Below are positions 1 through 64,000 of a stretch of 64,000 nt of DNA, piece after piece. Each line of letters opens with the position of its first letter. Within the stretch, counting starts at the first letter, position 1. A model generated the notes under the pieces. The model was not told the DNA's origin. It saw nothing but the letters and a program-made list of their open reading frames with translations, and did no database searches. This DNA is from Bactericera cockerelli (lineage: Eukaryota; Arthropoda; Insecta; Hemiptera; Triozidae): positions 1,362,020-1,426,019 of the forward strand of contig CM044961.1 in assembly GCA_024516035.1 (NCBI GenBank). Reading direction: 5' to 3'. The position numbers and the translations under genes are program-made.

Positions 1-80
1 CATACACACACACACACACACACCACCACACAACACACCATACACACACACACCACACACACACACACCACACACACACA
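1..80. repeat. (CA)n microsatellite
   Basis: Nearly pure CA/CACAC repeat with a few CC interruptions at the window edge. Nothing else is visible here. Confidence 0.95.
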
Positions 81-690
81 AAATGTCATTTAGGTTTGAA
101 AAAAAACCTGAATATTTTTTGTCGCCCATCTCTTTTCTGGCCTTCCCCGGCGTAGCTCAAGAATGGCTCATCAGAATTTCGCGATCAATATGTCAAATGA
201 AAGCCTAAACCCTTGCCTAAAACTTTCTCGCTCTGAGTTGATAGGTCGTCACTTCAAATTTCGAGAAAAAATGTCATTTAGGTCAAAAAACGTGAATATT
301 TTACATGTTACCCATCCATTTTTTTACCTTACCCGGCGTAGCTCAAGAACGGCTCATCAGAAATTCGCGATCGATATGTCAATTGAAAGCTCAAACCCTT
401 GCCTAAAACTTTCTCGCTTTGAGTTGATAGGTCGTCGCGACAAATTTCGAGAAAAAATGTCATTTATGTCAAAAAACGTGCATTTTTTTTGCGTCACCCA
501 TCCATTTTTATCCTTACTCATTGTAGCTTAACCTCAGGGAGATATAATTTAGCCTAGAAGAATTTCCTGATCCAAGCGGACCTATGTGCAAAATTTCAGG
601 TTTCTCGGTCAAACGGTGTGGATTTGTATAAAGAACATACATACATACATACATACACACATACATACACACATACAGACAGCTTTCTTT
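81..690. repeat. ~185-bp tandem repeat with ATAC-rich tail
   Basis: The phrase around 'aaatgtcatttaggt' recurs near 81, 270 and 455, each followed by a 'ggcgtagctcaagaa' block, giving two and a half units with a period of about 185 bp. After 637 the repeat runs into (ATAC)n and a 'gacagctttcttttatagat' end. This tail type is common at the 3' ends of dispersed arthropod repeats. The 122-codon open frame at 163-531 is only this repeat read in frame. Confidence 0.75.
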
Positions 691-1139
691 TATAGATATA
701 GATTCTAGTTCTGCTAAAGATATTTAGTGTAAGCACTTATTAAAAGAGCTTTCACCTTATAGAAACCTTGTAAAGAAGGAGTATCTTTCTATTTTACAAA
801 ATATTATTTTTTATTTTTTTAAGTCTCTTTTAACTTTTTAAAATCCTTAATGAATTTAGTAAAGGTTTTTTGCAATTTAATAAAATATTTTTTACATTGT
901 ATTTTTTTTATATATAGAAAAAAGATATTTATTTATAAAATATTATTTTTGCAAAGCTCTTTTTTTCCAACTATGTACTTTAACCAATATAATATTTTAA
1001 TTAATATAAAAGATAAATGTTGTCTGCGTAAAATATCTTTAATTTTAGAAAATCTATTTCTGTTAAAACACTTCATCTTTTAAGAAGCTTTTTTCAGCTC
1101 TGTAAAACCTTTTTTAACCCGAGGACTTCGAATTTACTT

Positions 1140-4100
1140 TGAAAGTGTGGGAAACTTTTTCTTTTCTAAGTAATTAGAAAAGGAGTTTTTTTTTCGACTT
1201 TTTGAAAAGTCGACTAGAGCTTGTTTTAAAAGTTTTGGTTTTCCAGTTTGATTTTCATATGGCAAACAAAAAAATGACTTAAAAACCATCATTAATTATG
1301 TTTTTAAAATTTTGGTTTTATTTTTAAAATTTTAAAAAAACCTTTTTTCAAAAGAAACAAGCCAAATCCAAATTGAACGCCAACCCCCAAAGAACCCTAA
1401 ATAAATTTGGTTGTTTGTTTTGTCTGTGTGTAAAAGGGAATTTTTCTTTACAATATTAAAAAGACCCACCCATGCCCCCCCCAAAACAGGTTTATTTAAA
1501 AAAATTTTTAAAAAATTTTGTTGTAAATTTTTTGTGTTTTGGGGGGTTTACAAAAAATTTTTTTTACCCACCCCTTTTTTTAAAAAATAAAAATCCGGGG
1601 GTATTCCAAGTTTAAATTATTTTAAAAATTTTTTGTTTTAATTTTTTTTTTTTTTTGTTTTTTTTATTGTTTGGTTTTAAATAGGGAAAAAATATAAAAA
1701 ATATTAAAAAAAAAAAAGAAACAACTTTTAAAAAAACAAATAATTTTAATTAAATAATTTTTTTGAAAAAACAAAAGTTTTTTTTTAAAGGGGAAAAAAA
1801 TGGTATAAAAAAAATCCCCCAACACTTTTAAGTCCAAAAAATTGAACCCCTTTTTGAGGGCTTTTTTTTTTTAACTTTTGTTTTCTTTTCCTTTTTAAAA
1901 AAAAAACCGGTTTGGTTTTCCGGGTTTTTTAAAAATGTGCTTTTTTTTGTTTTTTTTTTTGAAGTTTGTTTTAACCCTTTTTATTTAAAAAAACAAAAAA
2001 TTTTTTTTAAAGATAAAAATTTTATAAATACAAGCTCAAGGGGGTTTTTTTAAACCTAACATCCACATACATAAAAAAATTTTTCTACATTTTGGTTAAA
2101 AAGCCGCCCTTAAAATGAACACAAGTTTCTTCCCAATCCCTTCACAAAAATTCTAAAAAATGACTTTCAATTTTCGTTAGGAATTAAAAAAGAATTTTTT
2201 TTTAGAAGGAATTTTTAAATTAGAAAGTCCCAAAAGGGAAAAAAAAAAATTTATTTCAATTAAAATTTTTTTCCCTTTTTTGTTTTTACCACTTTTAATT
2301 GGGGGGGTAAATGAGGGTTCCCCAGAAAATTTTATTTCTCCGCCTGCCAAATTTTTCATGGGACTATCAGAGATTGGTTTTCTTTAAAATTTAAAACCCA
2401 TGGTAATGGTACCGGCTTGGTTTGGCAGTCATTTCCTTTAAAAATTACAAAAACCCCCCCTTTAAAAATTCCCCCCAAACTTATCTTTTAATAATTTGGA
2501 AATTTGTTAAATTAAAATTTTTTAAATAAACATAAAAACCCCCCCTTTTTTTTTATTTTGGTAAAATTTTTTATTCCCCAAAAAAAATAAAAAATAAAAA
2601 ATTTTTCTTTTTTTAATTCAAAATTTGGGGGCCCTTAAATTAATTTGGGGTTTTCCCAATCAAATACCAACCTCTTTTCCCCTGGGTTATCATTTTTTTA
2701 TTAATTTTTGAAATTTTCATATCCCAACTTTTTAAAAAATTTCTACCAATTAAATTAAACCATCCCCAGGGGTTCCCCCAAACATCACCTTTAGGTCTTT
2801 TTATTTGATTTTTTTTTTTTATTAAAAAAATTTCGGGGAAAAATGATAGTAATTTTCCAAAAAAGCTTTTTTTTTAAAAAACGGGGTTTTTTTGGAACCC
2901 CAAAAAACCCCACAGAATTTTCCCCCCCTGTTTGGTTTTGTAAAATATTTTTTGGGTTTTTTAAAGATAAAAATTATTTTAGTTTTAATTTTGGGAAAAA
3001 GGGGGGAAAAGAGGAGTTTTTTTTTTTTTTTTAAAAAAAAAAAGAATGGTTCCCCTTTGGGTAAAAAAAAATGGGGAGGTTTTGAGAAAAAACCCCCTTT
3101 TTTTTTTTTTGAGTAAAAAATGAGAATTTTATAAACCCGAAAAAAAAAATGGTTATTTTTATTTGTAAAAGAAAATTTAACCCCTTTTTTTGCCAGGGGA
3201 AAAGAAAAAGGGAGTTAAGATTTGGGGGTTTAAAGGGAAAAAAGAATTGTATGGGGAGAAAAATAATTTTGGAGAAAAATAAAATTTTAAGAAAATTTTA
3301 AAAGGAAAAAATTTTTGAAAAAATAAGGAAAAAAAAGAAAAAAAAAAAAAAATTTTTTTTAAAAAACGAAAGCTAAGGAAAAATTTGGGGGGTTAAAGAT
3401 TTAAATCCGAGAAGAAGAAAAGGAAAAGAAAGAAAAAGGGATTTCGGAAAGGAAAACAGAAAAAAATTTTTTGTACAAAAAAAATTTTTAACATCAAATA
3501 ATTAAAAAAGATTTTTTGCATTATTTAAAAATTGGTTTACCTTGAAAAAAAAAATTTAAAAAAAAAATTTTTATGTTAAAATTTTGAAAAAAATTAAATT
3601 TTTTAAAAAAAATTAAAAAAATTAAAGCCATGTTAGTTGAATACTGATGGGTTTTAAAAAAAAAATTTTTTTAAAAAACATTTATTTGGTAAATCCAAAA
3701 AAAGGAAAATTCCCTGTTTCCAAAGGGTTTGGAAAAATTAAATTTTGTACTTTTTTAAAAAAGCGGGGAAAAAATTTTTTGGAAAAATTGGTAGAAAAAA
3801 ATGTTTAAAACCAAAAAAAAGTTAAAAACCTTTTTTTTAAATATAATGAAAAAAAGAAAGGGGAAAACCCTTTCTGGAAAGAAAAAAATTTGCCGTTACA
3901 ACCGGGGGAAAAAGGGGCCGGATTCCCAGTGAAAGAATTTGGAGGAAATTTTTCACTAATTTTTTTTAAAAAAACGGGGTTATTTTTTTTTTGAAAGCGT
4001 AAAAGAAGAAAAATATATTTACAGTTTTTTCGGCAATTAAAAAAATTTTTTTTTATTTTTTTTTCTTTTGTGAAATCCCCCGGCCCCTTTTTGGGGTGTT

Positions 4101-7100
4101 AAAGACAATGCATTTTTAAACCCAATTTAACAATAAAACAAAAAAAATAAAACAAAAGGCCATCAAAAGGGAAAAGCCCTGAATTTAGGGGAAAAAAAAA
4201 ATGCTCAAAATTTTGGTTTTATTTTATTAAAATGGATTTTTTTAAATTTTTTTAAAAAAAATCTTTAAAAATTAAAGGGGGTTTTAAAATAAAGAAGACA
4301 AAAAATAATAAAAAAAAAAATCATTTTTAAATTTTCAAAAATTTAAATTTTTAAAAATTTATAAAAAATTTTAAAAAGAAACTTAAAAATTGGGGAAAAA
4401 AAAATTTATTTTTTGGGTTTTTAAAAAATAAAATAAAAAATCTTTAAAATGATTAAATTTTAAAGGGGGGAAAAAAAGATCATTAAATTTTTAAAATTTA
4501 TTATTGTTTTAGTTTTTTTTAAAAAATACCTTTTTCAAATAAACCAAAATATAAATAAAAGATAATTTTAATTTTTTGTTTTTTTCGGTTTGTGTTTCAA
4601 AGTAATTTTTTTTTAAAAAAAGAAGAGTCCTGCTCTTTCAATTTTTACAAATTTTTTAGGGGGCGCCATTTTCTTAAAAAAAGAATCAGGGTAGAAAAAA
4701 AATTTTTTTTTTAAATTTTAAAATTTTTGGTTGGTTTTTATTTTTTGGGGTTGTAAAAATGTTTTTTAAAAATAAAGAACAAACCTTAGGGAAAACAATG
4801 AAAAATTAATAATATGGGGGCGGAAAAGATGGAAGAAACTTTTTTATGAAAGAAAAACCCCAAAATTAATAAAGAATCTTAAAAATTTTTCCTTTTCCCC
4901 TACTGGAAAAAAACCCTTTTTTAAAAGGGGTTAAATTTGACGATTTTTTTTGATTTTTTGTTTAAAAATTTTTAATTTGGAAAACCCGTGCTTTAAAAAA
5001 TTGGGGCCAAATTTTGGGGTGAACGGAGATAAAAACACCCCCCCCCCCCACCCCCCTTAAACAAATCCCCATAAAATGGAAATGGAATCACAAGGTCACC
5101 TGGCCTTCAGTAATCCCAGATTGCTTCCCTCCATCCCCCAAAAAATTTTTAAAATGAACTTTTTTCAAATTTTTTAAAAAAGGTGAATTTTTTTTTTAGA
5201 ACGGGAATTTTAAAAATTTTTAGTTTAAAATGGGAAAAATTTTAAAAAACTCAAATATTTTTTTTATTTTCATCCTTAAAATGTAAATTTAAAAAAGGCC
5301 CAGAAAGCCCTTTCTGACTACCCCGAAATAAAATAAATAATCGGTTAGCCCTTTTTTACACATAAAATGTTCAAATTAAAACCCTGCCTTCGGCTCTAAA
5401 AAGCATTATTAATTTAAAAATTTAAACCTCAACTTTTTCTCACAAAAATAAAAATCCCTTAAATTAAAATTTTTTAATAAATTTTTGAACAAAATTTTTT
5501 CCAAAATTTAAAATCTTGAGGCGCAAAAATTTTAAACCCTTTTCTGTAACCTTTTTCTTATGTTCCAAAGGAAATTTTTCAAATTAATTTTTATTTCAAA
5601 AATTAAAAAGGGCCCAAAAATTTTTTTTTTTTATATGACCTTTTTTAAATCAAAAAATTTTTTAAAAAAGACAACCATGATTTACATTTTAACAAAATTT
5701 ATCCTTTAAAAATTTAATTAAAAAAATGGGGGTAAAAAAAAAAGTTTTTATGATGGGAAAAAATAAAAAAAAGGAAATTTTTTGGAAATAAAAAAAAAAA
5801 GAATGAAATTTGGGGAAAAAAATGGGGATAAAAAAAGCGTTTTGGGAAAAAAGGGAATGGAGGATTTTAGGGTAAAACAAAAAGAGAATGAATTATATTT
5901 TAAGCAAAAGAAAATTTTTTCTTTTCAGGGTTGGGAAAAGAGAAGAAAAAGGGGTTTTGTTTCCTTTTAAAAAAAAAAATAATTAGGGGGGGAAAAATAA
6001 AAAAAAAAATGCGAAAAGAAATAAGGGGAAATTTTTTCAGAAAAAAAGGGGAAGAGAGAGGGAAAAAAAGGGAGGAAATTTGTTTGTAAAAAAAAAGGCT
6101 GGGGTTAAAAAAATGGATGGGATTTGATCAAAAAGGGGGGGAAAAGGGGGGAAAGGGAAGAAAAAATAAAACAAAAATAAAAAAAAAAAATTCGGGGTTA
6201 AATTTTTAAAATTTAAAACTGAGAAATTTAAAAAAAATTAGAAACAAAATTTTTTATTGTTTTTTTTTGAAAAAAAGGAAAAAAAAACCCAAAAAAATTA
6301 AAGGCTTTTTAAAATTGAAAGAATAAAATTAAAAAATTAAACATTTAATTTTAAAAAAAAAGGAAATCTTTTTTTATCTAAAAAATCTTAAAATTTTAAA
6401 GTGGAAAAGTAATTTTAATATTGTGGAAACCCAATTATCCAAAAAAAGGTCCCACCCCAGTCGCAAAAATCCTTTGGCCAAATGGACACCTCAAGGGGGA
6501 AAAAGGCCGCGGCTAACAAACCGGCACGGGGTGCAATATTTGGGGACCACCAGATTTTGGAAAAAGGGAAAAGGGTTTTTTTTTTCAAAAGGAAAAAAGA
6601 GTAAGTTTTTAAATGAAACTAAATTTTTGGTGGGATTTAATTAAAATTTGAAAGAAAAAATTTTAAAAAAACTTTGGGAAAACTTTTGCGTTTTTGAAAG
6701 GCAAAAAGGCGAAATCCCCCTCCAAAAAAACCTTTGAACAAGAGGTTTCTTTTTGGAAAATGAATCTTTTAAAAATAAAAAATTTTTAAAAAAAAATAAT
6801 AAAAAAAAAATTTTAATTTAAAAATATAAAAAAGATTATAAAAAAAAAACAATTTAAATAAGATAATAAATGTAAATAAGAAAAAAAAAAAGAAAAAATA
6901 AAAAGAGAAAAAATTTTTTTAATATAAAAAAAAAAATAAAAAAAAAATATATAAATAAAAAATAATTATTTGAAAAAAATAAAAAAAGAAAAATAAAAAA
7001 ATGAAAAATTTTTTGAAAAATAAAAAATAAAAAATAAAATAAAATAAGAATAAAAAAAATAAATAAAATAAGAATTTTTTTTTAAATTTGTAGAACCCCA

Positions 7101-8850
7101 AAGAGATTTTTTGAAAAGAGGGAAAATAGACAAGAAAAAAAGGAAAAAAATAAGTAGAATAAAAAAGGAAAGAAAAAAAAAGTGAAAAAAAAAAAAAATT
7201 TTAGGAAAAAAAATTGTTTAAAAATAATATATAAATATAAATAAAATTTTTTGAACAAAGTATAGGGAAAAAAAATTAAAGAAAAATTTTAAAAATGTTT
7301 TTAAGAAAAAATTTAAAGAAAAAAAAAAATGAAAAAAATTTAGAAAAAAAGGAAAGAGAGGGTTTTTTTTTAAAAGGGAAGTGAAAGAAATAAAGGGGGG
7401 TTTCCCCTAGAGGAAATAAAGAAAATTAATAAAGGAGGGAAAGAGATGAAAGGAGGTTGGGGAAGAGAATTTTTGAAAGGAAAAAGGGAAAGGGGAAAGA
7501 AAAAAGAAATTTTAAAATTTTTTTTAAAAATGAAGATTTATTAAAGAGAGGAGAAAATAAAAACTAAAATAAAATTTTTTTTAAAAAAGGGAAGGAAAAA
7601 TTTAAGGAGAGTGAAAGGAAGGATTAGAGAAAGAAGGGGAGAAAAAAAAACCATGAAAAGGAAAAAAATTGAAGGGGGGGGACCCAGGTAGGGGAAAAGG
7701 GGGGGAAAGGGAAGCGGAGTTTAGAAAAAGAGGTAAAAGGGTAATTTTTTAAATAAAAAAAAATTTTATTATTACCAATAGATGAATTTTTGGGAAAATT
7801 TGTTATTTGAGAAGAGAGAAAAAATTTATTTTAAAATAAAAAAAGGGAAAAGAGTTTTTTAATACTAAAAATAAAATAATTAAAAAAATTTTAAAAAAAA
7901 AAAAAAAGAAAAAAGTTGAAACAGTTAAAAATTCCAAAATTTTTTCAAAAAAAAAAAAAAAAAGGGTGTAAAAAGAGTTTTTTAGTTTTTTGAAACATTA
8001 AAAAAAAAGGAAAAAAAATAAATAAACAAGAAAAAAATTTAAAGGATAAAAAAGGAAGAGAGAAAAAGGATCAAAGAGAAGTTTTAATTTTTTAAAGAAA
8101 AGAGGAGAGGGGGGAAGAGAAGAAAAGGTTTTTATTTTTTTAAAAAAAAAAAAAAGTTTAAGGAAAGAAAAAGAAAGAATAGAGGAAAGGGGAAAAACCC
8201 AAAGGGAGAAATTGGGCCCCCACTTTTTTGAATGGAAAGGAAGGTTTAAGAGGGCCGTTTAGAGTTAAATAGGGGAAATTTTTTTTAAAAAATAAAAAAA
8301 ATAAAAAAAAATTTTTTTTTTTTTATATTTAAAAATTTTTAATAAAGAAAGAAGAGGTTTTTTTTTAAAAGGGGAAAAATTTTTAAATAAAAAGAAAAAA
8401 AAAAAGAAAGGATAGGGTTTGAGAAGAAAAGGGCAGAAAATTTTTAATAAAAATTTAAAAAATAAAAAAAATCCCCCCCCTAAAATACCCCCCCAAAATT
8501 GGGGAATAAAATGAAATAACACCCAAAAAAAAAAAATTTAAAATAATATTATAAAAACCCAAATGGGGGGGAAATTTTAATGAAAAAAAAAAGAAAGGGG
8601 GAAATGGAGAAAATTTTTAAATTTCAAAAAGAGAAAAGGGGGGGGTTTTTTGGAAAGAAAAAAAGATTGAGCATTTCGGGGAAAAGGGAAAAGAGTTTTA
8701 CCAAAATAATAAGAAGAGAGAGAAGAAAAAGGGAAGAGAGAGAAAGAGAGAGTGGGAAGAAAAAGGAAGAAGAGAGGATTGGGTTTTTTTATGTAATCCA
8801 ATAAGAAAAAATTTTTTATTATTTTTTTTTTTCCATTTTATTGATTATAT
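1140..8850. other. Gene-free homopolymer-dominated block, probably unreliable assembly
   Basis: Almost the whole stretch is runs of A, T, G or C of 3-12 bases with very few mixed words. About 1450-2850 mixes T and A runs; from about 5760 to 8810 the plus strand is nearly all purine (A and G). All open frames here are Lys/Phe/Gly-rich artefacts of the runs. Short islands with ordinary complexity occur near 5080-5140 and 6440-6550 but carry no recognisable gene. This looks like homopolymer-inflated unpolished long-read sequence, possibly over a degenerate purine microsatellite. The flank 691-1139 is AT-rich with nothing recognisable. Confidence 0.7.
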
Positions 8851-8857
8851 TGTTTAG

Positions 8858-8925
8858 TTTTCCTGTTTCATGGCTACAAAATAAAAAAAAGGCTGTAAAC
8901 ACTCTCTTTATAAAAAAAATGCAAC
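8858..8925 (+). repeat. SINE-F 3' tail fragment
   Basis: 'tgtttcatggctacaaaat' followed by a 'ggctgtaaacactc' end matches the last 60 bp of the complete SINE-F copy at 56250-56558. The head is missing. Confidence 0.6.
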
Positions 8926-10498
8926 ATTTTTTTTTATGTTTAAAACTGCCGGTTTTTATGTTTTTTTTTTTTGCTTTTTTTAACCATTTTTAATTTAAAA
9001 AATTTTAAAAACCCTCCCGTTTTATACCCCCAACTTACCCATTTAAATTATGTTGTCAAAAAATTACAAGTACTCTATTGGGGGGCTTTTCTTGTTCGGA
9101 AAAAAATTTTCAAACACAGCATGAACACCCAAATTTTTCCCTAATTATTCTTCAAGTAAAAACTGGGTGAAGACATGAACTTTTTTTGTTGTAAGACTAG
9201 CAAACAAAGTAGGTAAACTTTTTTAACATTCTCTTTGAAAAATAAATACAACTACATTATATCTATCTATCAGAGTAAACTTTTTTTAGTAAGATTTTGT
9301 GTTCCTTTTTCTAAAAATAAATAAATATTTTTTTGCTGAAATTCAATTTTTTTCTTATTTTCTGGACGTTTTTTTATAGTAGGGAAAGTTTTAATGTTTA
9401 AACGACCTGAGTAGCTTTATCTCGCTGGGGGAAGTTAAATATAAATAGTGCCAGGGGTTGTAAATTTTTGCAATCAGAGATCTCGTATTATTAAAACCAA
9501 ACAACATTTTACCAGTGTGGCTAATATCAAGGGTTGTGTGGAAGAGATTGTCATGGACAATAACCCCGCCCTTTAGTTAGGACATATGCTTATATAATAT
9601 TTTTTCTATTATTTTTCCTTTTTATAGTAACATTTTTCTTTTTTTATTGCTAAAATAATTATTTGTACTGCTAAAACAATAACATACCTGGTAAATTCGA
9701 ATAATTAATAACTCATTTTTCCCCTTCATGCATATTAAATTATGGACAAGGTGTCCATATGGACACCTTGGGCAGTTATGGGTTAATTCTTTTTTCATGA
9801 CAGGTCATTCATAATTATAAATATGTCAAGACCATTTGCCAAATAAAATAAAAATAAAAAATCATAATTCTACACTTAGTAGGTAATTATATCTTCATTT
9901 TGCGACTTTTATTAATGAGGCCGAAAATTCCTATAATGTAATAAACTCTAAACCTTATTACAGTCCATAAAAATTCCCACAAGTTGTGGGAAAAGCTCTC
10001 AAAGTGCTATACCCCCCCCCCCCCCCCCCCACCCCCAAATTTCCCCATTTTTTTCCCACACAAATTGGAAGCAACTTTTTTAATATAAATTCAAATTTCT
10101 CCTCTCGAAAAATAATCTAGTTTTTTTTTCAATAAGGGCAGAGTGTCGGCACGTTTTTTCGTGTTTTTTTTAACCTTGTTTCTTTTTCATGATAACAAAG
10201 TTACAATTTTTATGATAACTACGTTACAAATTTTATGGATATTGTTTTACATTTTTTAATGAAAATTGCGCTACAAGTTTTTATGATTATCAATTTTATA
10301 ATAAAACTTTGCGGTTATCTTTTTAAAAGTTTAGGGTTATTATTTTTTTATGATAATCGTTTTACAATCCACTTTAAACGTTTATTTTATTACCCTCTGT
10401 ATTATCTGATGGAAGCAGAGGCGGACAAGCTGTTGCTTATCATATTTTTGTCTTTGAGAAAGGTCTGGCTATGATTGTATTTTATATTTAAGATGAGT
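8926..10498. other. No gene seen; AT-rich sequence with poly-C tract
   Basis: AT-rich intergenic or intronic sequence. It contains a 24-bp perfect palindrome at 9747-9770 and a poly-C run at 10012-10030. An open frame near 10409-10474 encodes a short hydrophobic peptide but lacks a good donor, so I do not call it an exon. Confidence 0.6.
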
Positions 10499-10640
10499 GT
10501 TTCACAGCCTTTCTTTAATTCGTAGCCATGACACAGCAGCTACTCCAGACGCTTGTGGTCCGTGTTGTAGCCTGCCCATCCCGTAGTATGCCTATCTCTT
10601 CTGATGGGCGAGAAATGACACAATAATTCCCATTTAGGTG
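10499..10640 (-). repeat. SINE-F, 5'-truncated
   Basis: Reverse complement of the SINE-F body: the 'cccatcccgtagtatgcc' and 'gatgggcgagaa' words are shared with 59175-59260 and 56400-56460. It abuts a 5S-type SINE directly at its right end. Confidence 0.7.
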
Positions 10641-10813
10641 ACGGGGGTATTACCTTCCATTCACAGGAAACTCACAAACTTGCTACCACATTAACCTCAC
10701 CCATCCTAGGTTGAGTCGGAATGCAAAAATCACGTAGTCTTCACCTCGCTGGACGTTGCCTAACATCGGTGATCCTACGAGAACCGATGCATTGTACGCG
10801 TCATCAACGCGCA
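10640..10813 (-). repeat. SINE-D (5S rRNA-derived)
   Basis: Reverse complement reads tail first (acceptor-like 'cacaggaaactcacaaac'), then the 5S-like head with 'gatcaccgatgttaggcaac' and 'tctcgtaggatcac'. It is the same family as 17837-18047, where the 5S resemblance is clearest. Confidence 0.7.
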
Positions 10814-11013
10814 ACACTGACTGAAACAGGATTAGATTAACTAATTCTACATTATCCCTTAACGCACCCTCTATATTGGGAACAAAGCGCATTTATGTCA
10901 GGTGGTGTATAGTGTCTTATTGGATTAACAAAACCTAGATATTTAAGCCGGTTTCATAATTTGGCCCATAGTAACTATCGAAGTATCTTTCGCTGTTTGA
11001 TAGGGGAGGTTAG

Positions 11014-11570
11014 GTGGAAGAGAAAACTTCAAGCTATAACCTTGCCCCTTGGTTCACTTCTCAGAACTTACGGATCCCTGCGATACCCAGGTTACCAGAC
11101 TATCACCTGAAGGATATTTCAGAGGAAGGAGAAGGACTACGAGGAGACATTGCAGTGCGTGGTGTCTGGGAGGCACAGAGGGAGGCGTTGCTAGATATTC
11201 GTGTCGTTGACACAGACGCTCTTTCTTATGTCTCTCGGACCGTGATGTCCGTATTAGAAGCGCTGAAGAAAAAAAAGAAAAAATATCTACCAGCGTGTGA
11301 ACTGCGTCGAGCAACGTTTACGCCCCTTGTCTGCTCAGTAGATGGCGTGCTTGCCCCCCAATTTCAAGCTTTTATCACTACGCTAACTGAAAGACTAGCT
11401 GATAAATGGAAGAAAGGGCTATGCAATCCTCTTAGGATGGGTACGTGCAAAAGTATCCATTGCTGCGCAGCGTGCAGCAAGTATGTGTATAAGAAGAGCT
11501 AGGAGAAGATGGAGGAGTGGAGAGTCGTTGTTGGGGTATGAAGATGGAATTGATAATTGGAAAAGAGAGT
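11014..11570 (+). pseudogene. Broken retrotransposon ORF, restriction-like endonuclease region
   Basis: The frame from 11014 to 11502 contains EALLDIRVVDTDALSY followed by a Lys-rich stretch, KYLPACELRRATFTPLVCS and VDGVLAPQ. This order (acidic strand, Lys-rich helix, KY..C, F.PLV.S..G) is the signature of a PD-(D/E)XK-like domain found at the C-terminus of many reverse-transcriptase-domain ORFs in animals. A frameshift near 11435 moves the rest of the family signature into another frame: GWVRAKVSIAAQRAASMCI, then RRRWRSGESLLGYEDG. The element is therefore a degenerate fragment; no reverse transcriptase remains nearby. The family assignment rests on recalled pattern, not on a search. Confidence 0.55.
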
Positions 11571-11699
11571 AGAGACTGTGAAGGAAATATTTCAACTGAA
11601 CGTTTTAAATACATAATTATTCGACTATCACCTGAATATCTAATGTAAAATTGTATTTATGCACAACGTCCGTTTTTGGTGAATTCAAGGATAGTACTT

Positions 11700-11900
11700 G
11701 CCACCATTGAATGCGCCGTTCTCGTAGGATCACCAAAGTTAAGCAACGTCCAGCGAGATGAAGACTTCGTGATGCTGGCATTCCAGCCCAACCCAGGCTG
11801 GGTGAGGTTAATGTGGGTAGCAGGTTTGTGAGTTTCCTGCGAATGGATTGTAACACCCCTGTCGTGATATGCGATCATGCAGTTGGAAGTGACGTTAAAC
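11700..11900 (+). repeat. SINE-D (5S rRNA-derived)
   Basis: The head contains 'gatcaccaaagttaagcaac', matching the internal control region of 5S rRNA, followed by the family tail 'gtgggtagcaggtttgtgag' and 'tttcctgcgaatgga'. Confidence 0.75.
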
Positions 11901-12343
11901 TCGAATTACAAAGGAACAATACTTTCCTTACTATAGGATAAGGAAAGTAAAAAGAAAAGTATTTACGTAGGATGAATAATTATCATGTCTGTGGCTTAGA
12001 AAATTTCAAGAGAAAAAGATGGTAACGCTAAAATAATTATTTTAATTAACACCGAGACGAAATTCCCAGAAAAAAATTCCTTGCTCCTCAAAGAAATGTT
12101 TTTACAAGAATTTTCGTGGAATTTATTTCACTCAAAGGTCGTTCCGTTCTAATTCTTGAAATAAACGGGTCAAGAGCACGATATTTCTTCTTCTTTTTTT
12201 TCAGTGAAATTCAAAAAACACAGAAGTTAATTGCTTTTTTGAGGGTGCTGTGTCATAGATTATACTTATAGTCCAGTCAGAGTAGTCTCACCGTAGCAGA
12301 GTAGTGTAACGTTACTAGTTATGTAGAGTCCCGGCCCACATAT

Positions 12344-12562
12344 AATAAGAATAATAATAATATCGCCTCATATATACTGCCCGATTAAGACTACTAAAGC
12401 CCCATTATTCCAGCAGTAAGCTCAAGACCCATTATTACGTGGTAAAAATCCCAAATGGGAGGATAACTTGTCATGTCCCGGCTGGGTTTCGAACCCGCGA
12501 CCTCTAGAATCTCTGGATTCACAGAGTGCCACCTTTACAACAGACTGAGCTACCGGGACAGA
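12344..12562 (-). repeat. SINE-A (tRNA-derived)
   Basis: On the minus strand the head reads like a tRNA (CCGGTAGCTCAGT..., GGGTTCGAAACCC), then the family body 'gataagttatcctccc'-type, and ends in an ATT microsatellite. The D-arm region carries a small insertion compared with other copies. Confidence 0.85.
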
Positions 12563-12805
12563 CTTTCGGTCAATGCTCCGAAAATGCTTAAATTAATTTC
12601 CAAGGAACCATACTCATCTGAGTATTATTTTAACCCGGTTAGAGACCATCACACTCCCTTGGCATAGCTTTTGGTGCTACAACAACAACAACAACAAAAT
12701 AGGCGTTGTACAATAGTTTCAAATCCCAGCTTTGCCGTTATTGTCCTCAATTACCGTTATTGTCCTCACGAGGCTAAGACATCCACAGTACAGAAACGAA
12801 AAAAT

Positions 12806-12895
12806 TCCGATCAAGTCGGGATTCGAACTCGAGTCACCTGGAGTAGAAGCTACCGCGGAGTTGGAGCTACCACTAGGCTGACTAGGCCAAGGTCA
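12806..12895 (-). repeat. tRNA-like SINE head fragment
   Basis: On the minus strand a B-box 'GAGTTCGAATCCCGAC' follows an A-box-like 'GCCTAGTGGTAG'. The acceptor stem does not pair well, so this is a SINE remnant rather than a tRNA gene. Confidence 0.5.
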
Positions 12896-13148
12896 CTAAA
12901 TTTTCTAATTATATTCCTTTTCAGCTCTTTTTTAAAAAAAATAAACATGGTTTTTTTCATATAATATTAAATTGTAAAAATATTTATCCTTTAAAATAAT
13001 ATATGTAAGAACAGTTTCACTGCTGGAGTAAAGGGACATTTTACTTCGGTGGTATAAACAAGATATATTCTATTCTCTTCTATTCGACATTATTACAGAT
13101 ATTAAAAAATAATAATATAGATTTCTCCGCCGCCATTTTCTGTTCCAG

Positions 13149-13510
13149 CATGAGCCAGCCTCCAATCTGGACGAGGAGGTGAAGGAGCTGGAGAGACTGA
13201 AGCCTCCTTCCGGTGGCAATGAGGGCCGCAACTTTATGGGTGATGGCCGCAACTTTATGAGCGAAGGCCGCAACTTTATGAGCGATGGCCGCAACTTTAT
13301 GAGCGAAGGCCGCATGAATGGGGGTCCCAAGACTCATGAAGGCCGAAAATCTGATGAGCGATGAGCGAAATACTATGGCCGGCGGCCGAAACTCTGCGAC
13401 CGATGGCCGCAATTCTGTCGGTGAATCGATGGCCGTGATGAAATCTCACGCGGCCATGTACAGCAATGTGAACGGCCGCATTCAGGGACAGGCCGAAACC
13501 AAACAAGAAG
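13149..13510 (+). CDS. Gene 1 internal exon A with GRNFM heptapeptide repeats
   Basis: The acceptor is 'tctgttccag' ending at 13148; the donor is GTTAGT at 13511. The exon begins HEPASNLDEEVKELERLKPP, then has four 21-bp units encoding GRNFM followed by GD, SE or SD, then a more diverged RN-rich stretch ending in KQE. It leaves in phase 1. Read literally, the frame stops at TGA 13362. Removing one A from the AAAA at 13346-13349 joins it to the open second half and restores the repeat as GRNLMSDERNTM, so I read this as a single-base assembly error or a fresh indel. No Cys is present. The upstream exons with start codon and any signal peptide were not found. Function is unknown; this is a low-complexity, probably extracellular or secretory-pathway segment. 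Confidence 0.65.
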
Positions 13511-13590
13511 GTTAGTGACGATTTGTATTGTAGAACTCCTTATACCAGTATAAACCAGAAGAAGGTTAGTGACTATTTGTATTGTAAAGT
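13496..13590 (+). repeat. Duplicated exon-A end plus splice donor
   Basis: 'caagaaggttagtgac' followed by 'atttgtattgta' at the exon end is repeated about 50 bp downstream as 'agaagaaggttagtgac' and the same intron bases. This creates a second GTTAGT donor at about 13565. Confidence 0.75.
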
Positions 13591-13598
13591 TTCAAACA

Positions 13599-13819
13599 TA
13601 ATAATATAATAATAATACTCTTCAGTGGAAGGTAACCACCAGACGAGGTTAATGCTCAAAGAATTTTTTACCACCTAACCCTCAGAGTCTTACTATTAGA
13701 AGGTCAAATACTAAAATAAAGGATGAAAATCAATGCATAGGGTGGAATTCGAACCAACGGATCCCTACACTACCTGGATTGACAGACTAGCGCGTTAACC
13801 ACTTGACTACGAGTGCACT
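13599..13819 (-). repeat. SINE-B (tRNA-derived)
   Basis: On the minus strand the head reads GTGCACTCGTAGTCAAGTGG with B-box 'GGTTCGAATTCCACCC', followed by the family tail ending 'cactgaagagtatta'. Many copies lie in this window. Confidence 0.85.
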
Positions 13820-14249
13820 ACATAACCACAACCAATCAAAATAAAGAGATATAGTTTTCTTCATAAATGGATATAGGTATTATTACTAAAATTATTGTTA
13901 ATGCTACATTTCTTACACAAAATTTCTGGAAGCAATAGTAATACTGTTGTTCCGATTAACTCTTAAATAACAATAAAAAAACAATATTTACACTTGTTCT
14001 TCCTACGGTGTTTTTTTTATTTTAAAATTAAATAATAGAGTATTGTTACACAACATTACCAAACGGATTTTTAGTTTCCTTATCCCATAGAAAAGAAAGT
14101 AATGGAATCAGCCAAAAAAAAAAAAAAAATAGACGCAAAAGCACACAATCTATGCATGTTAATTTTTAGAAAACTACCATGTTTAAAAAAAAAGTGTAGT
14201 TCTTGTGCCCCGGAACAACTTTCGCATGTACATACATTCCGCTCCGGCC

Positions 14250-14317
14250 GGGATTCGAACCCGCAACCTCCGGGTCGGTAACCAACGCTCTGAACCACTG
14301 AGCCACAGAGATCGGCA
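14250..14317 (-). repeat. tRNA-like SINE head next to the exon B acceptor
   Basis: On the minus strand it reads TGTGGCTCAGTGGTTCAGAG, then GCGGGTTCGAATCCCGGCC, an A-box and a B-box. It ends about 30 bp before exon B. There is no continuing acceptor-stem pairing, so it is not called a tRNA gene. Confidence 0.6.
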
Positions 14318-14346
14318 TATTGAACGAACCAATGTTTTATTTCCAG

Positions 14347-14474
14347 TGAACAAAAATGGAGAAACCTACGCGAAGATCCGCCAAAACATCGAAGCTAAAA
14401 ATGTGGACAACTCACCCACTCCTGAGACCAACATCATCACAGCTGTGGACATACCCGGGCAGAACATTCATAAG
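14347..14474 (+). CDS. Gene 1 exon B
   Basis: The acceptor 'atttccag' and donor GTGAGT at 14475 define a 128-bp exon. It enters in phase 1 (joining to exon A gives Val) and leaves in phase 0. The peptide starts NKNGETYAKIRQNIEAKNVD and ends in PGQNIHK. It is polar, has no Cys and no recognised domain. The 3' end plus donor is amplified as four 18-bp units downstream. Phase agreement with exon A and the clean codon pattern support it. Function is unknown. Confidence 0.75.
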
Positions 14475-14536
14475 GTGAGTAACATTCATACAGTGAGAAA
14501 TATTCATTCGGTGAGTAACATTCATATAGTTAGCAA
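14462..14536 (+). repeat. 18-bp repeat of exon-B end and donor (4 units)
   Basis: Units read 'acattcataaggtgagta', 'acattcatacagtgagaa', 'atattcattcggtgagta' and 'acattcatatagttagca'. The first spans the real exon/intron junction. The unit length is divisible by three, and the frame stays open as NIHKVS, NIHTVR, NIHSVS, NIHIVS. Confidence 0.85.
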
Positions 14537-14696
14537 CAATTTTTACAATTTTTTTTAACTGAAACCTGTGCAGTAAAATGTACAATAATATATCTAATTA
14601 AATATCTCAAACTTGTCTTAAAAAACTTTTAATGTCAACTGCTTTTCAGAATGTATTACAAATAATGTAGTTCCATTTAAGATACCAAACTTGACC

Positions 14697-14853
14697 CCCA
14701 ATGCGGCCGCCCCCGGTAATGATAAAAAATATAAACCTATTAGAAAAGGTTTCCCCCTCAATATAATGGTACACGTGTTTATGGCATTTAAAAAGAAATT
14801 AATTCGTTCTCTAAATATTTCGAGTTGTTCCTTTTTTTTTTTGGCGGACCCTG
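14697..14853. mobile_element. MITE fragment related to 24702-25146
   Basis: It ends in 'ggcggaccctg' followed by TA and shares the 'ttccccctca.tataat' interior with the complete element at 24702-25146. The other end is missing. Confidence 0.6.
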
Positions 14854-14948
14854 TATATTATACAGCTACAAAGCCCGGCTTAGATATGACCTCTACAGTC
14901 TGTTGTTGTCGTGATGCACTAGGAGAGTTAGGGTGTTATGCAGAGTCC

Positions 14949-15067
14949 TCACTGTAGGGTCGTCTGTTTGAAGCGTCTGTACGCATGCGCATTCAGATGT
15001 CTCTTTAATAAATCATTGTCAAGGTCGAAGTATTCCCTACAGCAAGCTCGAGACCACCCTACAGTGA
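14949..15067. mobile_element. Short inverted-repeat element
   Basis: 'tcactgtagggt' at 14949 is mirrored by 'accctacagtga' ending at 15067, giving a 119-bp sequence with ~12-bp terminal inverted repeats. It lies 62 bp upstream of exon C. Confidence 0.45.
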
Positions 15068-15129
15068 ACCCTATAGGGATAACTAAATCGTCTCTGCATA
15101 CCAGCCTTAATATTTTTCGCTGTTCCTAG

Positions 15130-15254
15130 GTCTACCACCAGCGCCATCCAGCGGACACTTCTGACAACAACATTCTCAACGTGTTGAACGTCCTGGAGCC
15201 CTTCATTCGAAACGCAACATGGACTACTCGAGTGCCATGGATCAAGCGCCCCTG
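15130..15254 (+). CDS. Gene 1 exon C
   Basis: The acceptor 'ttcctag' at 15129 and donor GTGAGT at 15255 delimit 125 bp, entering in phase 0 and leaving in phase 2. The peptide begins VYHQRHPADTSDNNILNVLN and continues LEPFIRNATWTTRVPWIKRP. It contains one N-glycosylation sequon (NAT) and dibasic or basic motifs, compatible with a secretory-pathway precursor. It joins exon B in frame. No domain is recognised. Confidence 0.75.
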
Positions 15255-16780
15255 GTGAGTGAAAACTGAAGCTCTGCGCATGTGCATGCAACACTGTGAA
15301 ACACTGTAGAGTTTGAATCATAGTTGTGATTATTTAATTAAATTATATTTTAATTTATAAATAGGTGTTTATTTTATGAGACAATTAATTGCAACACTTC
15401 ATGTATAGTTTTCCTCCTGTTTGGGATTGCACAATATGTAAATGTATAAAAAAAAAATTTTTTTTTTTTTTACAAATAAAATATTTCTCCCAACTTAGTT
15501 TGTACGTATAGTTTGTACTTATTATCAAAATATTTTTATATGTCTCGGATTCGAATTTTGATGTAACTTACTTTACCGACTTGAGTTTCGTCTATTTCAT
15601 GATATTATCAAAGGAACAAAAAATTACGTTCGGTTGTCAAATATAATAACTCAATATAAAAAAGTAAAGTTTGTAATTATTTAAAGTTTAAATAGCTCTT
15701 TATTAGGTGAAGCAGGATAAAAAATTGTATTTGTATTTTTAAAAGTAAGTCAATTTTTAGGAGTAATTTGTTAATTTAATAGCTGTGTAAAAGTGATTTA
15801 TTAAAATAATTATATTATTGACTGTAATAAAATGTCTTTGCGTATACTTAGAAATCCTCATACCTTATTATTTTCCTTTCTCTGTTCCGATATTCTCTTT
15901 TCCTATTATGTAGAATAGTTCTGATGTCCATAGAGAGATTAGAAAATTGTCCACCTTTGCTTTGCACGTTTTATAGGACAGTATTCTTTTTTTTTTTTTT
16001 TTTTTTTTAAACTATGACATCTAGATTTATTAACAGTAATACACATCTTCCATAGTAGAACAAACTGGAAGTGTGCCCAGCATTCTGGTATTCTGTATTT
16101 TTCTGGTTTTTCCGATATGTGTTTCTTGGATCGGAGCGGTTGCTCAGCTCTTCAATGGAAAACTCTCATTTAAAATATATTGTCACTAGAGCAAGCAAGC
16201 AATGCTATCCACTAAAAAAATGTGACATTTTATACAAATTCAATCAAGGAATATTTACAATTATAGAAAGAAAACATGATCAAGGGTAGTGCAAATGCAA
16301 ATGGCATTCTTTACCGTGTAATAATAACAAGAAAGTAGCTAGCTCTTTATCTTTTTATCTTTTTTCAAATTTGTCTCTCCATCTCAACAAGGTTAGCATA
16401 TAGGATACAGGCAACTACTTTTTATTTATTTTTTTATCATCGACTCAGTGTTTCAGACAGGATAAGTTGAAAGTTTGACGTTTGAAATCAGAAAAGGGTT
16501 TTGTTGTTGTTGTTGTTGATGTTGTTACAAGCTGTCAATTCAACTGTTTCTCCTGTCAAGTACAAATATAATTATTATGTACTCACATCACATGACGAGG
16601 AGGTGTTTTTCCCAGTAACCTCCTCATGGAAGTGTAGTATCCAACCGGTGGGTGGTATGAAAGAAAAACAGCTTGAAGTTTTCCTCAGAAGCAAAGACTT
16701 CGTTTAAAAGTAACTTTTTCTGTTCTACTCCATCTTTTCTTTTGACTAACCTTGTTAGAACAACATTTTTGAACATGAAC
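15255..16780. other. Intron sequence, no gene seen
   Basis: AT-rich intron with a poly-T run near 15988-16008 and a GTT microsatellite at 16501-16520. Open frames at 16071 and 16501 show no splice context or codon pattern and are not called. Confidence 0.6.
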
Positions 16781-16797
16781 TATGTTTTACGAAACAG

Positions 16798-17243
16798 CGG
16801 GTTTCAAGCGCTTAGACGTTAGAAAGTTTGTTGTGTACGTTAGAAAGTATATTGTGTACGTTAGGAAGTGTATTGGGTACGTTAGAAAGTGTATTGGGTA
16901 CGTTAGAATGTGTATTGCATACGTTAGAAAGTGTATTGTCTACGTTAGAAACTGTATTGTATACGTTAAATGTGTATTGTATACGATAGAAAGTGTATTG
17001 TATACTTTAGAAATTGTATTGTATACGTTAGAAAGTGTATTGTGCACGTTATAATGTTTATTGTGCACGTTAGAAAGTATATTGTGTACTTTAGAAAGTG
17101 TATTGTATACTTTAGAAAGTGTATTGTATACGTTAGAAAGTGTATTGTATACGTTAGAATGTGTATTGTATAAGTTAGAAAGTGTATTGTATACGTTAGA
17201 ATGTGAATTGTGTACGTTAGAAAGTATATTGTGTACTTTTTTC
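16798..17243. repeat. 20-21-bp minisatellite (about 21 units)
   Basis: The unit is 'gttagaaagtgtattgtata' with drift, in head-to-tail array. Long open frames on both strands (YVRKCIV / NTLSNVY) follow from the period and are not genes. Confidence 0.95.
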
Positions 17244-17373
17244 ACATTAAAAATCTCTCAAAGCATTAAACATTTTTCTTCTATAAGACGCTTTAACTCG
17301 TCAGTAGACATGTCGTTCGAGCCGATTCTTCTGATATTAGAGTGTACAGTTTGCAGGTCTTCAGGTAACTTAG

Positions 17374-17420
17374 TAGGGAATCGGTGATCTCGACTGAGTC
17401 TGACAGAGCTGGAGGGACAG
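17374..17420 (+). CDS. Gene 1 candidate microexon (47 bp)
   Basis: GC-richer 47 bp between a weak acceptor 'aacttag' at 17373 and a strong donor GTAAGG at 17421. Entering in phase 2 from exon C, it reads C-RESVISTESDRAGGT and leaves in phase 1, exactly the phase needed by the 32-bp candidate at 18878. A better-looking acceptor at 17356 would run into a stop after ten codons. The phase chain C to here to 18878 to exon D is the main support. Confidence 0.4.
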
Positions 17421-17836
17421 GTAAGGAGGATCTAATTAGTGCAAGAAGATTTTTTTTTAAGATACTTTCTATTTTTATAAATCAACAAACATTTTATCAA
17501 AAACAACAAAATGAAAGAACAATAAAAATAAACAAAAATTGAAAAATGTTCATCAATTTTTATGAATACATTAAAAATAGTATTTAAAGATGAGAAGTGA
17601 GAATGTGTTTTAGAGAGAGAATATGACCACAACGACAGTTTGGTGGAGGGATACGTTTGAAAAATTAAACATTTTGATGAGCTTAAAAGTCAAACCCTTT
17701 GATGAATATAGCATGACATGGTGAGTGAAAAGGAATACCTAACTACAAACTCCGTCAAAAAATATCAGAGCACCAAGTTTTCGCTAAAAGAACTATATGG
17801 AATTGTTAGTTCAAAAAAGGACAAGAAAACACCCCA

Positions 17837-18047
17837 GCCAGCGTCGATGGCGTGTTGAATACACCAGTTCTCATTCAGTCACTGAAGTTAAGCAACATCT
17901 AGTGAGGCTAGGACTTGGATGGGTGACCATTCAAATTCGAACCCTCGTGATGCTGGCTATTTTTACCCCTACTCAGGTTGAATAAGTTTGATTTGGGTAG
18001 CTGGTTTGGGAGTTTTTCAGCGATAAGACCCCCGTCGTGATAAGACC
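17837..18047 (+). repeat. SINE-D (5S rRNA-derived), clearest copy
   Basis: The head reads 'ccagcgtcgatggcgtgttg', 'aatacaccagttctc', 'gaagttaagcaacat', 'ggacttggatgggtgacc' and 'cgtgatgctggc'. Order and spacing follow 5S rRNA (box A, intermediate element, box C, closing stem). Then comes the family tail 'tttgggtagctggtttggga'. This shows that the family arose from 5S rRNA rather than from a tRNA. Confidence 0.85.
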
Positions 18048-18182
18048 AAAAAAACATCCCATAGATAGTAGGTATTTGTACTTGTACTTGTATTTTTTTT
18101 ATTTTTTTAAGTAGGAAATTGTGTTAGCAGGAAACGTGGATATTGTTATTTTGACATTTTCATGTCTTTGCTCTGGCACATA

Positions 18183-18370
18183 ACCAAAATTATGTGACGA
18201 AATTATGTAACGAAATTATGTAACGATATTATGTAACGATATTATGTAACGAAATATTGAATTGTAAAGGAGAGAAGAGGGAAAGTGTGTGTCATGCGCA
18301 CAATGGCGAAGTATTGAATTGTAGAGGGAGAGAAGAGAGAAGGTATGTGTCATGCGCACAATACGAAATT
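18183..18370 (+). repeat. 13-bp and 57-bp tandem repeats
   Basis: Five units of 'gtaacgaaattat' (18194-18255) run straight into two copies of a ~57-bp unit that starts 'attgaattgta' and contains 'tgtgtcatgcgcacaat'. Confidence 0.85.
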
Positions 18371-18493
18371 TGGTCAGTTGGGTTTTGGACCTTGAATAGT
18401 AAAGATGAAAATGTCCCAATGGTTGCAGACTCGTATGCAAGCGTTTTTTTAAACAAAAATTTAACATCGCTTTCAACTGCATGGTCATATCAG

Positions 18494-18590
18494 TAGTCAC
18501 CGTGGCAGAGTGAGTTAGCGCGCTAGGCATTGTACGCATGGTGACCTGGGTTCGATTCCCAGCGGGGCAGGAATTTTTTTATCAGAATTT
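18494..18590 (+). repeat. SINE-C (tRNA-derived) head
   Basis: 'agtcaccgtggcagagtgag', 'ttagcgcgctaggcatt' and B-box 'gggttcgattcccag'. After 'cggggcagg' the sequence departs from the longer copies at 32038 and 34011. Confidence 0.8.
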
Positions 18591-18598
18591 GTCTACAC

Positions 18599-18785
18599 AA
18601 TATATACCCATTACCCAGTGAATGACCAACTGTGGCTATGTACCTCTTTGATGGTTGATCGCACATAGAAATATGTGGTTCAGGACGAGCCAACTTTGAA
18701 ATAAAGTTGGCTGGAGACCAGCACTCACCCCTCCAGCTGTAGCCAGTGAATGACCAACTGTGGCTATGTACCTCTTTAGCCGTAT
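18599..18785. repeat. Dispersed repeat shared with 63590-63710
   Basis: 'ggttgatcgcacatagaaat', 'aggacgagccaactttgaaa' and 'ctccagctgtagcca' occur here and at the right end of the window. A 'ccagtgaatgaccaactgtg' phrase occurs twice inside this copy. Confidence 0.7.
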
Positions 18786-18877
18786 TTTTCTTTCTAACCA
18801 AAGTGAATTCAACTGGAATAAAATAAACGAACTGGAAGAAAGTTATTTATAATAATTTTGCATTGTTTCTCTAACAG

Positions 18878-18909
18878 ACTCAACACCTAGTCGCCCAAGT
18901 CGCGGTGCA
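18878..18909 (+). CDS. Gene 1 candidate microexon (32 bp)
   Basis: A strong acceptor 'gtttctctaacag' and donor GTAAGT at 18910 enclose 32 bp. Entering in phase 1 it reads D-STPSRPSRGA and leaves in phase 0, which fits exon D at 30180. Phase 2 entry directly from exon C would hit a stop, so the 47-bp candidate at 17374 is needed between them. No expression evidence. Confidence 0.5.
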
Positions 18910-19377
18910 GTAAGTTGTTCCTAATGTACCATGGGGCCATTGACAATGTTCCTTAGCACTTTGTTCTGAATAAAAAAATATCATCAGGCAATCAGCTTTG
19001 AAGTTTATCCAGGCAATCAGCTTTGAACACCTTGTATGCACACTGTATGATTGTGTGTATGTACCTATAGAATATCCATATTATACATATTATGCTTGTA
19101 TGATAGGTATCCAACATTTGTTACCTGAGCGAAAATCGATTTTCAAATTGACACATCTGTCTGTCTGTTCCTTTCAATGAAAAGATAAAAGATAACGATT
19201 GGAAAGGGTGAGCTTGTTATTTTTTATAGCGTTATTTTTATTTGTATTTTTTTCTAGTGTCATTCTTATTTTTTCAGGTCGTAGTTTTTTCGATCGTTAT
19301 TTTTATTTGCGTGCTTGGAGACAGGTAGGAAGCGCGAATTAGGTTTGTTATATTACCGCAGAGAGTGAGACAATCTA

Positions 19378-19450
19378 TTTTGAAACAACAACAACAAAAC
19401 AACAACAGCAAATACAACAACAACAGCAAATACAACAACAACAAATAGAA
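19378..19450. repeat. (AAC)n microsatellite
   Basis: Run of 'aacaacaac' with AGC interruptions. The open frame on the other strand is poly-Leu and is not a gene. Confidence 0.9.
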
Positions 19451-19786
19451 CAGTGACAGGAGCAACAGGAAGCTCATTTGTCACTGACGTGACGCAGGAC
19501 CGTAGCTCCTGTTTTTTTTCATTTTTAATTTTATTTTTACAGGGTCCGCCATATTTATTTTTTATTTTACAAAGTAACGGGTTAAACTTATGTGTGAAAT
19601 TTGATTATGAACCATTTTTTTATTTTTAATTTTAACATATTAACGGGGTTCATCCATGTTTATTTTTTATAAATTAATTACAAACAAAAGGCTTCTACTA
19701 AGATATAATATAAGTACTTAGAACCATTTTAAAATGCCTATATTTTCGAAATTAGAGCTTCATAATGATTTTTTCTTTGATGACAT

Positions 19787-20309
19787 AATAATAACGGTTT
19801 TCAGTGGAAGGTGATCATCAGGTGAGGTTAACCCTTTCACTGTACATCTATGAATTAGTTGGGAAAAAAATTATGAACAATGCTTTTTTGAGTTTGTTAG
19901 AGTCCATAGATGATGTTTCCAAAAAAAAAAAAAATCTTCAAAACTGAAAAATCTTTTGTTTACAAACGCAGTTCAAACCCTAGACTACACAGTTTTTACT
20001 GAGAAAATCAAGAGGGAAGAGAACAAAAAAAAACAACTCCAAAAAGTACAGAAACAAAATCATAGAATGCAGCACTGGTATTTTCAAAATCAATTCATGT
20101 CCCTGAGCAAGGACAAATTCAGTGAAAGGGTTAATGGTTAATGCTCAAAGCATTTTCTGCCACCTAACCCTCAGAGTCTTATTATTATGTGGTCACAAAC
20201 TCACATTGTTGAGGGAAAATTGTTGCACTGGGTGGGATTCGAACCAACGGATCCCTAGGCTACCTGGATTACCAAACTAGAGCCTTAACCTCTTGACTAC
20301 CTGTGGGTT
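19787..20309 (-). repeat. SINE-B split by a TTAA element
   Basis: The left part (19787-19831) and right part (20131-20309) together make one SINE-B on the minus strand. The interruption is the 299-bp element at 19832-20130. Confidence 0.85.
19832..20130. mobile_element. piggyBac-type MITE (TTAA target)
   Basis: Terminal inverted repeats CCCTTTCACTG / CAGTGAAAGGG are flanked on both sides by TTAA (19828-19831 and 20131-20134), the target of piggyBac transposases. The interior has a short Lys/Gln-rich open frame with no transposase motif. It is non-autonomous and lies inside SINE-B, so it is younger than that copy. Confidence 0.85.
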
Positions 20310-20357
20310 GCTAGGAAACGTGGTATGGCATTTATTGTAACACTCACCATTCACTTA

Positions 20358-20480
20358 CCATTCGGCGGTTCAAGTCCGGGTTTCAGGTGAATTTAGTAAA
20401 GCGAGTTTGTAGTAAATTTTAGTAAATTAGTTGTGATATCTCAAAAGTGACTAACACAAATATGTTAACTTAATAAGCAT
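20358..20480 (+). repeat. SINE-E fragment
   Basis: 'gcggttcaagtccgggttt' followed by 'agttgtgatatctcaaaagt' and 'atgttaactta' matches the tail of 55513-55702. Confidence 0.55.
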
Positions 20481-20690
20481 AATTATAATAATATCGCCTT
20501 ATTTATACTTCCCGATTAGGACAATCAAGTCCCATTATTCCAGCAGTAAGTCCAAGACGTATTATTATGTGGTGAAAATCCCACATGGGAGGATAACTTA
20601 TCATGTCCCCGGGCTTGGTTTCGAACCCATGACTTCTAGAATCTCTGGATTCACAGAGTGCCGCTTTTACCACTGAGCTACCAGGACAGA
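20481..20690 (-). repeat. SINE-A (tRNA-derived)
   Basis: Full-length on the minus strand, with the tRNA-like head at the right end (TGTCCTGGTAGCTCAGTGG) and an ATT-type tail at the left. Confidence 0.85.
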
Positions 20691-20699
20691 ATTAATGTG

Positions 20700-21720
20700 C
20701 CCATATTATGTTTCTTGAAAATTAAAAGAGCCGAACACAGAACAGGAAGATTTTTTTCCCCTTCTTTTTTTTTCTTTTTCCCTTTATCAACCTAATTTTT
20801 TTTTTGTATTTTTTTTTATATATATTATGTTCTTTAATTTTCTAAATTATACTTCAAAACAATCCACACCAGCATTATGTTGAAAGGGGTTGTTAAAATA
20901 TTAATTATGTAAGATATTGTTGGTGAAGTATTGTGAATTAAATAAAGAATGAAAAAAAAAAACCAGTATATAAATTAATTGAAAGTAGGTACATAATTTT
21001 ACTTAAATTGTTGTTTAAATATCAACAATCAACATCAACACAATAAATATTATAGAAGAAGTCGAATTGAAAATAATTGGAAACTAGTCAAGAAATGTTT
21101 AATGTTTTAATTAGTATATTGTTTTAAAAAGTTTTATAAGGTATCCTTTGTCATATGGCAACCTGTTGATGTACAGGAAGGTTGAAATATATATATGTAC
21201 ATTAACATTTTAAATTTGTAAATAAGACTATCTAAGTACCCATTTACCGGGCTTATTATATTTTTACATCGTTAGTAACACGAAGACAAAGTGACAGTAA
21301 TTTCCAGAATAACAATTTGAAATAATCAAAAACAAAATAGGTACCTAATGTGAAACAATTTTTTTGAACAAATGAAATCTGACACACATTAAGAATTCTG
21401 TGAGAAATGTAGAAGGAGGCACCTGTTTGAGATTTAATGACGACACTTTGAAAGATGTTGAACTGTTGAAAAATTAAAAAAAAAACGTACATTTATTTAT
21501 TTACACTTTATTTTTTTTACAAAACAATCAACAACAACAAATTAATAGCAATAAATTTAAAAAAAAAACTTAGAAATATGTACAAAAAAATACATCAAAA
21601 GTTGCTTTATTTGTATAGTACAATAAAATTAATAGATAGTATGTTTTTTTCTTAATTTTTTTAAAAAAATAGATTTTATAAATGTGATTCTATTAAAACT
21701 CTTTTTGCTAAATATTTGAC
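20700..21720. other. Intron sequence, no gene seen
   Basis: AT-rich with T and A runs. The frame at 21256-21492 (minus) shows no splice context. Confidence 0.6.
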
Positions 21721-21721
21721 A

Positions 21722-21796
21722 CACAAAGTACTCGACCCAATGACCTACAGGTTATCAGTCCACTGCCTTATCGATCGAGTAAGTCGATTTACTGAG
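21722..21796 (-). repeat. SINE-E head fragment
   Basis: On the minus strand the region gives a '...TACTCGATCGATAAGGCAG' type head, related to the 'gcttgatggataaggcggcg' head at 55513. Confidence 0.45.
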
Positions 21797-21997
21797 CTTG
21801 GTTTAGATTTATAATAAATTATTGTAATATCTCGCTCATACACATAGGTATGTACAAAAGCGAAGAACATAAAACATACATCCTGTTTCACGACAATATC
21901 AAACGCTGAAGGAAATTGTTGAAAATTTCAAAAAGAAATTCCTACGGAAAATATTTGCGTGGGAGGAATCCTTACACGATCTTACACATAGTTACAT

Positions 21998-22245
21998 GAG
22001 AAAGAGAGACAGAGAAAGAGAGAATGAGAGAAAGAAAGAAAGAGAGAAAGAAAGAAAGAGAGAAAGAAAGAGAGATAGAAAGAAAGAGAGAAACAGAAAA
22101 AGAGAAAAACAGTGAAAGAGAAAAAGAGAATGAGAAAGAAAAAGAAAGAGACAAAGAGAGAAAAAAAGAAAGAGAGAAAGAGAAAGAAAAAGAAAAAGAG
22201 AGAAAGAGAAAGGAAAAGAGAGAGAAAGAGAGGAGAAAAAATATT
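21998..22245. repeat. (GAAA/GAGA)n purine microsatellite
   Basis: Uninterrupted AG-only sequence. The Arg/Lys/Glu and Ser/Phe/Leu open frames on the two strands are artefacts of the repeat. Confidence 0.95.
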
Positions 22246-22598
22246 CAAAACAAGATGGAAAAATATGGGTAAGTTCAATGGAGCATAATATAAAAATAAG
22301 GTATCTTCTTTTCCAATACATTACTCACTGAAGTAGGGATGTCAAACTTTATTGTATGAATCTGGAAGATTACTTGTACGTATGTATGTATGTACTATTT
22401 ATGTATGATTTTTCTTATTATGTCACAACTTTAGTGGCTGGCTCAGCATTACGCAACTACAAATAAATTAACCTCTTACTATACAATGTATCAGTATAAA
22501 CAGAAAAGTGAGAAGTTGTACTAGATGTACATAAATATCAGAACATACCTGGACAGCTGTTTCGAGCTCATTTGTAAAATACGACAATACACATTGTT

Positions 22599-22779
22599 GT
22601 CCCGGTAGCTCAGTGGTAAAGGCGACATATTGTGAATCCAGAGATTCCAGAGTTTGTGGGTTCGAAATCCAGCCGGGACATCACAAGTTATCCTTCCATT
22701 TGGGATGCTCCACAAGCGTCTACAGTAGCTGCTGTTTTATGACTACAAAAAAAACTATGAAACACCCATCTGTAAAAAA
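22599..22779 (+). repeat. Mosaic SINE: SINE-A head with SINE-F tail
   Basis: The SINE-A tRNA-like head 'gtcccggtagctcagtgg' and body to 'tttgggatg' switch at about 22709 to the SINE-F ending 'gtctacagtagctgctgttt' and 'tatgaaacacccatct'. There is no intervening sequence. Confidence 0.75.
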
Positions 22780-23369
22780 ATATTAAATCTTGAAGCCAAA
22801 AATCTTAGAAGCCAAATAAAAATGGCTTGGGATGGGTCAAATAAAAATCCTCTGAATATAAAAAGTAAACGAAAAATAAAATAAATGATTTATTCATTTA
22901 TCATAATTATTTATTTTACCTGAATACCCAGTATTTTTTTGTTGAGAATATAACGAAAACTTCAGAGCCGGTAGATTAAATAGGCCTAAGGTTTCTGTCT
23001 TCCCACCCTTGCATGTAAGCTCCGTTTCTAACATATGGAAAGCTTGGCCTAGCACAACACAAGGTAAGCTTGGCCTAGCACAACTTTTCCTTTCAGTGCT
23101 GACCTTACATATTATTTTTTTTTATTTTTTTATTATATGTATAAAAAAAAGCTTGGGGTTTAACGTCGCTTTCAACTGCATGGTCGTATCACTTACATTT
23201 ATCTAATATTCAATTTTCTCAGAAGTGAAATGGAAATTGAGTTTTCCAGGTAGGTAATAGGTAATAACGTTTGCAAAAGATGTAAATCGAAATGAAATGA
23301 TAATAATGATTTATAATAATATTGAGATACAACATCTCATATTACTCACATAAACAGTGCCAGGTTGAG

Positions 23370-23741
23370 ATGAAAGAGACAAGGAAGAAAGAAAAGGATA
23401 TCAGTGAGAGGAAAAGAGAGAGAAGGAAAAAGAAAGAGGGAGAGTAGGAAAGAAAGAAATAAAAGAGTGAAAGAGAAGGAGAGAGAAAAGGAGAAATAGA
23501 GAAGGAAAGGGAAAGGAAGAGTGTGAAAGAGATGGAGTAACAGAGAAATAAAGGGAGACGAAGAGAGGGAGAGAAGAAGACAAAGAGATGGAGAGAAAGA
23601 GAAAGAGAGAGAGGGAGACAAAGAAATGGTGAGAAAAAGAGAGGGAGAGAACGAGGGATAGGAAGAGAAAAAGAGAGAAAGGGAGAGGAAGAGAGAGAGA
23701 GAGAGAGAAAGATGGAGAGAAAAAGAGAGAGAGGGAGAGGA

Positions 23742-23772
<31 letters not shown>

Positions 23773-23822
23773 TGGAGAGAAAAAGAGAGAGAGAGAGTGA
23801 GAGAGAGAGATAGAAGAAAGAC
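23370..23822. repeat. (GAGA)n purine microsatellite
   Basis: About 450 bp of AG-rich repeat with sparse T or C. The Ser/Leu/Phe open frames on the minus strand (153-173 codons) are artefacts. Confidence 0.95.
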
Positions 23823-24076
23823 TACAAAGACCATAATATTGCCAGAGGTCTTCTCGGAACACAACATAATATTACTGTCCTTGATCTAGGAGCTATTCTC
23901 AGAATCTCGTTGTTGTTTCCATAACAATGAGGAATCAGGAAAGGAAATCAATGAATATTAATAGAACATGAGATGAGAAAGTCACAAACAGGCAGGAAAC
24001 AAAGAAACCCTTTTGTTTTTTATTCTAAAAAAAAATTTGTTTCCTATTTATTTATTTATTATTTTTTATACATCTT

Positions 24077-24312
24077 ACCCATCCAATGAAGCGGCCCCTC
24101 TGATGGGCGAAAAGTGACACTCCCCATTCAGATGCTGGTGTATGAGCGCACAGGAAAGTCAGCCTTACAAACAACTGAAAACAAATTTAAAATACAAATT
24201 TTTGGTTGGCTCCGCGTATCGAACTTGGGACCTTCCGCATGGCGAGTGCTTTCTAGGCATTGGTAGGGAAGGCCATTTCATACAGCCAATGGCGAGTGCT
24301 TAACCACTGAGC
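24077..24312 (-). repeat. SINE-F with internal duplication
   Basis: Reverse complement of SINE-F. The A-box end 'atggcgagtgctt' occurs twice (24239 and 24289) around an extra ~50 bp, so the head carries a small duplication. Confidence 0.75.
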
Positions 24313-24420
24313 TAATATTACAATTAAATAAATATAAAAATAATATTACAATTAAATAAATATAAAAATAATATTACAATTAAATAAATATAAAAATAAT
24401 ATTACAATTAAATAAATATT
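24313..24420. repeat. 28-bp AT-rich tandem repeat (4 units)
   Basis: The unit is 'atattacaattaaataaata' plus 'taaaaata', in perfect head-to-tail copies directly at the SINE-F end. Confidence 0.9.
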
Positions 24421-24701
24421 ATTAGAGCGATTAGCGCGCTTCATAACAATATTTTTTGAGTTCCAAAATTGGTACCTAGACGCAACTTTTCCTCAGCGGC
24501 CCGATATCAAAATCCGTGAAAAACGGCACACCCTATTACATATACTTTCACACTATTAGCTAGGTGGATTAGGACTGTAAAGATGACGTCGGTCTTCTAA
24601 CTTAAGCTTTAAAGCAGCATTAAATATACAATGTATTATGTAAGCATTGTAATACTCGTAGTTCTGTTGCGAAAGTAGGTATTTACTACAAAAAATATAT
24701 A

Positions 24702-25146
24702 CAGGGTCCGTCAAAAAAAAATGGAGCCACCCAAAGTATCTAGAGAATGCACTAAGTTTTTCAAAATCCTAAAACATGAGTGTACCATTGTATAGAGGGG
24801 GAAACCTTTTCTACTAGGTTTTGATTTTTATTATTACCAGGGACGGCCCCAGGGGGGTTGACTTTAGAATCTTAAATAGAACCACCCTATTTGTAATACA
24901 TTTCGGAAAAGTAGTTGACATTGAAAGTATTTTAAGACAAGTTTGAGATTTTGAATCGAAACAGTGCCGGAGATATCGTACATTTCATTTTACAGTATTT
25001 TTTTTTATGCAATCAAATTCCAATGTATATAAAAATCAATGTTTCCCCCTCGATGTAATAGTATACATGTTTTAGTATTTTTTTTGTTTTTTTTTTTAAT
25101 CCGTTCTTTAGATATTTTGAGTGGCTCCTTTTTTTGGCGGACCCTG
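24702..25146. mobile_element. TA-flanked MITE (CAGGGTCCGYC ends)
   Basis: It starts CAGGGTCCGTC and ends GGCGGACCCTG with TA on both sides. The inverted repeats continue for roughly 45 bp ('ggagccac.c.aa.tatctA'). This suggests Tc1/mariner-type mobilisation. No transposase is present. A partial relative is at 14697-14853. Confidence 0.8.
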
Positions 25147-25482
25147 TATATGTAGGATTTACGTATCTAGACTATCTAGGTAACTTTTTCATCAGGCGCT
25201 TTAACTAGTACATAAATGATGTAATAAACATATGTACCTAGGTATTTGTAATGATGTAATTAATATAATATGTACCTAGGTATTGTAATAAATATATGTA
25301 CGTAGGTTTTTTTTTTAATAATAAAAATAAATGTATTGATAACGTTACAGCGTAGAGACGCTTCTGAAAAAAGAGAAAACTCACATAGATGGAAACAAAG
25401 ACAGCAATAAGAATTAGGCCATGTCAAACGTGATGTTTCCAAATTGTGTTAACTTAAAAATTCTGGAAATTTCTCTCCTTTC

Positions 25483-25545
25483 TCTTCACCTCTCTCTACT
25501 ATCTCTCTCTCTCTCTCTCCTTATTTCCCCTCTCTTTCTCTCTAA
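25483..25545. repeat. (CT)n microsatellite
   Basis: CT-rich run directly before the SINE-A fragment. Confidence 0.85.
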
Positions 25546-25564
25546 TACTATGATCAAGTCGTTT

Positions 25565-25733
25565 GACTGGTATTCCAGAGGTCGCGCGTTCAAAACCCAG
25601 CCGGAACATGACAAGTTATCCTCCCATTTGGGATTACGACCACATATTGCCTAATACGTATTCGGCTTACTGCTGGAAAAACTGGGACTCATTAGTCTAA
25701 ATTGGGCAGTATAAATAAGGTGATACTATTAAT
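25565..25733 (+). repeat. SINE-A, 5'-truncated
   Basis: Begins in the anticodon-arm region and keeps 'tgacaagttatcctcccatt' and the 'gcagtataaataaggtgata' tail. Confidence 0.75.
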
Positions 25734-25739
25734 TTTATA

Positions 25740-27310
25740 GGGATCGAGTGAGTTCAAGAAAATCTTCTATGTCTTTGGCCTACACATCTTGACTCCTTGT
25801 ATGAGGGGTTAAAAATGATAATTGTCGAGTTCAGTAATGTTCTTAAAGTTTCAATTTATCACCTCTATACTATAGCCGTAAAAATTAGGCCCAAATTATG
25901 AAACAAGATTACTTAATCTTAGTGGTCACTATCCCTTAACTTTCACCTTGACAATAACTGTAGAGGTCATATATCTAAACCGGGCTATGTAGCTGTATGT
26001 TACCTCTGTGACGTAACGAAACTGTGGCCAGCTGGCCAGCCTTCGCGACGGAAATTTTTTTCTTCAGAACACCTATCGGTCAGCTGATAAAATCTAAGGG
26101 TCAGCTTAAATTTACTAACCCTGTCTCAAAATACGGTCCTTGCAATCAGTGCATCAGTATCAACATTTTTTTTTTTTTTTTTGGGATACAAACTTTTAAT
26201 TATCAAATAGAATACATACTCTTAAGTAGCAACATTTCATAAAACCCCGGGCAGAATAGAACGGAAACACGTGTTTAGACTGCTCTGCAGGATTTTCATG
26301 GCGTTATTATGTTTAATCTTATTATCATGTTTAATTTTATCGTGTATTTTGAAACAGTTCACCCATGTGCTTTGTGTAAGTATATATATCTGAAAACAAT
26401 ATCTATTCACCTAAAATACAGGGTGTGTCCTCTGGCTCTCATTTTCATCCGTACGTACAGATATAGGTCGTCTATAGGGTGTCTGGAATTTATCTTATTT
26501 TTACCAACGATTCAGGAGGTCAAAATAAGACTAAAAGGTCCCCAAAAACTTTATATTTATTTATTTAAAGTGCAATACAACATTAAAAGAGTGAAAAATT
26601 GGGTTCTAACACAAACCCAATTCTCAATAATTAGAGCTGTTGGAACAAGACTGAGAGGATCATGAAAAAAAATTGAACACAACGAAAGATGGAGCTATAA
26701 TATTATGATCTATGTATATTTGAAAAAAAAGTATCTAAGAAATGTTCTATAATGAAAATCTTATTTTTGCTTCAAAAAAAAAAAAAAAAAAAAAACATAC
26801 TATGATATTAAAGATACGGAAAAGTCCTATAAATCTGCGCTACCCACTAAAATTGTGGTATATTGACACAAAGAAACACATTTTTTTTTTAAATATTATT
26901 ATTGAATATCTGTATAGCCACTAAGGTGGATATTTTTTGCATTTTTTTAATAATATAAGAGATGGATAAAATCTAAGCAGAGGAAAATGAAGGAAACAAT
27001 TTAAAGTCAAGGGTAAGTGTTGCAGTTGTTCTAGCTATAAATAGCGCTTCTATCACAATAATGTTATCTCTAGTCTAAAAATATCTTTAAGCACAATAAT
27101 ATAGAGATAATATTTCAGTCTAAAAATAGACAGTTTTGTAGATAACAATGAAACTTCTGCACTATTCTAGAGTCTATTTTTACTCCGTTTATAACCTTTA
27201 TAAAAGCAGGATATTGCGTTCAAGTGTTTTCCATTTATATCATAAACAGAATAGGTACGTGGTATCAGCGAAATCTATAAATTAATAATAATTATGTTTT
27301 TTATTTGTGT
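25740..27310. other. Intron sequence, no gene seen
   Basis: It contains poly-T at 26167-26182, an element-like start 'tacagggtgtgtcc' at 26419 with no mirrored end found, and an A run at 26774-26794. The frame at 26309-26665 has no splice context and weak coding character. Confidence 0.5.
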
Positions 27311-27315
27311 TATTT

Positions 27316-27484
27316 TGTCACAATTTTTAGTGGATAGCGCAGAATTATGGGACTTTTCCGTATCTTTAATATCCCAATATCTTATTTTTGCCTACAATTC
27401 CGCCACTGGTCGCTGCTAACATTAAAGCAGCTACTCATTTTTCCTCACGAGGTATGAGTGGACCCCGAACAGCCAAGCACAGAG
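27316..27484 (-). repeat. SINE-C body, joined head-to-head with SINE-A
   Basis: Reverse complement of the SINE-C tail ('catttttcctcacgaggtat', 'gccactggtcgctgctaac') that breaks off at 'cacagagctgttcc', exactly where the SINE-A head on the plus strand begins. Confidence 0.75.
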
Positions 27485-27694
27485 CTGTTCCGGTAGCTCA
27501 GTGGTAAAGGCGGTACTCTGTGAATCCAGAGATTCCAGAGGTCGCGGGTTCGAAACCCAGCCGGGACATGACAAATTATCCTCCCATTTGGAATTTTTAC
27601 CACAATAATACGTCTTGGGCTTCCTGCTGGAATAATGGGACTTAATAGTCTTAATCGGGAAGTATAAATAAAGCGTTATTATTATTATATTATA
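27484..27694 (+). repeat. SINE-A (tRNA-derived), well preserved
   Basis: 'ttccggtagctcagtggtaa' head, 'cgcgggttcgaaacccagcc' B-box, and the body ending in 'aaagcgttattattatta'. This is the best copy for a family consensus. Confidence 0.9.
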
Positions 27695-28074
27695 TGGATC
27701 TCTATTATCATCTATCTCTTTCCCTCCTTCCTATTTTTAGTTCCCATCTATCTCCCTCTTAATTCTAGAATCCTCCCTCTCTCACTCCATTCACTGTCCT
27801 TCAATCAGTCAAATTTGAATTGTTACCTAACTTTCCTGTCCAAACAAATTTCTTCCAAATACCTAACAAGCTTTTTCAACTAGACAATTGAAACTTTTTT
27901 ATTGGACTTTTTTTCCATGAATCACTTGCACATAATTTTAATTAACTCCATTGAAAGAGTTAATCGTGGTATCTTATTTTTTTCATTTATTTCATTGTAC
28001 AAAAATGAAACATATACAAATATCTCGTAAACAATGAGAGATATTTAAATGATGATTTTGCTCATTCGTTTTGC

Positions 28075-28358
28075 ACCGACTTCAGTAGCTTGATCGATAA
28101 GGCGGCGGACGAAAATTGTTTTTAAAAAAAGCCCCATAAGAACGTGTAAACACCAGTAAATGAGACTTTGTTTAGACTGTGAGAGTAAAGGGACTCTTTA
28201 GTCCCATTCTTGCAGGATAAACATTAAACAGATTATTGTATTGTATTGTTTGTGACCACATAGTAATAAGACTCTGAGGGTTAGGTCGTAAAAAATGTTT
28301 TGAGCATTAACCTCGCCTGATCGTTACTTTCCACTAAAGAGTATTATTATTATTATTT
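28075..28358 (+). repeat. SINE-E head and SINE-B tail fragments
   Basis: 28075-28112 carries the SINE-E head 'ttcagtagcttgatcgataa'. 28249-28358 carries a 5'-truncated SINE-B ('gtgaccacatagtaataaga' to 'cactaaagagtattatt'). Confidence 0.6.
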
Positions 28359-29174
28359 TATAGTATTATAGAATGAAAATCCAACTCGGTCAATATGACG
28401 TCACAAATATGTATACGCTTTTCTTCGTTTCGGCAATTTTTGTGGTTTTGATGTCGGAAATGGCTTTTTCTGATTTATTTACAATGGTTTTCAGTAATGC
28501 ACTATTTTTTATTCCATTAACATGTGTCCCATTATTACATAATGGTATAAAGATCCTTTATACGCTGAAATCCTTGAATAAGCGACATAAATTGCAACGT
28601 GAGTTTTGTTTGTTGAATCATGACATGTGACTTTCTCAAAGTCCGTACTTTGTTTTTATATCTGTTGCTTTGCTAAAAAATCGTAAAAAAAATAAGAAGG
28701 TATTCAAGTGCTTTTATAAAATTACAATTTTTTTTTTATATTATTATTATTATTATGAAACAGAAGTAGATTATTTAATCACAGCACATTTTTATATCAG
28801 CTATTAAGTGATAGTGGGGATTTACAAATCCTAGATATTTAATCCTGTTTCACAATCCGGCCTTAAGTATCTAGGATTTCTTAGTCCAAGCCTCTTTCAC
28901 TTAACGGGTGAAATAAATTCAGTCTGGCTGGCGGGCGTGTCAAGGGAAACACAGGATTAAATTAATCCTGTTTTAGATTAGATTAAATAATCCTGTTTCA
29001 TAATTATGTTATATATTTTTATTTTTTTTATTTTTTTCTTCTATTATATTGTATTCTAATTTGTAATTATTTGTGTTGTATATAATATGTCCTATTAATA
29101 AAGTGTAAATAAATAAATAAAATAAATATTCGGACCTAAAGGAAGTAAATTTTGAGTACTTAAGGTGCTAAGGG

Positions 29175-29522
29175 TTAAAAAGTATCAGTACTTGACAAAG
29201 TATGAGTACTTGACAAAGTATGAGTACTTGACAAAGTATGAGTACTTGACAAAGTATGAGTACTTGACAAAGTATCAGTACTTGACAAAGTATCAGTACT
29301 TGACAAAGTATCAGTACTTGACAAAGTATCAGTACTTGACAAAGTATCAGTACTTGACAAAGTATCAGTACTTGACAAAGTATCAGTACTTGACAAAGTA
29401 TCAGTACTTGACAAAGTATCAGTACTTGACAAAGTATCAGTACTTGACAAAGTATCAGTACTTGACAAAGTATCAGTACTTGACAAAGTATCAGTACTTG
29501 ACAAGGTATCAGTACCTGACAT
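29175..29522. repeat. 18-bp minisatellite (19 units)
   Basis: The unit is 'agtatcagtacttgacaa' (first copies have 'gagtac'). Copies 6-18 look identical. Because 18 is a multiple of three, both strands stay open (TKYQYL and STDTLS), but there is no splice or start context; this is not a gene. Confidence 0.97.
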
Positions 29523-29736
29523 TTATGACAGCTTTATTGTCCTCGTAACTAGCAAGGCAGAGTTCACTATAAAAGTTTTAAAGTTTGCCTGAATAGTAAC
29601 TTTTATGTCCTACTTGAAGGTTCTGAGATTTAATGTGCCTCACGAATTCTCCTATAAGTAATTTCCGCTGAAAGTCCCATAAAAGTTGACGCTATTTCAC
29701 AAATTACTATTTGCTACAGAGTTCATATATCACAAG

Positions 29737-30053
29737 TCATTGCTTAGCGTCGGTTTTCCCTATCTTACACAGTGTAAGCAATCCGTGACTTAGCGTCACA
29801 GAGGTATACAAAAACGTGTCTATTAATTCCACCCTTAGTTTCATTCTTGCAAAATAAACAGAGTATTGTATTGTATAGTGTTTCCAGATCTAAAAAGTAC
29901 TATTTAAATGTTCCATTTTAGATTCAGAAACAAAAAATAGTAAGAAGGTACGTAATTGGAGCGGAATTAAGTAGACGTTTTTGTAATACCTCTGTGGCGC
30001 TAAGTCTAGATTTTGCGTATTGTCTTAGAGAGGGAAACGAATGCTAAGTCATG
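29737..30053. mobile_element. Long inverted-repeat (foldback) element
   Basis: The first ~120 bp ('tcattgcttagcgtcggttt ... tgacttagcgtcacagaggt') are the reverse complement of the last ~120 bp, with a spacer containing 'gtattgtattgtatagtg'. Related sequence is at 35701-35824. It ends 127 bp upstream of exon D. Confidence 0.75.
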
Positions 30054-30179
30054 AACTCATGACTTATGTTCTCGATTTTTTATATTAAGTTCGCCCTTAT
30101 TATTTTATTTTTTCATAATTGCAATGATTCGATTAAGGCATTACCTACTCTCGATTTCTTTTTCGCCTTTCTGTTCCAG

Positions 30180-30296
30180 ATGGAAAGAGCAAGCAATGTG
30201 CAGGCCTCTCCCAAGGACATAGCTGAGTACGTGTTCTGGACGGGTGACGAGAAGAGTGTCACCTCAGCAATTGAGGACTACATGCAGGCTGGCCTG
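30180..30296 (+). CDS. Gene 1 exon D
   Basis: The acceptor 'cctttctgttccag' at 30179 and donor GTGAGT at 30297 delimit 39 codons in phase 0/0. The peptide starts MERASNVQASPKDIAEYVFW and continues TGDEKSVTSAIEDYMQAGL. It begins with Met, so an alternative start here cannot be excluded, but the acceptor is strong. It runs in frame into exon E, together giving an amphipathic, acidic, helix-rich segment without Cys. I do not recognise the family. The Cys-poor, acidic, helix-rich layout resembles arthropod neuroendocrine precursor proteins in general, which is only a hint. Confidence 0.85.
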
Positions 30297-30323
30297 GTGA
30301 GTGTTGCCTCATTTGTCCTCATG

Positions 30324-30380
30324 AGAAAACTGCTGAGTGTGTTCTGGACAGGGCATAATAAGAGTGCCCCACCTCTTTAT
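30324..30380 (+). repeat. Partial duplicate of exon D inside its intron
   Basis: 'gctgagtgtgttctggacag' followed by 'aagagtgccccacctc' repeats the exon-D interior 'gctgagtacgtgttctggac' and 'aagagtgtcacctc' about 105 bp downstream, with a few differences. It lies in the intron, just after the donor. Confidence 0.7.
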
Positions 30381-30412
30381 AAGAGAGACCTAGTAGTAAT
30401 AATAATATAATA

Positions 30413-30592
30413 ATAATAATATAATAATAATACTCTTTAGTGGAAGGTTACCACCAGGCGAGGTTAATACTCAAAGCATTTTCTACTACCTAACCCTCAG
30501 AGTCTTATTATTATGTATTCACAAACTCAAATTAATGAGGAAAAATTCATGCACTCTGGGTGGGATTCGAACCAACGGATCCCTACGATACC
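30413..30592 (-). repeat. SINE-B, 5'-truncated
   Basis: Reverse complement of SINE-B from the tail up to 'cggatccctacgatacc', where the tRNA-like head is cut off. Confidence 0.8.
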
Positions 30593-30600
30593 ACTTGACA

Positions 30601-30680
30601 ACCTTGTCACCTTGGCCTATCGGTAGCATGCTCGGCTTGCACTCCAGGTGACCCGGGTTTGAATTCGGGTGGGGTCGGAA
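30601..30680 (+). repeat. tRNA-like SINE head
   Basis: 'cttggcctatcggtagcatg' and B-box 'gggtttgaattcgggt' form a tRNA-like head, unrelated to the other families here. It interrupts or abuts the truncated SINE-B. Confidence 0.55.
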
Positions 30681-31235
30681 TTTTTTCTGCTCTTTACTTT
30701 TTACGTTGGGGTCAACGACCTCTGGGTTACCAGGCCAACGTGTGATTTCTTGACCTTCAAGCTCTACATAGACTGGCATTGTAAAATGTTTTTACTCTGG
30801 AAACTGGAATAATACAATTATGAGGAAACTGCTACCGGAATACAAGTTTGAGGAAAAATGAGTGGATAAACTCATTTTTCCTCTCAAGATATGAGTGCAC
30901 TTCAGACGTCTAAAGAGCACAGTAAATCTTCTTTTGTCTTGCCAGGAATCGAATGCAGATCATCTATGTACAAGACTACCTAAATTTAAATAAAAAAATG
31001 AGATTTTGTTTAAACTGCTAGCACATAGGACTCTTAGGAGGGAATAAATTGACTTTTACATAAGCTTCATAACTCTAGATATTGCGTATTGTCATAGATG
31101 GAAAAATGTCAAAGATAGATCATGACTTATTTGTTATTAGGTTCTTATTAGAAATCCAAATTGTTAGGTATATGTAATATTATGTAAAAATAGGATTCTT
31201 TTAAATTAAATTTTCACTCACCGACTAAGTTTCGC

Positions 31236-31503
31236 CTAACTCGTAGGCTTGATCACGATTACTGACTGGTTAGTTTTAATGTTGCTGTGAAGATCTGTGT
31301 GTTTCTTATAGACCAGATATGGCAATGTGTCTATTATAGCATTTAAATTCATATTTGTTTCTACAGATCGATGGATGTATATCTGTTCCTGGCACATGAT
31401 TTCTCGGAACTTATTACATTTATATAGGAGGTCTACTTTTGTTTTCTTAAGGTCGTGTTCATCATTAATGAGGTGGTCTCGACTTTGTCTTTTATTTTGC
31501 CCC
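31236..31503 (-). pseudogene. Orphan coding fragment of unknown origin
   Basis: The minus strand stays open for about 86 codons before a TAG at 31236, and the composition is protein-like: KKTKVDLLYKCNKFREIMCQ, then EQIYIHRSVETNMNLNAIID and LPYLVYKKHTDLHSNIK. No start codon lies at its beginning. The upstream side is cut by the SINE-B at 31515. It may be the C-terminal remnant of a transposon protein or a decayed gene. I do not recognise it. Confidence 0.35.
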
Positions 31504-31514
31504 TAAAGTCCAAG

Positions 31515-31722
31515 TGCACTGGTGGTCAAGTAGTTAACGCGCTAGTCTGGTAAACCAGGTAGCGTAGGGATCCGTTGTTTCGAATCCCACCCAATGCATG
31601 TTTTTTTCCTCATTAATTTGAGTTTTTGACCACATAAGACTCTGGGGGTTAGTTGGTAGAAAATGCTTTGATCTTTAATCTCGCCTGGTGGTTACCTTCG
31701 ACTAAAGAGTGTTACCTATTAT
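31515..31722 (+). repeat. SINE-B (tRNA-derived), nearly complete
   Basis: 'gcactggtggtcaagtagtt' head, 'gtttcgaatcccaccc' B-box and tail 'cgactaaagagtgtta'. Confidence 0.85.
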
Positions 31723-32037
31723 TTTTACAAGCCGCGCCGGCATGCGGCCGTATAAATAAAGTAGTTGTAAAAAAAGCATACACTTGAACATCAAGACTAT
31801 CCTTGAAAAAGTTAGTCTAGATGTTGTACTCATTTATTTATTTCCTGAGTGTGGTCTGTTTTATGTACTTGTCTTCATTTTATGTGACCAAGAACATGAC
31901 ACGTGTTAGGATTTTCAAGAGATAAAATTTCTTCTAATAAAACGGACATGGTGAAATTACTTTCCTGTAGATAGATAAAAGGTCTATGTAATTTAAATAA
32001 AATGGTAGTTAATGAAGAGTTATTTTCTTTAATCAGG

Positions 32038-32320
32038 TGAGTCACCGTGGGCGAGTGAGTTAGCGCGCTAGGCATTGCACGCACGGTGACCTGGGTTCGA
32101 TCCCCATCGGGGCACGATTTTTTCTGGTCTGTTCTTGGGTGTTCGGGGTCCACTCATACCTAGTGAGGAAAAATGAGTAGCTGCTTTAATGTGAGCAGCG
32201 ACCAGTGGCGGAATTATAGGCATAAATAAGATTATTAGGATATTAAAGATATGGAAAAGTCCTATAATTCTGCGCTACCCACTAAGAATTGTGATAAAAT
32301 AACACAGAGAAACACTTTTA
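32038..32320 (+). repeat. SINE-C (tRNA-derived), long copy
   Basis: The head 'gagtcaccgtgggcgagtga' and B-box 'gggttcgatccccatc' are followed by the conserved body 'gaggaaaaatgagtagctgc', 'gaccagtggcggaattat' and 'tgcgctacccactaag'. Confidence 0.85.
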
Positions 32321-32432
32321 TTTATTATTTATTTTTATTTTTTAATCAAGGGGTATTCGAACCAACGAATCCCTACGTAATACGTTTCTTTGATTACCAG
32401 ACTGCATGCAGAATGCAGTTTTTTAATTTGGA

Positions 32433-32641
32433 TTTAACGTCAGTTTCAACTGCATGGTCATATCACGACGGGGCTGTTACCCTCCATTCGCAGGAAACTC
32501 ACAAACCTGCTACTCACATTAACCTCACCCATTCTGGGTTGGGTCGAAATACAAGCATCACGAAGTCTTCACCTCGCTGGACGTTGTTAAACTGCGGTGA
32601 TCCTACGAGAACCGGTGCATTCAAAGTGCCATCGACGCTGG
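32433..32641 (-). repeat. SINE-D (5S rRNA-derived)
   Basis: Reverse complement: the tail 'cgtcagtttcaactgcatgg', then 'gcaggaaactcacaaacctg', then the 5S-like head 'gcggtgatcctacgagaacc' and 'ccatcgacgctggc'. Confidence 0.8.
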
Positions 32642-32788
32642 CTCAGGAGTCCTTTTGATTTTAGTACTCACAATTCTGGCGCAATCATACAATAAAAAAA
32701 TGCACACATTAAGTGTTCTCTGTAAATAAATATCATTAAAAAAATGTACAAAAATGGGTTCTAGTTAATTAATATTTTCTGTTTTCAG

Positions 32789-32890
32789 ATGAGTCGGGAG
32801 GAGGCCATTACTCTACTGGAAGACATCAAGCTCTACCTAGGAGACATACAGGACCACTACGAGCATGAGAAACTCAAACACCAGATCAAA
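32789..32890 (+). CDS. Gene 1 exon E
   Basis: The acceptor 'attttctgttttcag' at 32788 and donor GTAAGC at 32891 give 34 codons in phase 0/0. The peptide begins MSREEAITLLEDIKLYLGDI and ends HEKLKHQIK; it is a helix-forming acidic stretch continuing exon D. The end 'caccagatcaaa' plus the donor is amplified about 11 times downstream. Confidence 0.85.
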
Positions 32891-33125
32891 GTAAGCCAAA
32901 CACCAGATCAAAGTAAGCCAAACACCAGATCAAAGTAAACCAAAACACCAGATCAAAGTAGACCGAAACATCAGATCAAAGTAGACCAAAACACCAGATA
33001 GAAGTAAGCCAAACACAAGATTACAATAAGCCAAACATCAGATCACAGTAAACCAAAACACCAGATCAAAGTAAGCCAAACACTATTTAAAAGGAAGCCT
33101 AACACCAGATCTAAGTAAGCCAATC
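32879..33125 (+). repeat. 22-23-bp repeat of exon-E end and donor (about 11 units)
   Basis: The unit is 'ccagatcaaagtaagccaaa' plus 'ca'. The first unit spans the exon/intron junction. Later units drift (GTAAAC, GTAGAC, ATAAGC) but at least four keep an exact 'aaagtaagc' or 'gaagtaagc' donor. Confidence 0.9.
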
Positions 33126-33150
33126 ATTGGCTTACTTGTAACCCGTCACC

Positions 33151-33238
33151 AGTGTCCATGGCGCGTTGTATGCACCGGTCTTGGTAGGATCACCGAAGGT
33201 AAGCAATGTGCAGCGAGGTGAAGACTTCGTGATGCTAA
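33151..33238 (+). repeat. SINE-D head fragment
   Basis: 5S-like head only ('gcaccggtcttggtaggatc', 'accgaaggtaagcaatg'), cut after 'cttcgtgatgct'. The next bases return to unique sequence. Confidence 0.7.
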
Positions 33239-33449
33239 TATAACAAACAAATTGTTTAACCAACATGGTAAGAGCAAACATTCCAGAGTTTCTCTGTTGT
33301 CAAAAAATTGCGGCTTTAGTCTCTGAAGAAAATATTTAGAGCAGCTTGTTGAATTTATCAGAAAACATTTTCACAAGCCGCAAATATTCTCACTGTTCCA
33401 CACGAGTGAATACAAAACGTAAACTTAACCTTCCGCCAAAAAAACTTAC

Positions 33450-33476
33450 TCTTTCTCTCTTTCTCTATCTCTCTCA

Positions 33477-33526
<50 letters not shown>

Positions 33527-33542
33527 TACACACACACACACT
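33450..33542. repeat. (CT)n/(CA)n compound microsatellite
   Basis: CT repeat running into 'acacacacacac'. Confidence 0.95.
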
Positions 33543-34010
33543 AAATGTTTTATCAGAAACAAACTCACCAGGCTACCGAAAGCATACAGGAAAAAGCTTT
33601 TAGTTCGTTTTTAACAGCCAAAAGTAGACCCCCTCCCCTTTTCTGCCCTTCAATCTCATGTCCAAACTTCACGAAAGCAAAAGTTCATCAAAATAAATGA
33701 TGGAAATGGATCATTAAATAATGTAATAAAAATTGCTCGCCCAAATAGAGCTTTGGAAACACGAAACTAAAAGCAAAACTTTGGAAATAAAACCAAATAA
33801 AATTGGGTTACCAAGTTGTCCAATAATATCTCGGGAAAATGGGTTAGTTGGGTTACATTTTAATGGATAATCCTATTTGCTGTTTTGAATCTAGGTCAAT
33901 GAACGTTACTGTTGTGTCAATTGAACCAGTGAACTGAATACCAAGCGTTCAGAAACTTTGTCTTGTTGCGACCATTTTTTTAACAATGATTTAAAACATT
34001 GAGAACCGTT

Positions 34011-34312
34011 AGTAGTCACTGTGGCAGAGCGAGTTAGCGCGCTAGGCATTGCACACATGGTGACCTGGGTTCGATTCCCAGCGGGGGAGGATTTTTTCTG
34101 CTCTGTACTTGGATGTTCGGGGTCCACTCATACCTCGTGAGGAAAAATGAGTAGTTACTTGTATGAGTAACGACCAGTGGCGGCATTACCAGAGTAAAAA
34201 GAAATTAATGTAATAGAATAATTCGAAATGTAAAGGAGGCTCTTAGTAATGCTGCGCTACCCACAAAAATTGTGAAGAGGCCTTGTGCTTCACCACAAAG
34301 AAATTCGTACAT
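34011..34312 (+). repeat. SINE-C (tRNA-derived), long copy
   Basis: Head 'agtagtcactgtggcagagc' and B-box 'gggttcgattcccag', with body words as in 32038-32320. The tail continues 'gaggccttgtgcttcaccac', shared with the minus copy at 37175. Confidence 0.85.
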
Positions 34313-34371
34313 ACATTGAGAACCGTTCTAGACTGTCTAGATTGTCTAGATATGTGCTAGACAGAGGATTT

Positions 34372-34568
34372 TAACGGTATGGTCATATCACGACGAGGGT
34401 ATTACCCTCCATTCACAGGAAACTCACAAACTTGCCACCCTCATTAACCTCATCCAGCCTGGGTTTGGTCGGAATGACAGCATCATGTAGTCTTCACTTT
34501 TCTGGACGTTGCTTCACTTCGGTGATCCCTCGAGAACCGGTGCATTCAACGCGCCATCGACACTAGCT
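34372..34568 (-). repeat. SINE-D (5S rRNA-derived)
   Basis: Reverse complement with 'acaggaaactcacaaacttg' tail and 'cttcggtgatccctcgagaa' head. Confidence 0.8.
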
Positions 34569-34659
34569 TTGCAGAACTAGATTCTAGGGATAAATTTTAG
34601 AAGGTAGGCTAGTTGATTTTTTTACATGAAAACTTAGGTTCAGATATTTCTGGACTTTT

Positions 34660-34725
34660 AGTAGCCTATATTAGTGTTTATGTAAGTTTACTTAGTAGCC
34701 TATATTAGTGTTTATGTAAGTTTAA
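34660..34725. repeat. ~40-bp direct duplication
   Basis: 'agtagcctatattagtgttt' followed by 'atgtaagttta' occurs twice in succession. Confidence 0.9.
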
Positions 34726-34927
34726 TTTAGTCGACTTCAATTTGTATGGGCGCCGTGGATCTTCAATGATTATGCAATGTGGCATTATAGGTCATGTTTT
34801 CAAATTGAACTCGATAACTTGATCGATAATAGCTTCATATAATTCGTCAGACTTGTTATCTAGAGGTGTGTGGTTCAAGTTCCAAAACAAGCAAACATTT
34901 AATGAAGCGAGTAAGAGTAATTTTGAA

Positions 34928-35121
34928 GTCAGTTCTCGTTCTGTCACTGAAGTTAAGCAACGTCTGGCGATATTAGGACTTGTATGAGTGACCATGCAAA
35001 TTCAAAGCCTCGTGATGCTAGTGGCTATTCTCGGCCCCACTCAAGCTGAGTGAGGTTGATTTGAGTAGCTGGTTTGTGAGTTTTCAGCCAATAGATGGTA
35101 GAACGGTCCCCCGTCATGATC
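34928..35121 (+). repeat. SINE-D (5S rRNA-derived)
   Basis: 'cagttctcgttctgtcactg', 'aagttaagcaacgtctgg' and 'gagtgaccatgcaaattc', then the tail 'tttgagtagctggtttgtga'. Confidence 0.8.
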
Positions 35122-35144
35122 AACCTTGCTTCACTAAATCTACG

Positions 35145-35225
35145 CTGAAATCGGGACTTGAACCACCGACCTCTAGGTTACAAGTCCGCCGCCTTATCGA
35201 TGATGATACTGAGGTCGATAATATT
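35145..35225 (-). repeat. SINE-E head next to the exon F acceptor
   Basis: On the minus strand the head reads TATCGACCTCAGTATCATCA, then GGACTTGTAACCTAGAGGTC and GGTTCAAGTCCCGA. It ends about 13 bp before exon F, so its 5' end lies in the polypyrimidine/branch region. Confidence 0.7.
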
Positions 35226-35237
35226 TTACGCTTTCAG

Positions 35238-35409
35238 TTCTCCCGCAGTAACGAGATCCCACAGTCGGGGCTCGGCAGCTTTCCCATGAACAGTTTGAAG
35301 CGGGCGGGTGGTGACTACGACAACACAGAGCTGAACCAAGTGCGACAGCAGCTGATGAAAGCCAACTACAACAAGCGTACTTCCAGCCAGATCATCAACA
35401 ACTTGGCCC
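35238..35409 (+). CDS. Gene 1 exon F
   Basis: The acceptor 'ttttacgctttcag' at 35237 and donor GTGAGT at 35410 give 172 bp, entering in phase 0 and leaving in phase 1. The peptide begins FSRSNEIPQSGLGSFPMNSL and contains two Lys-Arg pairs (NSLKR-AGG and NYNKR-TSS), possible prohormone-convertase sites if the protein is secreted. It ends TSSQIINNLA. Joining to exon G gives Gln. The last 13 coding bases plus the donor are tandemly repeated seven times downstream. Confidence 0.85.
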
Positions 35410-35588
35410 GTGAGTATATGTATAACAACTTGGCCCGTGAGTTTATGTATAACAACTTGGCCCGTGAGTATATGTATAACAACTTGGCCCGTGAGTATAT
35501 GTATAACAACTTGGCCCGTGAGTATATGTATAACAACTTGGCCCGTGAGTTTATGTATAACAACTTGGCCCGTGAGTATATGTATAAT
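35397..35588 (+). repeat. 27-bp repeat of exon-F end and donor (7 donors)
   Basis: GTGAGT donors stand at 35410, 35437, 35464, 35491, 35518, 35545 and 35572, exactly 27 bp apart, each preceded by 'aacaacttggccc'. The frame remains open through all units (NNLAREYMY or NNLAREFMY per unit), ending at a stop soon after 35590. All donors give the same exit phase. Confidence 0.95.
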
Positions 35589-35700
35589 TGTATAGCTTAA
35601 ATAGCAAGCAAAAGCAAAATAAATGGTTAAAAAAAAATTCTGGAACTCTAGAGAAAAAAAAAATATATTTATGTAGTTTGAGTGGTCACTTAAACACTAT

Positions 35701-35824
35701 GGGCGGAATTAATAGACAACATCAATAACTTAAGTCGTTGGTAAGTGTCGATTTTCCCTATCTTACACAATACGCAATCCGTGACTACAATTAGGTATTA
35801 CAAAAACGTCTATTAATTCCGCCT
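35701..35824. mobile_element. Short inverted-repeat element
   Basis: 'ggcggaattaatagac' at the left is mirrored by 'gtctattaattccgcc' at the right, giving 124 bp. The interior shares 'ttttccctatcttacacaat' with the element at 29737-30053. Confidence 0.7.
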
Positions 35825-35826
35825 TA

Positions 35827-36625
35827 GGGTAGGCGGGGGGAAGAGTACGTAAAAAACACATTTCGATTTTTCCAATTTTTTCGGTTTGATCTATTGTCCT
35901 GAAATATCGCACCCTGATGCACTGGTTCGTTATCCACCTTTTACTTTTTACTGTAGGATTCAACCTTGTGGTGTAAAAATTGCAAAATTAATTTAGCAAA
36001 GTCATTTTTTGCGTATTCTTACCCCACCGCGTGGGGCAAGAGTACGCGCAATTTTGTATAGGAAAATCATACAAAATTGGTTTTCTGGCCAAAATTTGTG
36101 TAAGTGAGGTTAATGTGAGTAATTTGATAACAGCCACGTTCAGGAAGGACTCAGGGAAAGTTTAGGACCCACCAACTAACTAGGCATCCATAGAACCTAG
36201 TAAATATCTATTCTAACCCCATTTTGCGTACTGTAACCTTTTGCGTACTCTAACCCCATTTTGCTTCGAATAGATTAAATTTATTTTAAAAAGTAACTTC
36301 ACTATCAAACGAAAAAGCGACAATTAATTATGAAAATTTAGAATTTGCTGCACCAGAAAAAATAATTACTTTAAGAAAATTCACAAAACTAAAAAAAAAA
36401 CTAAAAATAAATTAAATTTCAAATAAATTAGATCGCGACACCAAAAAAATTTCTTACCTCATTATTGCAGCCTGCTTTCTTCCTAGGCCAAATCTAAATA
36501 ATTTGGTGAGCTCTTAATCATAATCTGTTCAATCGCGCTGATTCCTGTTGAAAGACGTTGCTTCCTTCTATGAAAACTACGCCTGCGTACTCTTACACTG
36601 CGCGTACTCTTCCCCCCACCTACCC
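35827..36625. mobile_element. TA-flanked ~800-bp MITE (GGGTAGG ends)
   Basis: It begins GGGTAGGCGGGGGGAAGAGT and ends ACTCTTCCCCCCACCTACCC, with TA on both sides. Internal repeats of 'gcgtactctaacccca' type recur in both orientations. No open frame. It is directly adjacent to the previous inverted-repeat element. Confidence 0.75.
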
Positions 36626-36633
36626 TATGTGTC

Positions 36634-37171
36634 ATTTTTTTTTTTTTTTTTTTTTATAGCAACTGTCTACACTTCCAACAGAAAAAGGTTTTCTGAAGAA
36701 AGCAATACTTGACAGGATATTTGCGTTATTTTTGAATGAGACTAAGAGAGATCAGGTTTCTCATTCATATTGTTGTATGTGTACATGGCATTAATTAATG
36801 GGGACTTTAATAAGAGGTTGAAAGTTGGTGTGTTGGGGATGTGGAACAACGGCTTATCAGAAGATCTAAGCCTGTGGTTAGGTACTCTGATTTCTGTTTT
36901 TTCTATAAGGTACGAGCTACTTGAAGATCCACTGTAGATTTTTTTAAGTAGTTTTATTTGTTCAGAGTGTCTTCTCTGTGTTAACGTTTGTATCGGCAGA
37001 TTATCAACAAGCAGCTCGTATTCTATGTATTCAATCTTGCAAGTAACACACTTCTCTTAGAAGCCCTTCAAAGCTTAGGAGAAGAAGTACCTCTGTATAC
37101 ATGTTTCTTTATAAAGAAAATAAATAAATAAACTATTATTATTATTATTATGTAAAAAAAAAAAAAAAAAT
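36634..37171 (+). mobile_element. Possible A-tailed retroposed fragment
   Basis: Sequence of mixed composition ends with 'aaaataaataaataaac', an ATT microsatellite and an 18-base A run. This is the layout of a 5'-truncated LINE 3' end or retroposed transcript. A short open end near 37010-37130 reads EALQSLGEEVPLYTCFF then stops. The family is not recognised. Confidence 0.35.
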
Positions 37172-37174
37172 ACG

Positions 37175-37468
37175 TATGATTTTATTTGTGGTGAAGCACA
37201 AGGCCTCTTCACAATTTTTGTGGGTAGCGCAGCATTACTAAGAGCCTCCTCCACTTTTTGAATTCTATTAGATTAATTTCTTTTTACTCTGGTAATGCCG
37301 CCACTGGTCGTTACTCATACAAGTAGCTACTCGTTTTTCCTCACGAGGTATGAGTGAAACCCGAAAATCCAATTACAGAGCGGGAAAATTCCTGCCCCGC
37401 TGGGTATCGAACCTAGGTCACCATGCGTGCAATGCCTTGCGCACTAACTCATTCTGCCACAGTGACTA
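37175..37468 (-). repeat. SINE-C (tRNA-derived), long copy
   Basis: Reverse complement of the 34011 copy, from 'gtggtgaagcacaaggcctc' to the head 'ctcattctgccacagtgact'. Confidence 0.85.
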
Positions 37469-37469
37469 C

Positions 37470-38200
37470 TATAGCTTAAATAGCTTAAAGCAAAAGCAAA
37501 AAGCAACAAAAAAAAATTAAAAAAAAAATACAACACTGTAAGTTAATCGACATACGACGAGGTGTCCGAAAAATTGCTCGCAGTCGTCTGGGGGGATTAA
37601 ACCCAACGTTATTCCTTCTAAAGCCGTCAGAATAATGGGGCCCTTGGGCTAAGCTGACGTTTCACAGCACGCTGCACGACAAAAAACACGATGGACTTAG
37701 AATATTTTTTTGCGCTCTCGTAAAAGTAAAAAAATCTTATCCTACAGTTTTATATACTGGTAAGGTCGGTATGTATTTACAATGTACATTGTACAACATG
37801 TCCAATGTCCATGATAAGGTCTAGCCTTATTTTGTACCTGCTTTGACCAAAAAAAAGGTCAACTTGTGACAGCTTTAAAATCTCGGGGGATTTTTTGTAA
37901 TGTGTTATTAATGGGTGAGATAGTATGATTATAAGTAATATTACGTAAGAAACCAATGTTTCGAGGGAAAATTGTGATATTTTCTGAATAAGAAATGTGG
38001 ATGTTGGTTGAACAAATTTGAAATAGAATTATAATATTTATTGTAGTATTTGCCTAAAATTGTACAGATATTTTGCTTTAAATAAAAGTTGTAGACTTTT
38101 TATACTTATATTAAATGGAAACAGCAATCTTCTCACAACACGTTACCATAATTTTGTATTCAGTTTTATAATTCAATTCTACAAAATTATAAGACAAATT
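37470..38200. other. Intron sequence, no gene seen
   Basis: It includes a short dispersed-repeat end near 37610-37640 ('gtcagaataatggggccctt') similar to 39030-39060, then AT-rich sequence. Confidence 0.5.
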
Positions 38201-38218
38201 CTACAGGATCTATACATA

Positions 38219-38310
38219 CAATTATCGTTAAAAAAAAAACAGATACATTTTGACATAATAATAATACAATTATCGTTAAAAAAAAAAAACAGATACATTT
38301 TGACATAATA
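38219..38310. repeat. ~50-bp direct duplication
   Basis: 'caattatcgttaaaaaaa' with 'cagatacattttgacataat' occurs twice in a row. Confidence 0.9.
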
Positions 38311-38521
38311 ATATTACTCTTTAGTGGAAGGTAACCACCAGGCGAGGTTAGTGCTCAAAGCATTTTCTACTACCTAAGCCTCAGAGTCTTATTATTATGT
38401 GGTCACAAACTCAAATTAATGAGGAAAAATTCATGCACTGGGTGGGATTCGAACCAACCAACGGGTCCCTACGATACCTGGATTACCAGACTAGCGCGTT
38501 TACCACTTAACTACCAGTGCC
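38310..38521 (-). repeat. SINE-B (tRNA-derived), complete
   Basis: Full copy on the minus strand with a 4-bp 'accaacca' duplication in the B-box side. Confidence 0.85.
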
Positions 38522-38584
38522 TATTGTTATGAGAAAAACGTTTGTGTGAAAAAGATGCGTATTTTGAAATTTGAAACCAACAAG

Positions 38585-38708
38585 GACTAGTGAGTCCCAC
38601 AAGTCCAGCAGTTAGCAAAAGATGTAGGTGATCAACTTGCCATGTTCCGGATGGACTTCGAATCCGCGACCTCTGGATTACCAGGTCATCCTCTGAGCTC
38701 GGGAAACA
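38585..38708 (-). repeat. Diverged SINE-A-like element
   Basis: Words such as 'cttgccatgttccggatgga', 'cttcgaatccgcgacctctg' and 'gatgtaggtgatcaactt' parallel SINE-A but with many differences. Confidence 0.55.
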
Positions 38709-38867
38709 GTTACCCATCTCCCTAAAAGTTAGCCTTAGCTTAGGAGATGTAAACTATGTAAAACTATTTTAAAGTACCTGAATTGGGTATTCTGATATCA
38801 GTAAAGTACCCAATTCAATTATAAGGGAACTGGGGTTCACTTAGATTTTCATCAATATTTGTTGATA

Positions 38868-39079
38868 ACACTCTTTAGTGGAAGGCAACCACTAGGCGAG
38901 GTTAATGCTCAAAGCATTTTCTACCACCTAACTCTCAGAGTCTTATTATTATGTAGTCACGAACTCAAATTAATACGGCAAAATTCATGCACTGGGTGGA
39001 ATTCAAACCAACGGATCCCTACCCCTAAAACTGTTGGCATAATGGGACTACCTGTCTTGCGCTGACAGTCTAAATAAAG

Positions 39080-39110
<31 letters not shown>

Positions 39111-39160
39111 GCCCTACCTGGATTACCAGACTAGCACGAACCACTTGACTACCAGTGCAC
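38868..39160 (-). repeat. SINE-B interrupted by a (CTA)n-tailed insert
   Basis: SINE-B runs 38868-39022 and resumes at about 39112. The insert 39023-39111 reads 'gttggcataatgggactacc' and 'gtctaaataaagcactacta', ending in CTA repeats, itself the 3' end of another short retroposon. The SINE ends 54 bp before exon G. Confidence 0.75.
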
Positions 39161-39213
39161 TCAAATATAGAGGACATTATTAATGAATTCTTTCCCTTTT
39201 CCCCGCCCCTCAG

Positions 39214-39405
39214 AGTCTAAATACCCGTCCTATGGATCGCGTAGCTCCGAGGCCAGCAACAGTGTGTACGAAAAGTTCAGCGAGGAAGACTACGAGGATC
39301 TGATTGAGAAACTCAAGGTGGCCGACTTGCAGTACACCGAGTACTCGCTGGAAGATATCATCTACCAGCTAGCCAAGGTCATGTTCGCGCAGTCTTTGGC
39401 ACACG
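39214..39405 (+). CDS. Gene 1 exon G
   Basis: The acceptor 'cccgcccctcag' at 39213 and donor GTGAGT at 39406 give 192 bp, phase 1 in and 1 out. The peptide begins SKYPSYGSRSSEASNSVYEK and continues with a strongly helical acidic segment, SEEDYEDLIEKLKVADLQYT, then LEDIIYQLAKVMFAQSLAHG. It is rich in Tyr/Ser and has no Cys. This looks like the most conserved part of gene 1 (GC-rich, unambiguous codon pattern). Confidence 0.9.
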
Positions 39406-39905
39406 GTGAGTTTTTTTGGGGTGAAATCAACCTTTTTTGTTAACGGGAAATACCTTTTTTGAATGAATTCTTGAGACGAAAAAAATATACTTTGTTATAA
39501 CAGCTAGATAAGGAGATGTTCGAGTAGTCTTCTTCTTAAAAAAAAAAAACCTTTTTTTACTCCTTCTTAAAGAAGTACCAGGGATTGGAATGCAAGACCT
39601 CTGAAATATAAACCGTTACACCAAGATTCCTATTACCTGCTGATGAGAGCGAATAAACTCAAAACAGCAGGCTGTCCAATAGCCTATTCCAGAAACACTC
39701 TCCACTCTCATAATCTCCAAATCTTATTTTCAACAACGCTCTTCGATTTATTAATTTTAACGCAACAACCAATCAGAGTGCGTTGTGTCACGGTTGAAAC
39801 GGAGATTTGGAGAGTGGGAAGTCTTTCTAGATCAGGTATATTCTGATATTCATGTATATCTAGTAAAACTTCTCACTTTTCTCTTTATACTGATTTAACC
39901 CTCAG

Positions 39906-40007
39906 GCAACTCGGAAGCACAGGACGCGCTGCAGAAGTTCACCTCCTTTCTGGAAAATGATGTGGACCAGGGCCGAATCTCCAGGACACTCGAGAAGAAA
40001 GTTATCG
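39906..40007 (+). CDS. Gene 1 exon H
   Basis: The acceptor 'taaccctcag' at 39905 and donor GTGAGA at 40008 give 102 bp, phase 1/1. The peptide begins NSEAQDALQKFTSFLENDVD and ends RISRTLEKKVI, continuing the helical segment of exon G. The phases match on both sides. Confidence 0.9.
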
Positions 40008-40440
40008 GTGAGATGGGAGTGTATTTATTTAAATAATTGACTTAGGACGAAAACAATACGGCCCTTAGGGCCCAATTATGAAAGTTATCATATTTGTGTT
40101 AATCACTTTCATTACCACCCGACTCTGCTTCTGTCCATGTACAGGTACTTTAATGTGCATTAGTAGTTTGGAATTTTGGAATTGGAACAAGATTGGAATA
40201 AAAATACCTATTAGTTTTAAGAACTAGATCTTCGCTAAATGAGTTTCATGAGTGTCACATTATGAAATAGGAATAAAGTTGATTAATCAAGTCGGAGATT
40301 CAACCAATCACAGTGCACTACAGCCCAAGTTAAGGGTTAGAGTCCAGTTAGATTAATAATTTAATCCTGTTTTATAATTCGGCCTTCAGACATAAAACAT
40401 TGTGAAACACTAAACCTTAAAAAAAATACCATCGCCCTCA

Positions 40441-40651
40441 AATAATAATAATAATATCACCTTATTTATACTGCCCGATTAGGACTATTAAGTCCCATTA
40501 TTCCAGCAGTAAGCCCAAGATATATTATTATGTGGTAAAAATCCCAAATGGGAGGATAACTTGTCATGTCCAGGCTGGGTTTCAAACCCGTGACCTCTGG
40601 TATATCTGGATTAAGAGAGTGCCACCTGTACCACTGAGCTACTGGGACAGA
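40441..40651 (-). repeat. SINE-A (tRNA-derived), complete
   Basis: ATT tail at the left, tRNA-like head at the right (TGTCCCAGTAGCTCAGTGG on the minus strand). It ends about 70 bp before exon I. Confidence 0.9.
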
Positions 40652-40722
40652 CTATGTAATGTACGATGTAAATAAACGATGTAAATAAGAAACATAATTA
40701 TGTACATCATTCTCCTTTCCAG

Positions 40723-40881
40723 ACATCCTAATAGCCTCTCTGTCCGACACGCTGAATGACCACCCGGAGTTCCTGAGTGCCGCCCGGGGGGACAACGTTC
40801 ACCCACACATGTCTCTGTATAGCGGGGCGGGGCGTAATGACCTTGAGGGTGTAAGGGCGCGGAACCCCCTGTCATCGAATA
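40723..40881 (+). CDS. Gene 1 exon I, last shared exon before two alternative ends
   Basis: The acceptor 'ttctcctttccag' at 40722 and donor GTAAGT at 40882 give 159 bp, phase 1/1. The peptide starts ILIASLSDTLNDHPEFLSAA and continues RGDNVHPHMSLYSGAGRNDL, then VRARNPLSSN. An RGD occurs but is not evidence of integrin binding by itself. Exit phase 1 fits both downstream terminal exons (43272 and 47228). From exon A to here the coding length is 1537 bp after the one-base correction in exon A. Confidence 0.9.
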
Positions 40882-41082
40882 GTAAGTACGCTTTCTATTC
40901 TTATTTTAGGAGTGCATACAAATCCTTCCACCACCGAGAGGTGGCTATTTTTTTTTTTTTTACTACAGTTTTTACAATCAGTAATTCTATTTATTTTCAA
41001 ATGGTATTTTCTTTATTCCTCTTTTTTTTCTTCTTTGTATATATTTGTGCCAAACTCACCGACAAGGATTATATATTTCTAC

Positions 41083-41106
41083 TCGATTAGTAAGTGCTCT
41101 TTGTAA
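41083..41106 (+). repeat. Possible extra copy of the exon-I donor
   Basis: 'ctcgattagtaagtgc' resembles the exon-I end 'atcgaatagtaagtac' 200 bp upstream. Only about 20 bp can be aligned, so this is weak. Confidence 0.3.
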
Positions 41107-41483
41107 TTTGTACAGTTTTCTTATTACAATTTGCAGCTTATTCTACTATAATTTTACACTATATAAAATTTCAGACTGATTTTTTTTATATATAATCAAT
41201 TGCTACTTCGTGTTGTTTAATTTAAACCTAGCTTTCAAGCACTTAAATTAAAACAAACCATACGCGATGGAGAGGGCCTTAACGAAATATGATTAATCAA
41301 ATCATCACCAACAATTCTACAGTTGGGAACAATGAAATTTGATATGTACTAAACATTGCATATCCACAAAGATATCAGGCGTTTATACAAAAATACTACT
41401 GGAAAATAAAATTGACCTTAGTAATATTATATTACTTCTGATGCCTTATTTTCTATTTTTCAAATTTAATAATGTGATAATTT

Positions 41484-41570
41484 CATCGACCTCAGTAGTT
41501 GGATTATTTGGGCGGTTGACTCGTAACCTGGAGGTCGTTGGTTCGAATCCCAAGTGGGGCGTAATGCAGT
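41484..41570 (+). repeat. SINE-E-like head
   Basis: 'cgacctcagtagttggatta', then 'gactcgtaacctggaggtcg' and B-box 'ttggttcgaatcccaagt'. Confidence 0.6.
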
Positions 41571-42296
41571 ATGATACTGGTTTGAGTAGTGATTAATAAT
41601 CGTGACATCTTTTTGCGAATTTAAAATATGACACTGTTCTTAGTGTGTTGTTTAACACACGGATGGGTACCGTGGCGTGGGTGTGGGTCAGGCTTGCGGT
41701 TCGAATTTCGGCCGGTCAAAATATTCTTCTTAAACAAAGTCTTTCATTGGTTCAAAATACCATCCATAATGGAATTTTATATCCACAATGAAATAAATAA
41801 TGTATGTAGTGTACATAATAAAATTACATAAATCTTTCTGTAACACAAATATGTCGTGTTCAAAGACACGTTCGCTCATAATATTGTTAGTGTTGATTCA
41901 AGAATGTTTGAGTTTTATCCTGTTTGCTTTAGAATGATACTGACTTCTCTTTGTATTGTAGCTGTTGCTTTTATGTACTTTTTCAAAGTTATTTATGAAA
42001 ACAGTAGTAATGGTCATTTTTTTTTAAATCGGATGAAAAGTTAATTTTTCCAAGTTTTTTTGTTTTTAATTTCTGTTTCATTCGAGATGGGATTCAAAGT
42101 TGCTAATCCTAAATTATTATCTAAGATAGCTAACTTAGAAACCCAATAGCCGAAATAATGAAAAACGTACCTAATTAATTTTTTTTGTATTGGCATATTT
42201 ACACAAACAGCAGGATTTCCAATTTTTATTTACCTATATTGTTATAACACAGTAATTTTGGTAGGAGTTATGAAAATATTTTTAAAAGTATTTATA

Positions 42297-43159
42297 CAGG
42301 GTGGGGCAAGAGTCTGGAAACCCCTGAATAACTTTCGAATGGCTTCTTCGGTAAATATAAAATTTTGTATGGTAAACCGGGCTAATAAGACCTTCTTTTA
42401 GAGTGGGGCCGATTTTTGTTACCGGCCCCCATGCCGGGGCCAGGGGGGCCAACTTCATTTTTTTAAATACGAACCCCCACTCTGCGATACATTTTTGGAA
42501 AAGCCTTTAAATAACAAATACATTGGTGCAAATTTTATTTTTTTAATATTAACTGTTTGCAAATGGCGTCCAACTTTGTGTATGCAGTAAAGTCTGGAAA
42601 CCCCTGAATATCTTTTGAAAGGGCTTTTTCAGTAAATTTAAAATTGTGCACGGTAAGTCGGGGTAATTAGACATTTCCAAAAATGTATCGCAAGGTGGGG
42701 TTTCGTATTTAAAAAAATGAAGTTGGCCTCCCTGGCCCCGACATGGGGGCCGGTAAAAAAAATCGTTCCCATTCTAAAATAAGGTCTAATTACCAAGGAT
42801 TACCGTACACAATTTTAAATTTACTGAGAAAGCCCTTTCGAAAGATATTCAGGGGTTTCCAGACTTTACTGCATACACAAAGTTAGACGCCATTTGCAAA
42901 CAGTTAATATTAAAAAAATAAAATTTGCACCAATGTATTTCTTATTTAAAGAGCTTTTCAATAATGTATCGCAAGGTGGGGGCTCGTATTTAAAAAAATG
43001 AAGTTGGCCCCCCTGGCCCCGACATGGGGGCCGGTAACAAAAATCGACCCCACTCTAAAAGAAGGTCTTATTACCCCGGTTTACCAGACAAAATTTTAAA
43101 TTTACCGAAGAAGCCATTCGAAAGTTATTCAGGGGTTTCCAGACTTTTGCCCCACTCTG
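42297..43159. mobile_element. 863-bp foldback MITE, copy 1
   Basis: It begins CAGGGTGGGGCAAGAGTCTG and ends CTTTTGCCCCACTCTG, with TA on both sides. The two halves are near-perfect reverse complements with the centre near 42730. Within each arm the module 'gtctggaaacccctgaat' recurs, so the element is a palindrome built from two nested inverted copies of a similar module. No open frame. The ends fit Tc1/mariner-type cut-and-paste with TA target. It stands 112 bp upstream of exon J. Confidence 0.9.
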
Positions 43160-43271
43160 TATATCCTGCATGAAATAAAATAATGTTCCAAATATCTGGG
43201 GTGGATGATTCATTTCACGTGTGAAAGAAAAAATTAAACTCCTTCACCAAAATAAATTATAATTTCCACAG

Positions 43272-44119
43272 GATTCAAACCCACGTACTCCGGATCAGGA
43301 AACGGAGATCCTGATCTAAAGAGGAGTGGTTTGAAAGCTTCTACAAACCTTGCGAAGAAAACTTCAACATTTGTAAACATTAATCCAGCGAAAATACAGA
43401 AAGTTTTACCTTTTTCAGAGAATAAAAAGAATCCAAAGGCGCAAGAATATACGACCATGTCCGACATTTTTCGGGAAATGTCGGAGAAAACTGCCAAAAT
43501 GGCCGAAAAATCAAAAGAAATGTCCGAACAATTTGTGTATCTGTCACAATTATTCATCAAATTATCAACGAAAACTGAAAATGGGCAGCAAGGAAGCCCA
43601 CAGATTTTTGGAAATTTCGCGGAGATGTCGCGGAAAATTGCGGAACTTTCGGCGAAATATGCGGCAATGTCTCACAAGTCAGAAGACATGTCCACGAGTT
43701 TTAGCGAAACATCTGAGAAACTTTTCGAGAGATCTCAGAAAATGTCGGCGGCTCTGGCAGAAATGTCGAGAAAAATCGCGGAGCTTTCTGAAAAATCTGC
43801 GGACGGTTTCGATAAATCCGTTGCTCCGATAGGCGGATCCAAGAAAGCTATGGACGTTTCGAAAAAATCTGTGCTGGTTGGAGAATCTGAAAAAACTGCG
43901 GAGGGTTTCGATAAATCTGTGGCTCCGATAGGTGGATTCGATGAATCTGTGGACGTATCGAAAAAAAATGTTGTAGAAAAACGAGGGGATAAAATCACAG
44001 GAGTTGTCAAGAGCGGGGCCAAAGGGTTTGTCAAGTTTTTGATTTTGAAAATTCTGATCGGGTTTCTCGGGTTTGTGGCCATTATTGCGATTTTGTTTTT
44101 CTGCTTCTGTAGACGATAA
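43272..44119 (+). CDS. Gene 1 exon J: alternative last exon with coiled coil and membrane helix
   Basis: The acceptor 'taatttccacag' at 43271 is followed by an uninterrupted 848-bp frame ending in TAA at 44117. Entering in phase 1 from exon I it reads RFKPTYSGSGNGDPDLKRSG and onward, about 282 codons. About 50 residues in, heptads with Met or Leu every seventh residue begin (MSEKTAK MAEKSKE MSEQ..), forming a long predicted coiled coil; AEMSRKIAELS occurs twice and GFDKSVAPIGG twice. The last ~25 residues are a hydrophobic helix (FVKFLILKILIGF to FFCFC) ending in Arg-Arg, a membrane anchor with almost no cytoplasmic tail. It would make a membrane-tethered isoform of about 794 residues counted from exon A. 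AATAAA lies at 44706. It could instead belong to a separate gene, but phase and acceptor argue for gene 1. Confidence 0.7.
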
Positions 44120-44705
44120 ATTTTTCAACATTGGTTATTGTCTTTTGAATAATTTTTTATCTGCAAAATATATAATTATTCGTCTGATGTAGAATTTGGA
44201 TTTTAATTGAATAACGAGTAGGTGTATAACATTAACAAAAGATAACTTAAACTAAAATAAGATGTAGGTGAGCGATTACATTTTAATTTTAAAAATGTTT
44301 GTTCTGAGTTGTTTTTATTTGTGTGAAGTAGGATTTTTACCATGGAAACGTGGGTATAGAATCTTGTAGGTACATAAAAACACAATATTTCCGATTTCGA
44401 ACAAAATTTATCGGAAGTAGTATACAAAAAAATTTAGGCATATTTTTCGAGCAATTTTAGGTATTAATATTAAATTAATTTTATTTTAAACGTGTGCCAA
44501 AATTTTAGCTAATTAATCATAATATGTATTTTAGGTATAGGTACTTACTTATTTTTAGAAAGCACAAGAAATTTAATACTACCTATGTACAATTATAAAT
44601 ATTCAACAGTAATATTTTTTATGTGCAGGTACGTCACACGTATCTGAAAGTATATAGGTACTATATGTATAACTAGGTAAACACTATGTACAAAAAAAAG
44701 ATAAT

Positions 44706-44711
44706 AATAAA
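44706..44711 (+). terminator. Candidate poly(A) signal for exon J
   Basis: AATAAA about 590 bp after the exon-J stop; the first clear hexamer downstream. Confidence 0.35.
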
Positions 44712-44719
44712 GCACAAAG

Positions 44720-45354
44720 TCAATTATTTACGCATAGATATCACCAAGATGAAGTTTTTCATAGACAATATTTTATCACTAGTTTGTAACTCACTAATTG
44801 ACTAATAGCTTGTAAATATGCTAATTTTATGACACTTTCTTGCAAATTAAACGATTAAAATTAATGTATGCAAATTTTAGCGTTATTATTACCTTCTTCT
44901 ACTATAAACTTCGCAATATTTTTTTTCCCACAATTCTTATTTTACTCTGTCTTATCCCGCTAAACCAGGGTCGACGATATTCTGGTTGAGGTTGCTTGGT
45001 TTTGGCACATTTTTACGGTTGGATGCCCTTTCTAACGAAAACGGTTCTATTTGATTGAACGTCCTGGATTAGGACGGGGGTTATACCCTCCAATAGCAAG
45101 GACATTATAATTATATACGAACAGATAAAATACAAATTAATTTACAATATTGGAAACAATAATTGTAAGAAAAAAAATGGAGAGTAAAAAGTATACACAT
45201 GCCTTAACTAAAGTGCTTTCACCTAACCCTTTATCAATATTGTTACAATTAAATTAACACAGATTGCAATCACAAGAGCTGTATCTCTCCGAATACGAGA
45301 CACGAGATACAAGCTAACCTCGTATGGACTTGATGACGGAGCTGCACTTTCGTA

Positions 45355-45388
<34 letters not shown>

Positions 45389-45540
45389 TATCCATTTATT
45401 TATTTTTTACACTTACATCTTCTACAAACAATGAGGGTATACCCACCTTCAATTTTTTTTATTTATTTATTTAGAAACTCTTTATTAGTAGGTAGAACAT
45501 AATATATACAGACAAACAAACATAATATATATACCTATCA
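44720..45540. other. Intron sequence, no gene seen
   Basis: AT-rich, with a poly-T run at about 45358-45385. Nothing recognisable. Confidence 0.6.
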
Positions 45541-46245
45541 AGCTGTAGGTACCAGGGTCTAGGGTCTAGGGTTTAGGGTGTAGGTACCAGGGTCTGGGGT
45601 CGAGGGTCTGTGTAGGTACCAGGGTCGAGGGTCTAGGGTTAAGGGTGTAGGTACCAGGGTCTGGGTCGAGGGTCTGTGTAGGTACCAGGGTCTGGGTCTA
45701 GGGTCTGTGTAGGTACCAGGGTCTGGGTCTAGGGTTTATTGTGTAGGTACCAGGGTCTGGGTCTAGGGTTTATTGTGTAGGTACCAGGGTCTGGGTCTAG
45801 GGTTTATTGTGTAGGTACCAGGGTCTGGGTCTAGGGTCTGTGTAGGTACCAGGGTCTGGGTCTAGGGTTTAGGGTGTAGGTACCAGGGTCTGGGTCTAGG
45901 GTTTATTGTGTAGGTACCAGGGTCTGGGTCTAGGGTCTGTGTAGGTACCAGGGTCTGGGTCTAGGGTTTAGGGTGTAGGTACCAGGGTCTGGGTCTAGGG
46001 TTTAGGGTGTAGGTACCAGGGTCTGGGTCTAGGGTTTAGGGTGTAGGTACCAGGGTCTGGGTCTAGGGTTTAGGGTGTAGGTACCAGGGTCTGGGTCTAG
46101 GGTTTAGGGTGTAGGTACCAGGGTCTGGGTCTAGGGTTTAGGGTGTAGGTACCAGGGTCTGGGTCGAGGGTCTGTGTAGGTACCAGGGTCTGGGTCTCGG
46201 GTCTAGGGTGGAGGTACCAGGGTCTAGGGTGTAGGGTTCAGGCCC
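45541..46245. repeat. G-rich 30-36-bp minisatellite with telomere-like words
   Basis: The unit is 'taggtaccagggtctgggtc' plus 'tagggtttagggtg', with variants ending 'tctgtg' or 'tttattgtg'. About 22 units lie head to tail. Each carries several GGG runs and a GGTACC palindrome. It is interstitial, between gene 1 exons, not a chromosome end. Confidence 0.95.
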
Positions 46246-46249
46246 AGGG

Positions 46250-47220
46250 TCCTCGTTGTGGCCGCCTAATAAGACCTAAAGTAGAGGCAACCTACATACC
46301 AAATTTCAGCCTCTTTGATATTGAACCTACCAATACATGGAAACAGAGTCTTGTTAGTGACTTCCGCATTTATAAGTAAAGATTTCAAACCATTTTCGAT
46401 TAAAAATAATATTTTTCAATAATAAGTCTGTTTTTTTACGCTTTCCGCTCTTTTCAGTATATTTGAAATGTAAATGATTACAAATTTAATGCTTAATTAA
46501 TTTTACAAACACCTAAGCAACTTGTAGCATGCCGCATGTTGCTTTGTAACCAGTAACAGGTGGTTCGCAAGTATCTGGAGTTTGCATGACAATTTGGAAC
46601 AAATCATATTATCATGGTACATTCTCATAAGAAATTTCAGTGATAAATAACTCAAAGGCTTGTTTTTATATACACAAAAGAAACTCTCGCTTAAAATAAA
46701 AAAGTACGATTTAAATGGATTCATCCTAGAGTTCGTGCAGAAACCGTTACAAAAATTCAAAAGCAACGCGCCATTTTTATCAACGTGCACAAAATGTAAA
46801 CAACTCGGGAAAGCGCATGGCAACGCTGCCATTCTGGAGATCAATAGAGAAACTTTCTAACTTTTTTCCGCTCCGACTTTTTTTCTCCTCCCTCTCCATC
46901 CTGTTTTTATTTTCCATGTGCGTCTTTTTTGTATGTTTTTTTTTTTTTTTCTTTTTTTTTAAATTTTTTTTTTTAAAAGAGAGAACTTACTTACATTACT
47001 GTCCATATGTGATGTCATGGTGGTGGAAGGTTTGATATGGGTGAACCCTTTGATTTTCTGGTTGGTGAAATTTTCATCAAATACAATACTTTCCTTATTT
47101 TAGGATTCGGAATATAAAAAAAGTCTGTGAAAAACTTACAAAAATCTTTTCTTTTTTTTAAAAAAAAAGAAGAAAAAAAAGGAAGATCATTATTTTATTC
47201 AGCTCTCTGTTTCTCTCTCT
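46250..47220. other. Intron sequence, no gene seen
   Basis: Mixed-composition sequence to about 46860, then T-rich runs. Overlapping open frames at 46503-46860 on both strands have no splice context. Confidence 0.5.
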
Positions 47221-47227
47221 GTTGCAG

Positions 47228-47373
47228 GTTTCAGTGGCGGTGAGGAGGATTTCCGACGAGCCATGCTGGTGAAACCCGCCATGAAAAAGAGAAACATCCA
47301 GTCCTCAGGCATTCTAGACCCGGCGGGCACAGGTGGTCAATCCATCAAGAACAAGAAACCTTCTCTGAACTAA
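47228..47373 (+). CDS. Gene 1 exon K: alternative last exon with soluble tail
   Basis: The acceptor 'tctctctgttgcag' at 47227 opens a frame of 48 codons ending in TAA at 47371. Entering in phase 1 from exon I it reads S-FSGGEEDFRRAMLVKPAMK, then KRNIQSSGILDPAGTGGQSI and ends KKPSLN. GC content and codon pattern match exons G-I. It would end a soluble or secreted isoform of about 560 residues counted from exon A. A repeated AATAAA region follows within 140 bp. Confidence 0.85.
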
Positions 47374-47467
47374 ATTGACGCCAAGTAACCGAACTTGTTG
47401 GAAAATCAAGTGTGGAGGCGAAAGTTGTAAAAACATGCGAACTATCATGATCATAGTAAAATATTAT

Positions 47468-47640
47468 CGATGAGTTTGATAAATAAGGAAAAGAAGTTTG
47501 AAAAAAATAAACGATGATTTTGATAAAAAAAAAGTTCGAAAAAAAATCAATGAGGGTGACAAATAAGGAAAAGAATTTTGAAAAAAATAAAAATACTATC
47601 GATGAGTTTGATTTTTAAAAAAATAGTTTGAAAAAACAAA
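47468..47640 (+). repeat. 3'-UTR imperfect repeat carrying AATAAA
   Basis: A ~40-50-bp unit 'atgagtttgataaataagga' plus 'aaagaagtttgaaaaaaata' recurs about four times with deletions. AATAAA is at 47506-47511 and again in later units, so the poly(A) signal region itself is duplicated. Confidence 0.7.
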
Positions 47641-47887
47641 AATACTAATGCACTTTTATAGAAAGCTCGTTTTTAAGGTTTTTCAAAATTATTGAATCAC
47701 TAATTGAAATGGATAGTCTACTAAAAATAAGGTTTTGGAAAATTATTGAATAAAAAAAACAGAATGAATCACTAATGAAAAGCATACTGAAAATAAGAAT
47801 TGTGGATAGTAATCTCCATTAATCAAAAGGTTTAACAGGTCTCAAAAATCTAATGATCGAATAAATTTCAGCCACGATGTCATTATA

Positions 47888-48754
47888 CAGGGTGGGGCAA
47901 AAGTCTGGAAACCCCTGAATAACTTTCGAATGGCTTCTTTGATAAAATTAAAATTTTGTACGGTAAACCGGGGTAATAAGACCTTCTTTAAGATTGGGGT
48001 CGATTTTTATTACCGGCCCCCATGTCGGGGCCAGGGGGGGGCAATTTCATTTTTTCAAATACGAAGCCTCACCTTGCGATACATTTTTGGAAATGTCTTT
48101 AAATAAGAAATACATTGGTGCAAATTTTAATTTTTTAATATTTACTGTTTGCAACTGGCGTCCAACTTTGTGTATGCAGTGTAAAGTCTGGAAACCCCTG
48201 AATATCTTTCGAAAGGGCTTTCTCAGTAAATTTAAAATTGTGTATGGTAATCTTTGGTAATTAGACCTTATTTTAGAAGGGGACCGAATTTTTTTACCGG
48301 CCCCCATGTCAGGGCCAGGGAGGCCAACTTCATTTTTTTTAAATACGAAACCCTACCTTGCGATACATTTTTGGAAAGGTCCAACTACCCCAAATTACCG
48401 TACACAATTTTAAATTTACTGAGAAAGCCCTTTCAATAGATATTAAGGGGTTTCCAGACTTTACTGCATACACAAAGTTGCACTCCATATGCAAACACTT
48501 AATTCTAAAAAAATAAAATTTGCACTAAAGTATTTCTTGTTTAAAACCCTTTCCAAAAATGTATCTCAAGTTGGGGGTTCGTATTTAAAAAAATGAAGTT
48601 GCCCCCCTGGCTACGACAGTGGGGGCCGGTAACAAAAGTCGACCCCACTTTAAAAGAAGGTCTTATTACCCCGGTTAAGCGTACAAAATTTTAATTTTAC
48701 CGAAGAAGCCATTCAAAAGTTATTTAGGGGTTTCCAGACTTTTGCCCCACCCTG
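47888..48754. mobile_element. 867-bp foldback MITE, copy 2
   Basis: It begins CAGGGTGGGGCAAAAGTCTG and ends CAGACTTTTGCCCCACCCTG with TA on both sides. It has the same nested palindrome as 42297-43159, with roughly 10% scattered differences by eye. Confidence 0.9.
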
Positions 48755-48759
48755 TATAA

Positions 48760-49700
48760 CACGTACATAATTAAAGGGATCAGAATAAATACAAAAATAT
48801 TGATGAATAATTTAGTATGTCTTGATTTAACTAACTGTAACACGTATAACATAAAGCTAGGTATAATTATCAGGGGTTTTTTTTACCAACCTGTTCTGTT
48901 ATTTTAATAACTTTTTTTCTTCTCAACGAACGAGTGTGAAAAATTTCAGGAATAATAATTTAAACAATATTTTACATAATTTTTTAATGTTTTTTTTGAA
49001 AAGGAGACCCTTTGAAAACAAGGTTTTCTGCTTATGAACGCGTATTTCTTATGAAAATATGCATGTAAATAGTAGATGTGAATGTAGACACTTCCTATAT
49101 TCACATGAAATTTTCAGGAAATGCGAGAATTAGACATTGTTAAGATTTGACAGTTAAATATTCTCGACTCGTATCTTGAGAGTGAAAATGGTTATTCAGA
49201 AAAACTAATCGGTATTTTGTCAGCCACCTGGTATATTCATAAAGGATTAAATTATTTGACATAATATTTTAATAATTTAACTAGCTTACAATCCCCGTTA
49301 CCTCAGGTTATTAAAATAAATTCCTTTTATAGAAACCCACAGTAGAATTTTTTGCCTATAGGTACTAATGTTTGAACAGAAATATAGAATCTATATAATA
49401 CATACCCTTCTCTCTTTGGTCTAATAATAATACCTACATCTTTCCTTTGATCTGATAATATCCTCATTGAATAATTTTATTTAATATAATTTATTATTTG
49501 TTGAATAAGTACATAATTATATAAATAAATAAACCTTTATTTGGAACAAAAATAATACATACATCAAAACGAAAAGTATACATCAGAACGGCAGATTCCA
49601 ATTCAGCTTATTTGCTGAGGCACCTTTTTTTTCTTTCTTTTTTTACTATAAAAATTAAAAAGTTTCCAGAAATGAGATTAATTTAATATTTGAACAAGAA
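48760..49700. other. Intergenic sequence, no gene seen
   Basis: AT-rich. Nothing recognisable beyond short A/T runs. Confidence 0.6.
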
Positions 49701-49710
49701 GTACCTACTA

Positions 49711-49820
49711 CCGTGCAGTCAAGTGGTTAACGCGTTAGTCTAGTAATCCAGGTAGCGTAGGGATCCGTTGGTTTGAATCCCACCCAGTGCACGAATTTTT
49801 CCTCATTAATTTGAGTTTGT
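49711..49820 (+). repeat. SINE-B, 3'-truncated
   Basis: Head 'cgtgcagtcaagtggttaac' and B-box 'ggtttgaatcccaccc', ending at 'ttaatttgagtttgtcg' before a T run. Confidence 0.8.
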
Positions 49821-49829
49821 CGAATATCG

Positions 49830-50790
49830 ATTTTTTTTTTTTTTTTTGCAGAATAACATGCAATGTACTCTTTTCTATCATCTCGTTGAATATGAAGGAG
49901 AAATACCCCCTACAGTTATGAAAAAAAAATATTTTAGAGTGGAGGAAACCTATAGCATCTACAGCATAGTACTGTAGTATTATTGCTCTCCTGAAAAGTC
50001 AATTTTTGACATAGCATGTTCTTCTACTCACTCATCAGATTGTACTTGTGATCAAGTACAACCCAGACGGCACAGAAAGTGTTTAAAAAGATTTTAAAAA
50101 CACTTATTTTGACAAGATTCAAACATTTTATAAAGCTTATTTTGACAAGGCTTAACATTTTAGAAATACTTCTGTAAGCTTACTACTTCCTCCCCCTGAG
50201 CATTTTATTAAGCTTATTTTTACAAGGTTTTGGAAATTGCATACCTACTTAATAATTAAGGGGCTCCATATTGAATTTCATACCGCCGCGCCGCCATTGC
50301 CCGGGAAAATTTGAAAATTGTGATTTCACAGGTAGGGCCAGGAAATTTTTAAAATTAATTTGGATTTGATGAAAAATATACTATTTCAAGGCAATTTGGT
50401 CTACAATGATGAAAAGCTGTTGATGAAATGCTAACATTAATAAATAAGAAGACAATTTGTGTTTTTCAGTTTTATATTTTTCCATTTTGATGGTAAAAGA
50501 ATTGAAAGCAAAAATATGTAACAAACAAAAACAGAATATAATACATAGAATCGGCAGATAAATTAAGCCAAGTGAACTTAATTAATCTAAATCTATTATA
50601 CATATAGGTAATTAAGAGAGAGATATGCTGAAATGCCATCTTCCTGCCCAGCAGCAGGCTGCCCAAAGACAAAGAATACCAGAACAGAAGTTGAGATTAT
50701 AAAAGATGAAATTAGGAAATAGAACCCCGAAAGAATTTTGACTATAACATGGCATTCATAAAAAAAGAACAGTCTTCCAGAATTTTTTTT
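49830..50790. other. Intergenic sequence, no gene seen
   Basis: Words such as 'aaagcttattttgacaaggc' recur near 50100-50230 and in altered form near 52745-52890, an old dispersed or tandem repeat. No exon is called. Confidence 0.45.
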
Positions 50791-50799
50791 TGTTTGTTT

Positions 50800-51665
50800 A
50801 AAGTGGGTTTAACCTCAATTGCATAGTCATATCATGACCGAGGTTTTACCCTCATTTGCAGGAAACTCACAAACCTGTTACCCACATTAAGCTCACCGGG
50901 CCTGGGTTGGGCCATTTTATTCTGAATTTACTGGGAATAGTACCAGGGAGCCACATTAACCTCACCCAGCCTGATAAAGGCTGTGTATACACATGCCAGC
51001 CTCATATTTTCAATAGAAGGAGAATTATCTGTTTCACAACAACAAAAATGAACCAAAATCTTTGGATTACGGGCAGTAGTCAAATCCTGAATAATGCAAG
51101 CTACTGTTTTAAAAATTAAAATTAATGAACACATTATAGTAAAAAATGTACTAATTACAAGTAAAAAACTGTCTAAATTTGCAACACTTAATACTTCTTC
51201 TTAACTTACAATATTTTTTTTTTTTTTTTTTATGTTATAGCTGGTTGAAGATCCATGAAAAACCCCTGTCCTGATTTGAGATAGTGAGGATGGGAATTTC
51301 ATTCTGAATTTAATGGGAACAGTACCAGCTACCCACATTCACCTCACTCAGCCTGAGTAGGGCTAGATATACCAGCCTCACATTTTCAGAGAACAGATTT
51401 ATTTATTAAAAATAAATAAAAAAATAAAAAAATGGGGGTTGTATACTGAATTTACTGGGAATAGTACCAGCTACCCACATTCACCTCACTCAGCCTGAGT
51501 AGGGCTAGATATACCAGCCTCACATTTTCAGAGAACAGATTTATTTATTTTTAAAAAAATGGGGGTTGTATACTGAATTTACTGGGAATAGTAACAGCTA
51601 CCCACATTAACCTTACTTAGCCTGATAAGGGCTAGAAATGCCTCATTTCAAAGGGAACAGAATTT
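50800..51665 (-). repeat. SINE-D tail and a ~145-bp repeat derived from it
   Basis: 50800-50913 is a SINE-D tail on the minus strand. The block 'gaatttactgggaatagtac' with 'cacattcacctcactcagcc' and 'tataccagcctcacatttt' then recurs at about 50925, 51300, 51455 and 51572. The second and third copies are nearly identical over ~115 bp. Confidence 0.7.
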
Positions 51666-51669
51666 GCTG

Positions 51670-53060
51670 TTTGAAAGAGAAAAAAAAACTGTGAATTGAA
51701 CACAGGATCTTTTGATTATGGAACAGTATAGTCAAATCTTCAATAATGTGAACCTATTAAAAAGCCTTTAGCTAGTCAGTTCTCTGTTTATAGTTGTCTA
51801 GCAAAACACTGGTCTTCTCCCTGTTTAAAATCCCCCAGTCAGACAACTGTTAAGAGTGTGATTCTGATTAAGTGGAATATCTGGAACAGGTTAATCTCCA
51901 GCATTTCCACATACATATTCTGGTTTGACTATAAAACAATGTAAGATATTGTTTAGCTATTGCTTACCCCACTAATTGGAGTGTAAAACTCCCTTATGAT
52001 TAATGCATGGAAATTGGTACACTTTAGAACAGTAAACTTTTTAAAGTAGAGAAAAATTTCTTTTTAGTTACACCCTAAAACTGTGATGTAGGAACTTTAG
52101 AAGAGTCAACTTGTTGGACTTTTATCAGATTTTGTTGGATATAATTATATTGTTAAATCATCAATTTGTAGTCACTTTCACTTATCCCGTGTCAGGTTCA
52201 ATATGTTTGAGGAGGGAGGCAGCTTGAATAGGTTTCTTCAGGTTGAAGCTATGTTGGATTGGATGCACAATACAAGTAAACAGGTGGAAAATATCATGTG
52301 GATTTCCTAAATAGATCATATTTTAAAATCTAGGATCCAGTTTAAAAAGATATTATGTTTGTAGACATATTGACCATCCTGACCTCAGTTGGTCAAAAAT
52401 TGTTCATGCTCTCTAAGGTAAAAGTTTGTAAAGAGCTCCAGAATTCAGTCAGAGCATTGGATCACTAAAATAGAACTATTTTAAGTTACAATAACATAAC
52501 AATACTAATATAACAAATAAATTAAAAGTGTTTTGCGACTTGATAAACTTTTCAGTTATTTAATTTCAAAAATTCAATATGGAGTCCACAGAACATTGAT
52601 GAAGAGAGACATATTGCATACACAGTCACACATTTATCTTTTAAGGCGTTTTCTCTATTCCGATGTCTTGCGAAAAAAAATATTTAAAAAACTTATAAAA
52701 GATTGCGGAAACCTTTCCAAAGTGTTTATAAACCTTGCCTAAGTAAGTCTTCCGCAAACTTATTATTTCATACTTTTTTATACTTTTTTAAATCTTGTGA
52801 AGTAAAGGTTATTTTTACAAGGAAAAATCCATACTTTTTTTATACTTTTTAAACCTTGTGAAGTAAAGCTTATTTTTACAAGGAAAATTCAGAGTCTATA
52901 GAGCTTGTGTAACCTTTTGTGCCGTCTGGGAAGTATCAGTCTTTGGATTTCAATGTCAACCATAGAGACTATAGACCTAACTTTTAAATTCATCCGGCAC
53001 GTTCACTGACCGAGTTTTATAAAACCAGTTTTTTCACGAATTTTGATGAAAACAGGTGTC
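51670..53060. other. Intergenic sequence, no gene seen
   Basis: No splice-consistent open frame. The open frame at 52533-52742 (Lys/Leu-rich) is unsupported. Confidence 0.5.
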
Positions 53061-53089
53061 TATGCTTTTTATTGATCTTGAATTCTACT

Positions 53090-53430
53090 TCCTTATTCAG
53101 CCTCAACTTGATTCCTATTTCATCATACATAATCTATTTCCTTTTAATGTGTGTGCGAGTATTTATTTGTCCTAGACAAATACAGATCGGTCCCACACAA
53201 ATATACATCGATATGTCGATTATTAAATCGATTTGTCGACTATTTATTCCTGTAATCGATAAATTTGATTCTTATTTCATTCTACAGAAATTTTCCTTTT
53301 AATGCGTGTAATTATTTGTCCTAGACAAATACACAGTTCGGTCTCACACAAATATATATCACTTCCTCTATTATAGTCGATTTATCGACTAACAAATTCT
53401 AGTATTTAATCGATAAATTTAATATCGATG
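53090..53430. repeat. Diverged ~180-bp direct duplication rich in TCGA/ATCGAT
   Basis: 'tccttttaatg.gtgt', 'atttgtcctagacaaataca', 'tcggtc.cacacaaatata' and 'aatcgataaattt' occur in the same order twice. Many self-complementary ATCGAT and TCGA words lie in between. Confidence 0.75.
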
Positions 53431-53831
53431 GATAACGATGAATCGTTTTATCGTGATCATCAATACTATTTTCTCTGGCTACTATTTCTATTTTCAAAGA
53501 ATTTTTTCTTCTTATCTCTTTTATGTTTTTTTTTTTTTAATTTTTCAGTCTATTTTCTTGTATATTTACATTTCCAATGATTGTGATCCCTGTGATTTTT
53601 CTTTTCTATACACACTGTATCTTTTCTTCAATGTGAACCTATTTGCAAAGTAGATCATACGGATATAATGGTAACTGTTCGATAAGTTGGATTTGAAAAT
53701 TTCTTACGAAATCTCCATTATTTGAAATACATTTCAGTTATTAATTGCTGTATTTTAGAGTTTGAAAACCAAAATACACTACTTGTACTCGTACCTACTT
53801 TTCAGGAATCTTCTGAAACAGGAATGTTTCA

Positions 53832-53922
53832 GTTCATAGAAATCGAATCCAAGAAACAGCATCGAATTCAACTCATCGAAATCGAATCCAAGAAACAGCA
53901 TCGAATTCAACTTATCGAATGA
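53832..53922. repeat. 42-bp direct duplication
   Basis: 'gaaatcgaatccaagaaaca' followed by 'gcatcgaattcaact' occurs twice in a row with one difference. Confidence 0.9.
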
Positions 53923-54344
53923 TTACCCATATAATTTTGTTACCACTATTTTTAAACTTCATTCCCCCAAAACTGATAGGTTAAGCTGAGGAAGAGTAGG
54001 CTCGTCCTCTTAGTTTTTATACAAAAGTTGATGGGTACAAAATGGGTGCGAAAGGGTTGAACTAGAGGTACTAAGGTACAAAGTAGAGTCGTAATTTTAA
54101 TTAATTTATTATTTTTATAACCTTAAAATATCATGTCTTTTTAAATAACTCCCTAAAAAATATACAGGGTGGTCGCAAATTCGTCATCACCCTGTTTACA
54201 TTGTTAGATGTGAAACTCTAATGAGGGATGTTACAGTTAGAGTTAAAGTTGGCTCACCTTATTCAATCAGAGTTTTGTCTCCGTGCTGTAATGCGTAGTT
54301 CAGAGGGACAATTTTTTCAACAACAAAATAAATTGGTGACGGAC

Positions 54345-54450
54345 TTGTAATCAGAGGTCGGTAGTTCAAGACCCAAGTGAAGCAAATATTTATTAAAGCG
54401 ATTTCGTTTAGTTGTGATATCACGATTGTGATTAACACAATTAATATGAT
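54345..54450 (+). repeat. SINE-E, 5'-truncated
   Basis: 'gacggacttgtaatcagagg', 'cggtagttcaagacccaagt' and tail 'agttgtgatatcacgattgt'. Confidence 0.65.
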
Positions 54451-54459
54451 AACTAACTA

Positions 54460-55510
54460 ATATTATAAAAGGGTCGACAATGCTTTAACTTTAGTAAATC
54501 AACTCTTAAACTAAGCAGAATAGTCTGTCTCTTGAGGAGTGACAACCCTGTTAACTCTAACTGTCACATAATATGTGTGGGTAGATAGCTAAACATGGTA
54601 AGAGATAAAAAAAAAAAGATCATTAGATTTAAAATGTCTTTTTTTCGACATGAATTGAATACCTAATAATAAGTCTGTAATAACAGAGTTTCAGAGGGAA
54701 CTGGTTACATTGTTCATCATACAATCCAATCCAATACTGTATGTATACAGTACGAATCCAATCCAATACGAGTAAGAATCCAATCAATAATTAACTAAAA
54801 ATTAAACAAAACAAAAAAATGTCACCATCATCATCATTGAAATGTCACCCACAAAATGATATTTCAATCTAGTTTACCTATACATATACAAGGAGGCTAA
54901 TAATAGATAAGATATATTTATTCACAACAATTAGTTGTAGTTTACAATAAGTTTACAAAAAAATCAATAGAAATAATATTAAAATTAACAAGAGAACCCA
55001 GAACCAAGTTTTTCTTTGTCTCTTATCACTTTTTGTCATCTACCCACAGATATATCATCTACTTTTCTTTTCTTAAAATTACCTCCCAATACTTCAAACT
55101 TACAAACTTACATGGATATGACTAAATTTAAAAATAAAATAGTATTTTAAATAAAAATACCTACGAGTATCAAGAGATGATGCATAAAATTATTAAGTTA
55201 TGTTTTGTGTCCATAATTTTATTTTATTTAAAAAACTAGAAAAAATATTTTATTATAAGAGAAGAATTAATTTTTTTAAATCAATATTAAGGGTGTTTGG
55301 TGTAAAATGTGATAAAATATAATGAAAAAATTAATATGATAGCAGATTATTATTATTATAAACCAACCAATGTCGAAACCTCAACCCTGAGGAAAAGGTT
55401 GAGCAATGCCAACCCGAGTTGAGAAAAGGTAAAGTGAAAAAAGAAGAAGATTTTAAAATTCAAATGCTTCAATGGATTAACTATAGTTAATAACTTACAC
55501 AGTTAGATAA
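54460..55510. other. Intergenic sequence, no gene seen
   Basis: AT-rich. Nothing recognisable. Confidence 0.55.
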
Positions 55511-55512
55511 GG

Positions 55513-55702
55513 GACCGACCTCACTAGCTTGATGGATAAGGCGGCGGACTAGTGATCTGGAGGTCGGTGGTTCAAGTCCCAAGTTAAGCAAAAATTTGAA
55601 ATCGGACCAAAAAAATATTTTTTTACAAAAACGAACACAATTATTGGTAAAGCGAGTTGTGATATCACGATTGTGAACAACAAAAATATGATAACTTAAC
55701 TT
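55513..55702 (+). repeat. SINE-E (tRNA-derived), reference copy
   Basis: The head reads 'accgacctcactagcttgat', 'ggataaggcggcggactagt' and 'gtggttcaagtcccaagt', with A- and B-box spacing like a tRNA. The tail is 'gcgagttgtgatatcacgat' and 'atatgataacttaact'. Confidence 0.75.
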
Positions 55703-56249
55703 GGTTAGCAAAGGGATAAGTTTCAAGCCTAGAAGCTTTAACAATTCCTTTGTAATGCGGAGGGTATGAGTTCGAATCCTTAGTTGGGCGAACTTTTACA
55801 ACAGAATATTTCTGCTATGAAATGATGCACTAAAGTTGGTAACTTTATCATTCTACTATCAGGATACAATGACCTATTTTTACGTTTTTGTGGACTTCAT
55901 TAGTGGATAAAGAATTCCCAATTATTCTTTTAATTTACTAAACTTTTTATTAACTTTACAGAAATTTAACAGAAATTTCGTATACATACAATACCCTTAA
56001 AATCTATTATAATATACAAATTATGAAATAAATTAATTTTATATACGAAAATGATGTTCTTATTTTCTTATACAGGTAACGAGGACTTTTTTGGCTCTGT
56101 ACTTTGGATGTCGGGGCCTACCCTAGCCTCGTGAGGACAATTTGGGGTAGTTGTAGAATGGGGAACGAACAGTGGCGGCATTACGAGATTGATGATTAAT
56201 GGCATTATTTTAGGGTGTGATGATATCTCGTATATCATCACACCCAAAA

Positions 56250-56558
56250 GCGCGCGATTAGCTCAGTGGTTAAACATTCGCTTGCCATGCAGAAGGGCCC
56301 GGGTTCGATTCCCCGTGCCGACAAAAATTTGTATTCTTAATTTGGTTAGTACTGTTTGTAAGGGATACCTTCCTGTGCGCTCGTGTTGAAACAACTCCTC
56401 AGCATTGGGAAGTATTGTGTCACTTCTCGCCCATCAGAGGGGAGGCATACTACGGGATGGGTAGGGTTCAACACAGACCTCAAGAGTCTACAGTAGCTCC
56501 TGTTTCATGGCTACGAAATAAAAACGGCTATGAAGCACTCATCTTTAAAAAAAAAAAA
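56250..56558 (+). repeat. SINE-F, full length, tRNA-Gly-like head
   Basis: The head 'cgcgattagctcagtggtta', 'cgcttgccatgcagaag' and 'gggcccgggttcgattcccc' resembles tRNA-Gly (GCC anticodon in the right place), but the acceptor ends do not pair, so it is a SINE. The body runs to 'atggctacgaaataaaaacg' and a poly-A tail at 56550. Confidence 0.85.
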
Positions 56559-56805
56559 AAAAATTGGAATATGATGGTTGGTTGGAGATATAATGCATAA
56601 ACATTAGTTCTCGTAATATCGATGCTACCTACTAAAAATTGTGACATAATAATACCAATAACTAGCTCTTAAAGTCCTCATCAACAGAGTCTTATCAGAA
56701 AGACATAATAATATTATTGTGTCTTATATCACAGACAAAATTGTCCATGATAAGATCATAGCGTTTGATTACGGAGACCAAATGTCATCATCAGCTGTTG
56801 TCAAA

Positions 56806-56850
56806 CTGTTGATGGCGCGTTGTGTACATCGGTTCTCGTAGGATCAAAGT
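56806..56850 (+). repeat. SINE-D head fragment
   Basis: 'gttgatggcgcgttgtgtac' and 'atcggttctcgtaggatcaa', cut soon after. Confidence 0.6.
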
Positions 56851-57119
56851 TGTCAGCACCTCCCTCAGTTTGGCTGCCTCTGATTTATGACGTCACACAA
56901 TTCCATTAACAGCTTTTGTAAATTTATTGTGAAAATAAGCAGTAGCACTGAAGAACTTATTTGCGAGCTATGAAAGATTAATTTTCAGATTATTTATGAC
57001 TAACCGAACACGTGCTTAGCTTCAATTATCGAAAATAAACAGACCTAATTCTATTTATGTCAAGGAAAATCTAAATTGGTTCAGCTCTAAATTAAAAATT
57101 GGTTTCAAATATAATTGAT

Positions 57120-57235
57120 TTTCAATTTGAAAATAATGTTGTGAGTTTCAATTTGAAAATTATGTTGTGAGTTTCAATTTGAAAATTATGTTGTGAGTTT
57201 CAATTTGAAAATTATGATTTGTGCTTAAATTTCCA
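57120..57235. repeat. 26-bp tandem repeat (4 units)
   Basis: The unit is 'gtgagtttcaatttgaaaat' plus 'tatgtt'. The half-unit 'tttcaatttgaaa' is nearly palindromic. Confidence 0.9.
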
Positions 57236-57624
57236 AATTGACAGTTGGTTTCAAAAGACAATCTTCTTTCTTTTCACTCGTACCTGTGTAACTCTTAATG
57301 TCTATGTAATTAATTTTGCTTCAATTAAAATCATTAAATTTTGCTAAAAATAAACATATTGAAATATTTTTGGTGTACAGGATGGTATGAGTGTTTTTTT
57401 TTTTTAAATGATAAAGTGATTTAACTCTCGAAAGTTTTATACTGGGTGGTATCAACACATTGTGCTCCCATGGCCATCTTGCAGAAGCTCAAGAGTCTTC
57501 TACCGAAACACCACACCTACTTCCACATCTCTGAGAGTGTAGTTTGCGTGAAGGTGAAACAAAAAATTATCTATCTTCAGTTCTAGGACCACATTTTTGG
57601 ACACCCTGTAAGTTTTTCACTGTA

Positions 57625-57838
57625 AATAATAATAATAATAATATCGCTTTATTTATACTGCCCAATTAGGACTATTAAGTCCCATTATTCCAGCAGTAAG
57701 CCCAAGACGTATTACTATGTGGTAAAAATCCCAAATGGGAGGATAACTTGTCATGTCCCGGCTGGGTTTCGAACCCGCGACATCTGGAATCTCTAGATCT
57801 ACAGAGTGCCGCCTTTACCACCGAGCTACCGGGACAGA
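57625..57838 (-). repeat. SINE-A (tRNA-derived), complete
   Basis: Full copy on the minus strand with ATT tail at the left and the head at the right (TCTGTCCCGGTAGCTCGGTG). Confidence 0.9.
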
Positions 57839-58036
57839 CCTTATAAATATTGCTTACGGTCGAATAAATAGTTCTAAAAAAGGATTATATTCAAGATAAG
57901 CCAGACTGTCTCACTCAAGCGGTATATATTGCACTCTGATTGGTTGAATCTCCGACTTGAGCCTCCTCGGTAATACTCGTACATTATCTCTTTACCTTAT
58001 AAATCTGCTCACAATTTGAAGAAATAAACCATATCT

Positions 58037-58235
58037 GCCAATGTTGATGGCGAGTCAAATGCACCGGTTCTCGTGAGATCACTGAGGTTAAGCAACGTCC
58101 ATCGCGGTGAAGATTTGGGATATACTGGCGTTTCCGGCCAAATCCAAGCTATGTGAGGTTAATGTGGGTAGCAAGTTTATGAGTTTCCTGCGAATGGAGG
58201 GTAAGACTGTATTTGAAAATGACGTTACACATAAA
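58037..58235 (+). repeat. SINE-D (5S rRNA-derived)
   Basis: 'ccaatgttgatggcgagtca', 'aatgcaccggttctcgtgag', 'atcactgaggttaagcaac', then 'gtgggtagcaagtttatgag'. Ends about 150 bp upstream of gene 2 exon 1. Confidence 0.8.
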
Positions 58236-58382
58236 TTAATGTAATATAGCATCATCGTGAACGATGGTAGCCAGACAGTCAATGCTGATCTACTCCTTAT
58301 TTATAGTCCCCCAGCCAGACTCTCTTCTATGTATAATTGTATTTGAATCAATATTGATAATAATGCCAATTCCCAACAACAG

Positions 58383-58642
58383 GACACCAAGCAGTCGGCC
58401 AAAAATGCACCATAACCAGATCGACGCCAGCCGGATCCTTTTCACCATTCTGGCGATCATCCCTGTCATCCTGAACCCTGGCGACGGTCATCCCGTCACG
58501 GAAACCCCAGGACCAGGGATCCGGCAGTCGCCTCTGATGGGAAAGCTGTGCCGTCGGGTGATGACGGTGCCCGACATCAACGCTTTGACGGATCCCGAAG
58601 AAATGATTCTGCTGCACAAGAACACCATTGTGCAACTCACAG
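58383..58642 (+). CDS. Gene 2 first coding exon, secretory signal peptide
   Basis: A possible acceptor 'ttcccaacaacag' ends at 58382, with ATG at 58405 in context 'ccaaaaatgc', so 58383-58404 would be 5' UTR. The donor is GTAAGG at 58643 and the exit phase is 1. The protein begins MHHNQIDASR followed by a hydrophobic core ILFTILAIIPVIL and a small-residue end NPGDG, a classical signal peptide of about 28 residues. The mature part starts HPVTETPGPGIRQSPLMGKL, then CRRVMTVPDINALTDPEEMI and HKNTIVQLT. It joins the exon at 59545 in frame. The family is not recognised. Confidence 0.8.
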
Positions 58643-58856
58643 GTAAGGGAACTTTTCAGTGGGCCCTTTATTATTATTATATTATTATTCAACACTTTAT
58701 TAAATATAAATGGACATATTATGTACAATACAAAAAAATATTTTTACAACAATAAAAATAAAAAAGAATAGAAAAATATATATAAACATATCTCCTGACT
58801 AAAGGGCGGGGCCATTGCCTATGGCAATCTTTTCCACACAACCCTTTATTAATTTA

Positions 58857-59118
58857 GATATCGCTTTCAATTGCATGGTTATATCACGGCGGAGGTTTTA
58901 CCCTCCATTTGTTGGAGTCTCACAAACCAATCAAACCAGGTACTCAAATTAACCTCACCTAGCCTGAGTGGGGCCGGAAGTAGTCAGCGGGTTTGAATTT
59001 GTCATTTGATTGGCTATACAAGTCCTAGCCATACAAATCCTAGCCTAGCTGGACGTTATTTAAATTCCGTGACGGAACGAGAACTGGTGTATTCAATGCG
59101 CAATCGACGCTGGCTAGT
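58857..59118 (-). repeat. SINE-D (5S rRNA-derived) with small insertion
   Basis: Reverse complement: 'tcgctttcaattgcatggtt' tail, 'ggagtctcacaaaccaatca', and head 'aacgagaactggtgtattca' with 'cgcaatcgacgctggc'. Longer than other copies because of extra sequence near 58990-59040. Confidence 0.7.
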
Positions 59119-59174
59119 GGACCATTAAAACTGTAATACCCAGAGCGGATGGGGCGATAAATGCACCGGTTTTC

Positions 59175-59527
59175 GTAGGTTGTAGCTTGCCTATCCCGTA
59201 GTATGCCTCCCCTCTGATGGGCGAGAAGTTACACAATACTTCCCATTTAGGTGAACACGAGCGCACCGGAAGGTATCCCTTACAAATAACTCTAACTAAA
59301 TTAAGACTAGTAGGTAGTTCTGCAAATTTTGAAGAATCCGGTCGGGAGTTATCGCAGAACAGACAGACAGACAAACAAACAGACCGACAAACGAAAGCCA
59401 AATAGTCTATTATGCAAGTTAAAACAGAACCTCACTGTGTTTGATTAGTTACAATTTTTTTGTCGGCACGGGAGATGAAACCCGGGACCTTCCGCATGGC
59501 AAGCGAGTGCTTAACCACTGAGCTATT
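59175..59527 (-). repeat. SINE-F interrupted by ~144-bp insert, next to acceptor
   Basis: The SINE-F body at 59175-59305 and head at 59450-59527 are separated by an insert with (ACAG/ACAA)n repeats (59306-59449). The head ends 17 bp before the acceptor of gene 2 exon 2. Confidence 0.75.
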
Positions 59528-59544
59528 ATTCCTCACCTTTCCAG

Positions 59545-59799
59545 AGAGGTCCACCATTCTCAACAAGGCCGCGATGAAGGCCATGCGCTCCAAGTGGAAG
59601 TACAACATGACGTCACCCAAGTACCGCCGCACCATCTCCCCCCACCCCATCCTCGTCAACACCAGCATGTCCTCCAAGGAGATGAGGGACCTCCAGTTCA
59701 TGCGGTGGCGAGAGCCTTTCCTGATGAAACCGCAGGAGCTGCAGTACTATGTGGACCTGAGGAGGAAGTTCCACTTCAACTATCGACGACAGTGTCCAG
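59545..59799 (+). CDS. Gene 2 exon 2
   Basis: The acceptor 'ctcacctttccag' at 59544 and donor GTAAGT at 59800 give 255 bp, phase 1/1, joining exon 1 in frame. The peptide starts RSTILNKAAMKAMRSKWKYN and continues MTSPKYRRTISPHPILVNTS, then SKEMRDLQFMRWREPFLMKP and DLRRKFHFNYRRQCP. It has two N-glycosylation sequons (NMT, NTS) and a possible KYRR cleavage site. The stretch from the acidic 'SKEMRDL' to 'DLRRK.....R.CP' faintly recalls the region before the cystine knot in Noggin/Trunk-type ligands, but I would not assign it without a search. Confidence 0.85.
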
Positions 59800-60890
59800 G
59801 TAAGTCGATATTAATGAATATCACCGTAAGTACAAGGAGTGAAAGGTTGGAAGGACCTCCAGTGTATGATGAATGTACAGGAGCTACAGTACTATGTGGA
59901 CCTGAGGAGGAAGTTCCACTTCAACTATCGACGCCAGTGTCCAGGTATGTCGTTATTAATGAATATCACCTTAATGCCAAGGAGTGAAAGGTTGGAAGGA
60001 CCTCCAGTTCATGCGGTGGCGGGAGCCTTTCCTGATGAAACCCCAGGAGCTGCAGTACTATGTGGACCTGAGGAGGAAGTTCCACTTCAACTATCGACGC
60101 CAGTGTCCAGGTATGTCGATAGTAATCACCTTAATTACAAGGAGTGAAAGGTTGGAAGGACCTCCAGTTCATGCGGTGGCGGGAGCCTTTCCTGATGAAA
60201 CCGCAGGAGCTACAGTACTATGTGGACCTGAGGAGGAAGTTCCACTTCAACTATCGACGGCAGTGTCCAGGTATGTTCATATTAATTAATATTACCTTAA
60301 TGCCAAGGAGTGAAAGGTTGGAAGGACCTTACAAGGAGTGAAAGGTTGGAAGGACCTCCAGTTCATGCGGTGGCGGGAGCCCTTCCTGATGAAGCCGCAG
60401 GAGCTGCAGTACTATGTGGACCTGAGGAGGAAGTTCCACTTCAACTATCGACGCCAGTGTCCAGGTAAGTCGATATTAATGAATATCACCTTAATGCCAA
60501 GGAGTGAAAGGTTGGAAGGACCTTACAAGGAGTGAAAGGTTAGAAGGACCTCTAGTTCATGCGGTGGCGGGAGCCCTTCCTGATGAAACCCCAGGAGCTG
60601 CAGTACTATGTGGACCTGAGGAGGAAGTTCCACTTCAACTACCGACGACAGTGTCCAGGTAATAATAATAATAATAATATCGCCTTATTTATACTGCCCA
60701 ATCAAGACTATTAAAGTCCAATTTTTCCAGCAGTAAGTCAAATATGCATAATTATGTGGTAAAAAAACTGCCAAATGAAAGGCTAACTTGTCATATCCCG
60801 GCTGATTTTCGAACTCACGACCGCAGGAGCTACAGTACTATGTAGATCTGAGGAGGAAGTTCCACTTCAACTATCGAAGACAGTGTCCAG
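59800..60890 (+). repeat. Tandem array of exon-2 3' end plus donor (six extra copies)
   Basis: The block from 'gacctccagttcatgcggtg' through 'tatcgacgccagtgtccag' and its GT donor, with ~45-80 bp of intron, is repeated. Donors stand at 59945, 60111, 60271, 60465, 60659 and 60891, after the original at 59800. Copies 2 and 7 lack the first part of the block. Copies are about 95% identical to the exon by eye. Periods (145, 166, 160, 194, 194, 232) are not multiples of three. No convincing acceptor lies between copies. Confidence 0.9.
60661..60822 (-). repeat. SINE-A inserted at the sixth donor copy
   Basis: The ATT tail starts directly after 'tgtccaggt' of copy 6. The SINE is cut in its B-box region ('ttttcgaactcacgacc') and continues straight into copy 7 ('gcaggagctacagtactatg'). 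Confidence 0.8.
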
Positions 60891-60894
60891 GTAT

Positions 60895-61093
60895 TGTGTA
60901 CTTTTATTATGTAGCACGCATTATTACTATTATGTATGCAGGAAAATAAAGGAATGATATATTAGAGAAGGGAATACAATTGTAAGTACTTTATTATGAA
61001 CAAGAATGAAGACTGGGAAAAACAGGCAGAAATCTAGATAAACAACTGAGGTTGCTATAGCAACATAAATACATGGACATAAAATATACAACA
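60895..61093 (-). mobile_element. 3' LTR of the retrotransposon
   Basis: 199 bp beginning TGTGTACTTTTATTATG and ending ATATACAACA on the plus strand (TG...CA form). By eye it is identical to 63230-63428. The three bases TAT before each copy are also shared. Immediately inside it, on the element strand, lies a purine tract 'GTGGGGGAGAC', the expected polypurine primer site. Confidence 0.95.
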
Positions 61094-61103
61094 GTCTCCC
61101 CCA

Positions 61104-63083
61104 CTAGTGATAGGTCACCACATAGTCACCATAACGGACTGGAGGACGTCTATCCCTCTGAGATCTTCTGACTTCTTGAGGAGGATGAACAGGTGGCAAT
61201 GCTGGTGCTGTTGAAGAGGGTTGACTTTCATGTGATGAGCAACTAGTTAGAGGGTTTGAAAGAATATGATCAGGTTTATTCCATCTTGGAATCTCGAAAC
61301 TTTGTGATGGTCCAAATGACACTGATTTCTTTTCGACTAATGTAGAATGGAGCTGATTGATATGTTGCTTGATTGTTCGACCAGAGTCAAGAGTTACCAA
61401 ATAATGACGATAACCAAGTTTTCTTTTGATTACACCAAACTGCCATTGACTCATCACGCGTACCTGGACTCTCTCCCCCACTGATAGTGAACGGGCAGGT
61501 TTCGGAACAATGTTTGAAGACTGTGGATGATACGGGAAAATTGCATCCATACGAATTCTCAGCTTCCTGTGTAGGTACAGCTCGGCAGGAGAATTTCCAC
61601 ACGAAAGAGGAGTTGGAAAATTATTTTTGATATTTGAATCAATTTTTAAAAGTTCGATCGCAAGTCCTCTAATCCATTGTCTACCCAATATAGCATCATG
61701 ACCAGTTGGCACAACATATAATTCACCAATAATTTCTTTTCCTCCATAGGCCACTCTGAGATTAATTTTGCCTAGGGGTGTAATTATATTACCTGAGTAT
61801 GAGCGAAATGATACGAGTGACTTTTCTAATGGTAATTTTAAATTCAAATTTTGAAAATCATTCTGGGATAGCAATGAGAACTTAGCACCTGAGTCAACTT
61901 CGAATCTTTGAATTTTCCCATTGAGGAAAACATCAATGAGATACTTGTCGGAGTCTGACACTTCAAATAAATCCAAAATTTGGGGTTGAATTATATCGAC
62001 TTTACTAATACCATATTGAATAGAAGAATAATTATTATCATAAACGGGAGAGTAATCATCAACCGTGTTTGTAGAATAGTTTGAATTCTTCTTTTGTGAT
62101 AACATTGTAGAGAGACATACCTTTGCAACGTGTCCTTGCTTATGACAAGAATTACACTTGAGTCGGGCTCTATCCGTCCTGCATGACGATACCTTGTGAT
62201 TATTTCTTCCACACCTGAGACAGCAGTTTTCTATACCAAGGGCTTTGAAGTTGACATGACGGGGATTCGAACTGTGATTGTGATGTCCAAGTGACGTACG
62301 ACTGGAACTTGAAGAATAACTGGATCTGGACTTTCTGGAACGTGATCTACTCCTGTTGGAAATTGTATTGATATCATGAGCATTTGAACTAGCATAAATA
62401 GTGTTGTTAGAATTCGAGTTGGTAGATTTTAATTCTCGGCTGTGTATCTTGGACGCTTCAAGAGCTGTTGCTTTGAGTACAACATCTTCAAAAGATAAAT
62501 TATCAGACTGGAGAATCTGTTCTCGCACCCAATCGTCTGTAAGACCTCTTATAAATTGAGCACGGAGAAAAATGCTAGAAATGGAGTTAGATTTGTTACA
62601 TTCACATTTAACATTGAATTGGCAATCTGCAATGTCTCTTTGTAATGACGAAACGAAGTCAGCAATGTTCTGACGATCCTTCTGAAATATATTCAGGAAA
62701 TAGTGTTGAGAAACAACTATGTTTTTCTTAGGAATCAGAAGTTTCTTTAAACAAGATAAAAGCTCATCAAATGTTAAATTTTTTACCGGTTTCTCTGGGC
62801 CTAAGAATGCTACTAGGTTATTGTAGTGTTTTGAACCTATTGACACACAGAGTAGTTGAGCGATCTTGTCTTTTTCTGTGACATTTTTCATTCGACAGTA
62901 ATTTTCAAAACGTTCAATGTAGTTTAAAAATTTCTCCTTCTCTGTATCATAATTTTCAAATGGAGCAATACTTGAAAAATTAGACTGTGAACTGGGCTTG
63001 AACTGTGAAACTAGTTGATTGATAAAAGCTGTTTGCTGATCTTGAAATGATTTTAAAATTTGTTTGAGTTGATCTGCATCCAT
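61104..63083 (-). CDS. Retrotransposon Gag-protease-integrase tail fusion, RT deleted
   Basis: A 659-codon intact frame. Residues 1-285 are Gag-like (helical, retrotransposon-gag pattern around 60-215). Two CX2CX4HX4C zinc knuckles lie at C288-C301 and C310-C323. An aspartic protease follows with active site VDSGA at 396-400 and AILG at 464-467. From about residue 490 the sequence is already the end of integrase, GNSPAELYLHRKLRIRMD, then a GPY/F-type and C-terminal tail. Reverse transcriptase, RNase H and the integrase core are absent, yet the frame is continuous. Known autonomous Ty3/mag-type polyproteins are more than 1000 residues long. The product could assemble particles but would need polymerase and integrase from a full element. 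Confidence 0.9.
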   Translation of the reverse strand: MDADQLKQILKSFQDQQTAFINQLVSQFKPSSQSNFSSIAPFENYDTEKEKFLNYIERFENYCRMKNVTEKDKIAQLLCVSIGSKHYNNLVAFLGPEKPVKNLTFDELLSCLKKLLIPKKNIVVSQHYFLNIFQKDRQNIADFVSSLQRDIADCQFNVKCECNKSNSISSIFLRAQFIRGLTDDWVREQILQSDNLSFEDVVLKATALEASKIHSRELKSTNSNSNNTIYASSNAHDINTISNRSRSRSRKSRSSYSSSSSRTSLGHHNHSSNPRHVNFKALGIENCCLRCGRNNHKVSSCRTDRARLKCNSCHKQGHVAKVCLSTMLSQKKNSNYSTNTVDDYSPVYDNNYSSIQYGISKVDIIQPQILDLFEVSDSDKYLIDVFLNGKIQRFEVDSGAKFSLLSQNDFQNLNLKLPLEKSLVSFRSYSGNIITPLGKINLRVAYGGKEIIGELYVVPTGHDAILGRQWIRGLAIELLKIDSNIKNNFPTPLSCGNSPAELYLHRKLRIRMDAIFPYHPQSSNIVPKPARSLSVGERVQVRVMSQWQFGVIKRKLGYRHYLVTLDSGRTIKQHINQLHSTLVEKKSVSFGPSQSFEIPRWNKPDHILSNPLTSCSSHESQPSSTAPALPPVHPPQEVRRSQRDRRPPVRYGDYVVTYH

Positions 63084-63189
63084 ATTGAAATTTGAATTTG
63101 AAAATCTTGAAATTGAAATTTGAAGTTGAATCGAAAATATTTAGTACTTATCTGGAAATTGATACATCTGCATACACAAAATCTTGTTC

Positions 63190-63224
63190 ACTCGTCGCCA
63201 AACTATTGTGATCCTCGTCGCCAA
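63190..63224 (-). other. Duplicated primer binding site (tRNA-Ser type)
   Basis: On the element strand, TTTGGCGACGAGG begins 6-8 bp after the 5' LTR, and a second TTTGGCGACGAG follows about 20 bp later, each within a repeated 'ATAGTTTGGCGACGAG'. TGGCGACGAGG is complementary to the 3' end of tRNA-Ser (...CCTCGTCGCCA), the primer known for mag-lineage Ty3 elements. Confidence 0.75.
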
Positions 63225-63229
63225 ACTAT

Positions 63230-63428
63230 TGTGTACTTTTATTATGTAGCACGCATTATTACTATTATGTATGCAGGAAAATAAAGGAATGATATATTAG
63301 AGAAGGGAATACAATTGTAAGTACTTTATTATGAACAAGAATGAAGACTGGGAAAAACAGGCAGAAATCTAGATAAACAACTGAGGTTGCTATAGCAACA
63401 TAAATACATGGACATAAAATATACAACA
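63230..63428 (-). mobile_element. 5' LTR of the retrotransposon
   Basis: 199 bp identical by eye to 60895-61093. The flanks are 'ccaggtat' before the left LTR and 'ccaggtat' after the right LTR. Read either as an 8-bp target duplication with TG..CA ends, or as a 5-bp duplication (CCAGG) with LTRs three bases longer. Confidence 0.95.
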
Positions 63429-63589
63429 CCAGGTATGTAACCTAATCCAATAGACACCAGCTGGGCTACAACTAAGACCAGTGTCTCGATAGAGGACTAT
63501 AAACAGAGAACTCACCAGCCAACCCTTACAAGCCAGGCTAGCTTGCAGTTCCCCAAGGGTTGAATGGCTTATAATGAGAAAGTCCAAGT

Positions 63590-63710
63590 CCTCACGATGG
63601 ATGGTTGATCGCACATAGAAATATTGTGCTTCAGGACGAGCCAACTTTGAAATAAATTTGGCTGGAGACCATTATTCGCCCTCCAGCTGTAGCCAAGCTG
63701 GCTACAACAA
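63590..63710. repeat. Dispersed repeat shared with 18599-18785
   Basis: 'ggttgatcgcacatagaaat', 'aggacgagccaactttgaaa' and 'ctccagctgtagccaagct'. Confidence 0.7.
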
Positions 63711-63828
63711 CAGCAAATTATATTATTGTTTTTTATAAAATAAATACAACACTTCATAAAACGTTTTTGCACAATTAACTTATTATTGTTTTTAAATTTA
63801 TCTTCTTAACAAATGTGTATTATTTCAG

Positions 63829-63896
63829 AAGCTCAGGAAGGGGAAAAAAATAAAGTGTTTTTAGGACCAGGAACAGAATACAATAACTTTTTTTAA
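63829..63896 (+). CDS. Gene 2 candidate next or last exon (weak)
   Basis: An acceptor-like 'gtgtattatttcag' ends at 63828. Entering in phase 1 from exon 2 it reads EAQEGEKNKVFLGPGTEYNN-FF and stops at TAA 63894. Codons are AT-rich, unlike the other exons, so this may be chance; the true next exon may lie beyond the window. Confidence 0.2.
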
Positions 63897-64000
63897 AACT
63901 TAATTATACCTAACTTTATACCTGTTTTTGTAGCTTTGTGCAAAAATGAACTAATGAGCGCTTATGAGTTCTTTTACAATAATTATGTACTGTGTACTCT

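Follow-up and report, generated by a model that had tools for sequence, protein, structure and literature searches.

Tandem arrays span four splice donors of one psyllid gene, and in a neighbouring stretch of the same DNA the 3' end of a second gene's exon 2 is present in seven copies, most of which keep the protein sequence. Both lie in the window, a 64,000-nucleotide stretch of nuclear DNA from Bactericera cockerelli. The most likely reading, in our judgement, though far from an assured one, is that local tandem duplication is frequent and filtered by selection, with arrays that span a donor being tolerated.

Gene 1 has its nearest relatives in Cacopsylla and Cyamophila (78–79% identity). 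Prokaryote genome contigs and viral contigs, searched with protein P0001, yielded no relative, which is unsurprising for a gene of an insect, and no Pfam hit for gene 1, gene 2, or exon J exceeded the cut-off. The first-pass annotation counted about thirteen internal exons; comparison with hemipteran ortholog proteins, with a check of GT/AG borders and phase, instead confirmed 11 splice donors and 12 acceptors. Residues 1–46 of the Cacopsylla protein are unplaced in the window, and any earlier gene 1 donor therefore lies outside this count. Gene 1 shows two frame changes, one in exon A near 13355, where a 7-bp unit is present twice, and one in exon C, which has one base fewer. Exon C also gave a 13-base blastn match at 17719.

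Table 1. Arrays, traces, and candidate exons in the window (positions relative to the first base of the window).
Feature	Position	Strand	Details
Gene 1 exon A	13149–13510	+	P0001 matches in two frames, TRF, DNA
Array at exon A	13496–13598	+	2 copies, period 54
Array at exon B (exon 14347–14474)	14463–14538	+	About 4 × 18 bp, TRF
Weak partial copy of exon D, decayed, in the next intron	30332–30366	+	blastn E 0.003
Array at exon E (exon 32789–32890)	32875–33123	+	11.1 × 22 bp, TRF
Array at exon F (exon 35238–35409)	35397–35587	+	7.1 × 27 bp, TRF
Weak partial copy of exon G, decayed, in the next intron	39498–39531	+	blastn E 0.001
Gene 1 3' UTR repeat with AATAAA	47468–47591	+	3 × 44 bp, 69% match, TRF
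Gene 2 exon 2	59545–59799	+	P0073, P0074, P0075 matches; 3' part is array copy 1
Copy 2, possible exon	59837–59944	+	108 nt, phase 1-1; preceding intron 37 nt
Copy 3, possible exon	59982–60110	+	129 nt, phase 1-1; preceding intron 37 nt
Copy 4, possible exon	60142–60270	+	129 nt, phase 1-1; preceding intron 31 nt
Copy 5, possible exon	60336–60464	+	129 nt, phase 1-1; preceding intron 65 nt
Copy 6	60530–60658	+	129 nt; two in-frame TAG ahead of conserved part
Copy 7	60820–60890	+	About last 71 nt only, after repeat insertion

The five arrays named in the first-pass annotation, at exons A, B, E, and F and at gene 2 exon 2, were recovered from TRF and the DNA itself. Those of gene 1 are donor-spanning minisatellites with units of 18, 22, 27, and 54 bp; each includes the exon's own donor and a repeated GT site, the arrangement that marks an IFI6-type array. 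The ancestral first donor is intact throughout, and at all four exons the only junction seen in the proteins of other psyllids is that of the first copy (GIHK/VYRQ at B, KHQLK/FSRNN at E, and NNLA/QSKYPS at F). Additional donors scoring at least 3 bits number one at A, two at B, five at E, and six at F, on a weight matrix whose scores are good for ranking only. At A the second donor, after 13564, scores equal to the first, and the extension meets an in-frame TAG as its second codon. Array B (copies matching 77–80%) offers two further GT donors in frame with an open extension. The GT of array E (81%) is missing in two of 11 units, and its 22-nt unit shifts the frame of the extension. Array F is 97% uniform and has seven equal-score donors, in frame and open, that add REYMYNNLA-like units. 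Unit and age vary among the arrays, and, as had been proposed, they have the donor side of exons in common more often than the intron background of the window predicts.

This excess was quantified by counting a copy where at least 20 of 30 bases match within 250 bp. The exon end and donor recur downstream at five of 11 donors (A, B, E, F, and gene 2 exon 2), whereas upstream recurrence at acceptors is 0 of 12 at this threshold and one of 12 at 18 of 30. Among 6365 intron positions, after exclusion of low-complexity strips and of positions in or at most 60 bases from exons, 5.15% have a downstream copy (binomial P 1.3e-4, post hoc and from one locus); the complexity filter of this null was placed just under the lowest donor strip. 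Over seven thresholds P ranges from 1.3e-4 to 6.4e-3. TRF arrays overlap four of 11 donors, where 0.97 would be expected (P 0.005 by rotation and 0.012 by a binomial test on TRF coverage, again post hoc and from one locus), array A lying outside this count because it has no TRF call. The array set was chosen by hand from 121 TRF rows by dropping simple and A/T-rich repeats and rows duplicating the same array, which left 24 arrays, 22 of them within 10–61 kb. Exon tails have downstream matches of at least 22 bits within 300 bp at seven of 11 exons (null, 18% of 500 segments) and upstream matches at none of 11 (null, 17%). We found no prior report of a genome-level excess of arrays at donors in a literature search that may have missed subscription journals.

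It was suggested earlier that ordinary minisatellites would not be expected to behave in this way. That is too strong, as the 22 non-simple arrays cover 8.9% of bases between 10 and 61 kb, and in so minisatellite-rich a window about one donor overlap in eleven is expected. The pattern could be due to chance in a window chosen because it shows the pattern, with exon ends being easily noticed and donors across the genome having no higher rate than the intron background. The high array density, the single locus, a test designed after the pattern was noticed, and a P value that moves with the threshold all speak for this explanation, but we consider it doubtful given the contrast between donors and acceptors and the downstream/upstream asymmetry of exon-tail matches.

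Array presence has no clear relation to donor strength: donors with arrays score 7.4–12.9 and those without 6.0–12.6, and the idea that arrays mark weak donors was dropped for this reason. A second idea, that donor motifs occur in the remaining intron arrays because these mark unknown exons, was not supported by 17 consensus units. In these, the plus-strand donor score is unusual for composition in the B, E, and F units (P ≤0.04) and suggestive in units 34658 and 57116 (P 0.07). Low P values were also obtained for unit 24313 on both strands and for E and unit 52769 on the minus strand, with scores of −5.2, −0.6, 3.8, and 5.1. All of these P values come from simple letter shuffles.

Weaker traces were claimed at exons D and I, of which the first stands as a modest match and the second is at chance level (E 0.04, 20.2 bits, attained by 23% of random segments). 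A trace at exon G went unnamed in that account; like the one at D it is modest, as 10–13% of random intron segments match equally well. The repetition of the 3' UTR with its AATAAA was correctly described. Only two TRF arrays lie wholly within coding sequence, in exon A (13224–13314) and exon J, and their units of 21 and 99 bp are both multiples of three. Internal repeats in these two exons were also seen by blastn, with one inverted match in J. Upstream of exon E, a blastn match at 32006–32043 (E 0.002) lies more than 300 bp away, on the side of the acceptor, which is rich in A/T.

Gene 2 had been described as a mere exon end repeated into the intron. Most copies keep the protein sequence, however, and unlike the gene 1 arrays this array is a tandem exon duplication whose copies show signs of constraint on the coding sequence. 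Its seven donor copies run from after 59799 to after 60890. Copies 2–6 are bordered by an AAG/GA acceptor and a G/GT donor, the AG/GT borders characteristic of duplication-type intron gain, with spacers of 37, 37, 31, 65, and 65 nt ahead of them; an earlier AG before copy 5 would instead give an intron of 37 nt and an exon of 157 nt, which is no multiple of three. The reading frame is not intact in every copy: copies 2–5 are open, copy 6 has two stops, and copy 7 is partial, lacking the phase 1 acceptor, although its last 21 codons give the same protein sequence with silent changes. Gene 2 exon 1 gave a separate blastn match at 60683.

Alignment of 34 codons across the seven copies revealed ten counted changes, all of them silent (P about 5e-7), with identity in seven of seven copies over 21 residues and in five of five over the 13 preceding residues. 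The two other frames show 0 silent versus 7 replacement changes. Copies 2–6 alone have at least seven changes, every one silent, a result that one of 60000 simulated runs reproduced. The copies have had time to change, as indicated by silent divergence (0–0.39 over 63 nt in 21 pairs; 0.15–0.24 over 102 nt in 10 pairs) and by differences at 2–9 of 37 sites between the spacers of copies 1, 2, 4, and 5. Further upstream the 5' part is not conserved with copy 1; copies 2–6 read GVKGWKDLQ where copy 1 has SSKEMRDLQ, and copy 2, which is shorter by 21 nt, has its FMRW part replaced and reads DLQCMMNVQ. The silent-only change in the aligned codons is what protein-level purifying selection on the extra copies would produce, and repeated copying of the functional exon, or gene conversion by it, could also explain it. 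As they largely keep the protein sequence, the copies look like potential new exons in the making. Introns of 31–37 nt are below the usual insect length. The first spacers seem too small for normal splicing, so it is likely that the copies are used singly or in alternation and not all together.

Under the reading based on duplication and selection, a high rate of local tandem duplication would operate in the psyllid genome and selection would set which arrays persist. An array reaching from an exon's 3' end into the intron would spare the 5'-most donor and the coding sequence, and could therefore persist and grow. One within a coding exon would survive mainly when its unit length is divisible by three. 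In splicing, the first AG reached by scanning is generally used as the acceptor. An array across an acceptor would then be purged, since the first AG met would put intron sequence into the message. With arrays selected against both within coding exons and at acceptors, the donor would remain as the exon edge where they survive. In gene 1 the outcome would be the four minisatellites at A, B, E, and F, and the decayed traces at D and G may be older products of it; the frame-breaking 22-bp unit and the stops in donor arrays are expected if the first donor alone matters. In gene 2 the duplicated piece would have been long enough to contain an internal AG/G as well as the donor, making each copy a potential phase 1-1 exon, and the copies would then have been retained as coding sequence, an exon amplification via tandem genomic duplication. 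This filter accounts for donors against acceptors and exons but not fully for donors against the intron interior (5 versus 0.6–1 expected), and the 7-bp repeat of exon A, which is no multiple of three, counts against it if real.

A more elaborate scheme, which we regard as unlikely, makes psyllid 5' splice sites the birthplaces of arrays and the start of a continuing path by which donor minisatellites turn into tandem exons, in which short arrays add optional donors while longer ones capture an AG and become selected exons, with ultra-short introns forcing their use one at a time. That donors are mutational hotspots, where transcription or U1 binding (through R-loops, pausing, or RNA-templated repair) starts duplication at 5' splice sites, also seems improbable. 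It would explain the donor excess over the intron background and the varied unit sizes and ages at one type of position, and the B and E units can be written as 12–16 exon bases plus six intron bases, the stretch paired by U1, although the phase of a tandem repeat is partly arbitrary. Where exons G and H join, the Cyamophila protein P0002, a gene prediction, has the sequence SLSHVLSHC, a hint that a different exon in a second species has also been duplicated on its donor side. Against the hotspot idea, the window holds many arrays at which no donor is known, no RNA signature (spliced or polyadenylated copies) was seen, and units of 18 to about 194 bp point to no fixed breakpoint.

Selection for alternative donors was among the causes first put forward. 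Such selection, whether for alternative protein tails, regulated unproductive splicing, or stronger exon definition, has the open, in-frame arrays at F and B and the human IFI6 precedent of downstream repeat units that are splice donors in its favor. It misfits A and E, where the extension meets a stop or is shifted by 22 nt and GT is partly missing, and the similar donor scores with and without arrays do not help it, so that we consider it very improbable. An assembly artefact, with long-read repeats stuttered or collapsed, could be read into the uniformity of array F and the two frame changes of gene 1, but the many substitutions between copies in E and B and the silent-only differences of gene 2, which errors would not produce, make it highly implausible.

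If donors attract or keep tandem arrays, new donors, introns, and exons could arise by a route that is simple and can be tested, and psyllids would offer a model in which to watch it in progress, with several ages in one gene. Three psyllid assemblies at chromosome level, with gene models backed by RNA, have been described (PMC12203342). Even without donor targeting, gene 2 is an example of recent exon amplification whose copies show signs of constraint on the coding sequence.

The minisatellite of human IFI6 reportedly begins at a donor. Several described systems resemble parts of this locus. In IFI6, downstream minisatellite repeat units act as alternative donors (PMC4526556; a 1995 IFI6 paper is cited in a reference entry of PMC2915984). 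The psyllid arrays likewise place a minisatellite with donor-bearing units, here predicted donors, at the exon 3' end, but IFI6 is one human gene with one array whereas gene 1 has four. Internal tandem repeats at exon–intron boundaries of human duplicated genes alter splicing (PMC2812944); these are variable repeats in recently duplicated genes, and the term “donor” is absent from that text. Gene 2 resembles the mutually exclusive exons 4a and 4b of OGDH, whose intervening intron is described as limited in length (PMC7969005), as both have tandem exon copies and a spacer hindering the joining of neighbors, which for gene 2 is a prediction from its 31–37 nt spacers. In intron gain by tandem genomic duplication, as outlined for AGGT duplication (PMC3443670), new intron borders arise in a similar way to the candidate borders between the gene 2 copies, each piece carrying an AG/G and a donor; the psyllid case differs in that the duplication includes an existing donor, has reached seven copies, and largely keeps the coding sequence.

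Joining the gene 1 translation from the end of exon C through I, followed by K, gave a 341-residue query; of 1529 candidate proteins, 72 matched it with E no worse than 1e-3, and all of those bearing a species name come from insects. Two psyllid proteins lead the list, P0001 of Cacopsylla melanoneura at 78% and P0002 of Cyamophila willieti at 79%, with the whitefly Bemisia next at 42%. The gene 2 search returned three proteins, P0073, P0074 (Diaphorina citri) and P0075 (Cacopsylla). These insect and psyllid matches mark the window as nuclear DNA of a psyllid species absent from the hits. Pfam gave no domain above its cut-offs, and the gene 1 product is an uncharacterised insect protein.

To set the exon borders, six relatives were searched against the window by tblastn and the hits combined with GT/AG positions and reading phase. 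This fixed 11 donors (A–I of gene 1, exons 1 and 2 of gene 2) and 12 acceptors (A–K of gene 1, exon 2 of gene 2); tblastn found no match within the window for residues 1–46 of P0001. Two frame changes in gene 1 relative to Cacopsylla, in exons A and C, may be sequence errors or real. Exon J is a long ORF in phase with exon I, with a likely membrane helix at its end (by eye). Because the start of P0076 (234 aa, 41%), the single relative, nearly coincides with that of exon J, the exon may be a nested gene and not an alternative last exon.

Repeat arrays and neighbouring features, in window positions
Feature	Position	Description
Exon A array		two copies, 54 bases apart
Exon A frame change	13355	7-bp unit twice
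Exon B array		about four 18-bp units
Exon C frame change	15202	one base short
Exon E array		eleven 22-bp units
Palindrome closing E array	33115–33135	10-base arms, one central base
Exon F array		seven 27-bp units
Exon J	43272–44120	long ORF
Minisatellite upstream of gene 2	57116–57239	GTGAGT within 26-bp unit; donor score P 0.07
Gene 2 exon 2 array	donors after 59799, 59944, 60110, 60270, 60464, 60658, 60890	seven copies
tRNA-like repeat	60660–60820	between gene 2 copies 6 and 7, joined at copy borders; similar copies (by eye) near 12340–12560, 40440–40660, 57620–57840
LTR element	60887–63436	immediately behind gene 2 copy 7
LTR element ORF	61104–63140	single, minus strand, 678 aa
CCAGGTAT	60887–60894 and 63429–63436	at both ends of LTR element

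The first-pass annotation had proposed that exon 3' ends and their GT donors are tandemly amplified in both genes, and donor-spanning repeats are confirmed at five exons, with the copy numbers tabulated. Ortholog junctions (AETKQE/INKNGE for A, GIHK/VYRQ for B, KHQLK/FSRNN for E and NNLA/QSKYPS for F) fall at the first donor copy, which is therefore ancestral at all four gene 1 exons. Weight-matrix scoring, used for ranking only, gave extra donors of at least 3 bits at A (one), B (two), E (five) and F (six). Read from the DNA, the extension of exon A meets a stop at its second codon and that of E shifts the frame by 22, while those of B and F remain open and keep the frame. An unseen 5' exon could lie at the minisatellite that precedes gene 2.

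For each donor, the strip from −18 to +12 was matched against the 250 bases that follow, a hit requiring at least 20 of 30 matches. Five of 11 donors have such a downstream copy, set against a rate of 5.15% at 6365 intron positions (binomial P 1.3e-4, ranging to 6.4e-3 across seven thresholds); adjacent null positions are non-independent, and the comparison was devised once the pattern had been noticed. Acceptors, searched upstream, gave 0/12 (1/12 at 18/30); were five hits spread over all 23 sites, every one would fall on the 11 donors with probability 462/33649 = 0.014 by hand arithmetic. Hand-picked TRF arrays, covering 8.9% of 10–61 kb, overlap the donors of B, E, F and gene 2, four out of 11, and none of the 12 acceptors; rotating the arrays round the region gave a mean of 0.97 donor overlaps (P 0.005; binomial 0.012). 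With tails of at most 120 nt taken from each exon, a match scoring at least 22 bits lay no more than 300 bp downstream at 7 of 11 exons, against 18% of 500 null segments, and upstream at 0/11, against 17%. This comparison brings in D and G, both modestly; of the weak traces claimed at D and I, the one at I lies inside the range of the random segments. Beyond 300 bp there is one upstream match, at the A/T-rich acceptor side of exon E (E 0.002). The claimed preference for donors over acceptors and background is seen within this window, in a post hoc comparison at one locus.

The simplest account is that tandem duplications arise locally at a high rate and then pass through a filter. An array spanning an acceptor places the wrong AG first; one spanning a donor leaves the first donor usable. 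As such a filter predicts, the units of TRF arrays inside coding sequence are divisible by three (21 bp in exon A, 99 bp in exon J); the 7-bp repeat of exon A, if real, is at odds with it. The filter explains the five to zero ratio of donors to acceptors, but fits donors against intron interior less well, so targeting of donors by tandem duplication is possible but unproven. A weak hint of it from elsewhere is found in the predicted Cyamophila protein: its exon G/H junction reads SLSHVLSHC, against a single copy in the window and in Cacopsylla.

The gene 2 array stands apart. In the alignment, all seven copies encode ELQYYVDLRRKFHFNYRRQCP with their final 63 coding bases, and the five that have the preceding 39 bases (1, 3, 4, 5 and 6) all encode FMRWREPFLMKPQ there. 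Ten changes are silent and one is a replacement (CGC to AGC), itself a counting artefact because the true codon of copy 7 is AGA, arginine again. Ten silent changes would arise by chance with a probability of about 5e-7 (2e-6 under stronger transition bias), and the other two frames show 0 silent and 7 replacement changes. Copies 2–6 alone carry at least seven changes, all silent, matched by 1 of 60000 simulated runs. Pairwise silent divergence is 0 to 0.39 over the 63-nt part and 0.15–0.24 when 102 nt are compared. No pair shows replacement divergence save three with copy 7 at 0.020 (the codon artefact), and the 37-nt spacers following copies 1, 2, 4 and 5 show differences at 2–9 sites; the copies have thus had time to change while this part of the protein has not. 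Repeated derivation from, or conversion by, the functional first copy is a rival explanation, against which stands an altered 5' part common to copies 2–6 and absent from copy 1, an argument bearing on that part only.

Copies 2–6 have borders AAG/GA and G/GT, phase 1 at both, and lengths of 108, 129, 129, 129 and 129, so any subset would join in frame. Counting against exon use, copy 2 lacks 21 nt and has an altered FMRW part, copies 2–6 are unlike copy 1 in the residues preceding that part, copy 6 contains two in-frame TAG, copy 7 sits behind a repeat insertion and is reduced to roughly its final 71 nt, and of the five spacers (37, 37, 31, 65 and 65 nt) three are very short. The LTR element has LTRs alike by eye and an ORF with zinc-knuckle and protease-like motifs in our own reading; the octamer at both its ends indicates insertion into one of the splice donor copies. 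What is new here is the coding constraint seen in the copies of gene 2 exon 2, which turns one of five "donor arrays" into exon amplification. The observation as such is confirmed after correction, and the original interpretation is partly supported overall.

Under the terms used, the literature yielded no genome-wide donor excess of arrays. Psyllid assemblies are described as rich in transposable elements, in a main text where "tandem repeat", "simple repeats" and "minisatellite" are absent (PMC12203342), and tandem donors a few bases apart are treated as a separate class (PMC2423196). Splicing changed by tandem repeats at exon-intron boundaries is described for human duplicated genes (PMC2812944), a minisatellite is reported to supply several splice donors in human IFI6 (PMC4526556; PMC2915984), and intron gain is recognised to occur by tandem genomic duplication of exon pieces carrying AGGT (PMC3443670).
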